Positions 1 through 64,000 of a DNA stretch of 64,000 nt are shown here, piece by piece. Origin of the DNA: Morinoia aosen (lineage: Eukaryota > Arthropoda > Malacostraca > Amphipoda > Talitridae). A model generated the notes under the pieces. It was not told where the DNA came from, ran no database searches, and saw only the letters and a list, made by a program, of their open reading frames with translations. How positions within the stretch are numbered: position 1 is the first letter of the stretch; the number at the start of each line of letters is the position of its first letter. The DNA is taken from positions 310,001 to 374,000 of the forward strand of contig CM059580.1 of the NCBI GenBank assembly GCA_030386875.1. Direction: 5' to 3'. The translations under genes and the position numbers were made by a program.

Positions 1-1985
1 TTCCAGTCCAATTGTAATCTATTTCGTCCAGTCTAATTGTAATCTATTTCGTCCAGTCCATTTGTAATCTATTTCGTCCAGTCCAATTGTAATCTATTTC
101 ATCCAGTCCAATTGTAATCTATTTCGTCCAGTCCAATTGTAATCTATTTCGTCCAGTCCAATTGTAATCTATTTCGTCCAATCCAATTGTAATCTATTTC
201 GTCCAGTCCAATTGTAATCTATTTCATCAAGTCCAATTGTAATCTATTTCGTCCAGTCCAATTGAAATCTATTCCATCCAGTCCAATTGTAATCTATTTC
301 TTCCAGTCCAATTGTAATCTATTTCGTCCAGTCCAATTGTAATCTATTCCATCCAGTCCAATTGTAATCTATTTCGTCCAGTCCAGTTGTAACCTATTTC
401 GTATAGTCCAATTGTAATCTATTTCGTATAGTCCAATTGTAATCTATTTCATCCAGTCCAATTGCAATCTATTTCGTCCAGTCCAATTGTAATCTATTTC
501 GTCCAGTCCAATTGTAATCTATTTCGTCCAGTCCAATTGTAATCTATTTCGTCCAATCCAATTGTAATCTATTTCGTCCAGTCCAATTGTACTCTATTTC
601 GTCCAGTCCAATTGTAATCTATTTCGTCCAGTCCAATTGTAATCTATTTCGTCCAGTCCAATTGTAATCTATTTCGTCCAGTCCAATTGTAATCTATTTC
701 GTCCAGTCCAATTGTAATCTATTTCGTCCAGTCCAATTGTAATCTATTCCATCCAGTCCAATTGTAATCTATTTCGTCCAGTCCAATTGTAACCTATTTC
801 GTCCAGTTCAATTGTAATCTATTTCGTCCAGTCCAATTGTAATCTATTTCGTCCAGTCCAATTGTAATCTATTTCGTCCAGTCCAATTGTAATCTATTTC
901 GTCCAGTCCAATTGTAATCTATTTTGTCCAGTCCAATTGTAATCTATTTCGTCCAGTCCAATTGTAATCTATTTCGTCCAGTCCAATTATAATCTATTTC
1001 GTCCAGTCCAATTGTAATCTATTTCGTCCAATCCAATTGTAATCTATTTCGTCCAGTCCAATTGTAATCTATTTCGTCCAGTCCAATTGTAATCTATTTC
1101 GTCCAGTCCAATTGTAATCTATTTCGTCCAGTCCAATTGTAATCTATTTCGTCCAGTCCAATTGTAATCTATTTCGTCCAGTCCAATTGTAATCTATTTC
1201 GTCCAGTCCAATTGTTCTCTATTTCGTATAGTCTAATTGTAATCTATTTCGTATAGTCCAATTGTAATCTATTTCATCCAGTCCAATTGCAATCTATTTC
1301 GTCCAGTCCAATTGTAATCTATTTCGTCCAGTCCAATTGTAATCTATTTCGTCCAGTCCAATTGTAATCTATTTCGTCCAATCCAATTGTAATCTATTTC
1401 GTCCAGTCCAATTGTAATCTATTTCGTCCAGTCCAATTGTAATCTATTTCGTCCAGTCCAATTGTAATCTATTTCGTCCAGTCCAATTGTAATCTATTTC
1501 GTCCAGTCCAATTGTAATCTATTTCGTCCAGTCCAATTGTAATCTATTTCGTCCAGTCCAATTGTAATCTATTTCGTCCAGTCCAATTTTAATCTATTCC
1601 ATCCAGTCCAATTGTAATCTATTTCGTCCAGTCCAATTGTAATCTATTTCGTCCAGTTCAATTGTAATCTATTTCGTCCAGTCCAATTGTAATCTATTTC
1701 GTCCAGTCCAATTGTAATCTATTTCGTCCAGTCCAATTGTAATCTATTTCGTCCAGTCCAATTGTAATCTATTTTGTCCAGTCCAATTGTAATCTATTCC
1801 ATCCAGTCCAATTGTAATCTATTTCTTCCAGTCCAATTGTAATCTATTTCTTCCAGTCCAATTGTAATCTATTTCGTCCAGTCCAATTGTAATCTATTTC
1901 GTCCAGTCCAATTGTAATCTATTTCGTCCAGTCCAATTGTAATCTATTCCATCCAGTCCAATTTGAATCTATTTCATTCAATTCA
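1..1985. repeat. 25-bp satellite array, continues left of window
   Basis: About 79 head-to-tail copies of a 25-bp unit, beginning GTCCAGTCCAATTG and closing with TAATCTATTTC. Most copies differ by one or two bases (GTATAG for GTCCAG, ATTCC for ATTTC, GTTCA for GTCCA). The array is already running at base 1 and decays over the last 50 bases before 2000. Rare variants recur at fixed offsets of 825 bp, and further on 850 bp, so a higher-order repeat of 33-34 units is superimposed. No gene is present. Confidence 0.97.
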
Positions 1986-2388
1986 ATTTTAATTTATATC
2001 ATTTACCTTCTTTATCTTTCCACTTCCTGTTTAGAAGCGCTCAGAATTCCCTCCTACTAATGCTTACTATCCTATTTAACGGGAAACTGAACTCCCAACA
2101 TATTTTGCTTGGGCCAAGACTTCTCACGCAGTAATCAACGATCAAATGACGCATAGCCTTTCAAACATTTCAGCCGGTTTTTCATCATGTTTTTTTTTAT
2201 ATTTGGTGAAAAACTTTGGATGAAAAAGACGGTGGTTCGAACCCAGCGTGGTACCTGTGTTGTTTTCATCAGCCGCAGCTCCTCTGATAACCATACGAAA
2301 AAGACCGTTAAAAGAAGCACTCATCTACTCACTGAGCTTGGTCTTGATTCATCCACTATCTCGCTTTAGGTCAAGAAGCTGAACAAAT
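1986..2388. other. Spacer between the 25-bp and 43-bp arrays
   Basis: Non-tandem sequence of about 400 bases. It contains one copy of an 81-bp element with a tRNA-like B box (listed separately). The short open frames here have no coding features, and I see no gene. Confidence 0.7.
2208..2288 (+). repeat. 81-bp tRNA-like element, copy 1 (left flank of 43-bp array)
   Basis: The 81-bp segment contains GGTTCGAACCC at 2234-2244, a match to the pol III B box / T-arm consensus. GATGAAAA (2219-2226) and TTTTCATC (2263-2270) are inverted copies of each other and could pair around it. A second copy of equal length lies at 4998-5078, on the other side of the 43-bp array. I see no convincing A box or acceptor stem, so this is more likely a SINE or tRNA-derived remnant than a tRNA gene. 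Confidence 0.5.
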
Positions 2389-4955
2389 AATTGTACTACT
2401 GGATTGTATTGGAGCTTTGATTGAGACAAACAGTTGTGCCACTGGATTGTGTTGGAGATTTGACCGAGGTAAACAGTTATAGCACTGGATTGTATTGGAG
2501 CTTTGATTTAGGCAAACAGTTGTAGCACTGGATTGTATTGGAGCTTTGATTGAGGCAAACAGTTGTAGCACTGGATTGTATTGGAGCTTTGATTGAGGCA
2601 AACAGTTGTAGCACTGGATTGTATTGGAGCTTTGATTGAGGCAAACAGTTGTAGCACTGGATTGTATTGGAGCTTTGATTGAGGCAAACAGTTGTAGCAC
2701 TGGATTGTATTGGAGCTTTGATTGAGGCAAAAAGTTGTAGCACTGGATTGTATTGGAGCTTTGATTGAGGCAAACAGTTGTAGCACTGGATTGTATTGGA
2801 GCTTTGATTAAGGCAAACAGTTGTAGCACTGGATTGTATTGGAGCTTTGATTGAGGCAAACAGTTGTAGCACTGGATTGTATTGGAGCTCTGATTGAGGC
2901 AAACAGGTGTAGCACTGGATTGTGTTGGAGCTTTGATTGAGGCAAACAGTTGTAGCACTGGATTGTATTGGAGCTTTGATTGAGGCAAACAGTTGTAGCA
3001 CTGGATTGTATTGGAGCTTTGATTGAGGCAAACAGTTGTAGCACTGGATTGTATTGGGGCTTTGATTGAGGCAAAAAGTTGTAGCACTGGATTGTATTGG
3101 AGCTTTGATTGAGGTAAAAAGTTGTAGCACTGGATTGTATTGGAGCTTTGATTGAGGTAAAAAGTTGTAGCACTGGATTGTATTGGAGCTTTGATTGAGG
3201 TAAAAAGTTGTAGCACTGGATTGTATTGGAGCTTTGATTGAGGCAAAAAGTTGTAGCACTGGATTGTATTGGAGCTTTGATTGAGGCAAAAAGTTGTAGC
3301 ACTGGATTGTATTGGAGCTTTGATTGAGGCAAACAGTTGTAGCACTGGATTGTATTGGAGCTTTGATTGAGGCAAAAAGTTGTAGCACTGGATTGTATTG
3401 GAGCTTTGATTGAGGCAAACAGTTGTAGCACTGGATTGTATTGGGGCTTTGATTGAGGTAAAAAGTTGTAGCACTGGATTGTATTGGAGCTTTGATTGAG
3501 GCAAAAAGTTGTGGCACTGGATTGTATTGGAGCTTTGATTGAGGTAAAAAGTTGTAGCACTGGATTGTATTGGAGCTTTGATTGAGGCAAAAAGTTGTAG
3601 CACTGGATTGTATTGGAGCTTTGATTGAGGTAAAAAGTTGTAGCACTGGATTGTATTGGAGCTTTGATTGAGGCAAAAAGTTGTAGCACTGGATTGCATT
3701 GGAGCTTTGATTGAGGCAAAAAGTTGTAGCACTGGATTTTATTGGAGCTTTGATTGAGGCAAAAAGTTGTAGCACTGGATTGTATTGGAGCTTTGATTGA
3801 GGTAAAAAGTTGTAGCACTGGATTGTGTTGGAGCTTTGATTGAGGCAAAAAGTTGTAGCACTGGATTGTGTTGGAGCTTTGATTGAGGCAAAAAGTTGTA
3901 GCACTGGATTGTATTGGAGCTTTGATTGAGGTAAAAAGTTGTAGCACTGGATTGCATTGGAGCTTTGATTGAGGCAAACAGTTGTAGCACTGGATTTTAT
4001 TGGAGCTTTGATTGAGGTAAAAAGTTGTAGCACTGGATTGCATTGGAGCTTTGATTGAGGCAAACAGTTGTAGCACTGGATTTTATTGGAGCTTTGATTG
4101 AGGTAAAAAGTTGTAGCACTGGATTGTATTGGAGCTTTGATTGAGGTAAAAAGTTGTAGCACTGGATTGTGTTGGAGCTTTGATTGAGGCAAAAAGTTGT
4201 AGCACTGGATTGTGTTGGAGCTTTGATTGAGGCAAAAAGTTGTAGCACTGGATTGTATTGGAGCTTTGATTGAGGTAAAAAGTTGTAGCACTGGATTGCA
4301 TTGGAGCTTTGATTGAGGCAAACAGTTGTAGCACTGGATTTTATTGGAGCTTTGATTGAGGTAAAAAGTTGTAGCACTGGATTGCATTGGAGCTTTGATT
4401 GAGGCAAACAGTTGTAGCACTGGATTTTATTGGAGCTTTGATTGAGGTAAAAAGTTGTAGCACTGGATTGTATTGGAGCTTTGACTGAGGCAAAAAGTTG
4501 TAGCACTGGATTGTATTGGAGCTTTGATTGAGGCAAAAAGTTGTAGCACTGGATTGTATTGGGGCTTTGATTGAGGCAAAAAGTTGTAGCACTGGATTGT
4601 ATTGGAGCTTTGACTGAGGCAAAAAGTTGTAGCACTGGATTGTATTGGAGCTTTGATTGAGGCAAAAAGTTGTAGCACTGGATTGCATTGGAGCTTTGAT
4701 TGAGGCAAACAGTTGTAGCACTGGATTGTATTGGGGCTTTGATTGAGGCAAACAGTTGTAGCACTGGATTGTATTGGAGCTTTGATTGAGGCAAACAGTT
4801 GTAGCACTGGATTGTATTGGAGCTTTGATTGAGGCAAACAGTTGTAGCACTGGATTGCATTGGAGCTTTGATTGAGGCAAACAGTTGTAGCACTGGATTG
4901 TATTGGAGCTTTGATTGAGGCAAAAAGTTGTAGCACTGGATTTTATTGAAACGTT
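2389..4955. repeat. 43-bp minisatellite array
   Basis: About 60 copies of a 43-bp unit containing TTGGAGCTTTGATTGAGGCA and GTTGTAGCACTGG. Variants alternate GAGGCAAACAG, GAGGCAAAAAG and GAGGTAAAAAG. A block of eight units (344 bp) is duplicated: the segment at 3739-4076 recurs at 4083-4420. Because 43 is not a multiple of three and the unit lacks stops on the minus strand, several overlapping minus-strand open frames up to 647 codons arise. They repeat the same 43-residue pattern and are not genes. Confidence 0.97.
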
Positions 4956-4997
4956 GATTAATGATATTTTTGTAGTTTTACTTCCACTTCATTTGTT

Positions 4998-5078
4998 GAG
5001 AAACGTTGGATGAAAAAGTCGGTGGTTCGATCCCAGCGCGGTCCCCGCGCTATTTTCATCAGGCGCAGCTTCACTGAT
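4998..5078 (+). repeat. 81-bp tRNA-like element, copy 2 (right flank of 43-bp array)
   Basis: Same length and orientation as 2208-2288, with GGTTCGATCCC at 5024-5034 and the inverted pair GATGAAAA (5009-5016) / TTTTCATC (5053-5060). The two copies differ at scattered positions. Direct copies flanking an array suggest that the array expanded between two insertions of one element, or that the element and array were duplicated together. Confidence 0.5.
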
Positions 5079-5514
5079 GAAATAATGGAATCTGCAGAAT
5101 ATCTGTCTCAGGAAACGGCCAACGAATTGTGTGCCTCTCATATCAATTTAATGAAGAACATTCAAGTGCAATACATATTTTCCTGTAGTACAATTTTCAT
5201 ATGTCTCGTAACTCACGCCAGGATGCAATGACGGTTACTTTTTTCTTTTTCCAAAGGAAGAAACCCCGCACGTGGGTCCAGAGGGGAATTATGTATATGC
5301 TTTCTGTTTTTCTAACCGGGAGATACCACAACTCTTAGTACTGTGGGCAAATGTGCCCAGTTTCAATCTTTTCCAGACGCAATAATTTACAATAGAAAAT
5401 TATGGCTAATTTTTCTTCTTTCCCAACGGGAAAATAAATCATACACTTAGGTCGAGTAGGAAATAGTATCCTGAATGTAGATAATCTTATTTCTCAACGG
5501 GGAGAAAAACCGGG

Positions 5515-5592
5515 CTGCTTTACAGGGGATCGAACCTGCTACTTTTACGTGGGAGGCGCGCGCCGTTGACCACTAGGCCCCTAGGACCCTCT
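5515..5592 (-). mobile_element. tRNA-derived SINE head or tRNA pseudogene
   Basis: Read on the minus strand, the segment has an A-box-like TAGTGGTCAACGG (5563-5575) and, 26 bases downstream, a B box GGTTCGATCCC (5526-5536). These are the two internal pol III promoter blocks of a tRNA. The bases that should form the acceptor stem do not pair, and the T-stem is imperfect, so a working tRNA gene is unlikely. The pattern fits the 5' head of a tRNA-derived SINE. I cannot define its 3' end or target-site duplication. Confidence 0.55.
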
Positions 5593-5815
5593 CATGAGGA
5601 AAGACAACTTTCCATTTTATTCGAACGTATCGAGTTGTAGTACTTTAAAAGATGCTTTTAAAGTTTAGATACATGGTAATAAAGAAATAAGAAAGACATT
5701 TACGTTCATTAGAAATATAAGGTAGTCTTGGAGGTAGCTTTAAATCCTATCACTAAAAAGTGGAATTATTTTATTCACGCTAATATTTAGTCTTACTAAA
5801 TTTGAACTACATGTG

Positions 5816-6106
5816 CTGTTGAACTACAGCAGCATTTGACTCGGACGAATAGGAATGTTATTAAATAAAAATATTTATGGTATTATAGTATAGTAAAAAT
5901 AACTACTATTTATTCGAATGATAAATACTATCATACCATGCAAATGAATAGGGATGATTTAAATAAAAATATTCATAGTATTATAGTATAGTAAAAAGTA
6001 ATATTAGTAGAGTAAAAGTGATATAAACATTTATTAGAATGACCAACGAGGTTACCATCTGAATGAATGAAGATAGCATAGTGATAACTAAAAGATACTA
6101 TTTAAT
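5816..6106. repeat. Dispersed AT-rich element, copy 1
   Basis: This stretch begins with TGTTGAACTACA and ends near AAAAGATACTATTTAA. The same opening, the internal TATTAAATAAAAT / TTTGAATGATAAATA segments and the same ending recur at 9828-10370. Here the interior is essentially unamplified, whereas the second copy holds a tandem array. No protein-coding potential is seen. It may be a non-autonomous transposon, but I could not identify terminal repeats. Confidence 0.5.
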
Positions 6107-6344
6107 TTAATGCACTCTAAAAAAAGGTATTTTTATTTTCGACCCAAAACTGTTTTTACGTAAACAATAATAGGGAAATCCTGCGTATGAATACATTATG
6201 TATCGCTGTACTTGTGTATCCCACACTGTGTTTGTGTCTACTCCTGTTCGATGTAGTAAGATTTCTTATGCAAACACACCTCTAGCAGCACACACAAAAC
6301 GCTCATACATAATACTGGCACAGTGCACACAACATGTACACGTG

Positions 6345-7865
6345 AACACAACACATTCGCAAACCCCGTACGACACCCACACGACGCACACAACACATAC
6401 AATATACAATAAAGCATACACAACACACAGCACACAACAGACAGCACACAACACACAACATACAATACAACTCACAATACAACACACAACACACAACACT
6501 CAACACAACACACAACACACAACATACAATACAACTCAAAATACAACACACAATACAACACACAACACAACACACAACTCTCAACACAACACACAGCACA
6601 CAACACACAACACAACACACAACACAACACACAGCACACAACATACAATACAACTCACAATACAACACACAACACTCAACACAACACACAGCTCACAACA
6701 TACAATACAACTCACAATACAACACACAACACAACACTCAACACAACACACAGCACACAACATACAATACAACTCACAATACAACACACAACACAACACA
6801 CAACACAACACACAGCACACAACACACAGCACACAACATACGATACAACTCACAATACAACACACAACACTCAACACAACACACAGCACACAACATACAA
6901 TACAACTCACAATACAACCCACAACACAGCGCACAACACAACACACAACTCAACACAGCACACAACACACAACACACAACACACAACACAACACACAACA
7001 CACAACACAACACAACACACAACACACAACACAACACACAACACAACACAACGTACAACACACAACACACAACACAACACACAACACTCAGCATAACACA
7101 CAACACTCAATACAACACACAGCACATAACATACAATACAACTCACAATACAACACACAACACAACGCACAACACAACACACAACATACAACACAACATA
7201 ACACACAACACAACATAACACACAACACACAACACACAACACAACACACACACACACACAACACAACACAACGCACACCACACAACACAACACACAACAC
7301 AACACATAACACAACACAACAAACAACACAACACACAACACAACACAACACACAACACAACACACAGCACACAACACGACACACAACACAACACAGCACA
7401 CAACACACAACACAACACATAACCAACACACAACACAACACACAACACAACACACAACACAACACACAACACAACACACTACACACAACACAACACACGA
7501 CACAACACAGCACACAACACACAACACAACACACAACCAACACACAACACACAACACACAACACACAACACACAACACACAACACAACACAACACACAAC
7601 ACACAACACAACACACAACACAACACACAACACAACACACAACCCAACACACAACACCCAACCAACACACAACACAACACACAACACAACACACAACACA
7701 ACACACAACACAACACCCAACCAACACACAACACAACACACAACACAACACAGCACACAACACACAACACAACACACAACACAACACACAACACAACACA
7801 CAACACAACACCCAACCAACACACAACACAACACACAACACAACACACAGCACAACACAACACAA
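6345..7865. repeat. ACACAAC-type short tandem array
   Basis: About 1.5 kb built from alternating ACACA and ACAAC blocks (effective units of 5 and 7 bases). Longer recurrent cassettes contain CATACAATACAACTCACAAT in the left half and ACCCAACCAACAC in the right half. The purely A/C + strand keeps frames open on both strands (up to 575 codons, Thr/His/Gln on + and Cys/Val/Leu on -). They are composition artefacts. Confidence 0.95.
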
Positions 7866-8115
7866 TGTATGATTCACCCTCTCACACAGATAAGCCGGCC
7901 CGTATCGGAGATAAGGAGCAGATAGCGTCTGTGGTGCCGCTTGTAACGAGTGTAGTGTTGTGTGTGTGGTGCTGTGTGGTGAACATCCTTCTCGTGTACT
8001 CAGCATTATGTTAACTATTGTGTTGTGGTGTTGGCATCGTAGTATTGTCACCATAATATGTGGTGGTTACCATAGTGTGTGGAGGTCACTATTGTGATTC
8101 TGCATGGTCACCATT
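7866..8115. other. Short spacer between arrays
   Basis: About 250 bases without tandem structure, apart from GT-rich stretches near 7950 and degenerate GTCACCATAATAT pieces that lead into the next array. No gene is seen. Confidence 0.6.
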
Positions 8116-8695
8116 ATATGAGGTCACTAGAATATGGTGTCACCAGGTGTTGGTCACCATAATATGTGGTGGTCACCATGGTATGGTACCATAATATGTT
8201 GGTGTTCACCATGGTATGGTACCATAATATGTTTGTGGTCACCAAAGTATGGTACCATAATATGTTGGTGGTCACCAAAGTATGGTACCATAATATGTTG
8301 GTGGTCACCAAAGTATGGTTCCATAATATGTTGGTGGTCACCAAAGTATGGTACCATAATATGTTGGTGGTCACCAAAGTATGGTACCATAATATGTTGG
8401 TGGTCACCAAAGTATGGTACCATAATATGTTGGTGGTCACCAAAGTATGGTACCATAATATGTTGGTGGTCACCAAAGTATGGTACCATAATATGTTGGT
8501 GGTCACCAAAGTATGGTACCATAATGTGTTGGTGGTCCCCAAAGTATGGTTCCATAATATATTGGTGGTCACCAAAGTATGGTACCATAATATGTTGGTG
8601 GTCCCCAAAGTATGGTTCCATAATATATTGGTGGTCACCAAAGTATGGTACCATAATATGCTGGTGGTCCCCAAAGTATGGTACCATAATTGGTT
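8116..8695. repeat. 33-bp minisatellite array
   Basis: About 17 copies of a 33-bp unit containing GGTGGTCACCAAAGTATGG and GGTACCATAATATG. Each unit holds two short palindromes, GGTACC and GGTCACC. Because 33 bp is 11 codons and the unit lacks stops in several frames, open frames of 177-198 codons exist on both strands. They are not genes. Confidence 0.97.
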
Positions 8696-9827
8696 GTAAT
8701 AATGACCATAATTTCATAAGTATGTACTAACAGTCTTAATATGTGGTCACAATACTATGGTGTTCCCTCGACTCTATGCCAAATGGTGCCTTCATCCTTC
8801 CTCTCTTTGAAACACATTATCTGGTTAAAGACACTCAAACCAGCACAATCTAACGTAACATCTTACGTAGGGAAATGAGCGTTGCCGCAGTTAACCAAAA
8901 ACGCAAAATTGTGCTGGACTGTTTCCAATTAAAACTGAATCATAATGGAGTGTTGATTTTAGAATATATACATACTAAGTTAACTAACCTTTGTTTTTAT
9001 AATAATCCAACCGCTGAAAAATTTAAGTTATAGTTTGATAGTGAATGATAGTTTAACCATTAGAAAACAGTTTAACCATTAGAATAAATCATCTATCAGG
9101 TACGTATTCAAAATTTGGGGTAGGAACCATGTTGGCTTAGGGAAAAACGACCCAGATCGTAGCAGTTCATATAATATAGGGAATTATCTGAATTAAAAAT
9201 TTAGGGAATTTATATATATTTAGAAAATGTTACGTATAATTTAGAAAATTATCTGAATTAAAAATTTAGGGAATTGATATATATATGTTTAGAAAATGTT
9301 ACATTTAATTTAGGGAATTATCTGAATTAAAAAACTAAAAAAATTAGCGAATTTATATATATTCAGAAAATGTTAATTTAGTGTAGTCATGTTATATAGG
9401 GAATTTTTATAACGGAAATTCAAGCGATCCATGCGATTTATCAGGTTAAATTAATTTTAATTTTTTAAGAGATTTAAATTTTTTAAATTTTTTGTAAAGA
9501 TTAATTATTAAACGATTAATGATTAATGCGAAATTGCATTAAGCGATTAATGTATACAAACCGTGGTTTTAAAGGTAAAAATGTAATTAGTATAATATGT
9601 TAATGCAGACATAACATATAAATGGTAGTTGAGCTTGAGGCAAAGTCAGCAGTTGTCCATTTAAATTGAGAAGAAGTTATCAACTTTAGAGGACAAATAA
9701 CTTTAATAATTTTTGGTTTGCTACAAAACAGTTTCGAAAAGGGACTTTCTTCGCAACATTAGTGCTCCACAGAATAAAGTTAGGATCTTACTGAAGTCTG
9801 TAATAATTTGTTGTCAAAATATATCTA
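8696..9827. other. AT-rich spacer with a three-copy 65-69 bp repeat
   Basis: AT-rich sequence without coding features. Between about 9177 and 9385 a degenerate unit beginning TATCTGAATTAAAAA (9185, 9250, 9319) is repeated three times. Two short segments resemble others in the window: 8761-8800 resembles 12810-12845 (both end AAATGGTGCCTTC), and 9683-9725 resembles 11226-11262 (both contain ACTTTAATAA and TTTTGGTTTG). Confidence 0.6.
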
Positions 9828-10370
9828 CTGTTGAACTACACCAGCACACGATTTGAATGAATAGAAATGTTATATAAAATATTTATGGTAGTAGAGCGCA
9901 AAAATAGAAATATTTATATGAATGATAAATATGAGCATATGAATAAAAGGATTAGGGATATTATTAAATAAAATGCTTATTTGAATGATAAATATGAGCA
10001 TATGAATAAAAGGATTAGGGATATTATTAAATAAAATGTTTATTTGAATGATAAATATGAGCATATGAATAAAAGGATTAGGGATATTATTAAATAAAAT
10101 GCTTATTTGAATGATAAATATGAGCATATGAATAAAAGGATTAGGGATATTATTAAATAAAATGCTTATTTGAATGATAAATATGAGCATATGAATAAAA
10201 GGATTAGGGATATTATTAAATAAAATGTTTATTTGAATGATAAATATGAGCATATGAATAAAAGGATTAGGGATATTATTAAATAAAATGCTTATTTGAA
10301 AGATAAACTAGGTTACCATATGAACGAATGAAGATAGCATGGTTATAACAAAAAGATACTATTTAAATAA
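9828..10370. repeat. Dispersed AT-rich element, copy 2, with internal 63-bp array
   Basis: Homologous at both ends to 5816-6106. The interior holds about five to six tandem copies of a 63-bp unit (starts at 9975, 10038, 10101 and so on) containing ATGATAAATATGAGCATATG and GGATTAGGGATATTATT. As 63 bp is 21 codons, a 127-codon minus-strand frame is open through it. It shows no other coding sign. Confidence 0.75.
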
Positions 10371-10619
10371 ACTATAAACTCGGATACGGTTACAATAAAT
10401 AGTATATTTATGAAATGAATTGATTCACAGAAATAAATTCGGATACAATTTGAATAAATTAGAATTTTTAATCATATGAATTGATTCATTTCATTGTTAT
10501 TTTGTTATAGTTATTAGTACTATTATTTCTATTTTATATTAAATGTTCAATCTCCGAAGACGTTGATTCGTAAAAAAAAATCGGATTCCTAAAGAATAAT
10601 TTATAATGCAATCAGAATT
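10371..10619. other. AT-rich spacer
   Basis: About 250 AT-rich bases, including a short imperfect duplication around GAATTGATTCA (about 10418 and 10480). No gene is seen. Confidence 0.5.
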
Positions 10620-10923
10620 AATGAGGATTTTATTAAGGTAAATAAGGATAAATAAAGAGAACATCCGAAAGCTCATCCCTGACGCGTTTTGCCATTAATT
10701 AAGGTTTTATTAAGGTAAATAAGGATAAATAAAGAGAACATCCGAAAGCTCATCCCTGACGCGTTTTGCCATTAATTAGGGTTTTATTAAGGTAAATAAG
10801 GATAAATAAAGAGAACATCCGAAAGCTCATCCCTGACGCGTTTTGCCATTAATTAGGGTTTTATTAAGGTAAATAAGGATAAATAAAGAGAACATCCGAA
10901 AGCTCATCCTTGACGCGTTTTGC
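10620..10923. repeat. 77-bp tandem repeat, four copies
   Basis: Four nearly identical 77-bp units. Each has TTTTATTAAGGTAAATAAGG, a middle GAGAACATCCGAAAGC and the GC-richer tail TGACGCGTTTTGCC. The GACGCG starts at 10681, 10758, 10835 and 10912 are spaced exactly 77 bp apart. The very low divergence suggests recent amplification. Confidence 0.95.
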
Positions 10924-11072
10924 CTAGCAATATCAGCGGCATTTCATTTCTATATCTACCACGTATCTCGAAACGCAGAAGACAATGCTCTAATACTACG
11001 TTGTATACAGTATGCAACATGCAACAATACAGTATATATACAACAATACAGTATATACAGTAACTACATATA

Positions 11073-11119
11073 CAACGAAATTGATTGTATGTATATTATA
11101 CATACTATCAATTTCGTTG
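11073..11119. repeat. 47-bp near-perfect palindrome
   Basis: CAACGAAATTGAT (11073-11085) is followed by its exact reverse complement ATCAATTTCGTTG (11107-11119). The 21 bases between them are themselves largely self-complementary (GTATGTATA against TATACATAC). The whole can fold into one hairpin. Related TTTCGTTGAA segments recur near 11410 and 12025 at the edges of the 72-bp repeat family, so the palindrome probably belongs to that family. Confidence 0.85.
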
Positions 11120-11429
11120 AAAGTATGTATAGTACATATGTAAATATGTAGTACATATGGTATCTTACATGTAAAGTGCATATGCAATATCCCCTACGAT
11201 ACGATGTATGTACTATGACTTAAATGCACAAATTACTTTAATAACTTTTGGTTTGTTAAAAAAAAATGTATATACTGTCACTTTCACCGAAAATAAATAT
11301 ATGCAATATCACATACGATACATGTGTGTGTGTATGTACTATGACTTACATGGAACAATAAAATTTTATAGTATTGCAAGAACATCATTAAGGGAGAGAT
11401 ATATACTATCATTTTCGTTGAAAATACAG

Positions 11430-12012
11430 ATGCAATATTACCTACGATACATATATGTACTATGACTTACGATACACGCAACATCATCAAGTGATATATA
11501 TATACAGTATTACCTACGATACATATATGTACTATGACTTACGATACACGCAACATCATCAAGTGATATATATATACAGTATAACTTACGATACATATAT
11601 GTACTATGACTTACGATGCACGCAACATCATCAAGTGATATATATATACAGTATTACCTACGATACATATATGTACTATGACTTACGATACACGCAACAT
11701 CATCAAGTGATATATATATACAGTATAACTTACGATACATATATGTACTATGACTTACGATACACGCAACATCATCAAGTGATATATATATACAGTATTA
11801 CCTACGATACATATATGTACTATGACTTACGATACACGCAACATCATCAAGTGATATATATATATACAGTATAACTTACGATACATATATGTACTATGAC
11901 TTACGATACACGCAACATCATCAAGTGATATATATATACAGTATCACCTACGATACATATATGTACTATGACTTACGATACACACAACATCATCAAGTGA
12001 TATATGCGTATA
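11430..12012. repeat. 72-bp minisatellite array
   Basis: About eight copies of a 72-bp unit containing GTACTATGACTTACGATAC, GCAACATCATCAAGTGATAT and a TATATATACAGTAT segment. Consecutive GTACTATG starts at 11457 and 11529 are 72 bases apart. Diverged older copies occur near 11205-11240, 11335-11365 and 12070-12105. As 72 bp is 24 codons, a 139-codon + frame is open. It is not considered a gene. Confidence 0.95.
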
Positions 12013-12246
12013 TACTCTATCACTTTCGTTGAAGATACACACATACAGCAATACCTACGATACATTTACAGTATGTACCATGACTTACAATACACGCAAC
12101 AACATCATTAAGAGCGAGAGCGTCGAGTGAGCGAGAAGATCGGTGGCATCTCTTTATGGACCCGCAGTTTATGGCTGCAAGTGTGGCACTTGAGAGCGCT
12201 GGCACTGTTTTATGGACCTCACGTTTATGGCTGTACGCATGCGGTG
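12013..12246. other. Spacer before the 32-bp array
   Basis: Contains the tail of the 72-bp family and two imperfect copies of a segment with TTTATGGACC and GTTTATGGCTG (about 12155-12190 and 12210-12240). A 79-codon minus-strand frame here has no supporting features. Confidence 0.5.
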
Positions 12247-12570
12247 CTGTAAATGGCAAGCGCTGTTTTGGGTGTGCGTTAGAAATGGCAAGCGCTGTTT
12301 TGGGTGTGCGTTACAAATGGCAAGCGCTGTTTTAGGTGTGCATTAGAAATAGCAAGCGCTGTTTTGGGTGTGCGTTAGAAATGGCAAGCGCTGTTTTAGG
12401 TAAGCGTTAGAAATGGCAAGCGCTGTTTTGAGTGTGCGTTACAAATGGCAAGCGCTGTTTGAGGTGTGCATTAGAAATAGCAAGCGCTGTTTTAGGTGTG
12501 CATTTGAAATGGCAATCGCTGTTTTAGGTATGCATCAGAAATGGCAAGCGCTGTTCCCCTCAGGGGGATA
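12247..12570. repeat. 32-bp minisatellite array
   Basis: About ten copies of a 32-bp unit containing AAATGGCAAGCGCTGTTTTG and GGTGTGCGTTA. Starts at 12251 and 12283 are 32 bases apart. Variants swap GGTGTGCG for GGTAAGCG, GGTGTGCA or GAGTGTGCG. Confidence 0.95.
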
Positions 12571-12888
12571 CAAATATTGTGTCTATGGGAATTAGAGCTC
12601 CCAGGGGGAATATGTGAGGTCCCGAGCTGAGAGTTAGATAGGCCTGCTTTTGTTGAAATAAAATGCTTTCGTTATGTTAAGAACTATCTTTTTTCGGTTC
12701 ACTGCTGTCCTGTTTCTCAGCTCCTACTACTTTATTCTTCAACTTTAATCTTGTTTCATGAACTTCTTTCTTATCTTACTATTTCTATGCTCTTTCTGCA
12801 TAGATTCGGTGTTCCCTTGCCTCCCTACTAAATGGTGCCTTCCTTCTTTCTCGCTGTGGATCGCCTTTGTTTCGAATAGGGAGGCTTA
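12571..12888. other. Spacer, no gene seen
   Basis: About 320 bases of non-tandem sequence. It includes a fragment ending AAATGGTGCCTTC that resembles 8761-8800. No open frame of interest is present. Confidence 0.5.
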
Positions 12889-13146
12889 AACTAACTAATA
12901 ATCTAATAATCTAATAATCTAATAATCTAATAATCTAATAATCTAATAATCTAATAATCTAATATTCTAATAATCTAATCATCTAATAATCTAATAATCT
13001 AATAATCTAATAATCTAATAATCTAATAATCTAATAATCTAATAATCTAATAATCTAATAATCTAATAATCTAATAATCTAATAATCTAATAATCTAATA
13101 ATCTAATAATCTAATAATCTAATAATCAAATAATCTAATAATCTAA
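12889..13146. repeat. 8-bp microsatellite (CTAATAAT)n upstream of the gene
   Basis: About 32 copies of an 8-base unit CTAATAAT with three or four substitutions (ATATTCT, ATCATCT, ATCAAAT). The array ends about 345 bases before the start codon of the large gene, so its length could affect upstream spacing or promoter structure. Confidence 0.97.
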
Positions 13147-13164
13147 GCAAGCGTGGTTTTGTGG

Positions 13165-13420
13165 TTGGGCTGTTGAACTGATACACTAGAAACAATAAGC
13201 ATTATTTAGCAGGAAAAAATCAACAACAACACACACTGAAAAAAAAACAAGTATTAGTTTACAAGAAAGACAGCTGCAGACACTAAAAATAACAAGTATT
13301 ATTTTACAGGAAAAGCAGCTGCAGACACTAGGAATAGCCAGCCTTGTTTTACAGAGACGAAGTCAACAGTTGCAGGCATTAGAAACAACGAGCGTTATTT
13401 TACAGAGGAGAAGTCAATAG
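13165..13420. repeat. Degenerate 45-53 bp repeat in the gene's upstream region
   Basis: Five diverged units, each with a core like ACAAGTATTATTTTACAGG followed by a GCAGACACTA-like segment. Cores begin near 13195, 13248, 13293, 13338 and 13389. This lies immediately before the presumed promoter/5' UTR of the large gene. Confidence 0.7.
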
Positions 13421-13421
13421 C

Positions 13422-13428
13422 TATAAAA
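13422..13428 (+). promoter_or_regulatory. Candidate TATA box for the large gene
   Basis: TATAAAA lies 63 bases before the start codon. About 30 bases downstream, at 13451, TTAGTT differs by one base from an arthropod-type initiator (TCAGTY). If used, the 5' UTR would be about 40 bases. An unseen upstream noncoding exon, with transcription starting elsewhere, is equally possible. Confidence 0.3.
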
Positions 13429-13490
13429 TCGATGCACTGGAAGTGAACGGTTAGTTACCATAGAAAAAGTGATGCGCCCTAAAAATCACA

Positions 13491-16400
13491 ATGGGGGACG
13501 AATCCGTTGTGGGCAGCACTGAACCTGCACCTGCAACTGGCACTGCTACAACTGGCGCCCGTGAACCCATCTACGCCAAAGTAGATAAAAAGTCTAAGAA
13601 AAAGAACAAGAAAACCGTTAATTTTGCCGTTGGAGACAGCAGTGACCGTGATGCAGAGCTCGGACTTGAAACTAATAAAAGTCTCCGGGATGTGGTGACC
13701 CCCATACAAGATGTGGGTGGGTTCATTTCACCCCGGGAGGAACTCAATTTTGAGGCATCTAGAGATGGGGACTACACGATTCATACTCGCAGGGATGCCA
13801 GCTTTGATGGCGCCAACAACCATAGTCACGAGAACCCACATCCGTCGCACATAGTCCCTCTCTATGATGATATTGGTCCAGTCAGCAAGCCAACGTCTCC
13901 CACGAAAATAAAAGAAGGGACTCCACATATTGGTCCAATCAGTAAAAGCACGTCTCCTATGAAAGTAGAGAAAGGGACTCCACATATTGCTCCAGCCAGC
14001 AAAAACGCGCCTCCTACGACAAAAGGGCAAGGGACTCCAAATATCGGTTCAATCACCAAACCAACGTCTCCCACGATAGTAAAAGGATGGACTCCACATA
14101 TTGGACCAACCACCAAACCAACTTCTCCCACGAAAGTAAAAAAAGGAACACCACAAATGAACGGTAATCTGGTGAGCCAAAACGCCATGACTAGATCTAG
14201 TCCGGAATCTTTGAGCGAAGGTCAAAAGGCCACGGTCAAAAGCGTGTTCCTCAAAGCGAAACTTCCTCCAGGTGTCACGGAAAACAGAAACCAGGAGAGT
14301 ACAGAGACGCATGTGACTAAAAACGACGTTAAATATTCAAGTGACAATCGTCCTGGCCTGTCTCCAAAACCTAATCCTTCCAATGCCCATGGAAACATCA
14401 ATGTTTCTAACCACAGCATCCGGGTCTCTGCAGAAAGCAGTACGTCTTCGTTCACGAGTTCTTCCACGCATTCATTTTCGTCAAAAACGGGCAGCAAAAT
14501 CTCGGTTGTTGATGAACCACTCGCCTTCAACCAGGATCTGAGTGTTAGCGGTTGCGAGGCTGGGGGTTCAACCGTTCCTGAAAATGGTAGAGAAAATCAC
14601 GGAGTAGTTAATTCTGATTCGGTGTCCATTTTCAACGATATCGGGGAATCGATATCTAATACCAACGGTATAGGTTATTTAGGATCCAATACTAATGGTA
14701 TCAGCGATTCGGCATCTAATCCAAACGGTATCGGTGATTTGGCATCCAAACCCAATAGTACCGGTGATTCGGCTTCCCATCTCAACGGCTTAGATATTTT
14801 GACACATAATGCGACCATTATCGACGATTTGATGAATAATGGTGCTCATATCGGCAATTCAGCCCGCGATGAAGCTGTATTAGGAATTTCTAAACACGAT
14901 GACACTAATCCAGATTACGCCGAACCTCGTGAAATTGTTTTACCGAATTCAGAACTTAATGAAACAGATATTGGTAATTTAAAACTCGATGAAACCATTA
15001 TCTCTAATGTTGACAAAACGGTTATACGAAATTCAGATCTTGATGAAACGGGTATAGGCAATTCAAAACTCGACGAAACCGTTATACCCGATGCAGAACT
15101 CGATAAAACGGGTACAGGAAGCTCAGAACCTGAAAAAATAGATAGGTCGAATAGAACACCTAGTCCTAAAAACGCGGTTAACAAAGTAGACGCTAAAGCT
15201 GGTTATCCAATGTACGGCAGTAATTCCGCGTTTGTCGGCTACCACGTTTTGAAAATGACCGGTGCGATCCCTGCTAATGATGCCACGAGAGTCAATAACC
15301 CATCAAATGATACGATACTTTTGCCTGGTCCATCAATAATCCGAGCGAGACGCCAAAACAACACGGAAATGTCTCTAGAACCTGACTCTAGGGCTAGGAC
15401 GCTCGTGAAGACCAAAAGAGAAGCGCGGTTCAGAGGCAGAAGTGGAAGCGAAGGAGGGGAAGTGTTGGAGTTTTCTAACTTTAAAGACCCTTTGGGTCCT
15501 CAAAACTCAATGGTCCACGCCATGAAGAACAACATGATCGATAAGACGGTCAGGTTTGCCCATGATGTTGGTACCCCCTTCGAGAGGGTGCCCAAAAAGT
15601 CCAAAGGCTGGACCAGCGTTAAGAACGTATTCATGGCCAAAAACAAACCGAAGCCTAAGCGGCTTGAAATTTCGTCTCCTTCACCTATTTCAGCTGATCA
15701 GCTCATGCAGAGCAGCTTGTCTAAAGAACAGCTGTCAAAGTTGAACCTGCCACTTGGTACACCAAGGACAAACTACAAAAACCCAGGTAACGTTCGTTTA
15801 GTAGGGTTATCGTCGGCAGAAAATAAATCTGGAGTCCTCGATAGGAAAGTCAGTTGGTCGTACGAGTCTATCCGTTTTGCAGACGATGGAGAAAACGAGG
15901 AAGGAGTTTATTCTAACATTGATGTTAGCCCCCAAACTACTGACAGCCGATCTGGGTTCGTGTCTCCCTTCTCAATTGCAGGCACTCAGGCACCAGCACA
16001 TGACCATCTACAACTTCCAGAAGCCCCGCAACAGACAGAAAAGAGTCACCTTCAACTTCTAAGCCGCAAAAACTCGACTGATTTGTCTGCGACGCCGACA
16101 TCGAGCGGGGGTAATCCAACGCAGTCACCTAACTTAAGAAAAGGACTCCAAACAGATTTTGATTCAGAGAAAACCTTTACCTCGAAGGATAGTCAGGTTT
16201 TGGCATCCTCCAACGGAGCTACACAATCCGCGGTATTACATACTATAAATACCGAGGGGAAATCTGTTGAAAGTTTTAGTGGAGTGCAACAACATACTAG
16301 CCAGACGTCAACCTCATTGAGAAATAAGTTGCCACATACCTCCACCGCGAGTGAACAACTCAAACAAGAGAGGTTACAGCAGCGTTCTCCCTCGTCTCGT

Positions 16401-19400
16401 GAACACCCAAAATCCCCTGAATTTCATGAGGGCTCCATTACAGTTTCGCAGGACACTGTGAACGTCAAGAATCAGCCTAAGGTTGACCACAACAGTTTTG
16501 GTTCACACGAGACTAATGTAAGTTCGGACGTCCATAAAGTCACTGGACAAGCCGACACTAACGAAAAGATTCAGACCCCACGAACGCCATTGATATTTTC
16601 TAATGACCAACTCGATGTCGTTTCGCCGCAATCCCCAAAACATTCAAGCAAGGAACTTTCTACATCCTCACCTGCGTTGTCTTCAGGAAGCAAGCCGTCG
16701 CCCAAATCAGAAGTAACGCAAAACGGAGAACCCTCATCTACTAAACAAACGCCACCCAATGTGAAACCGTTGCATCCTGTTAAATCGTCGCCATCATCAA
16801 AGCTAATACCGCCTCCATTGACGTTGCCCACCGAACAACCATTAGTCAAAAAACAGCCTTTACCAGCTGTGCATTCTGCACCTCTCCTTCAAGAAGAAAA
16901 TCCATTATCCGTGACAGCAAATAGTGAAATCAAGAACGACTCAGTTGATCATTCGAGCCTAGCTTTGGTGAAGTATACTGGCCCACCAAACACCAATTCC
17001 AAAAAACAAAACGACAGGAAACATTCTGGACCTTCTTTGTTTTTTAGAGATAGTAAGAAGTCGTCGCCTCTGCCGAAGAATAAAATAAAATCGGACAAAA
17101 AAGGAAAAAAGAGCTCTAAAAAATTGGACGAGAGCACAGCGGACAGTTTGAACGAGCCCACTTACGCTGAGGTGCAGAAGCCGCAAGTCAAAAAGAAGTC
17201 TTGGTTTGGTTCTTTATCTAGGCGTTTCGGGTCGAAAAGTCGCTTGAAGCCTGAAAAAGAATCGCCGAAACTAGGAAGTGTAAGACCTAAGAATATAACT
17301 GAAAATAACCTTGACTCATTTAATTCTATTGTGGAAGACACAGAAAAGTTGGACCCTGGCAGCGATTACACGAAGAGAACTAGCGTGCACGGCAACATCT
17401 CAGAGATAGTACCTTTGAAACCAGACAGAAAGGCGGTTTCTATGGGAAATGTCCATTCTGTAAAGAGAGCGAACAAAACACAAACCCACGATCTGCCCAT
17501 AACTCCTACCGAGATTTACGAAAGAAGGGCATTCGAATCATCTTCGAGCACTGTGAAAACCTCTTCTTTAAATACCGGATACCGTACAGGAGCCAGCACT
17601 TCTAAGTCATCTCTTGGGCAGAAAAAGTCTGTTTCTAGCTCCGTTCTCTCTAGCAAGTCTGACAGATTCACGCCAAAAATTGTTGGATATGTGCTGAAGA
17701 AAGGAGAATCTTTGGACAGCGTTCTAGAAGCCCAGACAAAAGAGTTTACGGTTGAAGACACACAGACAACGTTGTCGAGCGAGTCTAGCGATCGCCAGAA
17801 GACTGTATCAAACAGTAAACAGTATGAAAAACTAGCTCTGAAGCGATCCAAATCCGATAGAGGTGCTCACTTAAATTCATCGTTTGATTCTTCTTCAGGA
17901 TCTACACGATCAAGAAAAGATGATCTAGAAACTGGAGTACCGCCGAAGGGCAAGAAAACTTTGTCGGATGAGCAAAAAACACCAAATACAGGGAAAAAGT
18001 CAGCGGCAGACGTTCAGCATAATTTTCCAGTCACTCCGGAGAACACTCTTAACACTTCATTAGCCCCAAGACCTAATTTGGAAGACTCTCAATCCGTTGC
18101 ACCATCTTCCGACATGAAGACCGAACCAAATTCAAGGCCGGATGGGTTGATGACGTTCAGACGTCGTATGAAAGACGATTCATTCGAGACTTATACTAGC
18201 AAGTCGAGCCCTAACGACACCTTGGAGAGCATACACATGGATTCGGACCAGAAAACCATCCTTCACAAGAGCAGAAGCGTGGAGAGGCCTCCTGTAGTAC
18301 GGACCCACCACCATGTCACAAGGAGCGTCAGCGAACCCAGGTTTAGGCGCGACAAATCGGTCGCTCCTAAAGCAAGCGAACTCATTCAAGCATCCAAAAT
18401 GGCCCCTATTCTCGCAGACCACATGAACAAGCACAAACAAATCGTGTGCGAGGAGGCGGGAGTTCAGCTTCACTTTCAGCAAAACCAAATATTGGCGAAC
18501 CGCCGGCTCCTCATCACGGACTTAGATGACGTGTTCCCAACAGCCAATGGCGATCCATACGAAGGAAAAACTTTACGGTCCTCAGTCAGCCTTGACAGCT
18601 CAGACTCGACTCACCAGTCGATTAGTCGTAAACTTAGTTCATCGAGTCAGACTTCTGGAGATCGGGTGCACGTGCAGTTGAGACCGCGGAGTATATCGTT
18701 CGAAGGCACTGATATCAGAGAGTATCCAGTCAGTCACTACCGCCCAGAAACAGAGAAGATGATTGCCGAGGCGAAGAAAAGGCGAAAAGAAGAAGAATCC
18801 AAGAAGCACCAGCTGACGACACGATCATTTGATGAAGCCAACAAGCCTAAAGGCTCACGACTCGGTAAGTCCACCAAAGGCAAATCACCTGACCTCCTCA
18901 TACAGGAAGCCAAGATGGGGAAACAAGACTCCCTTCCTGTCCAGAGACTCACGTCGTACGACGTTACAGAACAAAACCTAAAGGATAAGACACGCAGTAA
19001 TGACGTCCCTATTCGGGAAGATATGTTGGTCAAGAATCCCATTTACCAGTCGATATCTGAGAAGGATTACACGGTTGAAGCGGACCTATCTGGGAGTATC
19101 TATACTCACAGTCACGGGGGCGGTAGACCAGCCATTAGCAAGCAAGACAGCCTTGCTTCTTACAATAGCGTTACTCATGACACCCTAAGTAAAGGTCACT
19201 ACGTACCTCGGTACGACCGAGATGAATCTGGTCCCAAAGACTCAAACGAAAATGGTTTTCCGGAGTACGTAGCACGTGGGGCTAGGCTACAGCAGCCTGA
19301 ACATCGGTCAGTATCACGGGCGACTTCTTCAGTATCTCAAAACGTAAACAGTTACCCTGAACCACAGAGTGTCTCCCCTCATCGTTGCAACCACCCTGAC

Positions 19401-20114
19401 CACCACCGGCCTCCCCCCATGGTCCCCACTAAGCCCGGGACCACACATCCACCTCCATTGTCTCAAAACGTAGTTTATCTCCAGAGGGTGACAGGAGACG
19501 GTATGCGGGTGCCCCTTTTAGGCACGGTCAGGCCACGCCCACCGGCTCCCCAACATGTGATCACCCAAAACATCCTCACCCCGTACGTGTCAGTGCCCGC
19601 TTACGGGTACCCCCCGCAGTGCTACGTGCCTGTCATGCAAACGCATCAAGTGACTCAACCTCTTTTGAGCTCGTCGTCCCTGAACATATATCAAGGGCAG
19701 CTGCCGGCGCCTCTCCAGCACTACGACACGTACTACCAAATGCAGTATAGGGCACACACCCCGTACCGGCCCCTGTACCCGCCTGGGTACGGTCGGTACC
19801 GACCAGCTGAGGGTATCGATGAGCCGTACGTGGGACCGTACTACGAACAGCAGGTCCTTCAAAGGAGCCATCGGGGGCCGGCCAAGGATATAAAGACACA
19901 GGCCGTGTACGACTGGGCTCACGAACGGCTGGCCCACGAGTCGCCAGAGGTACAAGCGCGCTACCGCAACCAGCCCCAGCCAATCAGGAGCGGCCTCCCC
20001 GCCTTCCGACCAATGGCGACTCGCGCTCAGAACCGCGCCCACCACCCCGTCATCATCGAAGAAATAGACGATAAGCTTAAGCAGTTATCGCCGCTTGCGT
20101 ACAGTACGTTGAAG
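13491..20114 (+). CDS. Giant first coding exon of a large low-complexity protein (2208 codons), function unknown
   Basis: I do not recognise this protein. The start ATG has a favourable context (A at -3, G at +4), and an in-frame TGA at 13470-13472 excludes an earlier start in this exon. The frame runs 2208 codons to AAG/GTAAGA at 20114/20115, so the exon ends in phase 0; 3' exons are not seen. The protein is Ser/Thr/Pro/Lys-rich and mostly predicted disordered by eye. Visible features: related motifs EPIYAKV (25-31) and EPTYAEV (1222-1228), each followed by lysine-rich sequence; KTVNF (41-45) and KTVRF (685-689), which fit the PP1-docking RVxF pattern; five 19-residue repeats with SPTK-type sites (128-222); degenerate 10-residue repeats (389-458 and 486-553); SWFGSLSRRFGSKSR at 1237; a charged, possibly helical stretch EKMIAEAKKRRKEEESKKHQ (1755-1774); and a Pro/Tyr-rich C-terminal part (about 1955-2130). 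No signal peptide, catalytic domain or zinc finger is seen. A cytoskeletal or junctional scaffold would fit but is only a guess. Confidence 0.88.
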
Positions 20115-20120
20115 GTAAGA
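20115..20120 (+). promoter_or_regulatory. Splice donor of the giant exon
   Basis: AAG/GTAAGA matches the donor consensus. Codon use and composition change at once: read-through gives 41 residues dominated by Phe, Leu and Val and then stops at 20238-20240. If the intron were retained, the protein would gain a hydrophobic tail, which could act as a membrane anchor, but intron sequence is the simpler reading. Confidence 0.75.
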
Positions 20121-20695
20121 TGGACTTTTTTGGCATCTTTTGTTTTTTTGCTGTTTTTTGCGGAGTTTATCACACCATCTGATTGTGTCACTTTCACGTT
20201 GTGGTTTATCTGTCGATTTTTATGTGGACCATTTGATTGATTGGTCATTGTTTTGTCTGGGCTTCTTATTTCCAGCAACAAAAATCTGACGAATGTTTTT
20301 TTTCTTCTGATGTTATTGAGGAACTATTCTCCTGTCAAATTATCCCTCACTCCCTGTAAGCAAGTGATGAATTAATGCAAAATTATTGTTCTCCCTGATT
20401 TTTTTTTGAGGATCATGAAATTAAGTTATCATGGAAGGTTAGCAGAAAGGCAACATTTTGGCAATCCTAATATCACAAAAATCCATGGATTAATTCATTG
20501 TTTTCGAAATCTAACACCTGTGCATTTTCGAACACAAAAATTTCTGTGAACAGACCTTCTTTAAAAACTTGAACATCGGAGCAGCGTGACGTACGCACCT
20601 CCCACGACAGCGGCCAACGGCCAACTGAAGCGAGCACCCACAAGTAGACAATTTTGGGCGGGGCTTACTAAACAAGACACTCTCTAATGGCCCTC

Positions 20696-20964
20696 AAGGC
20701 CTGTTTACACGATCATTGAGTGCGCGCGTGAGCAGTGAAGAGAGGCGCAAGTCCCGCCCACTTTCTCTCGCTTCAGGAGCATTTACTTGCTCAAAGACAG
20801 TGTGGCTGTAACGATACTGACGAGCTCTGGCCAGCGCCATGAAAACAAGCATGATTCGCATTGTCATTGAGCAGTAAATGGGCCTGAAGCGAAAGAAAGT
20901 GGGCGGGGCTTACGTCTCTCTTCACTGCTCACGCGCGCACTCAATGATCGTATAAATAGGCCTT
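20696..20964. mobile_element. MITE-like foldback element, 269 bp
   Basis: The left arm 20696-20797 and right arm 20863-20964 are inverted copies of about 100 bases. Both start AAGGCCT at the outer edge, continue ACGATCATTGAGTGCGCGCG and contain the GGGCGGG / CCCGCCC box and GCTTCAGG. A few mismatches and a short indel separate the arms. The centre (about 65 bases) has no coding capacity. This is the structure of a non-autonomous foldback transposon. I could not identify a target-site duplication, so the superfamily is undetermined. Confidence 0.8.
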
Positions 20965-21289
20965 AACATTGTCAACAATTTATTTAGTAATTTATAACTT
21001 GTAAACCATTATTATAAGGCATTGAACTTGCTAGTTGTAATTCACCTAGCGTATATAACATACCCAACTCACCACATATAACTTACTCAACTTGAAACAT
21101 ATAATAACTTAACCAACTTATAACGTTTAATTTATAACCTACTTAACTTTTAACGTACAAATAGATAAATATAAGTGGGATATAATTTTGCGTAACATTT
21201 GCATAGACTTTTGTTGCTGGGACACATGGTGAAATGATGTAAATTGCTTCCGATTTCTGTGTACCCTTCTGGAATATATCATGTTTACG

Positions 21290-21610
21290 GTCCCCTTAGT
21301 GTACTGTGCATTGATTCCCCTCTCCCCTCTCCCATACTCCCCTAACTCCCTCACTCTCATCCATCTGAACTCCTCACTCCACTCCCCCCTCCCCACTCTT
21401 TCACTCCCTCTACTCATTATTTCCCCTATTCTCCCACTCCCCTCCTTCCCCTACTCCTCCCTAATCCCACTCCCTCCTCTTTACTCCCTCTACTCCTCCC
21501 CTACTCTCCCTACTCCCTCCCACTCCGCTCCCTGAACTTAACCCTCCCCCATACTACCTCTCCCACTACTCCCTCTCCCGCTCCCCAATCCCCCACTTCC
21601 TCCCCCACCC
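21290..21610. repeat. CT-rich low-complexity tract
   Basis: About 320 bases almost purely C and T on the + strand, built from ACTCCCT/CTCCCC words without a fixed period. It lies just outside the inverted-repeat arm. Confidence 0.85.
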
Positions 21611-21700
21611 CGATGCACCACTCGGCGCATTTCTTGTCAGACCCGGAAATGGTTTTGATTTTAGCTATTTCTTTCGGGAAATGTGCAGATATTTAGGGAA

Positions 21701-22506
21701 ATGTTCAGATGTGGGGGGAAATGTTCAGATGTGGAGGGTAATGTTCCGATGTGGAGGGCAATGTTCAGATGTGGAGGGAAATGTTCAGATGTGGAGGGAA
21801 ATGTTCAGATGTGGAGGGTAATGTTCAGATGTGGAGGGCAATGTTCAGATGTGGAGGGAAATGTTCAGATGTGGAGGGAAATGTTCAGATGTGGAGGGAA
21901 ATGTTCAGATGTGGAGGGAAATGTTCAGATGTGGAGGGAAATGTTCAGATGTGGAGGGTAATGTTCAGATGTGGAGGGCAATGTTCAGATGTGGAGGGAA
22001 ATGTTCAGATGTGGAGGGCAATGTTCAGATGTGGAGGGAAATGTTCAGGTGTGGCGGGAAATGTTCAGATGTGGAGGGAAATGTTCAGGTGTGGAGGGAA
22101 ATGTTCAGGTGTGGCGGTAAATGTTCAGATGTGGGGGGAAATGTTCAGGTGTGGAGGGAAATGTTCAGGTGTGGAGGGAAATGTTCAGGTGTGGAGGGAA
22201 ATGTTCAGGTGTGGAGGGAAATGTTCAGGTGTGGCGGGAAATGTTCAGATGTGGAGGGAAATGTTCAGATGTGGAGGGAAATGTTCAGGTGTGGAGGGAA
22301 ATGTTCAGGTGTGGCGGTAAATGTTCAGATGTGGGGGGAAATGTTCAGGTGTGGCGGGAAATGTTCAGATGTGGAGGGAAATGTTCAGATGTGGCGGGAA
22401 ATGTTCAGATGTGGGGGGAAATGTTCAGATGTGGAGGGAAATGTTCAGATGTGGAGGGAAATGTTCAGATGTGGCGGGAAATGTTCAGATGTGGAGGGAA
22501 ATGTTC
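21701..22506. repeat. 20-bp array ATGTTCAGATGTGGAGGGAA (left arm)
   Basis: About 40 copies of a 20-base unit with no indels across the array. Variants are GGCGGG or GGGGGG for GGAGGG, and CAGGTG for CAGATG; the CAGGTG units cluster at 22045-22360. Open frames of 62-245 codons are stop-free repeat artefacts. The same array, reverse-complemented, occupies 63405-64000. Confidence 0.97.
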
Positions 22507-22800
22507 TAGAACATTGTTTTTTGAAACAAGGTTTCTTTGAACCTATGATTTATATCGTTAATATTTAGAAAATAATAATAATGAAAACATTTTATCTTTG
22601 TCTCATGATACCGTTAATATCATTAATATCAAGATGCAATTAATAACAGAATGATAAGATGATAATGTTAGTTAATGTTTGTCTCCTGATATCTTTGTTA
22701 TCGCAAACAATTATATTAATTGTGATATTGGTTAAATTATTCCCGGGATACCATAAGTACCACAAAAATATTGAAGATATTAGTTAATATTCATCTCGTT
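22507..22800. other. Unique spacer, mirrored at 63074-63404
   Basis: AT-rich spacer between the two 20-bp arrays. The same sequence in reverse complement, with scattered substitutions and small indels, separates the corresponding arrays on the right. No gene is seen. Confidence 0.75.
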
Positions 22801-25800
22801 AGGCCCATTTGTCTCGTCAATAGGCCTGTAAGTCTCCACACTAGGCCTATAGTCTCCACACTAGGCCTATAGGCTCCACACTAGGCCTATAGTCTCCACA
22901 CTAGGCCTGTAAGTCTCCACACTAGGCCTATAGGCTCCACACTAGGCCTATAGTCTCCACACTAGGCCTATAGTCTCCACACTAGGCCTATAGGCTCCAC
23001 ACTAGGCCTATAGTCTCCACACTAGGCCTGTAAGTCTCCACACTAGGCCTATAGGCTCCACACTAGGCCTATAGTCTCCACACTAGGCCTATAGTCTCCA
23101 CACTAGGCCTATAGTCTCCACACTTGGCCTATAGTCTCCACACTAGGCCTATAGTCTCCACACTTGGCCTATAGTCTCCACACTAGGCCTATAGTCTCCA
23201 CACTAGGCCTATAGTCTCCACACTTGGCCTATAGTCTCCACACTAGGCCTATAGTCTCCACACTAGGCCTATAGTCTCCACACTAGGCCTATAGTCTCCA
23301 CACTAGGCCTATAGTCTCCACACTAGGCCTATAGTCTCCACACTTGGCCTATAGTCTCCACACTTGGCCTATAGTCTCCACACTAGGCCTATAGTCTCCA
23401 CACTAGGCCTATAGGCTCCACACTAGGCCTATAGTCTCCACACTAGGCCTATAGTCTCCACACTAGGCCTATAGTCTCCACACTAGGCCTATAGTCTCCA
23501 CACTAGGCCTATAGTCTCCACACTAGGCCTATAGTCTCCACACTAGGCCTATAGTCTCCACACTAGGCCTATAGTCTCCACACTAGGCCTATAGTCTCCA
23601 CACTAGGCCTATAGTCTCCACACTAGGCCTATAGTCTCCACACTTGGCCTATAGTCTCCACACTAGGCCTATAGTCTCCACACTAGGCCTATAGTCTCCA
23701 CACTAGGCCTATAGTCTCCACACTAGGCCTATAGTCTCCACACTAGGCCTATAGTCTCCACACTAGGCCTATAGTCTCCACACTAGGCCTATAGTCTCCA
23801 CACTAGGCCTATAGTCTCCACACTAGGCCTATAGTCTCCACACTAGGCCTATAGTCTCCACACTTGGCCTATAGTCTCCACACTTGGCCTATAGTCTCCA
23901 CACTAGGCCTATAGTCTCCACACTTGGCCTATAGTCTCCACACTTGGCCTATAGTCTCCACACTTGGCCTATAGTCTCCACACTAGGCCTATAGTCTCCA
24001 CACTTGGCCTATAGTCTCCACACTTGGCCTATAGTCTCCACACTAGGCCTATAGTCTCCACACTTGGCCTATAGTCTCCACACTAGGCCTATAGTCTCCA
24101 CACTAGGCCTATAGTCTCCACACTTGGCCTATAGTCTCCACACTTGGCCTATAGTCTCCACACTTGGCCTATAGTCTCCACACTTGGCCTATAGTCTCCA
24201 CACTTGGCCTATAGTCTCCACACTAGGCCTGTAAGTCTCCACACTAGGCCTATAGTCTCCACACTTGGCCTATAGTCTCCACACTTGGCCTATAGTCTCC
24301 ACACTTGGCCTATAGTCTCCACACTAGGCCTGTAAGTCTCCACACTAGGCCTATAGTCTCCACACTTGGCCTATAGTCTCCACACTTGGCCTATAGTCTC
24401 CACACTTGGCCTATAGTCTCCACACTAGGCCTATAGTCTCCACACTTGGCCTATAGTCTCCACACTAGGCCTATAGTCTCCACACTTGGCCTATAGTCTC
24501 CACACTTGGCCTATAGTCTCCACACTAGGCCTATAGTCTCCACACTAGGCCTATAGTCTCCACACTTGGCCTATAGTCTCCACACTTGGCCTATAGTCTC
24601 CACACTAGGCCTATAGTCTCCACACTAGGCCTGTAAGTCTCCACACTAGGCCTATAGTCTCCACACTTGGCCTATAGTCTCCACACTTGGCCTATAGTCT
24701 CCACACTAGGCCTATAGTCTCCACACTAGGCCTATAGTCTCCACACTAGGCCTATAGTCTCCACACTTGGCCTATAGTCTCCACACTTGGCCTATAGTCT
24801 CAACACTAGGCCTATAGTCTCCACACTAGGCCTATAGTCTCCACACTTGGCCTATAGTCTCCACACTAGGCCTATAGTCTCCACACTTGGCCTATAGTCT
24901 CCACACTTGGCCTATAGTCTCCACACTAGGCCTGTAAGTCTCCACACTTGGCCTATAGTCTCCACACTGGGCCTATAGTCTCCACACTAGGCCTGTAAGT
25001 CTCCACACTAGGCCTATAGTCTCCACACTTGGCCTATAGTCTCCACACTTGGCCTATAGTCTCCACACTTGGCCTATAGTCTCCACACTAGGCCTGTAAG
25101 TCTCCACACTAGGCCTATAGTCTCCACACTTGGCCTATAGTCTCCACACTTGGCCTATAGTCTCCACACTTGGCCTATAGTCTCCACACTAGGCCTATAG
25201 TCTCCACACTTGGCCTATAGTCTCCACACTAGGCCTATAGTCTCCACACTTGGCCTATAGTCTCCACACTTGGCCTATAGTCTCCACACTAGGCCTATAG
25301 TCTCCACACTAGGCCTATAGTCTCCACACTTGGCCTATAGTCTCCACACTTGGCCTATAGTCTCCACACTAGGCCTATAGTCTCCACACTAGGCCTGTAA
25401 GTCTCCACACTAGGCCTATAGTCTCCACACTTGGCCTATAGTCTCCACACTTGGCCTATAGTCTCCACACTAGGCCTATAGTCTCCACACTAGGCCTATA
25501 GTCTCCACACTAGGCCTATAGTCTCCACACTTGGCCTATAGTCTCCACACTTGGCCTATAGTCTCCACACTAGGCCTATAGTCTCCACACTAGGCCTATA
25601 GTCTCCACACTTGGCCTATAGTCTCCACACTAGGCCTATAGTCTCCACACTAGGCCTATAGTCTCCACACTAGGCCTATAGTCTCCACACTAGGCCTATA
25701 GTCTCCACACTTGGCCTATAGTCTCCACACTTGGCCTATAGTCTCCACACTAGGCCTATAGTCTCCACACTTGGCCTATAGTCTCCACACTTGGCCTATA

Positions 25801-28800
25801 GTCTCCACACTAGGCCTATAGTCTCCACACTAGGCCTATAGTCTCCACACTAGGCCTATAGTCTCCACACTAGGCCTATAGTCTCCACACTTGGCCTATA
25901 GTCTCCACACTTGGCCTATAGTCTCCACACTAGGCCTATAGTCTCAACACTAGGCCTATAGTCTCAACACTAGGCCTATAGTCTCCACACTAGGCCTATA
26001 GTCTCCACACTAGGCCTATAGTCTCCACACTAGGCCTATAGTCTCCACACTAGGCCTATAGTCTCCACACTTGGCCTATGGTCTCCACACTAGGCCTATA
26101 GTCTCCACACTAGGCCTATAGTCTCCACACTAGGCCTATAGTCTCCACACTAGGCCTATAGTCTCCACACTAGGCCTATAGTCTCCACACTTGGCCTATA
26201 GTCTCCACACTAGGCCTATAGTCTCCACACTAGGCCTATAGTCTCCACACTAGGCCTATAGTCTCCACACTTGGCCTATAGTCTCCACACTAGGCCTATA
26301 GTCTCCACACTAGGCTTATAGTCTCCACACTAGGCCTATAGTCTCCACACTAGGCCTATAGTCTCCACACTAGGCCTATAGTCTCCACACTTGGCCTATA
26401 GTCTCCACACTAGGCCTATAGTCTCCACACTAGGCCTATAGTCTCCACACTAGGCCTATAGTCTCCACACTAGGCCTATAGTCTCCACACTTGGCCTATA
26501 GTCTCCACACTAGGCCTATAGTCTCCACACTAGGCCTATAGTCTCCACACTAGGCCTATAGTCTCCACACTAGGCCTATAGTCTCCACACTAGGCCTATA
26601 GTCTCCACACTAGGCCTATAGTCTCCACACTAGGCCTATAGTCTCCACACTAGGCCTATAGTCTCCACACTAGGCCTATAGTCTCCACACTAGGCCTATA
26701 GTCTCCACACTAGGCCTATAGTCTCCACACTTGGCCTATAGTCTCCACACTTGGCCTATAGTCTCCACACTAGGCCTATAGTCTCCACACTAGGCCTATA
26801 GTCTCCACACTAGGCCTATAGTCTCCACACTTGGCCTATAGTCTCCACACTTGGCCTATAGTCTCCACACTAGGCCTATAGTCTCCACACTTGGCCTATA
26901 GTCTCCACACTTGGCCTATAGTCTCCACACTAGGCCTATAGTCTCCACACTAGGCCTATAGTCTCCACACTAGGCCTATAGTCTCCACACTAGGCCTATA
27001 GTCTCCACACTTGGCCTATAGTCTCCACACTTGGCCTATAGTCTCCACACTAGGCCTATAGTCTCAACACTAGGCCTATAGTCTCAACACTAGGCCTATA
27101 GTCTCCACACTAGGCCTATAGTCTCCACACTAGGCCTATAGTCTCCACACTAGGCCTATAGTCTCCACACTTGGCCTATAGTCTCCACACTAGGCCTATA
27201 GTCTCCACACTAGGCCTATAGTCTCCACACTAGGCCTATAGTCTCCACACTAGGCCTATAGTCTCCACACTAGGCCTATAGTCTCCACACTTGGCCTATA
27301 GTCTCCACACTAGGCCTATAGTCTCCACACTAGGCCTATAGTCTCCACACTAGGCCTATAGTCTCCACACTTGGCCTATAGTCTCCACACTAGGCCTATA
27401 GTCTCCACACTAGGCCTATAGTCTCCACACTAGGCCTATAGTCTCCACACTAGGCCTATAGTCTCCACACTAGGCCTATAGTCTCCACACTTGGCCTATA
27501 GTCTCCACACTAGGCCTATAGTCTCCACACTAGGCCTATAGTCTCCACACTAGGCCTATAGTCTCCACACTAGGCCTATAGTCTCCACACTAGGCCTATA
27601 GTCTCCACACTTGGCCTATAGTCTCCACACTAGGCCTATAGTCTCCACACTAGGCCTATAGTCTCCACACTAGGCCTATAGTCTCCACACTAGGCCTATA
27701 GTCTCCACACTAGGCCTATAGTCTCCACACTAGGCCTATAGTCTCCACACTAGGCCTATAGTCTCCACACTAGGCCTATAGTCTCCACACTAGGCCTATA
27801 GTCTCCACACTAGGCCTATAGTCTCCACACTAGGCCTATAGTCTCCACACTTGGCCTATAGTCTCCACACTTGGCCTATAGTCTCCACACTAGGCCTATA
27901 GTCTCCACACTAGGCCTATAGTCTCCACACTAGGCCTATAGTCTCCACACTAGGCCTATAGTCTCCACACTAGGCCTATATTCTCCACACTTGGCCTGTA
28001 AGTCTCCACACTAGGCCTATAGTCTCCACACTAGGCCTATAGTCTCCACATTAGGCCTATAGTCTCCACATTAGGCCTATAGTCTCCACACTTGGCCTGT
28101 AAGTCTCCACACTAGGCCTTTAGTCTCCACACTAGGCGTAGAGTCTCCACACTAGGCCTATAGTCTCCACACTAGGCCTATAGTCTCCACACTAGGCCTA
28201 TAGTCTCCACACTAGGCCTATAGTCTCCACACTAGGCCTATAGTCTCCACACTAGGCCTATAGTCTCCACACTAGGCCTATAGTCTCCACACTAGGCCTA
28301 TAGTCTCCACACTAGGCCTGTAGTCTCCACACTAGGCCTATAGTCTCCACACTTGGCCTATAGTCTCCACACTTGGCCTATAGTCTCCACACTAGGCCTA
28401 TAATCTCCACACTAGGCCTATAGTCTCCACACTAGGCCTATAGTCTCCACACTAGGCCTATAGTCTCCACACTAGGCCTATAGTCTCCACACTAGGCCTA
28501 TAGTCTCCACACTTGGCCTATAGTCTCCACACTAGGCCTATAGTCTCCACACTTGGCCTATAGTCTCCACACTTGGCCTATAGTCTCCACACTAGGCCTA
28601 TAGTCTCCACACTTGGCCTATAGTCTCCACACTTGGCCTATAGTCTCCACACTAGGCCTATAGTCTCCACACTTGGCCTATAGTCTCCAAACTTGGCCTA
28701 TAGTCTCCACACTAGGCCTATAGTCTCCACATTAGGCCTATAGTCTCCACACTAGGCCTATAGTCTCCACACTAGGCCTATAGTCTCCACACTTGGCCTA

Positions 28801-30884
28801 TAGTCTCCACACTTGGCCTATAGTCTCCACACTTGGCCTATAGTCTCCACACTAGGCCTATATTCTCCACACTTGGCCTGTAAGTCTCCACACTAGGCCT
28901 ATAGTCTCCACACTAAGCCTATAGTCTCCACATTAGGCCTATAGTCTCCACATTAGGCCTATAGTCTCCACACTTGGCCTGTAAGTCTCCACACTAGGCC
29001 TATAGTCTCCACACTAGGCGTAGAGTCTCCACACTAGGCCTATAGTCTCCACACTAGGCCTATAGTCTCCACACTAGGCCTATAGTCTCCACACTAGGCC
29101 TATAGTCTCCACACTAGGCCTATAGTCTCCACACTAGGCCTATAGTCTCCACACTAGGCCTATAGTCTCCACACTAGGCCTATAGTCTCCACACTAGGCC
29201 TATAGTCTCCACACTTGGCCTATAGTCTCCACACTAGGCCTATAGTCTCCACACTTGGCCTATAGTCTCCACACTTGGCCTATAGTCTCCACACTAGGCC
29301 TATAGTCTCCACACTTGGCCTATAGTCTCCACACTTGGCCTATAGTCTCCACACTAGGCCTATAGTCTCCACACTTGGCCTATAGTCTCCACACTTGGCC
29401 TATAGTCTCCACACTAGGCCTATAGTCTCCACATTAGGCCTATAGTCTCCACACTAGGCCTATAGTCTCTACACTAGGCCTATAGTCTCCACACTTGGCC
29501 TATAGTCTCCACACTTGGCCTATAGTCTCCACACTTGGCCTATAGTCTCCACACTAGGCCTATATTCTCCACACTTGGCCTGTAAGTCTCCACACTAGGC
29601 CTATAGTCTCCACACTAGGCCTATAGTCTCCACATTAGGCCTATAGTCTCCACATTAGGCCTATAGTCTCCACACTAGGCCTATAGTCTCCACACTAGGC
29701 CTATAGTCTCCACACTTGGCCTATAGTCTCCACACTTGGCCTGTAAGTCTCCACACTAGGCCTCTAGTCTCCACACTTGGCCTATAGTCTCCGCACTTGG
29801 CCTATAGTCTCCACACTTGGCCTTTAGTCTCCACACTTGGCCAATAGTTTCCACACTAGGCCTATAGTCTCTACACTAGGCCTATAGTCTCCACACTAGG
29901 CCTATAGTCTCCACACTAGGCCTATAGTCTCCACACTTGGCCTATAGTCTCCATATTAAGCCTATAGTTTCCACATTAGGCCTATAGTCCACACTAGGCC
30001 TATAGTCTCCACACTTGGCCTATAGTCTCCACACTAGGCCTATAGTCTCCACACTAGGCCTACAGTCTCCACACTAGGTCTATAGTCTCCACACTAGGAC
30101 TATAGTCTCCTCACTATGCCTATAGTCTCCACACTAGGCCTATAGTCTCCACACTTGGCTTATAGTCTCCGCACTTGGCCTATAGTCTCCACACTTGGCC
30201 TATAGTCTCCACACTTGGCCTATAGTCTCCACACTAGGCCTATAGTCTCCACATTAGGCCTGTAGTCTCCACACTAGGCCTATAGTCTCCACATTAGGCA
30301 TATAGTCTCCACACTTGGCCTGTAAGTCTCCACACTAGGCCTATAGTCTCCACACTAGGCCTATAGTTTCCACTTTAGGCCTGTAAGTCTCCACACTAGG
30401 CCTATAGTCTCCACACTTGGCCTGTAAGTCTTCACACTAGGCCTATAGTCTCCACACTAGGCCTATAGTCTCCACACTAGGCCTATAGTCTCCACACTAG
30501 GCCTATAGTCTCCACACAAGGCCTATAGTCTCCATACTAGGCCTATAGTTTCCACACTAGGCCTATAGTCTCCACACTAGGCCTGTAAGTCTCCACACTA
30601 GGCCTATAGTCTCCATACTAGGCCTATAGTCTACACTAGGCCTATAGTCTCCACACTAGGCCTGTAAGTCTCCACACTAGGCCTATAGTCTCCACACTAG
30701 GCCTATAGTCTCCACACTAGGCCTATAGTCTCCACACTAGGCCTATAGTCTACACACTAGGCCTATAGTCTACACACTAGGCCTATAGTCTCCACACCAG
30801 GCCTATAGTCTCCACACTAGGCCTATAGTCTACACTAGGCCTATTGTCTCCACACCAGGCCTATAGTCTCCACACTAGGCCTAT
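22801..30884. repeat. 8.1-kb array of the 20-bp unit AGTCTCCACACTAGGCCTAT
   Basis: About 400 copies. The two main monomer types, ACTAGGCC and ACTTGGCC, are interspersed; a 21-base type carrying TGTAAGTCT occurs at intervals. From about 25440 to 27980 the 20-base phase is unbroken. Rare markers recur at fixed offsets (paired GTCTCAACAC at 25941/25961 and 27061/27081; TATTCTCC at 27979, 28861 and 29563), revealing higher-order blocks of about 1120, 882 and 702 bp. Each consensus unit has the 8-base palindrome TAGGCCTA. The matching array at 62632-63073 is only about 440 bp. Confidence 0.98.
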
Positions 30885-31700
30885 CAGAGGTCTCTCTAAA
30901 AAAATTCTCGTCATTATTAAATTCTTTGGCCCCTTTTTATTTTTATTTAAAAAATCGTTCACTGGGACTGAGAGAAATGCGCTGGAATAAAAAAAATGGT
31001 TTTTGAAGTAACGCTCTAGTTTCTATTAATTTTTTCTGTACATTTCTTCAATTATTTAAAGAAGAAAAGTACTTTTTAAATGTACTATCCAATGAAGTAG
31101 AAGTACTTTTTTTTATTAATTATTGAGATAGAAGTAGTTTTTTAAGTAAGTAATGAAGTAAAAGTAATCATGTAGTTAATTATTGAAGTAGATGTACTTT
31201 TTTATTAATTAATTGATGAAGTAAGAGTACTTCTTCAATTAATTAATGAAATATAAGTACTTATTTAGTTCATTAATGAAGTAAAAGTTGTTTTTCAATT
31301 ATTCATTCAAGTAAAAGTACTTCTTTTACGAAATAATAAAGTAGATGTATGATACTTTATTAAATAATAAAAGAAATGCATAAAAAGAATTTTTTCACTG
31401 AAAGAAGTATATGGAACTTTTTCAAAAAGTACAATTGAAAAAAATATGTTTGTGTAAAAACAATGCTATGCTAAGTGTGGGGCCCCTGTGTATGTAGACT
31501 GTAACGCCCGGTCATGTGTAAAAATAAACTTTTATTCCACTTCTCGGTGTTTTATTTACTCTTTTCATCACACCTGCACAAGTTTCTTCTATTTATTATG
31601 TGTGTGTTGGGACCGTGTGTGTTTTTGTGTACTCTGAAGTATGTATACAGCGTGTGTGTGTGTGTTTGTGTATGTGTTGTGCCAGACTTTTGTTCTGTGT
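30885..31700. other. Spacer with degenerate AAGTACTTTTT repeats, mirrored at 61825-62630
   Basis: Between about 31060 and 31350, diverged units of 35-40 bases carry GAAGTAAAAGTACTT with TTAATTAAT linkers. The rest is unique. The whole spacer has a reverse-complement counterpart on the right. A roughly 62-codon hydrophobic frame starting at 31514 has a counterpart there, but the frames diverge after an indel, so I do not call it a gene. Confidence 0.7.
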
Positions 31701-31722
31701 GAAAATCTACGATAATTGCCGC

Positions 31723-32190
31723 TGTGTTTTGTTCGTCAAAATCTACGGGAATTACCGCCGTGTTTTGTTTGCTAAAATCTACGGGAATTACCGCCGTGTT
31801 TTGTTTGTTAAAATCTACGGAAATTACCGCCGTGTTTTGTTTGTAAAATCTACGGGAATTACCGCCGTGTTTTGTTTGTTAAAATCTATGGGAATTACCG
31901 CTGTGTTTTGTTTGTAAAATCTACGGGAATTACCGCCGTGTTTTGTTTGTTAAAATCTACGGGAATTACCGCTGTGTTTCGTTTGTAAAATCTACGGGAA
32001 TTACCGCCGTGTTTTGTTTGTTAAAATCTACGGGAATTACCGCCGTGTTTTGTTTGTAAAATCTACGGGAATTACCGCCGTGTTTTGTTTGTTAAAATCT
32101 ACGGGAATTGCCGCCGTGTTTTGTTTGTTAAAATCTACGGGAATTACCGCCGTGTTTTGTTTGTTAAAATCTACGGGAAAAATTACAAAT
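31723..32190. repeat. 35/36-bp array (left arm)
   Basis: About 13 copies of a unit containing AAATCTACGGGAATTACCGC and CGTGTTTTGTTTGT, in 35- and 36-base forms that differ by one T. The AAATCTACGGG core is shared with the neighbouring 82-bp repeat. The mirrored array at 60175-61815 is about three times longer. Confidence 0.96.
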
Positions 32191-32344
32191 TTTGGGCAAA
32201 ATGTACGGAGAAGGTAGACCTGTTTATTTGTTTGTTGCAAATAGACATCACCATTTTTCTGTTCTTGTAAATGTGCTTGGAGGATACCAACATTTTCGAT
32301 TTTCATTCCGACAGTCGTAAAAATATATAGATTTCGACATATTT

Positions 32345-33080
32345 TCATTGATGGAAAAGATCTACAGGGAAGCCACACATATTTTCAAAATTTGTAAAAA
32401 AAACTACGGGGAAACTGCACGTGTTGTTATTAGTTGTATAAAATCTACGGGGAAGCCACACATATTTTCAAAATTTGTAAAAAAAACTACGGGGAAACTG
32501 CACGTGTTGTTATTAGTTGTAAAAATCTACGGTGAAGCCACACATATTTTCAAAATTTGTAAAAAAAACTATGGGGAAACTGCACGTGTTGTTATTAGTT
32601 GTAAAAATCTACGGGGAAGCCACACATATTTTCAAAATTTGTAAAAAAAAACTACGGGGAAACTGCACGTGTTGTTATTAGTTGTAAAAATCTACGGGGA
32701 AGCCACACATATTTTCAAAATTTGTAAAAAAAAACTACGGGGAAACTGCACGTGTTGTTATTAGTTGTAAAAATCTACGGGGAAGCCACACATATTTTCA
32801 AAATTTGTAAAAAAAACTACGGGGAAACTGCACGTGTTGTTATTAGTTGTAAAAATCTACGGGGAAGCCACACATATTTTCAAAATTTGTAAAAAAAATT
32901 ACGGGGAAACTGCACGTGTTGTTATTAGTTGTAAAAATCTACGGGGAAGCCACACATATTTTCAAAATTTGTAAAAAAAAACTACGGGGAAACTGCACGT
33001 GTTGTTATTAGTTGTAAAAATCTACGGGGAAGCCACACATATTTTCAAAATTTGTAAAAAAAAAAAACTACGGGGAAGCT
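32345..33080. repeat. 82-bp array (left arm)
   Basis: About nine copies of an 82-84 bp unit with two related halves: TCTACGGGGAAGCCACACAT with TTTTCAAAATTTGT, then ACTACGGGGAAACTGCACGT with GTTGTTATTAGTTGT. Length varies through the A-run before ACTACGG. The mirrored array at 58375-59997 is about twice as long. Confidence 0.96.
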
Positions 33081-33462
33081 ACACATGTTTTCATTAACCT
33101 TACAAACTAAATGCTCACATTGCGCACCTTTTATGTTATTATTATTCTTATATACGTACATTTTCAGTGGTGAAACATTAATAATATTCGGATTATTACA
33201 CATATACTTCCGGTTTCGAAACATCGTACACAATTAAAATTTTGGGATTATGAAATATACAATTTCGCTGGGAAATCGTAGTATATTATAACCATTTTCG
33301 GAATATCATGTAAAAAATTTTAGCGCGTTAAATAATTATCGAATTTTCCGATTACGTCAACTTCAAGTTAAACTTTTTATTGGAATGCTCAGCATAATGT
33401 GTATTAATTCGAGTAGATTATATTTATATGATTACATTTCATCGTTCGTTAATTATTTTGCG
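33081..33462. other. Unique spacer, mirrored at 58000-58375
   Basis: Non-repetitive AT-rich sequence aligned by eye to the reverse complement of 58000-58375 with about twenty differences and a few one- to six-base indels. No reading frame is conserved. It is the best place to measure divergence between the two arms. Confidence 0.75.
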
Positions 33463-34752
33463 TCTTACGTCATTTGCGTCTTACGTCATTTGCGTCTTAC
33501 GTCATTTGCGCCTTACGTCATTTGCGTCTTACGTCATTTGCGTCTTACGTCATTTGCGTCTTACGTCATTTGCGCCTTACGTCATTTGCGTCTTACGTCA
33601 TTTGCGTCTTACGTCATTTGCGCCTTACGTCATTTGCGTCTTACGTCATTTGCGTCTTACGTCATTTGCGCCTTACGTCATTTGCATCTTACGTCATTTG
33701 CGTCTTACGTCATTTGCGCCTTACGTCATTTGCGTCTTACGTCATTTGCGTCTTACGTCATTTGCGCCTTACGTCATTTGCATCTTACGTCATTTGCGTC
33801 TTACGTCATTTGCGTCTTACGTCATTTGCATCTTACGTCATTTGCGTCTTATGTCATTTGCGTTTTACGTCATTTGCGTCTTACGTCATTTGCGCCTTAC
33901 GTCATTTGCGCCTTACGTCATTTGCATCTTACGTCATTTGCGTCTTACGTCACTTGCGTCTTACGTCATTTGCATCTTACGTCATTTGCGTCTTACGTCA
34001 TTTGCGTCTTACGTCATTTGCGTCTTACGTCATTTGCGTCTTACGTCATTTGCGTCTTACGTCATTTGCGTCTTACGTCATTTGCGTCTTACGTCACTTG
34101 CGTCTTACGTCATTTGCGTCTTACGTCATTTGCGTCTTACGTCATTTGCGTCTTACGTCACTTGCGTCTTACGTCATTTGCGTCTTACGTCATTTGCGAC
34201 TTACGTCATTTGCGCCTTACGTCATTTGCATCTTACGTCATTTGCGTCTTACGTCATTTGCGTCTCACGTCATTTGCGTCTTACGTCATTTGCGCCTCAC
34301 GTCATTTGCGTCTTATGTCATTTGCGTCTCACGTCATTTGCGTCTTACGTCATTTGCGTCTCACGTCATTTGCGTCTTATGTCATTTGCGTTTTACGTCA
34401 TTTGCGTCTTACGTCATTTGCGTCTTACGTCATTTGCGTCTTACGTCATTTGCGTCTTACGTCATTTGCGTCTTACGTCATTTGCGTCTTACGTCATTTG
34501 CGTCTTACGTCACTTGCGTCTTACGTCATTTGCGTCTTACGTCATTTGCGTCTTACGTCATTTGCGTCTTACGTCATTTGCGTCTTACGTCACTTGCGTC
34601 TTACGTCATTTGCGTCTTACGTCATTTGCGTCTTACGTCATTTGCGTCTTACGTCACTTGCGTCTTACGTCATTTGCGTCTTACGTCATTTGCGACTTAC
34701 GTCATTTGCGCCTTACGTCATTTGCGACTTACGTCACTTGCGTCTTACGTCA
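33463..34752. repeat. 16-bp array GCGTCTTACGTCATTT (left arm)
   Basis: About 80 copies. Each unit carries TTACGTCA, a variant of the cAMP-response/ATF element, spaced every 16 bases. Variants are GCGCCT, GCATCT, GCGACT and TCACTTG. As the unit lacks stops, three + frames of 435-518 codons are open; they are artefacts. The mirror array is 57121-58000. Confidence 0.97.
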
Positions 34753-35790
34753 TATCTGGGAGACAGAGCCATCAATTTTGACGGTGAAAACGTACAGTAT
34801 TTAGACACACACGCACACACACACACACGTTCAGTACTTTATATGTTATCCATATATGGTTATGTATGCGATACTTTTCTAAGTTATAGAATACTCTGGA
34901 AAATCGCATTTATTTCTTCAGTAACTTTCAAAACATTTTAGTGTAGTAAAGCCTTCATAAATGTTATATTCGTGCGCGTAACATGCAATTTTCGTATCAA
35001 CATCAACGCGATGTAACTAAAAAAAGAAAAAAAAATCCGAGAAAAAAACGCCGGCGCTCGCCAATTGTGGTTCGTGTTGAATTGGTAATTCGACTTCTAT
35101 TGTTGAAAATTCATATTGTTGAATTTAAAGGAGAAATTGAAAACATCGAATTGAACAAATTGAACCAGTTATAAATTGAAAACAACTTAAAACAGTTTGA
35201 AATACTTATTTATCACAACCGAAACGTCATGTAAACCATTTGAACAATTTAAAAATTTCATTTATCACATGCGATACATCATGTAAACCATTTAAAAAAT
35301 TTAAATAATTCATTTATCACAACCGACACATCATGTAAACCATTTTAAACAATTTAAATAATATATTTATCACATGCGACACATCATATAAACCATTTAA
35401 AACAATTTAAATAATTTATTTATCTCATGCGACACATCATGTAAACCATTTAAACAATTTAAAATCATGTAAACACATCATGTAAACCGACACGTCATGT
35501 AAACCATTTAAACAATTTAAAATTTAAATATACCATAAGCGATACATCAATAGGTAGTTTATTAAGTCTAGTGCAAGGGATACATTTGTGTAAGTATAGC
35601 TACTTTAGGTACGATTTTTTTTTTTTTGACTTAGAAGATATTTTTTTTACCCTTTAAAAGTAAGGGCCTTGTGTGGTGTACTGGGTGTGGTGTGGTAATA
35701 CCGATGTGGTGATGGTGGTGTGGTGGTAAACTGGAGTAACTGATGTAAAATAGAAATGACTGGGGTAAATAATGGTAATCAGGGGTTAAT
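34753..35790. other. Spacer with a degenerate 60-bp repeat, mirrored at 56165-57120
   Basis: Between about 35195 and 35530 there are five diverged units with CATCATGTAAACCATTTAAA and ATTTATCACATGCGACA. A 63-codon Lys/Arg-rich frame at 34983-35174 is broken by a stop in the mirrored copy, so it is not called. No other gene is seen. Confidence 0.65.
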
Positions 35791-37115
35791 TATAGTAACT
35801 AGGGTAAACTGGAGCATCTGGGGGTAAACTGGAGCAATTGTGGGTAAACTGGAGCAACTGGGGGTAAACTGGAACAACTGGGGGTAAACTGGAGTAGTTG
35901 AGAGTAAACTGGAACAACTGGGGGTAAACTGGAGTAACTGGGGGGTAAACTGGAGCAACTGGGGGGTAAACTGGAACAACTGGGGGTAACCTGGAGTAAT
36001 TGAGAGTAAACTGGAGCATCTGGGGGGTAAACTGGAGCATCTGGGGGTAAACTGGAGCATCTGGGGGTAAACTGGAGCATCTGGGGGTAAACTGGAGCAA
36101 TTGTGGGTAAACTGGAGCATCTTGGGGTAAACTGGAACATCTGGGGGTAAACTGGAGCATCTGGGGGTAAACTGGAGCATCTGGGGGTAAACTGGAGCAT
36201 CTTGGGGTAAACTGGAGCATCTGGGGGTAAACTGGAGCATCTGGGGGTAAACTGGAGCATCTGGGGGTAAACAGGAGCATCTGGGGGTAAACTGGAGCAA
36301 CTGGGGGTGAACTGGAGCAACTGGGGGTAAACTGGACTAATTGAGAGTAAACTGGAACAACTGGGGGTAAACTGGAGTAACTGGGGGTAAACTGGAGCAA
36401 CTGGGGGTAAACTGGAACAACTGGGGGTAAACTGGAGTAATTGAGAGTAAACTGGAGCATCTGGGGGTGAACTGGAGCAACTGGGGGGTAAACTAGAGCA
36501 ACTGGGGGTAAACTGGAACGACTGGGGGTAAACTGGAGTAGTTGAGAGTAAACTGGAGCATCTGGGGGTAAACTGGAGCATCTGGGGGTAAACTGGAGCA
36601 TCTGGGGGTAAACTGGAGCATCTGGGGGTAAACTGGAGCAATTGTGGGTAAACTGGAGCATCTTGGGGTAAACTGGAGCATCTGGGGGTAAACTGGAGCA
36701 TCTGGGGGTAAACTGGAGCATCTGGGGGTAAACTGGAGCATCTTGGGGTAAACTGGAGCATCTGGGGGTAAACTGGAGCATCTGGGGGTAAACTGGAGCA
36801 TCTGGGGGGTAAACTGGAGCAACTGGGGGTGAACTGGAGCAACTGGGGGTAAACTGGAGTAATTGAGAGTAAACTGGAACAACTGGGGGGTAAACTGGAG
36901 TAACTGGGGGTAAACTGGAGCAACTGGGGGTAAACTGGAACAACTGGGGGTAAACTGGAGTAATTGAGAGTAAACTGGAGCATCTGGGGGGTGAACTGGA
37001 GCAACTGGGGGGTAAACTGGAGCAACTGGGGGTAAACTGGAACAACTGGGGGTAAACTGGAGTAGTTGAGAGTAAACTGGAGCATCTGGGGGTAAACTGG
37101 AGCAACTGGGGGTAA
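35791..37115. repeat. 20-bp array CTGGGGGTAAACTGGAGCAT (left arm)
   Basis: About 66 copies; variants include GAACAAC, GAGTAAC, TTGAGAGTAAACTGG and CTTGGGG. Marker units (CAATTGTGGG at 35837, 36099 and 36640) reveal a higher-order repeat of about 541 bp. Degenerate units continue to about 37230. Minus-strand frames up to 439 codons are artefacts. The mirror array is 54485-56155. Confidence 0.96.
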
Positions 37116-37238
37116 ACTGGAAAAGTTTGGGGTAAATTGGAGTATTTTGGGGTAAAATGAAATATGTTAGAGGGAACTGGACTATTTTAGGGTGAACTGG
37201 AGTATTTTAGGGTAAAATGGAGTAACTGTAGGGTAAAT

Positions 37239-37526
37239 TCAAAGATCATTTACCAACGAGCTGCTAATTCTTATTTCTCTCACAATCGGTCCCGTTATAG
37301 CGAGCATCTGGCCGTTATATCCCCGTTCGACCGTTATTTCACCGTTTGGTCGTTGTTTCGCCGCTACATGTGGGCTGCTTCTCTTCACTTTTGCTAATTT
37401 GCTGCTTTCTTTCTGGCTCTTTTTCCGCCGTGGCTGCGGCCAATACCGACCTCCGTCCCTTGTGACGTCACCACTCCCACTCTCATGGCACCGTCGCCTT
37501 GTGACGTCACCACTCCCACTCTCATG
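37239..37526 (-). other. GC-rich block with CRE repeat and conserved frame, left copy (truncated by gap)
   Basis: On the minus strand a frame enters from the gap, reads the 39-bp repeat as 13-residue units (HESGSGDVTRRRC) and then a basic stretch (PQPRRKKSQKES), and stops with TGA at 37241-37239. The counterpart 54072-54410 has the same frame and stop. About 220 bases align with no indel, and the outer 80 bases are the most diverged. Perfect CRE palindromes TGACGTCA lie at 37463-37470 and 37502-37509, and a CCAAT at 37440-37444. It could be a promoter-like element or a small coding exon; neither is established. Confidence 0.45.
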
Positions 37527-38026
37527 NNNNNNNNNNNNNNNNNNNNNNNNNNNNNNNNNNNNNNNNNNNNNNNNNNNNNNNNNNNNNNNNNNNNNNNNNN
37601 NNNNNNNNNNNNNNNNNNNNNNNNNNNNNNNNNNNNNNNNNNNNNNNNNNNNNNNNNNNNNNNNNNNNNNNNNNNNNNNNNNNNNNNNNNNNNNNNNNNN
37701 NNNNNNNNNNNNNNNNNNNNNNNNNNNNNNNNNNNNNNNNNNNNNNNNNNNNNNNNNNNNNNNNNNNNNNNNNNNNNNNNNNNNNNNNNNNNNNNNNNNN
37801 NNNNNNNNNNNNNNNNNNNNNNNNNNNNNNNNNNNNNNNNNNNNNNNNNNNNNNNNNNNNNNNNNNNNNNNNNNNNNNNNNNNNNNNNNNNNNNNNNNNN
37901 NNNNNNNNNNNNNNNNNNNNNNNNNNNNNNNNNNNNNNNNNNNNNNNNNNNNNNNNNNNNNNNNNNNNNNNNNNNNNNNNNNNNNNNNNNNNNNNNNNNN
38001 NNNNNNNNNNNNNNNNNNNNNNNNNN
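37527..38026. other. Assembly gap, exactly 500 N
   Basis: Run of 500 undetermined bases. The round length indicates a fixed-size scaffold gap rather than a measured distance. The left contig ends within a 39-bp tandem repeat and the right contig begins in an unrelated 19-bp array, so order and orientation across the gap are not supported by sequence. Confidence 0.99.
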
Positions 38027-38285
38027 CACAACACAACAATAACAACACAGCACAACAATAACAACACAGCACAACAATAACAACACAGCACAACAATAAC
38101 AACAACAGCACAACAATAACAACAACAGCACAACAATAACAACACAACACAACAATAACAACACAGCACAACAATAACAACACAGCACAACAATAACAAC
38201 ACAGCACAACAATAACAACACAGCACAACAATAACAACAACAGCACAACAATAACAACAACAGCACAACAATAACAACAACAATA
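38027..38285. repeat. 19-bp array AACAATAACAACACAGCAC
   Basis: About 13 copies right after the gap, with 18- and 20-base variants (ACAACAGCAC for ACACAGCAC). The array is cut by the gap, so its true length is unknown. Confidence 0.95.
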
Positions 38286-38378
38286 CCGGGGTGAGCGCGG
38301 CGGCGGGTAGACGCTGTCTCCGCCTCGGACATGAGCCCCCCGTCCTCCTCGTGCCGGGGTGTGCGCCCCCCCTGTAAG
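38286..38378. other. Short GC-rich unique segment
   Basis: About 90 bases of GC-rich, non-tandem sequence with several CpG sites (for example GTGAGCGCGGCGGCGGG). No gene or RNA structure is recognised. Confidence 0.4.
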
Positions 38379-39010
38379 GTGTGGGGGTTAGGGGGATGTT
38401 GTGAGGGTTAGGGGGATGTTGTTAGGGTGTGGGGGGTGTTGTGGGGTGTTGGGGGGTTAGGGGAGGGTGTAAGGAGGTTAGGGGTATGGGATGTTAGGGG
38501 GGTGTTATGGGGGTGTTGTGGGTGTGTTGGGTGGTTCAGGGTGTGGGGGTGTTAGGGGGAGGTGAGAGGGGTGTTGTGGGGGTATTGTGGGGGTGTTAGG
38601 GGCTTCAGGGGAAAGTTGTGGGGGTGTTGTGAGGGTGTTATGGGGGTGTTGGAGGGGTGTTGGGTGGTTCGGGGTGTGGGGGTGTTAGGGGGAGGTGAGG
38701 GAGGAGTTGTGGGGGTATTGTGGGGGTGTTAGGGGTTTCAGGGGAAAGTTGTGGGGGTGTTGTGAGGGTGTTATGGGGGTGTTGGAGGGGTGTTGGGTGG
38801 TTCGGGGTGTGGGGGTGTTAGGGGGAGGTGAGGGAGGAGTTGTGGGGGTATTGTGGGGGTGTTGAGGGGGTGTTGTGGGGGTGTTGGGGGGGTGTTGTAG
38901 GTTAGGGTGTGGGGGTGTTAAGGGTGTAAGGGGAAAGTTGTGTGGGTGTTGTGGGGGTGTTGGGGGGGTTGGGGGGGTTGGGGGGTGTTGGGGTGTTGTG
39001 GTGCTGGCAC
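38379..39010. repeat. G-rich GGGTGTT array with 133-134 bp higher-order repeat
   Basis: Built from GGGGGTGTTG/GGGTGTTAGG words. The marker GGTTCGGGGTGTGGGGG recurs at 38532 (as GGTTCAGG), 38665 and 38799, giving a 133-134 bp period. Many G-runs of four to seven bases make the + strand a strong candidate for G-quadruplex formation. Minus-strand frames through it (Pro/Thr/His) are composition artefacts. Confidence 0.9.
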
Positions 39011-41928
39011 TAAATCTGCAGAATACTGGGCTGTATACTGGGCCGTGTACTGGGTTATGTACTGGGCAGTAAACTGGGCTGTGTACTGGGCTGTGCACTG
39101 GGCTGTATGCTGAGCTGTGTACTGGGCTGTGTACTGGGCTGTGTACTGGGCTGTGTACTGGGCTGTGTACTGGGCTCTGTACTGGGCCGTGTACTGGGCT
39201 GTGTACTGGGCTGTGTACTGGGCTGTGCACTGGGCTGTGTACTGGGCTGTGTACTGGGCTGTGTACTGGGCTGTGTACTGGGCTGCGCACTGGGCTGTGT
39301 ACTGGGCTGTATACTGGGCTGTGCACTGGACTGTTTACTGGGCTGTGTATTGGGCTGTGTACCGTGCTGTGTACTGGGCCGTGTACTGGGCTGTGTACTA
39401 GGCTGTGCACTGGGTTGTGTACTGGGCTGTATACTGGGCTGTGCACTGGACTGTTTACTGGGCTGTGTATTGGGCTGTGTACCGTGCTGTGTACTGGGCT
39501 GCGCACTGGGCTGTGTACTGGGCTGTATACTGGGCTGTGCACTGGACTGTTTACTGGGCTGTGTACTGGGCTGTGTACCGTGCTGTGTACTGGGCTGTGC
39601 ACTGGGTTGTATACTGGGCGGTGTACTAGGCTGTATACTGGACTGTGTACTGGGCTGTGTACTGGGCTGTGTACTGGGCTGTGTACTGGGCTGTGTATTG
39701 GGCTGTGTACTGGGCTGTGCACTGGGCTGTGTATTGGGCTGTGTACTGGGCTGTGCACTGGGCTGTGTACTGGGCTGTGTACTGGGCTGCATACTGGGCC
39801 GTGTACTGGGCTATGTACTGGGCAGTATACTGGGCTGTGCACTGGGTTGTATACTGGGCTGTGTACTGGGCTGTGCACTGGGCTGTTTACTGGGCTGTGT
39901 ACTGGGCTGTATACAGGGCTGTGCACTGGGCTGTGCACTGGGCTATGTTCTGGGCTGTGTACTGGGCTGTGTACTGGGCTGTGTACTGGGCTGTGTACTG
40001 GGCTGCGCACTGGGCTGTGTACTGGGCTGTATACTGGGCTGTGCACTGGACTGTTTACTGGGCTGTGTATTGGGCTGTGTACCGTGCTGTGTACTGGGCT
40101 GTGTACTGGGCTGTATACTGGGCTGTGCACTGGACTGTTTACTGGGCTGTGTATTGGGCTGTGTACCGTGCTGTGTACTGGGCTGCGCACTGGGCTGTGT
40201 ACTGGGCTGTATACTGGGCTGTGCACTGGACTGTTTACTGGGCTGTGTATTGGGCTGTGTACCGTGCTGTGTACTGGGCTGCGCACTGGGCTGTGTACTG
40301 GGCTGTATACTGGGCTGTGCACTGGACTGTTTACTGGGCTGTGTACTGGGCTGTGTACCGTGCTGTGTACTGGGCTGTGCACTGGGTTGTATACTGGGCG
40401 GTGTACTAGGCTGTATACTGGGCTGTGTACTGGGCTGTGTACTGGGCTGTGTACTGGGCTGTGTACTGGGCTGTGTATTGGGCTGTGTACTGGGCTGTGC
40501 ACTGGGCTGTGTATTGGGCTGTGTACTGGGCTGTGCACTGGGCTGTGTACTGGGCTGTGTACTGGGCTGCATACTGGGCCGTGTACTGGGCTATGTACTG
40601 GGCAGTATACTGGGCTGGGCAGTATACTGGGCTGTGCACTGGGTTGTGTACTGGGCTGTATACTGGGCTGTGTACTGGGCTGTGTACTGGGCTGTTTACT
40701 GGGCTGTGCACTGGGCTGTTTACTGGGCTGTGTACTGGGCTGTGTACTGGGCTGTATACAGGGCTGTGCACTGGGCTGTGCACTGGGCTATGTTCTGGGC
40801 TGTGTACTGGGCTGTGTACTGGGCTGTGTACTGGGCTGTGCACTGGGCTGTGAACTGGGCTGTGTACTAAGCTGTGCACTGGGCTGTGCACTGGGCTGTG
40901 TACTGGGCTGTGAACTGGGCTGTGTACTGGACTGTGTACTGGGCTGTGTACTGGGCTCTGTACTGGGCTCTGTACTGGGCTGTGTACCGGGCTCTGTACT
41001 GGGCTGTGTACTGGGCTGTGTACTGGGCTGTGCACTTGGCTGTGTACTGGGCAGTATACTGGGCTGTGTACTGGGCTGTGTACCGTGCTGTGTACTGGGC
41101 CGTGTACTGGGCTGTGTACTAGGCTGTGCACTGGGTTGTGTACTGGGCTGTGTACTGGGCTGTTTACTGGGCTGTGTCTTGGGCTATGTACTGGGCTGTG
41201 TTCTGAACTGTGTATTGGGCAGTTTACTGGGCTGTGCACTGGGCTGTGTACTGGGCTGTGTACTAAGCTGTGCACTTGGCTGTGTACTGGGCAGTATACT
41301 GGGCTGTGTACTGGGCTGTGTACCGTGCTGTGTACTGGGCCGTGTACTGGGCTGTGTACTAGGCTGTGCACTGGGTTGTGTACTGGGCTGTGTACTGGGC
41401 TGTTTACTGGGCTGTGTCTTGGGCTGTGTACTGGGCTGTGTACTAGGCTCTGCACTGGGTTGTGTACTGGGCTGTGTACTGGGCTGTGTACTGGGCTGTG
41501 TACTGGGCTGTGTACTGGGCTGTGCACTGGGCTGTGTACTGGGCTGTGTAATGGGCTGTGTACTGGGCTGTGTACTGGGCTGTGTACTGGGCTGTGTACT
41601 GGGCTGTGTACTGAGCTGTGTACTGGGCTGTGTACTGGGCTGTGCACTGGGCTGTGTACTGGGCTGTGTACTGGGCTGTGTACTGGGCTGTGTACTGGGC
41701 TGTGTACTGGGCTGTGTACTGGGCTGTGCACTGGGCTGTGTACTGGGCTGTGTACTGGGCTGTGTACTGGGCTGTGTACTGGGCTGTGTACTGGGCTGTG
41801 TACTGGGCTGTGCACTGGGCTCTGTACTGGGCTCTGTACTGGGCTGTGTACTGGGCTCTGAACTAGGCTCTGTACTGGGCTGTGCACTGGGCTCTGTACT
41901 GGGCTCTGTACTGGGCTGTGTTTTTCAG
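39011..41928. repeat. 2.9-kb array of the 12-bp unit GGGCTGTGTACT
   Basis: About 240 copies. Variants (GTGCACT, GTATACT, GTTTACT, GTGTATT, GTACCGT) form higher-order patterns: an eight-unit 96-bp cassette around 39451-39547 and 40135-40327, and a 780-bp block (GGCTGCATAC at 39785 and 40565). Being four codons long, the unit gives stop-free frames on both strands of up to 1224 codons, running on into the next array. None is annotated as a gene. Confidence 0.98.
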
Positions 41929-42066
41929 GAATGCATACCGTGTTCTGGTTCCATTAAGTCTTTTTTCCGTACATTCCTCCCACCTTTGCACTCTACACCA
42001 ATTTTTTCAGAAAATATTCGTCACATTTTCACAGCACTTCCCTTCCATTTTCCCTTCATCCCGTTC
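41929..42066. other. Spacer between 12-bp and 10-bp arrays
   Basis: About 140 bases of unique, pyrimidine-rich sequence. It starts with GTGTTTTTCAGGAATGC, which resembles a splice acceptor, but no coding-like sequence follows. Confidence 0.5.
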
Positions 42067-42888
42067 GTCCCTTCCCACACTCCCACACGCTCCCCCACGC
42101 TCCCCCACGCTCCCCCACACTCCCCCACGCTCCCCCACGCTCCCCCACACTTCCCCACACTTCCCCACGCTCCCCCACACTTCCCCACACTTCCCCACGC
42201 TCCCCCACACTCCCCCACGCTCCCCCACGCTCCCCCACACTCCCCCACGCTCCCCCACGCTCCCCCACACTCCCCCACGCTCCCCCACACTTCCCCACAC
42301 TTCCCCACGCTCCCCCACACTTCCCCACACTCCCCCACACTCCCCCACACTCCCCCACACTCTCCCACGCTCCCCCACTCCCCCACGCTCCCCCACGCTC
42401 CCCCACGCTCCCCCACGCTCCCCCACGCTGCCCCACACTCCCCCACGCTCCCCCACGTTCCCCCACGCCCCCCCACGCTCCCTCACGCTCTCCCACACTC
42501 CCCCACGCTCCCCCACGCTCCCCCACGCTCCCCCACGCTCCCCCACACTCCCCCACGCTCCCCCACGCTCCCCCACGCTCCCCCACACTCCCCCACGCTC
42601 CCCCATGCTCCCCCATGCTCCCCCACGCTCCCCCACACTCCTCCACGCTCCCCCACGCTCCCCCACACTCCCCCACGCTCCCCCACGCTCCCCCACGCTC
42701 CCCCACGCTCCCCCACGCTCCCATACGTTCCCCCACGCTCCCCCACACTCCCTCACGCTCCCCCACACTCCCCCACGCCTCCATACACTCCCCCACGCTC
42801 CCCCACACTCCCCCACGCTCCCATACGCTCCCCCACACTCCCCCACACTCCCCCACACTCCCCCACACTCCCCCACACTCCCCCACCC
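42067..42888. repeat. 10-bp array TCCCCCACGC
   Basis: About 82 copies, with TCCCCCACAC and TTCCCCACAC as main variants. The minus strand has a run of four or five G every ten bases, an arrangement able to form G-quadruplexes, with i-motifs on the + strand. Long frames on both strands are artefacts. Confidence 0.97.
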
Positions 42889-43103
42889 TATACGAGGAGT
42901 AGGCGCTTATATCGCTCCCCCGTCGGGCCATGGCCTGGGGGCACAGGTGATGGGGGTCTCCCCCACACCCCCCGTGGGGGTGAGTACCCCCCGTGTGGGT
43001 GCGGTGGTGACCCCCCGACGGGGGCGGTATGCGGGTAGGCCGTTTCGTGAGGCGGTCGAGCGAGGCGGTTTTTCTCGGTTTTGGTTTCTGCTTGTTTGAA
43101 TAT
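42889..43103. other. GC-rich unique spacer
   Basis: About 215 bases of CpG-containing, non-tandem sequence with short inverted motifs (CCCCCCGTGGGGG; CCCCCCGACGGGGG). No gene is recognised. The 11-bp inverted C/G runs could fold into small hairpins. Confidence 0.45.
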
Positions 43104-43650
43104 TAGGCGGGTTGAATTTTTGGCGGGGCAAAATTTTGGCGGGTTGAATTTTTGGCGCGTGAATTTTTGGCGGGGTGAATTTTTGGCGGGGTGAATTTTC
43201 GGCGGGTATATTTTTGGCGGGGTGAATTTTTGGCGGGGTGAATTTTTGGCGGGTATATTTTTGGCGGGGTGGATTTTTGGCGGGGTGAATTTTTGGCGGG
43301 GTGAATTTTTGGCGGGTATATTTTTGGCGGGGTGGATTTTTGGCGGGGTGAATTTTTGGCGGGGTGAATTTTTGGCGGGTATATTTTTGGCGGGGTGGAT
43401 TTTTGGCGGGGTGAATTTTTGGCGGGGTGAATTTTTGGCGGGTATATTTTTGGCGGGGTGGATTTTTGGCGGGAGGAATTTCCGGCGGGATGAATTTTTA
43501 ACGGATTAAATTATTGGCGTGTGAATTTTTGACGGGGTGAATTTTTGGCGGGTTGAATTTTTGGCGGATTAAATTTTTGGCGGGGTTAATTTTTGGCGGG
43601 GTGAATTTTTGGCGGGGTGAATTTTTGGCGGGGTGAATTTTTGTTGGGTG
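43104..43650. repeat. 16-bp array TTTTTGGCGGGGTGAA
   Basis: About 34 copies. Between 43204 and 43455 a four-unit cassette of 63 bp, marked by GGGTATAT (43251, 43314, 43377), is repeated. The TTTTTGGCGGG core superficially resembles an E2F site (TTTSGCGC) but lacks the final C. Frames through it are artefacts. Confidence 0.96.
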
Positions 43651-44600
43651 TAAGAGGGGTGTTGAATTTTTTGCTGGGGGGGGGGTGTGTGTGTTGAAGT
43701 TGGGGTGCGTTGACTCAACACGCAGCGCGGTCTCCTCAAAGAACAATATATTTAACAGCAGCAAATCAATAGCGCGAGCTGGAAAATATAATATTGAGGT
43801 AAAATATCTATATAGAATATTTAAATACATCAAGTTCAGGGAAAATTTATGTTAGCCTAGCAAGAAAAAATAATAATAATGAATATTAGATAAATAGAAG
43901 ATTTCAGTTGATGTATATGTGAAATGGTAACAAGATATTATTTTTTAAAGCATTTTCCAATGAAAAAACTGGGATCAAAGCGTAAAAAAAATTTACGAGT
44001 TCAATTTATAAAATCGGCGTATTGAAGTATGCGGAAATGCAAAATAACAGGAATAGATGGACCAATATTGTGAAATATATATTTTCAAAAATATGGGATA
44101 ATATTCAAAGGCACATTAAAAAATTTCCGCACATTATTTAATATATACATTTATATAGTAATATAGTAGTTACATAGAATATAATTCATATAGTAATAAG
44201 TAAATATAAACAGAGACAACAATAAGGAGGCATGCGACAATAAATATATACAAACAATGAACGACAACAACAAAAATTTATAAAAAAAACATACAAAAAA
44301 ATAGAACCCACACAACACAAATAGTTAATAAGCGCAAAATTTTACAAACCACACAAATAAATAACAAATGATAAACAAAAAAACACAAAAAAAACATCTT
44401 CAAACTTGATAACGTGCAACATGCCTTTGTGAAATAAGCGATCGTCGAATTCTTTTCAAAACATTAAAAGTGTTCTTTAAAATAAATACATGCATTATAT
44501 ATTTATTTTTGCATGCATCAAACGACAAAAAAAATTAGATTTAGTATTTTGAAGGTTTTAAACATTATTGGGGAACACAAGAATAATTGTTTGGTGCAAC
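43651..44600. other. AT-rich spacer, no gene seen
   Basis: About 950 bases of largely unique AT-rich sequence with a G10-like run near 43676 and an A-rich stretch around 44270-44400. No coding-like frame, RNA gene or transposon end was recognised. Confidence 0.6.
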
Positions 44601-44975
44601 ACAAGGCACACAGCGCAACACATGGCGACACATACGGCGCATGGCAACACATGGGGCAACACACATGGCGCATGGCAACACACATGACAACACACATGGC
44701 GCATGGCAACACACATGGTGCATGGCAACATATATGACAATACACATGGTGCATGGTAACATACATGGCAACACGCATGGCGCATGGCAACACACGTAAT
44801 AACACACATGGCGCATGGCAACACACATGGCAACACACATGGTACATGGCAACATACATGGCAACACACATGGCGCACGGCAACATACATGGCCACACAT
44901 ATGGCGCATTGCAACACACACGGCGCATGGCAACACACATGGCAACACACACGGCGCATGGCAACACACAACACA
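44601..44975. repeat. ACACATGGC / GCATGGCAAC mixed tandem array
   Basis: Alternating blocks of ACACATGGCGCATGGCAAC and ACACATGGCAAC, with variants GGTGCATGG and ACACACGGCG. Periods of 12 and about 19-22 bases mix, so no single unit fits. Open frames on both strands are artefacts. Confidence 0.9.
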
Positions 44976-45404
44976 TTTACAACAACAAAATAATGCTAGG
45001 AATGATATTAATATATTTTTGCATTAATATTGTGAAATGGCTTTGACAATTGGGGAATATTGAGAACATTACATAATATTGCACCATTATTGCGAATGAA
45101 TAATGATTATTAAAGACATTGTAATGATTATTATACGATGTTACGATATTAGACGTATCGGCTATCAATATTGGACGATATTATAATATTTTTTTTATGT
45201 TCTTACGAGTTTTATATGATTTTGTTAAATGTTCATAACGAACGTTTTTCTTAATCTTGCATGGGTCATCGAACGTTTTCAAAACGTTTTGTAAAATTAT
45301 CAAAATTATCATCATTCCTCGAATCGTTTTTCGAAGAAAAACATTTTTGGAATACAATAGTGAAAAAAGAAACACGTTTGAGAGAAGAAACAGACGTTGT
45401 TGGT
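44976..45404. other. AT-rich spacer, no gene seen
   Basis: About 430 bases of unique AT-rich sequence. Near 45265-45295 AACGTTTTCAAAACGTTTTG prefigures the AACGTT motif of the following array. Confidence 0.55.
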
Positions 45405-45725
45405 ACGTTCAGAAACGTTTATTGGGAACATGGAACGTTTAGGAACGTTTATTGGGAACATGGAACGTTCAGGAACGTTTATTGGGAACATGGAACGTTC
45501 AGGAACGTTTATTGGGAACATGGAACGTTCAGGAACGTTTATTGGGAACATGGAACGTTCAGGAACGTTTATTGTGAACATGGAACGTTCAGGAACGTTT
45601 ATTGTGAACATGGAACGTTCAGGAACGTTTATTGTGAACATGGAACGTTCAGGAACGTTTATTGTGAACATGGAACGTTCAGGAACGTTTATTGTGAACA
45701 TGGAACGTTCAGGAACGTTTCTAGA
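45405..45725. repeat. 30-bp array with paired AACGTT palindromes
   Basis: About eleven copies of a 30-base unit holding GGAACGTTCAGGAACGTTTA and TTGGGAACAT (TTGTGAACAT in the right half). Each unit has two AACGTT palindromes; GGAACGTTC is nearly self-complementary. The change from GGGAACAT to GTGAACAT occurs once, at about 45570, and then spreads, a clear record of local homogenisation. Confidence 0.96.
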
Positions 45726-45809
45726 TGCACAACAGAAGCGATGGCAACGTTCGAAAACAAATTAAAATGTTTTTGCAAAGACATTGCGCAATATACAAGC
45801 GTTAATTAC
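45726..45809. other. Short unique spacer
   Basis: Eighty-odd bases between two arrays. The open frame crossing it is the junction of two artefactual repeat frames. Confidence 0.5.
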
Positions 45810-46212
45810 CAGGAAAACAAGAGCAAGTTACAGGGAAAACAAGAGCAAGTTACAGGGAAAACAAGAGCAAGTTACAGGGAAAACAAGAGCAAGTTACAGG
45901 GAAAACAAGAGCAAGTTACAGGGAAAACAAGAGCAAGTTACAGGGAAAACAAGAGCAAGTTACAGGGAAAACATGAACAAGTTACAGGGAAAACAAGAGC
46001 AAGTTACAGGGAAAACAAGAGCAAGTTACAGGGAAAACAAGAGCAAGTTACAGGGAAAACAAGAGCAAGTTACAGGGAAAACAAGAGCAAGTTACAGGGA
46101 AAACAAGAGCAAGTTACAGGGAAAACAAGAGCAAGTTACAGGGAATACAAGAGCAAGTTACAGGGAAAACAAGAGCAAGTTACAGGGAAAACAAGAGCAA
46201 GTTACAGGGAAA
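45810..46212. repeat. 22-bp array (GGGAAAACAAGAGCAAGTTA)
   Basis: About 18 copies of a 22-base unit made of the 20 bases shown plus CA. Only two or three substitutions are visible (CATGAACAAG, GGGAATACAAG), so it is very homogeneous. Confidence 0.96.
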
Positions 46213-46249
46213 CAAAAATTGCATCTAAAAAAATATTTCATTGAAAACA

Positions 46250-49200
46250 ATTATGAATGGTGACATCATGAATGGTGACATCATGAATGGTGACATCATG
46301 AATGGTGACACAATGAATGGTGACACAATGAATGGTGACACAATGAATGGTGACAGTATCAATGGTGACAGTATCAATGGTGACACAATGAATGGTGACA
46401 CAATGAATGGTGACACAATGAATGGTGACAGTATCAATGGTGACAGTATCAATGGTGACAGTATCAATGGTGACACAATGAATGGTGACAGTATCAATGG
46501 TGACACAATGAATGGTGACAGTATCAATGGTGACACAATGAATGGTGACACAATGAATGGTGACACAATGAATGGTGACAGTATCAATGGTGACACAGTG
46601 AATGGTGACACAATGAATGGTGACACAATGAATGGTGACAGTATCAATGGTGACACAGTGAATGGTGACACAATGAATGGTGACACAATGAATGGTGACA
46701 CAATGAATGGTGACACAATGAATGGTGACATCATGAATGGTGACATCATGAATGGTGACATCATGAATGGTGACACAATGAATGGTGACACAATGAATGG
46801 TGACACAATGAATGGTGACAGTATCAATGGTGACAGTATCAATGGTGACACAATGAATGGTGACACAATGAATGGTGACACAATGAATGGTGACAGTATC
46901 AATGGTGACAGTATCAATGGTGACAGTATCAATGGTGACACAATGAATGGTGACACAATGAATGGTGACAGTATCAATGGTGACAGTATCAATGGTGACA
47001 CAATGAATGGTGACACAATGAATGGTGACAGTATCAATGGTGACACAATGAATGGTGACAGTATCAATGGTGACACAATGAATGGTGACACAATGAATGG
47101 TGACACAATGAATGGTGACAGTATCAATGGTGACACAGTGAATGGTGACACAATGAATGGTGACACAATGAATGGTGACAGTATCAATGGTGACACAGTG
47201 AATGGTGACACAATGAATGGTGACACAATGAATGGTGACACAATGAATGGTGACAGTATCAATGGTGACACAGTGAATGGTGACACAATGAATGGTGACA
47301 CAATGAATGGTGACAGTATCAATGGTGACACAATGAATGGTGACACAATGAATGGTGACAGTATCAATGGTGACACAATGAATGGTGACACAATGAATGG
47401 TGACACAATGAATGGTGGCAGTATCAATGGTGACACAGTGAATGGTGACATCATGAATGGTGACACAATGAATGGTGACACAATGAATGGTGACATCATG
47501 AACGGTGACATCATGAATGGTGACATCATGAATGGTGACACAATGAATGGTGACACAATGAATGGTGACAGTATCAATGGTGACACAATGAATAGTGACA
47601 CAATGAATGGTGACAGTATCAATGGTGACACAATGAATGGTGACACAATGAATGGTGACACAATGAATGGTGACACAATGAATGGTGACACAATGAATGG
47701 TGACACAATGAATGGTGACACAATGAATGGTGACACAATGAATGGTGACACAATGAATGGTGACAGTATCAATGGTGACACTATGAATGGTGACACAATG
47801 AATGGTGACACAATGAATGGTGACAGTATCAATGGTGACACAATGAATGGTGACACAATGAATGGTGACACAATGAATGGTGACACAATGAATGGTGACA
47901 TCATGAATGGTGACACAATGAATGGTGACACAATGAATGGTGACACAATGAATGGTGACACAATGAATGGTGACACAATGAATGGTGACACAATGAATGG
48001 TGACACAATGAATGGTGACATCATGAATGGTGACACAATGAATGGTGACACAATGAATGGTGACACAATGAATGGTGACATCATGAATGGTGACACAATG
48101 AATGGTGACACAATGAATGGTGACACAATGAATGGTGACATCATGAATGGTGACACAATGAATGGTGACACAATGAATGGTGACACAATGAATGGTGACA
48201 CAATGAATGGTGACACAATGAATGGTGACACAATGAATGGTGACACAATGAATGGTGACACAATGAATGGTGACACAATGAATGGTGACACAATGAATGG
48301 TGACACAATGAATGGTGACACAATGAATGGTGACACAATGAATGGTGACACAATGAATGGTGACACAATGAATGGTGACACAATGAATGGTGACACAATG
48401 AATGGTGACACAATGAATGGTGACACAATGAATGGTGACACAATGAATGGTGACACAATGAATGGTGACACAATGAATGGTGACACAATGAATGGGACAC
48501 AATGCATGGTGACAGTATCAATGGTGACACAATGAATGGTGACACAATGAATGGTGACAGTATCGATGGTGACACAATGAATGGTGACACAATGAATGGT
48601 GACAGTATCAATGGTGACACAATGAATGGTGACACAATGAATGGTGACCTAATGAATGGTGACACAATGAATGGTGACACAATGAATGGTGACACAATGA
48701 ATGGTGACACAATGAATGGTGACAGTATCAATGGTGACACAATGAATGGTGACACAATGAATGGTGACACAATGAATGGTGACACAATGAATGGTGACAG
48801 TATCAATGGTGACACAATGAATGGTGACACAATGAATGGTGACACAATGAATGGTGACACAATGAATGGTGACACAATGAATGGTGACATCATGAATATT
48901 GACACAATGAATGGTGACATCATGAATGGTGACACAATGAATGGTGACACAATGAATGGTAACACAATGAATGGTAACACAATGAATGGTGACACAATGA
49001 ATGGTGACACAATGAATGGTGACACAATGAATGGTGACAGTATCAATGGTGACACAATGAATGGTGACACAATGAATGGTGACACAATGAATGGTGACAC
49101 AATGAATGGTGACACAATGAATGGTGACATCATGAATGGTGACACAATGAATGGTGACACAATGAATGGTGACACAATGAATGGTGACAGTATCAATGGT

Positions 49201-52200
49201 GACAGTATCAATGGTGACACAATGAATGATGACACAATGAATGGTGACAGTATCAATGGTGACACAATGAATGGTGACACAATGAATGGTGACAGTATCA
49301 ATGGTGACACAATGAATGGTGACACAATGAATGGTGACACAATGAATGGTGACAGTATCAATGGTGACACAGTGAATGGTGACACAATGAATGGTGACAC
49401 AATGAATGGTGACAGTATCAATGGTGACACAGTGAATGGTGACACAATGAATGGTGACACAATGAATGGTGACACAATGAATGGTGACAGTATCAATGGT
49501 GACACAGTGAATGGTGACACAATGAATGGTGACACAATGAATGGTGACAGTATCAATGGTGACACAATGAATGGTGACACAATGAATGGTGACAGTATCA
49601 ATGGTGACACAATGAATGGTGACACAATGAATGGTGACACAATGAATGGTGACAGTATCAATGGTGACACAGTGAATGGTGACATCATGAATGGTGACAC
49701 AATGAATGGTGACACAATGAATGGTGACATCATGAACGGTGACATCATGAATGGTGACATCATGAATGGTGACACAATGAATGGTGACACAATGAATGGT
49801 GACAGTATCAATGGTGACACAATGAATAGTGACACAATGAATGGTGACAGTATCAATGGTGACACAATGAATGGTGACACAATGAATGGTGACACAATGA
49901 ATGGTGACACAATGAATGGTGACACAATGAATGGTGACACAATGAATGGTGACACAATGAATGGTGACACAATGAATGGTGACACAATGAATGGTGACAG
50001 TATCAATGGTGACACAATGAATGGTGACACAATGAATGGTGACAGTATCAATGGTGACACAATGAATGGTGACACAATGAATGGTGACACAATGAATGGT
50101 GACACAATGAATGGTGACATCATGAATGGTGACACAATGAATGGTGACACAATGAATGGTGACACAATGAATGGTGACACAATGAATGGTGACACAATGA
50201 ATGGTGACACAATGAATGGTGACACAATGAATGGTGACATCATGAATGGTGACACAATGAATGGTGACACAATGAATGGTGACACAATGAATGGTGACAT
50301 CATGAATGGTGACACAATGAATGGTGACACAATGAATGGTGACACAATGAATGGTGACATCATGAATGGTGACACAATGAATGGTGACACAATGAATGGT
50401 GACACAATGAATGGTGACACAATGAATGGTGACACAATGAATGGTGACACAATGAATGGTGACACAATGAATGGTGACACAATGAATGGTGACACAATGA
50501 ATGGTGACACAATGAATGGTGACACAATGAATGGTGACACAATGAATGGTGACACAATGAATGGTGACACAATGAATGGTGACACAATGAATGGTGACAC
50601 AATGAATGGTGACACAATGAATGGTGACACAATGAATGGTGACACAATGAATGGTGACACAATGAATGGTGACACAATGAATGGTGACACAATGAATGGT
50701 GACACAATGAATGGTGACACAATGAATGGGACACAATGAATGGTGACAGTATCAATGGTGACACAATGAATGGTGACACAATGAATGGTGACCTAATGAA
50801 TGGTGACACAATGAATGGTGACACAATGAATGGTGACACAATGAATGGTGACACAATGAATGGTGACAGTATCAATGGTGACACAATGAATGGTGACACA
50901 ATGAATGGTGACACAATGAATGGTGACACAATGAATGGTGACAGTATCAATGGTGACACAATGAATGGTGACACAATGAATGGTGACACAATGAATGGTG
51001 ACACAATGAATGGTGACACAATGAATGGTGACATCATGAATATTGACACAATGAATGGTGACATCATGAATGGTGACACAATGAATGGTGACACAATGAA
51101 TGGTAACACAATGAATGGTAACACAATGAATGGTGACACAATGAATGGTGACACAATGAATGGTGACACAATGAATGGTGACAGTATCAATGGTGACACA
51201 ATGAATGGTGACACAATGAATGGTGACACAATGAATGGTGACACAATGAATGGTGACACAATGAATGGTGACATCATGAATGGTGACACAATGAATGGTG
51301 ACACAATGAATGGTGACACAATGAATGGTGACACAATGAATGGTGACACAATGAATGGTGACACAATGAATGGTGACACAATGAATGGTGACACAATGAA
51401 TGGTGACACAATGAATGGTGACACAATGAATGGTGACACAATGAATGGTGACACAATGAATGGTGACAGTATCAATGGTGACACAATGAATGGTGACACA
51501 ATGAATGGTGACAGTATCAATGGTGACACAATGAATGGTGACACAATGAATGGTGACAGTATCAATGGTGACACAATGAATGGTGACACAATGAATGGTG
51601 ACACAATGAATGGTGACAGTATCAATGGTGACACAATGAATGGTGACACAATGAATGGTGACAGTATCAATGGTGACACAATGAATGGTGACACAATGAA
51701 TGGTGACAGTATCAATGGTGACACAATGAATGGTGACACAATGAATGGTGACACAATGAATGGTGACAGTATCAATGGTGACACAATGAATGGTGACACA
51801 ATGAATGGTGACACAATGAATGGTGACACAATGAATGGTGACACAATGAATGGTGACATCATGAATAGTGACACAATGAATGGTGACACAATGAATGGTG
51901 ACATCATGAATGGTGACATCATGAATGGTGACATCATGAATGGTGACATCATGAATGGTGACATCATGAATGGTGACACAATGAATGGTGACACAATGAA
52001 TGGTGACATCATGAATGGTGACACAATGAATGGTGACATCATGAATGGTGACATCATGAATGGTGACATCATGAATGGTGACATCATGAATGGTGACACA
52101 ATGAATGGTGACACAATGAATGGTGACACAATGAATGGTGACATCATGAATGGTGACATCATGAATGGTGACATCATGAATGGTGACACAATGAATGGTG

Positions 52201-53133
52201 ACACAATGAATGGTGACATCATGAATGGTGACACAATGAATGGTGACATCATGAATGGTGACACAATGAATGGTGACACAATGAATGGTGACATCATGAA
52301 TGGTGACATCATGAATGGTGACATCATGAATGGTGACATCATGAATGGTGACATCATGAATGGTGACACAATGAATGGTGACACAATGAATGGTGACACA
52401 ATGAATGGTGACACAATGAATGGTGACATCATGAATGGTGACACAATGAATGGTGACATCATGAATGGTGACATCATGAATGGTGACATCATGAATGGTG
52501 ACATCATGAATGGTGACATCATGAATGGTGACACAATGAATGGTGACACAATGAATGGTGACATCATGAATGGTGACACAATGAATGGTGACATCATGAA
52601 TGGTGACATCATGAATGGTGACATCATGAATGGTGACATCATGAATGGTGACACAATGAATGGTGACACAATGAATGGTGACACAATGAATGGTGACACA
52701 ATGAATGGTGACATCATGAATGGTGACACAATGAATGGTGACATCATGAATGGTGACATCATGAATGGTGACATCATGAATGGTGACATCATGAATGGTG
52801 ACATCATGAATGGTGACACAATGAATGGTGACACAATGAATGGTGACATCATGAATGGTGACACAATGAATGGTGACATCATGAATGGTGACATCATGAA
52901 TGGTGACATCATGAATGGTGACATCATGAATGGTGACACAATGAATGGTGACACAATGAATGGTGACATCATGAATGGTGACATCATGAATGGTGACATC
53001 ATGAATGGTGACACAATGAATGGTGACACAATGAATGGTGACACAATGAATGGTGACATCATGAATGGTGACACAATGAATGGTGACACAATGAATGGTG
53101 ACACAATGAATGGTGACACAATGAATGGTGACA
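46250..53133. repeat. 6.9-kb array of the 15-bp unit GAATGGTGACACAAT
   Basis: About 458 copies of three monomer types: ACACAATGAATGGTG (A), ACAGTATCAATGGTG (B) and ACATCATGAATGGTG (C). B types occur mainly in the left two thirds and C types in the right third. Shortened 14-base units at about 48491 and 50725 shift the phase. Private markers recur 2234 bp apart (AACGGTGAC 47501/49735; AATAGTGAC 47591/49825) or 2144 bp apart (GACCTAATG 48646/50790; GTAACAC 48959/51103). As 15 bp is five codons, stop-free frames up to 939 codons exist on both strands. I regard none as a gene. Confidence 0.98.
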
Positions 53134-54071
53134 TTTTGAAACAGCTGAAAATCAAATAAAAAAGTGGAATGAAAATCAATGTAAAGGTTGAAAAATGTAC
53201 CGAGTATTGTAAGGGTTGGAAATTGGTGAAAGTGAATTTGAAATGGTTAAAAATGAAATGGAAATGGGTTGGAAATGCAGGGAATAGGTAGAAAATGGAA
53301 AAGTAGTTAGGAAATAGAAGAAATTAGTCGTAAAAAAGATACGGTATGAAAATGAAAGCAATGGTTTCGTAATGGGAGAAATGTGTTGGAAATGAGAGTA
53401 ATGGGTTTAAAAGTAAGAAATGGGCTAGAAGTGCGAGAAACAGATTGTTAACGAAACAAATATATTGAAAATGGGGAAAATAAGCGAAAAGTGAGTTGGT
53501 AAGGGAAGAAATGGGATGACAGTAGCAAAAATGCGTTGTTAGAGGAAGAAATACATTTAAATTGGGAAAAAGTGTATATTAAAAAAATGGGTTGAAATCA
53601 AAGAAATGAACTGTTAATGGAAAAAATATGTTGAAAATGGGGGGAAATGCTAAAAATAGAATGAATGGTTTGAAAATGTGAGGCAAGTGGGTTGAAAATG
53701 AATAAAATGAGTTGAAAATAGATAAAAATCGGTTGAAAATGAGTCGAAAATGGGTTGAAAATTGATATAATGAGTTAGAAAACAGAAATTCGCGTTGAAA
53801 ATGTATAAAAAGGGTTGAAAATTTATATAATGGGTTAAAAGTTGAAAATCGCGTTGAAAATGGGTTGAAAATGGGGGAAATGGGTTGAAAATGGGGGAAA
53901 TGGGTTGAAAAATGGGGAAAATGGGTTGAAATGGGGGAAATGGGCTGAAAATAGGTTGAAAATGCCAGAAATGGGTGGGAAATGGGCGTAGACACGGACG
54001 CGACGCACAACCACGGTTACATACCAGAAAATGGGTGTGGTGGTGAAGACGGTGATGATATACGAGTGGCG
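53134..54071. other. Degenerate GAAAATGGG-rich sequence
   Basis: Purine-rich on the + strand, with irregularly spaced GGGTTGAAAATG and GGGGGAAATG words that become regular between 53850 and 53980. It looks like an old or decaying minisatellite. No gene is recognised; minus-strand frames are Phe/Pro/Ser-rich composition artefacts. Confidence 0.6.
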
Positions 54072-54410
54072 AGGCGACGGTGCCATGAGAGTGGGAGTGG
54101 TGACGTCACAAGGCGACGGTGCCATGAGAGTGGGAGTGGTGACGTCACAAGGCGACGGTGCCATGAGAGTGGGAGTGGTGACGTCACAAGGGACGGAGGT
54201 CGGTATTGGCCGCAGCCACGGCGGAAAAAGAGCCAGAAAGAAAGCAGGAAATTAGCAAAAGTGAAGAGAAGCAGCCCACATGTAGCGGTGAAACAACGGC
54301 CAAACGGTGAAATAACGGTCGAACGGGGATATAACGGCCAGATACACGCTATGACGGGACCGATTGTGAGAGAATTAAAAGTAATCAACTCATTGGTAAG
54401 TGATGTTTGA
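54066..54410 (+). other. GC-rich block with conserved open frame, right copy
   Basis: The + frame reads 13-residue repeats (CHESGSGDVTRRR), then a basic segment (PQPRRKKSQKES, KLAKVKRSS), GEITVERGYNGQ and stops at TGA 54408-54410. The mirrored frame at 37239-37526 stops at the same place. Several of the terminal differences are conservative (Leu/Ile, Lys/Arg, Val/Ile), but others are not. A GTAAGT at 54396-54401 could be a donor, but the mirror copy has GTAAAT. No homologue is recognised. It could equally be a CpG- and CRE-rich regulatory block that is open by chance. Confidence 0.4.
54072..54189. repeat. 39-bp repeat, three copies, each with a perfect CRE
   Basis: Starts at 54072, 54111 and 54150 are 39 bases apart. 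Each unit has AGGCGACGGTGCCATGAGAG, then GTGGGAGTGG and the palindrome TGACGTCA (54101-54108, 54140-54147, 54179-54186). TGACGTCA is the full cAMP-response element recognised by CREB/ATF bZIP factors. The left arm carries at least 1.6 units before the gap. Confidence 0.95.
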
Positions 54411-54484
54411 ATTTACCCTATAGTTACTCCAGTTCACCCTAAAGGACTTCAGTTACCCTGAAATACTCCAATTTCACTCCAGTT

Positions 54485-56155
54485 TACTCCCAGATGCTCC
54501 AGTTTACCCCCAAATGCTTCAGTTTACCCCCAGTTGCTACAGTTTACCCACAGTTACTCCAAATTACCCACAGTTACTCCAGTTTACCCCCAGTTGCTCC
54601 AGTTTACCCCAAGATGCTCCAGTTTACCCCCAGTTGCTCCAGTTTACCCTCAGTTGCTCCAGTTTACCCCCAGATACTCCAGTTTACCCCCAGACGCTCC
54701 AGTTTACCCCCCGAATGCCCCAGTTTACCCCCAGATGCTCCATTTTACCCCCAGTTGCTCCAGTTTACCCCCAGATGCTCCAGTTTACCCCCAGTTACTC
54801 CAGTTTACCCTCAGTTGCTCCAGTTTACCCCCAGGTTCTCCAGTTTACCCAAATGCTTCATTTTACCCCCAGTTGCATCAGTTTACCCCCAGTTGCTCCA
54901 GTTTACCCCCAGTTGCTCCAGTTTACCCCCAGTTGCTCCAGTTTACCCCCAGTTACTCCAAATTACCCAGAGTTACTCCAGTTTACCCCCAGTTGCTCCA
55001 GTTTACCCCCAGTTGCTCCAGTTTACCCCAGATGCTCCAGTTTACCCCCAGTTGCTCCAGTTTACCCCCAGGTTCTCCTGTTTACCCCCAGTTTCTTCAG
55101 TTTACCCCCAGATGCTCCAGTTTACCCCAGATGCTCCAGTTTACCCTCAGTTGCTCCAGTTTACCCACAGATACTCCAGTTTACCCCCAGACGCTCCAGT
55201 TTACCCCCTGAATGCCCCAGTTTACTCCCAGATGCTCCAGTTTACCCCCAGTTTCTCCAGTTTATCCCCAGATGCTCCAGTTTACCCCCAGGTTCTCCAG
55301 TTTACCCCCAAATGCTTCAGTTTACCCCCAGTTGCTCCAGTTTACCCCCAGTTGCTCCAGTTTATCCCCAGTTGCTCCAGTTTACCTCCAGGTTCTCCAG
55401 TTTACCCCCAAATGCTCCAGTTTATCCACAGATGCATCAGTTTACCCCAAGTTGCTCCAGTTTACCCCAGGTTCTCCAGTTTACCCCCAAATGCTCCAGT
55501 TTACCCCCAGTTACTCCAGTTTACCCCCAGTTACTCCAAATTACCACAGTTACTCCAGTTTACCCCAAGCTGCTCCAGTTTACCCCCAGTTACTCCAAAT
55601 TACCCACAGTTACTCCAGTTTACCCCCAGTTGCCCCAGTTTGCCCTAAGATGCTCCAGTTTACCCCCAGTTACTCCAAATTACCCACAGTTACTCCAGTT
55701 TACCCCCAGTTGCTCCAGTTTGCCCCAAGATGCTCCAGTTTACCCCCAGTTACTCCAAATTACCCACAGTTACTCCAGTTTACCCCCAGTTGCTCCAGTT
55801 TGCCCCAAGATGCTCCAGTTTACCCCCAGTTACTCCAAATTACCCATAGTTACTCCAGTTTACCCCAGTTACTCCAGTTTACCCCCAGTTACTCCAAATT
55901 ACCCACAGTTACTCCAGTTTACCCCAGTTACTCCAGTTTACCCCCAGTTACTCCAAATTACCCACAGTTACTCCAGTTTACCCCAGTTACTCCAGTTTAC
56001 CCCCAGTTACTCCAAATTACCCACAGTTACTCCAGTTTACCCCAGTTACTCCAGTTTACCCCCAGTTACTCCAAATTACCCACAGTTACTCCAGTTTACC
56101 CCAGTTGCTCCAGTTTACCCCCAGATGCTCCAGTTTACCCAAGTTACTATAATTA
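54485..56155. repeat. 20-bp array, reverse of CTGGGGGTAAACTGGAGCAT (right arm)
   Basis: About 83 copies of CAGTTTACCCCCAGTTGCTC and variants (AGATGCTC, AGTTACTCCAAATTACCC). The AAATTACCCACAGTTACTC type is amplified between 55510 and 56100 and is rare in the left-arm array. Frames up to 549 codons are artefacts. Confidence 0.96.
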
Positions 56156-57120
56156 ACCTCTGATCACCATTATTTACCATAGGCATTTCAAATTTACATC
56201 AGTTACCCCAGTTTACCCCAACACCACCACCATCACCACACCGGTATCACCACACCACACCAGTACACCACACTAGCCCTTACTTTTTAAGGGTAAAAAA
56301 AAAATATTTTCTTAGTCAAAAATAAAAATCCACGCCTAAAGAAGCTACACCTACACAAATGTATCCCTTGCACTAGACTTAATAAAATATCTATTGATGT
56401 ATCGCTTATGGTATATTTAAATTTTAAATTGTTTAAATGGTTTACATGATGTGTCGCATGTGATAAATGAATTATTTAAATTGTTTAAATGGTTTTCATG
56501 ATGTGTCGCATGTGATAAATGAATTAATTAAATTGTTTAAATGGTTTTCAAGATGTGTCGCATGTGATAAATGAATTATTTAAATTGTTTAAATGGTTTA
56601 CATGATGTGTCGCATGTGATAAATAAATTAATTAAAATGTTTAAATGGTTAACATGATGTGTCGCTTGTGATTAATAAATATTTCAAACTGTTTTAAGTT
56701 GTTTTCAATTTCTAACTGGCTCAATTCCTTCAATTCGATGTTTTCAATTTCTCCCTTCAATTCAACAATATGAATTTTCAACAATAGAAGTCGAATATCC
56801 AATTCAACACGAACCACCATTGGCGAGCGCCGGCGTTTTTTTTCCCCGGATTTTTTTTCATTTTTTAATCACATCGCGTTGATGTTGATACGAAAACTTC
56901 ATGTTGTGCGCCGAATATAACATTTATGAAGGCTTTACTACACTAAAATGTTTTGAAAGTTACTGAAGAAATAAATGCGATTTTCCAGAGCATTCTATAA
57001 CTTAGGAAAGTATCGCATACATTTATTGATAACATATAAAGTACTGCACGTTCGTGTGTGTGTGCGTGTGTCCAAATCCTGTACGTTTTCACCGTCAAAA
57101 TTGATGGCTCTGTCTCCCAG
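56156..57120. other. Spacer mirrored at 34753-35790
   Basis: Contains the reverse complement of the degenerate 60-bp CATCATGTAAACC repeat (about 56400-56690) and unique flanks. No frame is conserved with the left copy; the Lys/Arg-rich frame of the left copy meets a stop here. Confidence 0.65.
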
Positions 57121-58000
57121 AAATGACGTAAGACGCAAATGACGTAAGACGCAAATGACGTAAGACGCAAATGACGTAAGACGCAAATGACGCAAGACGC
57201 AAATGACGTAAGACGCTAATGACGTAAGACGCAAATGACGTAAGACGCAAATGACGTAAGACGCAAATGACGTAAGACGCAAATGACGTAAGACGCAAAT
57301 GACGTAAGACGCAAATGACGTAAGATGCAAATGACGTAAGACGCAAATGACGTAAGACGCAAATGACGTAAGACGCAAATGACGTAAGACGCAAATGACG
57401 TAAGACGCAAATGACGTAAGACACAAATGACGTAAGACGCAAATGACGTAAGACGCAAATGACGTAAGACGCAAATGACGTAAGACGCAAATGACGTAAG
57501 ATGCAAATGACGTAAGACGCAAATGACGTAAGACGCAAATGACGTAAGACACAAATGACGTAAGACGCAAATGACGTAAGACGCAAATGACGTAAGACGC
57601 AAACGACGTAAGACGCAAATGACGTAAGATGCAAATGACGTAAGACGCAAATGAAGTAAGATGCAAATGACGTAAGGCGCAAATGACGTAAGACGCAAAT
57701 GACGTAAGACGCAAATGACGTAGGACGCAAATGACGTTAGACGCAAATGACGTAAGACGCAAGTGAGGTAAGACGCAAAGACGTAAGACGCAAGTGACGT
57801 AAGACGCAAAGACGTAAGACGCAAGTGACGTAAGACGCAAATGACGTGAGACGCAAATGACGTAAGACGCAAATGACGTAAGACGCAAATGACGTTAGAC
57901 GCAAATGACGTAAGACGCAAGTGACGTAAGACGCAAAGACGTAAGACGCAAGTGGCGTAAGACGCAAATGACGTGAGACGCAAATGACGTAAGACGCAAA
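57121..58000. repeat. 16-bp array AAATGACGTAAGACGC (right arm)
   Basis: About 55 copies of the reverse complement of GCGTCTTACGTCATTT. Between 57760 and 57980 several units lose two or three bases (GCAAAGACG, GCAAGTGACG), an irregularity absent from the left arm. Confidence 0.97.
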
Positions 58001-58374
58001 ATAATTAACGAACGATGAAATGTAATCATAGAAATATAATCTACTCGAATTAATACACATTATGGTGAGCATTTAATAAAAAGTTTAACTTGAAGTTGAC
58101 GTAGTTGGAAAATTCGATAATCATTTAATGCGCTGAAATGATTTACATGATATTCCGAAAATGGTTATAATATACTACAATTTCCCAGCGAAAATATATA
58201 TTTCATAATCCCAAAATTTTAATTGTGTACGATGTTTCGAAACCGGAAGTATACGTGTAATAATCCGAATATTATTAATGTTTCACCACTGAAAATGTAC
58301 GTGTATAATAATAATAACATAAAAAGGTGCGCAATGTGAGCATTTAGTTTTTAAGGTTAATGAAAACATGTGTA
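58001..58374. other. Unique spacer mirrored at 33081-33462
   Basis: Non-tandem sequence, counterpart of the left-arm spacer, with about twenty differences by eye. No gene is seen. Confidence 0.7.
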
Positions 58375-59997
58375 GTTTCCCCGTAGTTTTTTTTACAAAT
58401 TTTGAAAATATGTGTGGCTTCCCCGTAGATTTTTACAACTAATAACAACACGTGTAGTTTCCCCGTAGTTTTTTTTACAAATTTTGAAAATATGTGTGGC
58501 TTCCCCGTAGATTTTTACAAAATTTGAAAATATGTGTGGCTTCCCCGTAGATTTTTACAACTAATAACAACACGTGCAGTTTCCCCCTAGTTTTTTTTAC
58601 AAATTTTGAAAATATGTGTGGCTTCCCCGTAGGTTTTTACAACTAATAACAACACGTGCAGTTTCCCCGTATTTTTTTTTTACAAATTTTGAAAATATGT
58701 GTGGCTTCCCCGTAGATTTTTACAACTAATAACAACACGTGTAGTTTCCCCGTAGTTTTTTTTTACAAATTTTGAAAATATGTGTGGCTTCCCCGTAGAT
58801 TTTTACAACTAATAACAACACGTGCAGTTTCCCCGTAGTTTTTTTTTACAAATTTTGAAAATATGTGTGGCTTCCCCGTAGATTTTTACAACTAATAACA
58901 ACACGTGTAGTTTCCCCGTAGTTTTTTTTACAAATTTTGAAAATATGTGTGGCTTCCCCGTAGATTTTTACAACTAATAACAACACGTGTAGTTTCCCCG
59001 TAGTTTTTTTTACAAATTTTGAAAATATGTGTGGCTTCCCCGTAGATTTTTACAAAATTTGAAAATATGTGTGGCTTCCCCGTAGATTTTTACAACTAAT
59101 AACAACACGTGCAGTTTCCCCGTAGTTTTTTTTTACAAATTTTGAAAATATGTGTGGCTTCCCCGTAGATTTTTACAAAATTTGAAAATATGTGTGGCTT
59201 CCCCGTAGATTTTTACAACTAATAACAACACGTGTAGTTTCCCCCTAGTTTTTTTTTACAAATTTTGAAAATATGTGTGGCTTCCCCGTAGATTTTTACA
59301 ACTAATAACAACACGTGCAGTTTCCCCGTAGTTTTTTTTTACAAATTTTGAAAATATGTGTGGCTTCCCCGTAGATTTTTACAACTAATAACAACACGTG
59401 CAGTTTCCCCGTAGTTTTTTTTACAAATTTTGAAAATATGTGTGGCTTCCCCGTAGATTTTTACAAAATTTGAAAATATGTGTGGCTTCCCCGTAGATTT
59501 TTACAACTAATAACAACACGTGTAGTTTCCCCGTAGTTTTTTTTTTACAAATTTTGAAAATATGTGTGGCTTCCCCGTAGATTTTTACAACTAATAACAA
59601 CACGTGCAGTTTCCCCGTAGTTTTTTTTTACAAATTTTGAAAATATGTGTGGCTTCCCCGTATATTTTTACAACTAATAACAACACGTGCAGTTTCCCCC
59701 TAGTTTTTTTTACAAATTTTGAAACTATGTGTGGCTTCCCCGTAGGTTTTTACAACTAATAACAACACGTGCAGTTTCCCCGTAGTTTTTTTTTACAAAT
59801 TTTGAAAATATGTGTGGCTTCCCCGTAGATTTTTACAACTAATAACAACACGTGTAGTTTCCCCGTAGTTTTTTTTTACAAATTTTGAAAATATGTGTGG
59901 TTTCCCCGTAGATTTTTACAACTAATAACAACACGTGCAGTTTCCCCGTAGTTTTTTTTTACAAATTTTGAAAATATGTGTGGCTTCCCCGTAGATC
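58375..59997. repeat. 82-bp array (right arm)
   Basis: About 20 units of the reverse complement of the left-arm 82-bp repeat. Four positions (near 58520, 59053, 59175 and 59468) have a half-unit in which the CTAATAACAACACGTG half is missing, so GCTTCCCCGTAGATTTTTAC pieces follow directly. The left arm shows no such deletion form. Confidence 0.95.
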
Positions 59998-60174
59998 TTT
60001 TCCATCAATGAAAATATGTCGAAATCTATATATTTTTACGACTGTCGGAATGAAAATCGAAAATGTTGGTATCCTCCAAGCACATTTACAAGAACAGAAA
60101 AATGGTGATGTCTATTTGCAACAAACAAATAAACAGGTCTACCTTCTCCGTAAATTTTGCCCAAAATTTGTAAT
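59998..60174. other. Short unique spacer mirrored at 32180-32345
   Basis: About 175 bases, counterpart of 32180-32345 in reverse complement and nearly identical by eye. Frames across it join two repeat arrays and are not genes. Confidence 0.6.
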
Positions 60175-61824
60175 TTTTCCCGTAGATTTTAACAAACAAA
60201 ACACGGCGGTAATTCCCGTAGATTTTACAAACAAACACGGCGGTAATTCCCGTAGATTTTAACAAACAAAACACGGCGGCAATTCCCGTAGATTTTAACA
60301 AACAAAACACGGCGGTAATTCCCGTAGATTTTAACAAACAAAACACGGCGGCAATTCCCGTAGATTTTAACAAACAAAACACGGCGGCAATTCCCGTAGA
60401 TTTTAACAAACCAAACACGGCGGTAATTCCCGTAGATTTTAACAAACAAAACACGGCGGTAATCCCCGTAGATTTTAACAAACAAAACACGGCGGCAATT
60501 CCCGTAGATTTTAACAAACAAAACACGGCGGTAATTCCCGTAGATTTTAACAAACAAAACACGGCGGTAATTCCCATAGATTTTAACAAACAAAACACGG
60601 CGGTAATTCCCGTAGATTTTACAAACAAAACACGGCGGTAATTCCCGTAGATTTTACAAACAAAACACGGCGGTAATTCCCGTAGATTTTAACAAACAAA
60701 ACACGGCGGCAATTCCCGTAGATTTTAACAAACAAAACACGGCGGTAATTCCCGTAGATTTTAACAAACAAAACACGGCGGCAATTCCCGTAGATTTTAA
60801 CAAACAAAACACGGCGGTAATTCCCGTAGATTTTAACAAACAAAACACGGCGGCAATTCCCGTAGATTTTAACAAACAAAACACGGCGGTAATTCCCGTA
60901 GATTTTAACAAACAAAACACGGCGGTAATTCCCGTAGATTTTAACAAACAAAACACGGCGGTAATTCATGTAGATTTTACAAACAAAACACGGCGGTAAT
61001 TCCCGTAGATTTTAACAAACAAAACACGGCGGTAATTCCCGTAGATTTTACAAACAAAACACGGCGGTAATTCCCGTAGATTTTAACAAACAAAACCCGG
61101 CGGTAATTCCCGTAGATTTTACAAACAAACACGGCGGTAATTCCCGTAGATTTTACAAACAAACACGGCGGTAATTCCCGTAGGTTTTACAAACAAAACA
61201 CGGCGGTAATTCCCGTAGATTTTACAAACAAAACACGGCGGTAATTCCCGTAGATTTTACAAACAAAACACGGCGGTAATTCCCGTAGATTTTAACAAAC
61301 AAAACACGGCGGTAATTCCCGTAGATTTTACAAACAAACACGGCGGTAATTCCCGTAGATTTTACAAACAAAACACGGCGGTAATTCCCGTAGATTTTAC
61401 AAACAAAACACGGCGGTAATTCCCGTAGATTTTAACAAACAAAACACGGCGGTAATTCCCGTAGATTTTACAAACAAACACGGCGGTAATTCCCGTAGAT
61501 TTTACAAACAAACACGGCGGTAATTCCCGTAGGTTTTACAAACAAAACACGGCGGTAATTCCCGTAGATTTTACAAACAAAACACGGCGGTAATTCCCGT
61601 AGATTTTACAAACAAAACACGGCGGTAATTCCCGTAGATTTTAACAAACAAAACACGGCGGTAATTCCCGTAGGTTTTACAAACAAAACACGGTGGTAAT
61701 TCCCGTAGATTCTACAAACAAAACACGGCGGTAATTCCCGTAGATTTTAACAAACAAAACACGGCGGTAATTCCCGTAGATTTTTCAAACAAACACGGCG
61801 GTAATTATCGTAGATTTTCACACA
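60175..61824. repeat. 35/36-bp array (right arm)
   Basis: About 46 copies of the reverse complement of the left-arm unit (GGCGGTAATTCCCGTAGATT with TTAACAAACAAAACAC). Units of 34, 35 and 36 bases alternate through TTTTACAAAC against TTTTAACAAAC and AAACAAACAC against AAACAAAACAC. A block near 61090-61260 recurs near 61440-61620, suggesting a duplication of about 350 bp. Confidence 0.95.
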
Positions 61825-62630
61825 GAACAAAAGTCTGGCACAACACATACACAAACAAACATACACACACACACGCTGTATACATACTGAAAAGAACACA
61901 AAAAACACACGGTCCCAACATACACATAATAAATAGAAGAAACTTGTGCAGGTGTGATGAAAAGAGTAAATAAAACACCGAGAATTGGAATAAAAGTTTA
62001 TTTTTACACATGACCGGGCGTTACAGTCTACATACACAAGGACCCCACACTTAGCATAGCATTGTTTTTACACACATTTTTTTTTCAATGGTACTTTTTG
62101 AAAAAGTTCCATTTACTTCTTTCAGTGGAAAAATTCTTTTTATGCATTTCTTTTGTTATTTAAAAAAGTATCATACTTCTACTTTATTAATTCATAAAAG
62201 AAGTACTTTTACTTTAATAAATGATTGAAAAAGTACTTTCACTTCATTAATCAACTAAATAAGTACTTATATTTCATTAATTAATTGAAGAAGTACTCCT
62301 ACTTCATCAATTAATTAATAAAAAAGTACATCTACTTCAATAATTAATTACATAATTACTTCTACTTCATTCCTTAATTAAAGAAATACTTCTATCTCAT
62401 TAATTAATAAAAAAAAGTACTTCTACTTCATTGGATAGTTGATTTAAAAAGTACTTTTCCTCTTTAAATAATGGAAGAAATGAACGGAAAAAATTAATAG
62501 AAACTAGAGCGTTATTTCAAAAACCATTTTTCCATTCCAGCGCATTTCTCTCAGTCCCAGAGAACGATTTTTTGAATAAAAAAAGGGGCCAAAAAATTTA
62601 ATAATGAGGAGAATTTTTTTAGAGAGACCT
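61825..62630. other. Spacer with degenerate AAGTACTT repeats, mirrored at 30885-31700
   Basis: The segment about 62100-62470 carries AAAGTACTTCTACTTCATTA-type units with TTAATTAAT linkers. Flanking sequence is unique and aligns to the left arm in reverse complement with small indels. No gene is seen. Confidence 0.65.
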
Positions 62631-62631
62631 T

Positions 62632-63073
62632 CGATAGGCCTAGTGTGGAGACTATAGGCCTAGTGTGGAGACTATAGGCCTAGTGTGGAGACTATAGGCC
62701 TAGTGTGGAGACTATAGGCCTAGTGTGGAGACTATAGGCCTAGTGTGGAGACTATAGGCCTAGTGTGGAGACTATAGGCCTAGTGTGGAGACTATAGGCC
62801 TAGTGTGGAGACTATAGGCCTAGTGTGGAGACTATAGGCCTAGTGTGGAGACTATAGGCCTAGTGTGGAGACTATAGGCCTAGTGTGGAGACTATAGGCC
62901 TAGTGTGGAGACTATCAGCCTAGTGTGGAGACTATAGGCCTAGTGTGGAGACTATAGGCCTAGTGTGGAGACTATAGGCCTAGTGTGGAGACTATCAGCC
63001 TAGTGTGGAGACTATCAGCCTAGTGTGGAGACTATAGGCCTAGTGTGGAGACTATAGGCCTAGTGTGGAGACT
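62632..63073. repeat. Short 20-bp array, reverse of AGTCTCCACACTAGGCCTAT (right arm)
   Basis: About 22 copies of AGGCCTAGTGTGGAGACTAT. All carry the TAGTGTGG form; the alternative type common on the left (which would read CAAGTGTGG here) is absent. Three units have a private CAGCC variant at 62935, 62995 and 63015. The array is about 18 times shorter than its left-arm counterpart. Confidence 0.97.
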
Positions 63074-63404
63074 TACTGTAGGCCTACTGACGAGACAAAT
63101 GGGCCTAATGAGACAAATAATAACTAATGTCTTCAATATTTTTGTGATACCAACGGTATCCCGGAAATAATTTAACCAATATCACAATAATTATATTTTT
63201 TTGCGATAATAAAGATATTAGGAGACAAACATTAACTAACATTATCATCTTATCATTCTGTCATTAATTTCATCTTGATATTAACGAAATTAACGGTATC
63301 TTGAGACAAAGATAAAATGTTTTCATTATTATTATTTTCGAAATATTAACTATATAAATCATATGTTCAAAGAAACCTTGTTTCAAAAACAATGTTCTAG
63401 AAAA
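63074..63404. other. Unique spacer mirrored at 22507-22800
   Basis: AT-rich sequence, counterpart of the left-arm spacer in reverse complement with scattered differences. No gene is seen. Confidence 0.65.
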
Positions 63405-64000
63405 TTTCCCTCCACATCTGAACATTTCCCGCCACATCTGAACATTTCCCTCCACATCTGAACATTTCCCTCCACATCTGAACATTTCCCTCCACATCTG
63501 AACATTTCCCTCCACATCTGAACATTTCCCTCCACATCTGAACATTTCCCTCCACATCTGAACATTTCCCTCCACATCTGAACATTTCCCTCAACATCTG
63601 AACATTTCCCTCCACATCTGAACATTTCCCTCCACATCTGAACATTTCCCTCCACATCTGAACATTTCCCTCCACATCTGAACATTTCCCGCCACATCTG
63701 AACATTTCCCGCCACATCTGAACATTTCCCGCCACATCTGAACATTTCCCGCCACATCTGAACATTTCCCGCCACATCTGAACATTTCCCGCCACATCTG
63801 AACATTTCCCTCCACATCTGAACATTTCCCTCCACATCTGAACATTTTCCTCCACATCTGAACATTTCCCGCCACATCTGAACATTTCCCGCCACATCTG
63901 AACATTTCCCTCCACATCTGAACATTTCCCGCCACATCTGAACATTTCCCTCCACATCTGAACATTTCCCTCCACATCTGAACATTTCCCTCCATATCTG
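63405..64000. repeat. 20-bp array, reverse of ATGTTCAGATGTGGAGGGAA, runs off window
   Basis: About 30 copies of TCCACATCTGAACATTTCCC without indels. The CAGGTG variant block seen on the left is absent; GCCACATC variants cluster at 63690-63800. The array is not finished at base 64000. Confidence 0.97.

Follow-up and report, generated by a model that had tools for sequence, protein, structure and literature searches.

Does the large inverted repeat at this locus represent a real palindrome, a real duplication, or the same locus assembled twice? The window considered here is the whole stretch of DNA analyzed, 64,000 bp, with positions 1-64000 corresponding to C25:310001-374000. It contains a single run of N, 500 in length, which divides it between two contigs. 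The left one, c3, consists of window 1-37526 and 19 kb upstream, and the right one, c4, of window 38027-64000 and 56 kb downstream. The features are as follows:

1..37526, plus strand: part of the left contig c3 (C25:290787-347526, 56,740 bp from gap to gap)
13491..20114, plus strand: open coding exon of 6,624 bp, from an ATG to an AAG/GTAAGA donor
21826..37526, plus strand: in-window part of the left arm, which stops at the gap within a 39-bp array
22821..30884, plus strand: 20-bp minisatellite of 403 copies (right-arm counterpart at 62634-63073, 22 copies)
37453..37526, plus strand: 39-bp array where c3 breaks off, with 1.9 copies here against 3.2 in the right arm
37527..38026, no strand: 500-N scaffold gap (C25:347527-348026), separating the contained c3 from the longer, probably allelic c4
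38027..38279, plus strand: 19-bp array with which c4 starts
38027..54071, no strand: part of the right contig c4 (C25:348027-430408) that has no counterpart in c3
54072..64000, minus strand: part of c4 that matches window 21826-37526 in reverse complement, with matches that go on past the window

Antiparallel BLAST matches between the arms, with scores that reach 2588 bits, form a collinear chain from 21826/64000 through 37526/54123. The arrays and spacers do recur reverse-complemented and in mirrored order, as the initial annotation had described, but the arrays number ten rather than eight (periods 20, 20, 30, 36, 83, 16, 53, 20, 19 and 39), two of them with just two to three copies. Across the nine inter-array spacers, 2026 aligned bases are identical and 121 differ, with 31 indel events that take up 199 bases; identity over aligned bases is 94.4%, with a range of 82.6-99.4% by spacer. 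Shuffled spacers gave 86.0% identity with a maximum of 87.8%, a weak control because its aligner gaps freely, and the BLAST scores would seem to be the better evidence against chance likeness.

The left arm ends at a fixed-size gap, as first noted: it stops at 37526, and the 500 N start at 37527. The idea that the gap lies on the axis of the repeat was mistaken, since the midpoints of paired positions fall at about 42.9-45.8 kb and the gap only adjoins the left arm. There is no natural arm end in the window, where the left arm is cut by the gap and the right arm by base 64000. The proposed comparison past base 64000 shows that the repeat runs on to C25:410512, and with the outside sequence included, the arms measure about 57 kb on the left and 46 kb on the right. 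Outside the arms, no further inverted matches above 100 bits were found within the window, using a filter that removes self-mirror overlaps. A short self-symmetric element at about 20.7-21.0 kb was removed by this filter.

The inverted arrangement is what a fold-back chimera would produce, in which the same strand is read twice in a palindromic sequencing read or an amplified molecule, but it is the only feature that such an event would explain. The arms of a chimera should be near identical, and here the spacers carry 121 substitutions and 31 indels, and one array has 403 versus 22 copies. The arms also reside on two contigs joined by N, 16 kb apart. This explanation is effectively ruled out by the arm divergence.

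The difference between 403 and 22 copies (about 18-fold) is the largest copy-number gap among the nine arrays compared, and the arrays diverge in composition as well. In three of the nine, only 26-32% of k-mer occurrences are common to both arms, and one of four simple consensus units agrees at 14 of 20 positions between the arms. The order of units in the three arrays that were mapped shows no visible correspondence. These differences in composition and order count against a mis-join of two alleles.

Following the repeat to the ends of the contigs reveals how it is bounded. Minus-strand matches to the interior of c4 cover 56,740 of the 56,740 bases of c3 and extend to both c3 ends, which lie at two 500-N gaps. 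One collinear chain takes up 36,991 bases (65.2%) of c3, the remainder being mostly arrays, and the megablast coverage of c3 by c4 is 99.4%. Points against so simple a containment are that the first bases of c3 align within an array where several registers are equivalent, and that local duplications in c3 (e.g., 301.4-303.5 and 306.5-308.6 kb) fall on one c4 stretch. The original suggestion of overlapping or allelic contigs is supported as an allelic mis-join but not as a mere overlap, because c3 is wholly contained in c4. A short contig that lies from end to end within a longer one is the pattern of a retained haplotig, and the gap at C25:347527-348026, between the two members of a duplicated pair on one scaffold, is that of a false heterotype duplication. 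The limits of the duplication are c3's own ends, which is expected of a retained haplotig and not of a palindrome.

Large palindromes and inverted segmental duplications, such as the palindromes of sex chromosomes, have antiparallel, collinear arms around a spacer, and c3 and c4 share this layout. A true palindrome would here place two arms, each about 50 kb long, on either side of a 16-kb spacer in one molecule, and the gap would mark the point where the assembly broke at the inner border of an arm. However, no single contig contains both arms or spans them, no left-arm border is found in contiguous sequence, and the inner and outer borders of that arm would both have to be contig ends. The arms are also unequal, and their spacers are 5.6% diverged, whereas palindrome arms are typically homogenized by conversion. 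The palindrome that had been offered as the alternative is therefore not supported, and it is very improbable.

Probe searches spanning 1.99 Gb of the assembly provide a count of copies. The exon and spacer probes from c3 each have two full-length or nearly full-length places in the genome, and the intron probe also has two, with 1301 and 1293 of 1301 bases (among the best 40 of 1168 candidates scored). By contrast, a probe from the part found only in c4 (window 43640-44620) has one full-length place genome-wide, plus a 46-bp match, so there is no second copy of that part in the assembly. Two copies are thus seen with all three probes inside the contained region and one with the probe outside it. 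The random control probe, L031, proved to be a high-copy repeat, with at least 40 matches among 1031 candidates, and is uninformative as a control.

With c3 duplicated from gap to gap inside c4, and two places against one for the probes, the mis-join reading is supported. It is highly probable that the mirror repeat is an assembly artifact, in which c3, from one haplotype, has been placed backwards beside c4, from the other. The two contigs would represent the two haplotypes of one gene region, rich in minisatellites, from a heterozygous, malacostracan-like crustacean. The assembler may have kept both because their introns differ by about 5%, their arrays differ greatly in length, and both break in arrays. 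The scaffolder would then have flipped c3 relative to c4 and joined the two through a 500-N spacer of fixed size, presumably on the basis of Hi-C contacts.

The 6.6-kb exon bears on whether the copies are alleles or paralogs. Its second copy is at C25:378891-385514 on the minus strand, with 32 mismatches and no indels, and both copies are open. The exon copies diverge by 0.48% (dS 0.011, dN 0.003) and the next intron by 4.85%, which is compatible with alleles; the spacers diverge by 5.6%. Such unevenness between exon dS and the adjoining intron would be expected of recombining alleles, although gene conversion or constraint could have the same effect. An intron divergence of about 5% would be very high as heterozygosity; a level of 4.39% for SNPs has been reported in lancelet (PMC4284660).

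These data also have to be weighed against true paralogy, that is, a real segmental duplication in which c3 is a fragment of one copy, scaffolded beside the other and possibly truly inverted. Both exon copies are complete and open, the introns have diverged by about 5%, and a short contig contained in a long one is expected here as well; containment alone would equally fit a fragment of a larger paralogous duplication, and an assembler break at a true repeat boundary could also yield homology that ends at gaps. Against this, the c4-only probe is single copy in the assembly, the duplication limits are contig ends on both sides, and the divergence is uneven between exon and intron. Paralogy is accordingly considered improbable. 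The same low likelihood applies to one form of it, in which a crustacean chromosome would truly carry an inverted duplication, 46-57 kb long at the least, with two intact copies of the gene. Conversion or constraint would then hold the exons together (0.5%), while the introns (5%) and arrays (403 versus 22 copies) would have drifted apart. The two copies of the locus are probably alleles rather than paralogs.

The sole Pfam match of the large exon scores 13.5 bits, below the cut-off of 27, a Protein Data Bank search with it gave no matches, and no relative of its last 305 residues was confirmed in viral contigs. Across the whole window, neither Rfam models at the gathering threshold nor a tRNA scan gave any match.

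False heterotype duplications are described as most often gap-separated, while no such gap was found for the true ones reported there (PMC9516828, Genome Biol. 2022;23:205). The present locus resembles them in having diverged copies on one scaffold with a gap between and a gene that is probably falsely doubled, but differs in that the c3 copy is inverted and wholly contained. Short contigs are often mis-oriented by Hi-C scaffolders, according to the SALSA2 paper (PMC6719893), and c3 is likewise short, lies between gaps and was plausibly placed by orientation-blind contacts, although the Hi-C origin of the joins is here presumed. The 500-N spacers match those of one 3D-DNA assembly (PMC10320752).

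Read literally, the locus would present a gene duplication and a giant palindrome close to a scaffold end, both of them false. An inexpensive check that requires no reads is to trace the repeat as far as each end of the contig and to count probes genome-wide; its by-product here is a pair of what are probably alleles, from a locus dense in minisatellites.

The surroundings suggest that more than one join is doubtful. Four more 500-N gaps are found across C25:230001-494000, and a tandem array lies within 10 bp of all ten contig ends bordering the five gaps. This is less striking because arrays make up 57% of the region overall (45-75% of c1-c5 and 8% of c6, in the parts examined). The neighboring contigs c1 and c2 are partly duplicated too, in direct orientation: the three longest blocks are 95.6-96.6% identical and two others 86-87%, and the array-bound end of c1 matches the interior of c2. 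About 78 kb past the window, c6 begins with 381 bp of (AACCT)n, oriented as a left chromosome end. The gap-rich stretch comes before a telomere-like array with which a contig starts, and this casts doubt on more than the c3/c4 join; c1-c5 may hang outside the chromosome end and would belong elsewhere in the map. An internal 220-bp (AACCT)n array in C1 at 29.65 Mb weakens the telomere reading, and the motif was absent from all scaffold ends tested.

Amphioxus, a candidate source in view of the richness of its genome in minisatellites, is rejected on the evidence of the arthropod-type hemocyanins. A molluscan hemocyanin model found no match in the genome, in a run without a positive control. The genome has 17 matches to the arthropod-type hemocyanin PF00372. 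The one hemocyanin compared is closest to the arthropodan hemocyanin 1hc1 and to 6l8s, the spiny lobster and shrimp proteins, with 713-725 bits versus 326 for the next.

The arrays and spacers of 21.7-37.5 kb in the window return reverse-complemented at 54.07-64 kb, as the initial annotation had claimed. In a minus-strand comparison of the window with itself, the matches form a collinear series running from 21826/64000 to 37526/54123 (top single match 2588 bits), with a mirrored order common to ten arrays. The nine aligned inter-array spacers have 2026 identities, 121 mismatches (63 transitions and 58 transversions) and 31 indels. The single N run in the window, 500 N at 37527-38026, indeed abuts the end of the left arm, which breaks off there within a 39-bp array that has more copies in the right arm. 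The gap is not the axis of the repeat, however, as had been supposed: positions that pair with each other are centred on about 42.9-45.8 kb.

The assembly searched comprises 1.99 Gb in 29 contigs; the window corresponds to C25:310001-374000, and the range C25:230001-494000 was examined around it. It holds five gaps of 500 N each (266368, 290287, 347527, 430409 and 451914) that divide it into six contigs, c1-c6, of which c1 and c6 are only partly inside the range. Two of these meet in the window:

C25:290787-347526, c3, the left contig
C25:348027-430408, c4, the right contig

c3 is contained in c4. All 56,740 of its 56,740 bases lie under some minus-strand match to c4, between 410512 and 364072, and megablast coverage is 99.4%. 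One collinear chain spans 36,991 bases of c3 (65.2%), and much of the remainder consists of arrays and local duplications that match c4 in several registers; the first bases of c3, a 14-bp array, similarly have several equivalent match registers on c4. At the five gaps, each of the ten contig ends has a tandem array within 10 bp. In the parts examined, the tandem-repeat share is 45-75% in c1-c5, 8% in c6 and 57% overall. c4 ends in a 21-bp tandem array about 17 kb long (C25:413520-430408).

Other pairs among the six contigs share less than 20% by megablast, with the exception of c1 and c2, which are part-duplicated in direct orientation (C25:252539-266367 and 269353-279414, with some 10-13 kb in common). 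The three longest blocks are 95.6-96.6% identical and two others 86-87%, and the array-bound end of c1 matches the interior of c2. This duplication is probably an unmerged allelic overlap.

Copy number across the whole genome was assessed with four probes. Probe 20300-21600 has two places, both on C25, with 1301 and 1293 of 1301 bases; the remaining 88 of 90 matches, on both strands, are to a short, roughly 270-bp element inside the probe (best 40 of 1168 candidates scored). Two places were also found for probe 16000-18500, inside a large exon, and for probe 34754-35189, a spacer by the gap (91% identical), with both of two candidates scored in each case. Probe 43640-44620, present in c4 only, has one full-length place and one 46-bp match (two of two scored). 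The three c3 probes thus have two places each and the c4-only probe one: at the probes tested, the duplicated part has a single extra copy and the stretch past the end of c3 has none. The short element (20693-20969) matches its own reverse complement, appears MITE-like and has at least 88 matches, on both strands and on 18 scaffolds, among the best 40 of 1168 candidates.

The large exon is present in both contigs:

Window 13491-20114, exon, 6,624 bp, open, 3' end AAG followed by GTAAGA
C25:378891-385514, minus strand, second exon copy, same length, 32 mismatches, no indels, no stop

The exon copies differ by 0.48% (dS 0.011, dN 0.003), the adjoining intron by 4.85% and the 5' flank by 1.5%, so that the exon is far less diverged than its intron, at synonymous sites also. 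Over six aligned segments, divergence in 500-bp steps is 0-12.9%, with its minimum in the exon and in a long open stretch near C25:296 kb. The two exon copies are most likely one gene, and annotation of the locus would yield two genes in opposite orientation. An intron divergence of 5% between alleles would be high, yet not without precedent, since 4.39% SNP between haplotypes is given for the Chinese lancelet (PMC4284660). The exon appears serine-rich by eye; it had no Pfam match above the cut-off, and none was found in the Protein Data Bank. The other open stretch (C25:295400-297300) is glutamine-rich and probably another exon; its inner 500-bp steps are 0.2-0.4% diverged between copies and a nearby step 12.6%.

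Copies and k-mers were compared for nine of the ten arrays, and some differ greatly in copy number between the arms:

20-bp unit, 22821-30884 vs 62634-63073, 403 copies left and 22 right
36-bp unit, 13 copies left and 46 right
83-bp unit, 8.5 copies left and 20 right
16-bp unit, 81 copies left and 55 right

In six of the nine, 74-100% of right-arm k-mer occurrences are present in the left counterpart, but only 26-32% in the other three. Simple consensus units, tested for four arrays, agree at 20/20, 19/20 (the 20-bp minisatellite), 16/16 and 14/20 positions, and the order of unit variants has no visible correspondence between the arms in the three arrays mapped. If allelic, 403 vs 22 copies would be a very large length polymorphism.

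The initial annotation had left a choice between a mis-join of two haplotypes and a true palindrome. The containment and the gap-bounded duplication support the former; a palindrome, for which the left arm would have to be bounded by contig ends on either side, is extremely improbable. Heterotype false duplications originate where haplotypes diverge; most such pairs have a gap between the copies, and no true duplication was found to have one (PMC9516828). A true paralogous pair, with c3 a fragment of one copy, is quite unlikely. Under the haplotype reading, the assembler would have kept the two alleles separate owing to their intron and array differences, and a contact-based scaffolder may then have set the shorter allele next to the longer, on the wrong strand, with 500 N between. 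Where heterozygosity is high, alternative haplotypes can be assembled as if they were distinct loci, according to an account where 3D-DNA scaffolding was done after purging (PMC9673378). Orientation errors are described as common in short contigs (PMC6719893), and one 3D-DNA assembly has 500 Ns between contigs (PMC10320752).

c6 starts with 381 bp of (AACCT)n (C25:452414-452794), 78 kb beyond the window end and in left-chromosome-end orientation. TTAGG is the arthropod telomere unit and (AACCT)n its complement. In the honeybee, CCTAA is described at the chromosome start (PMC6454739). The genome has 14,525 overlapping 13-unit matches to (AACCT)n; those listed include some close to the beginning of C2 (7.5 kb onward) and in the interior of C1 at 29.65 Mb. 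The repeat is absent at both ends of C25 and from the first 1000 bases of C1, C3, C8 and C19, and the first 1000 of C2 are N. The array in C25 is either a buried telomere, and hence a scaffold error, or an interstitial array; if a telomere, the preceding 452 kb, including the window, was probably hung outside the chromosome end. Deep within C1, a 220-bp (TTAGG)n array (C1:29645298-29645517) is either interstitial or a second buried contig end. Just inside the C25 array is a 6.1-kb direct repeat, 99.7% identical (C25:454894-461022 and 466761-472884), perhaps a young subtelomeric element.

Arthropod-type hemocyanin has 17 matches in the genome, on three scaffolds, with two clusters at C23:9.01-9.06 Mb and C13:64.80-64.90 Mb; 14 of the 17 have open frames of 510-586 residues. 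The one match compared is nearest to the arthropodan hemocyanin 1hc1 and to 6l8s, from spiny lobster and shrimp.
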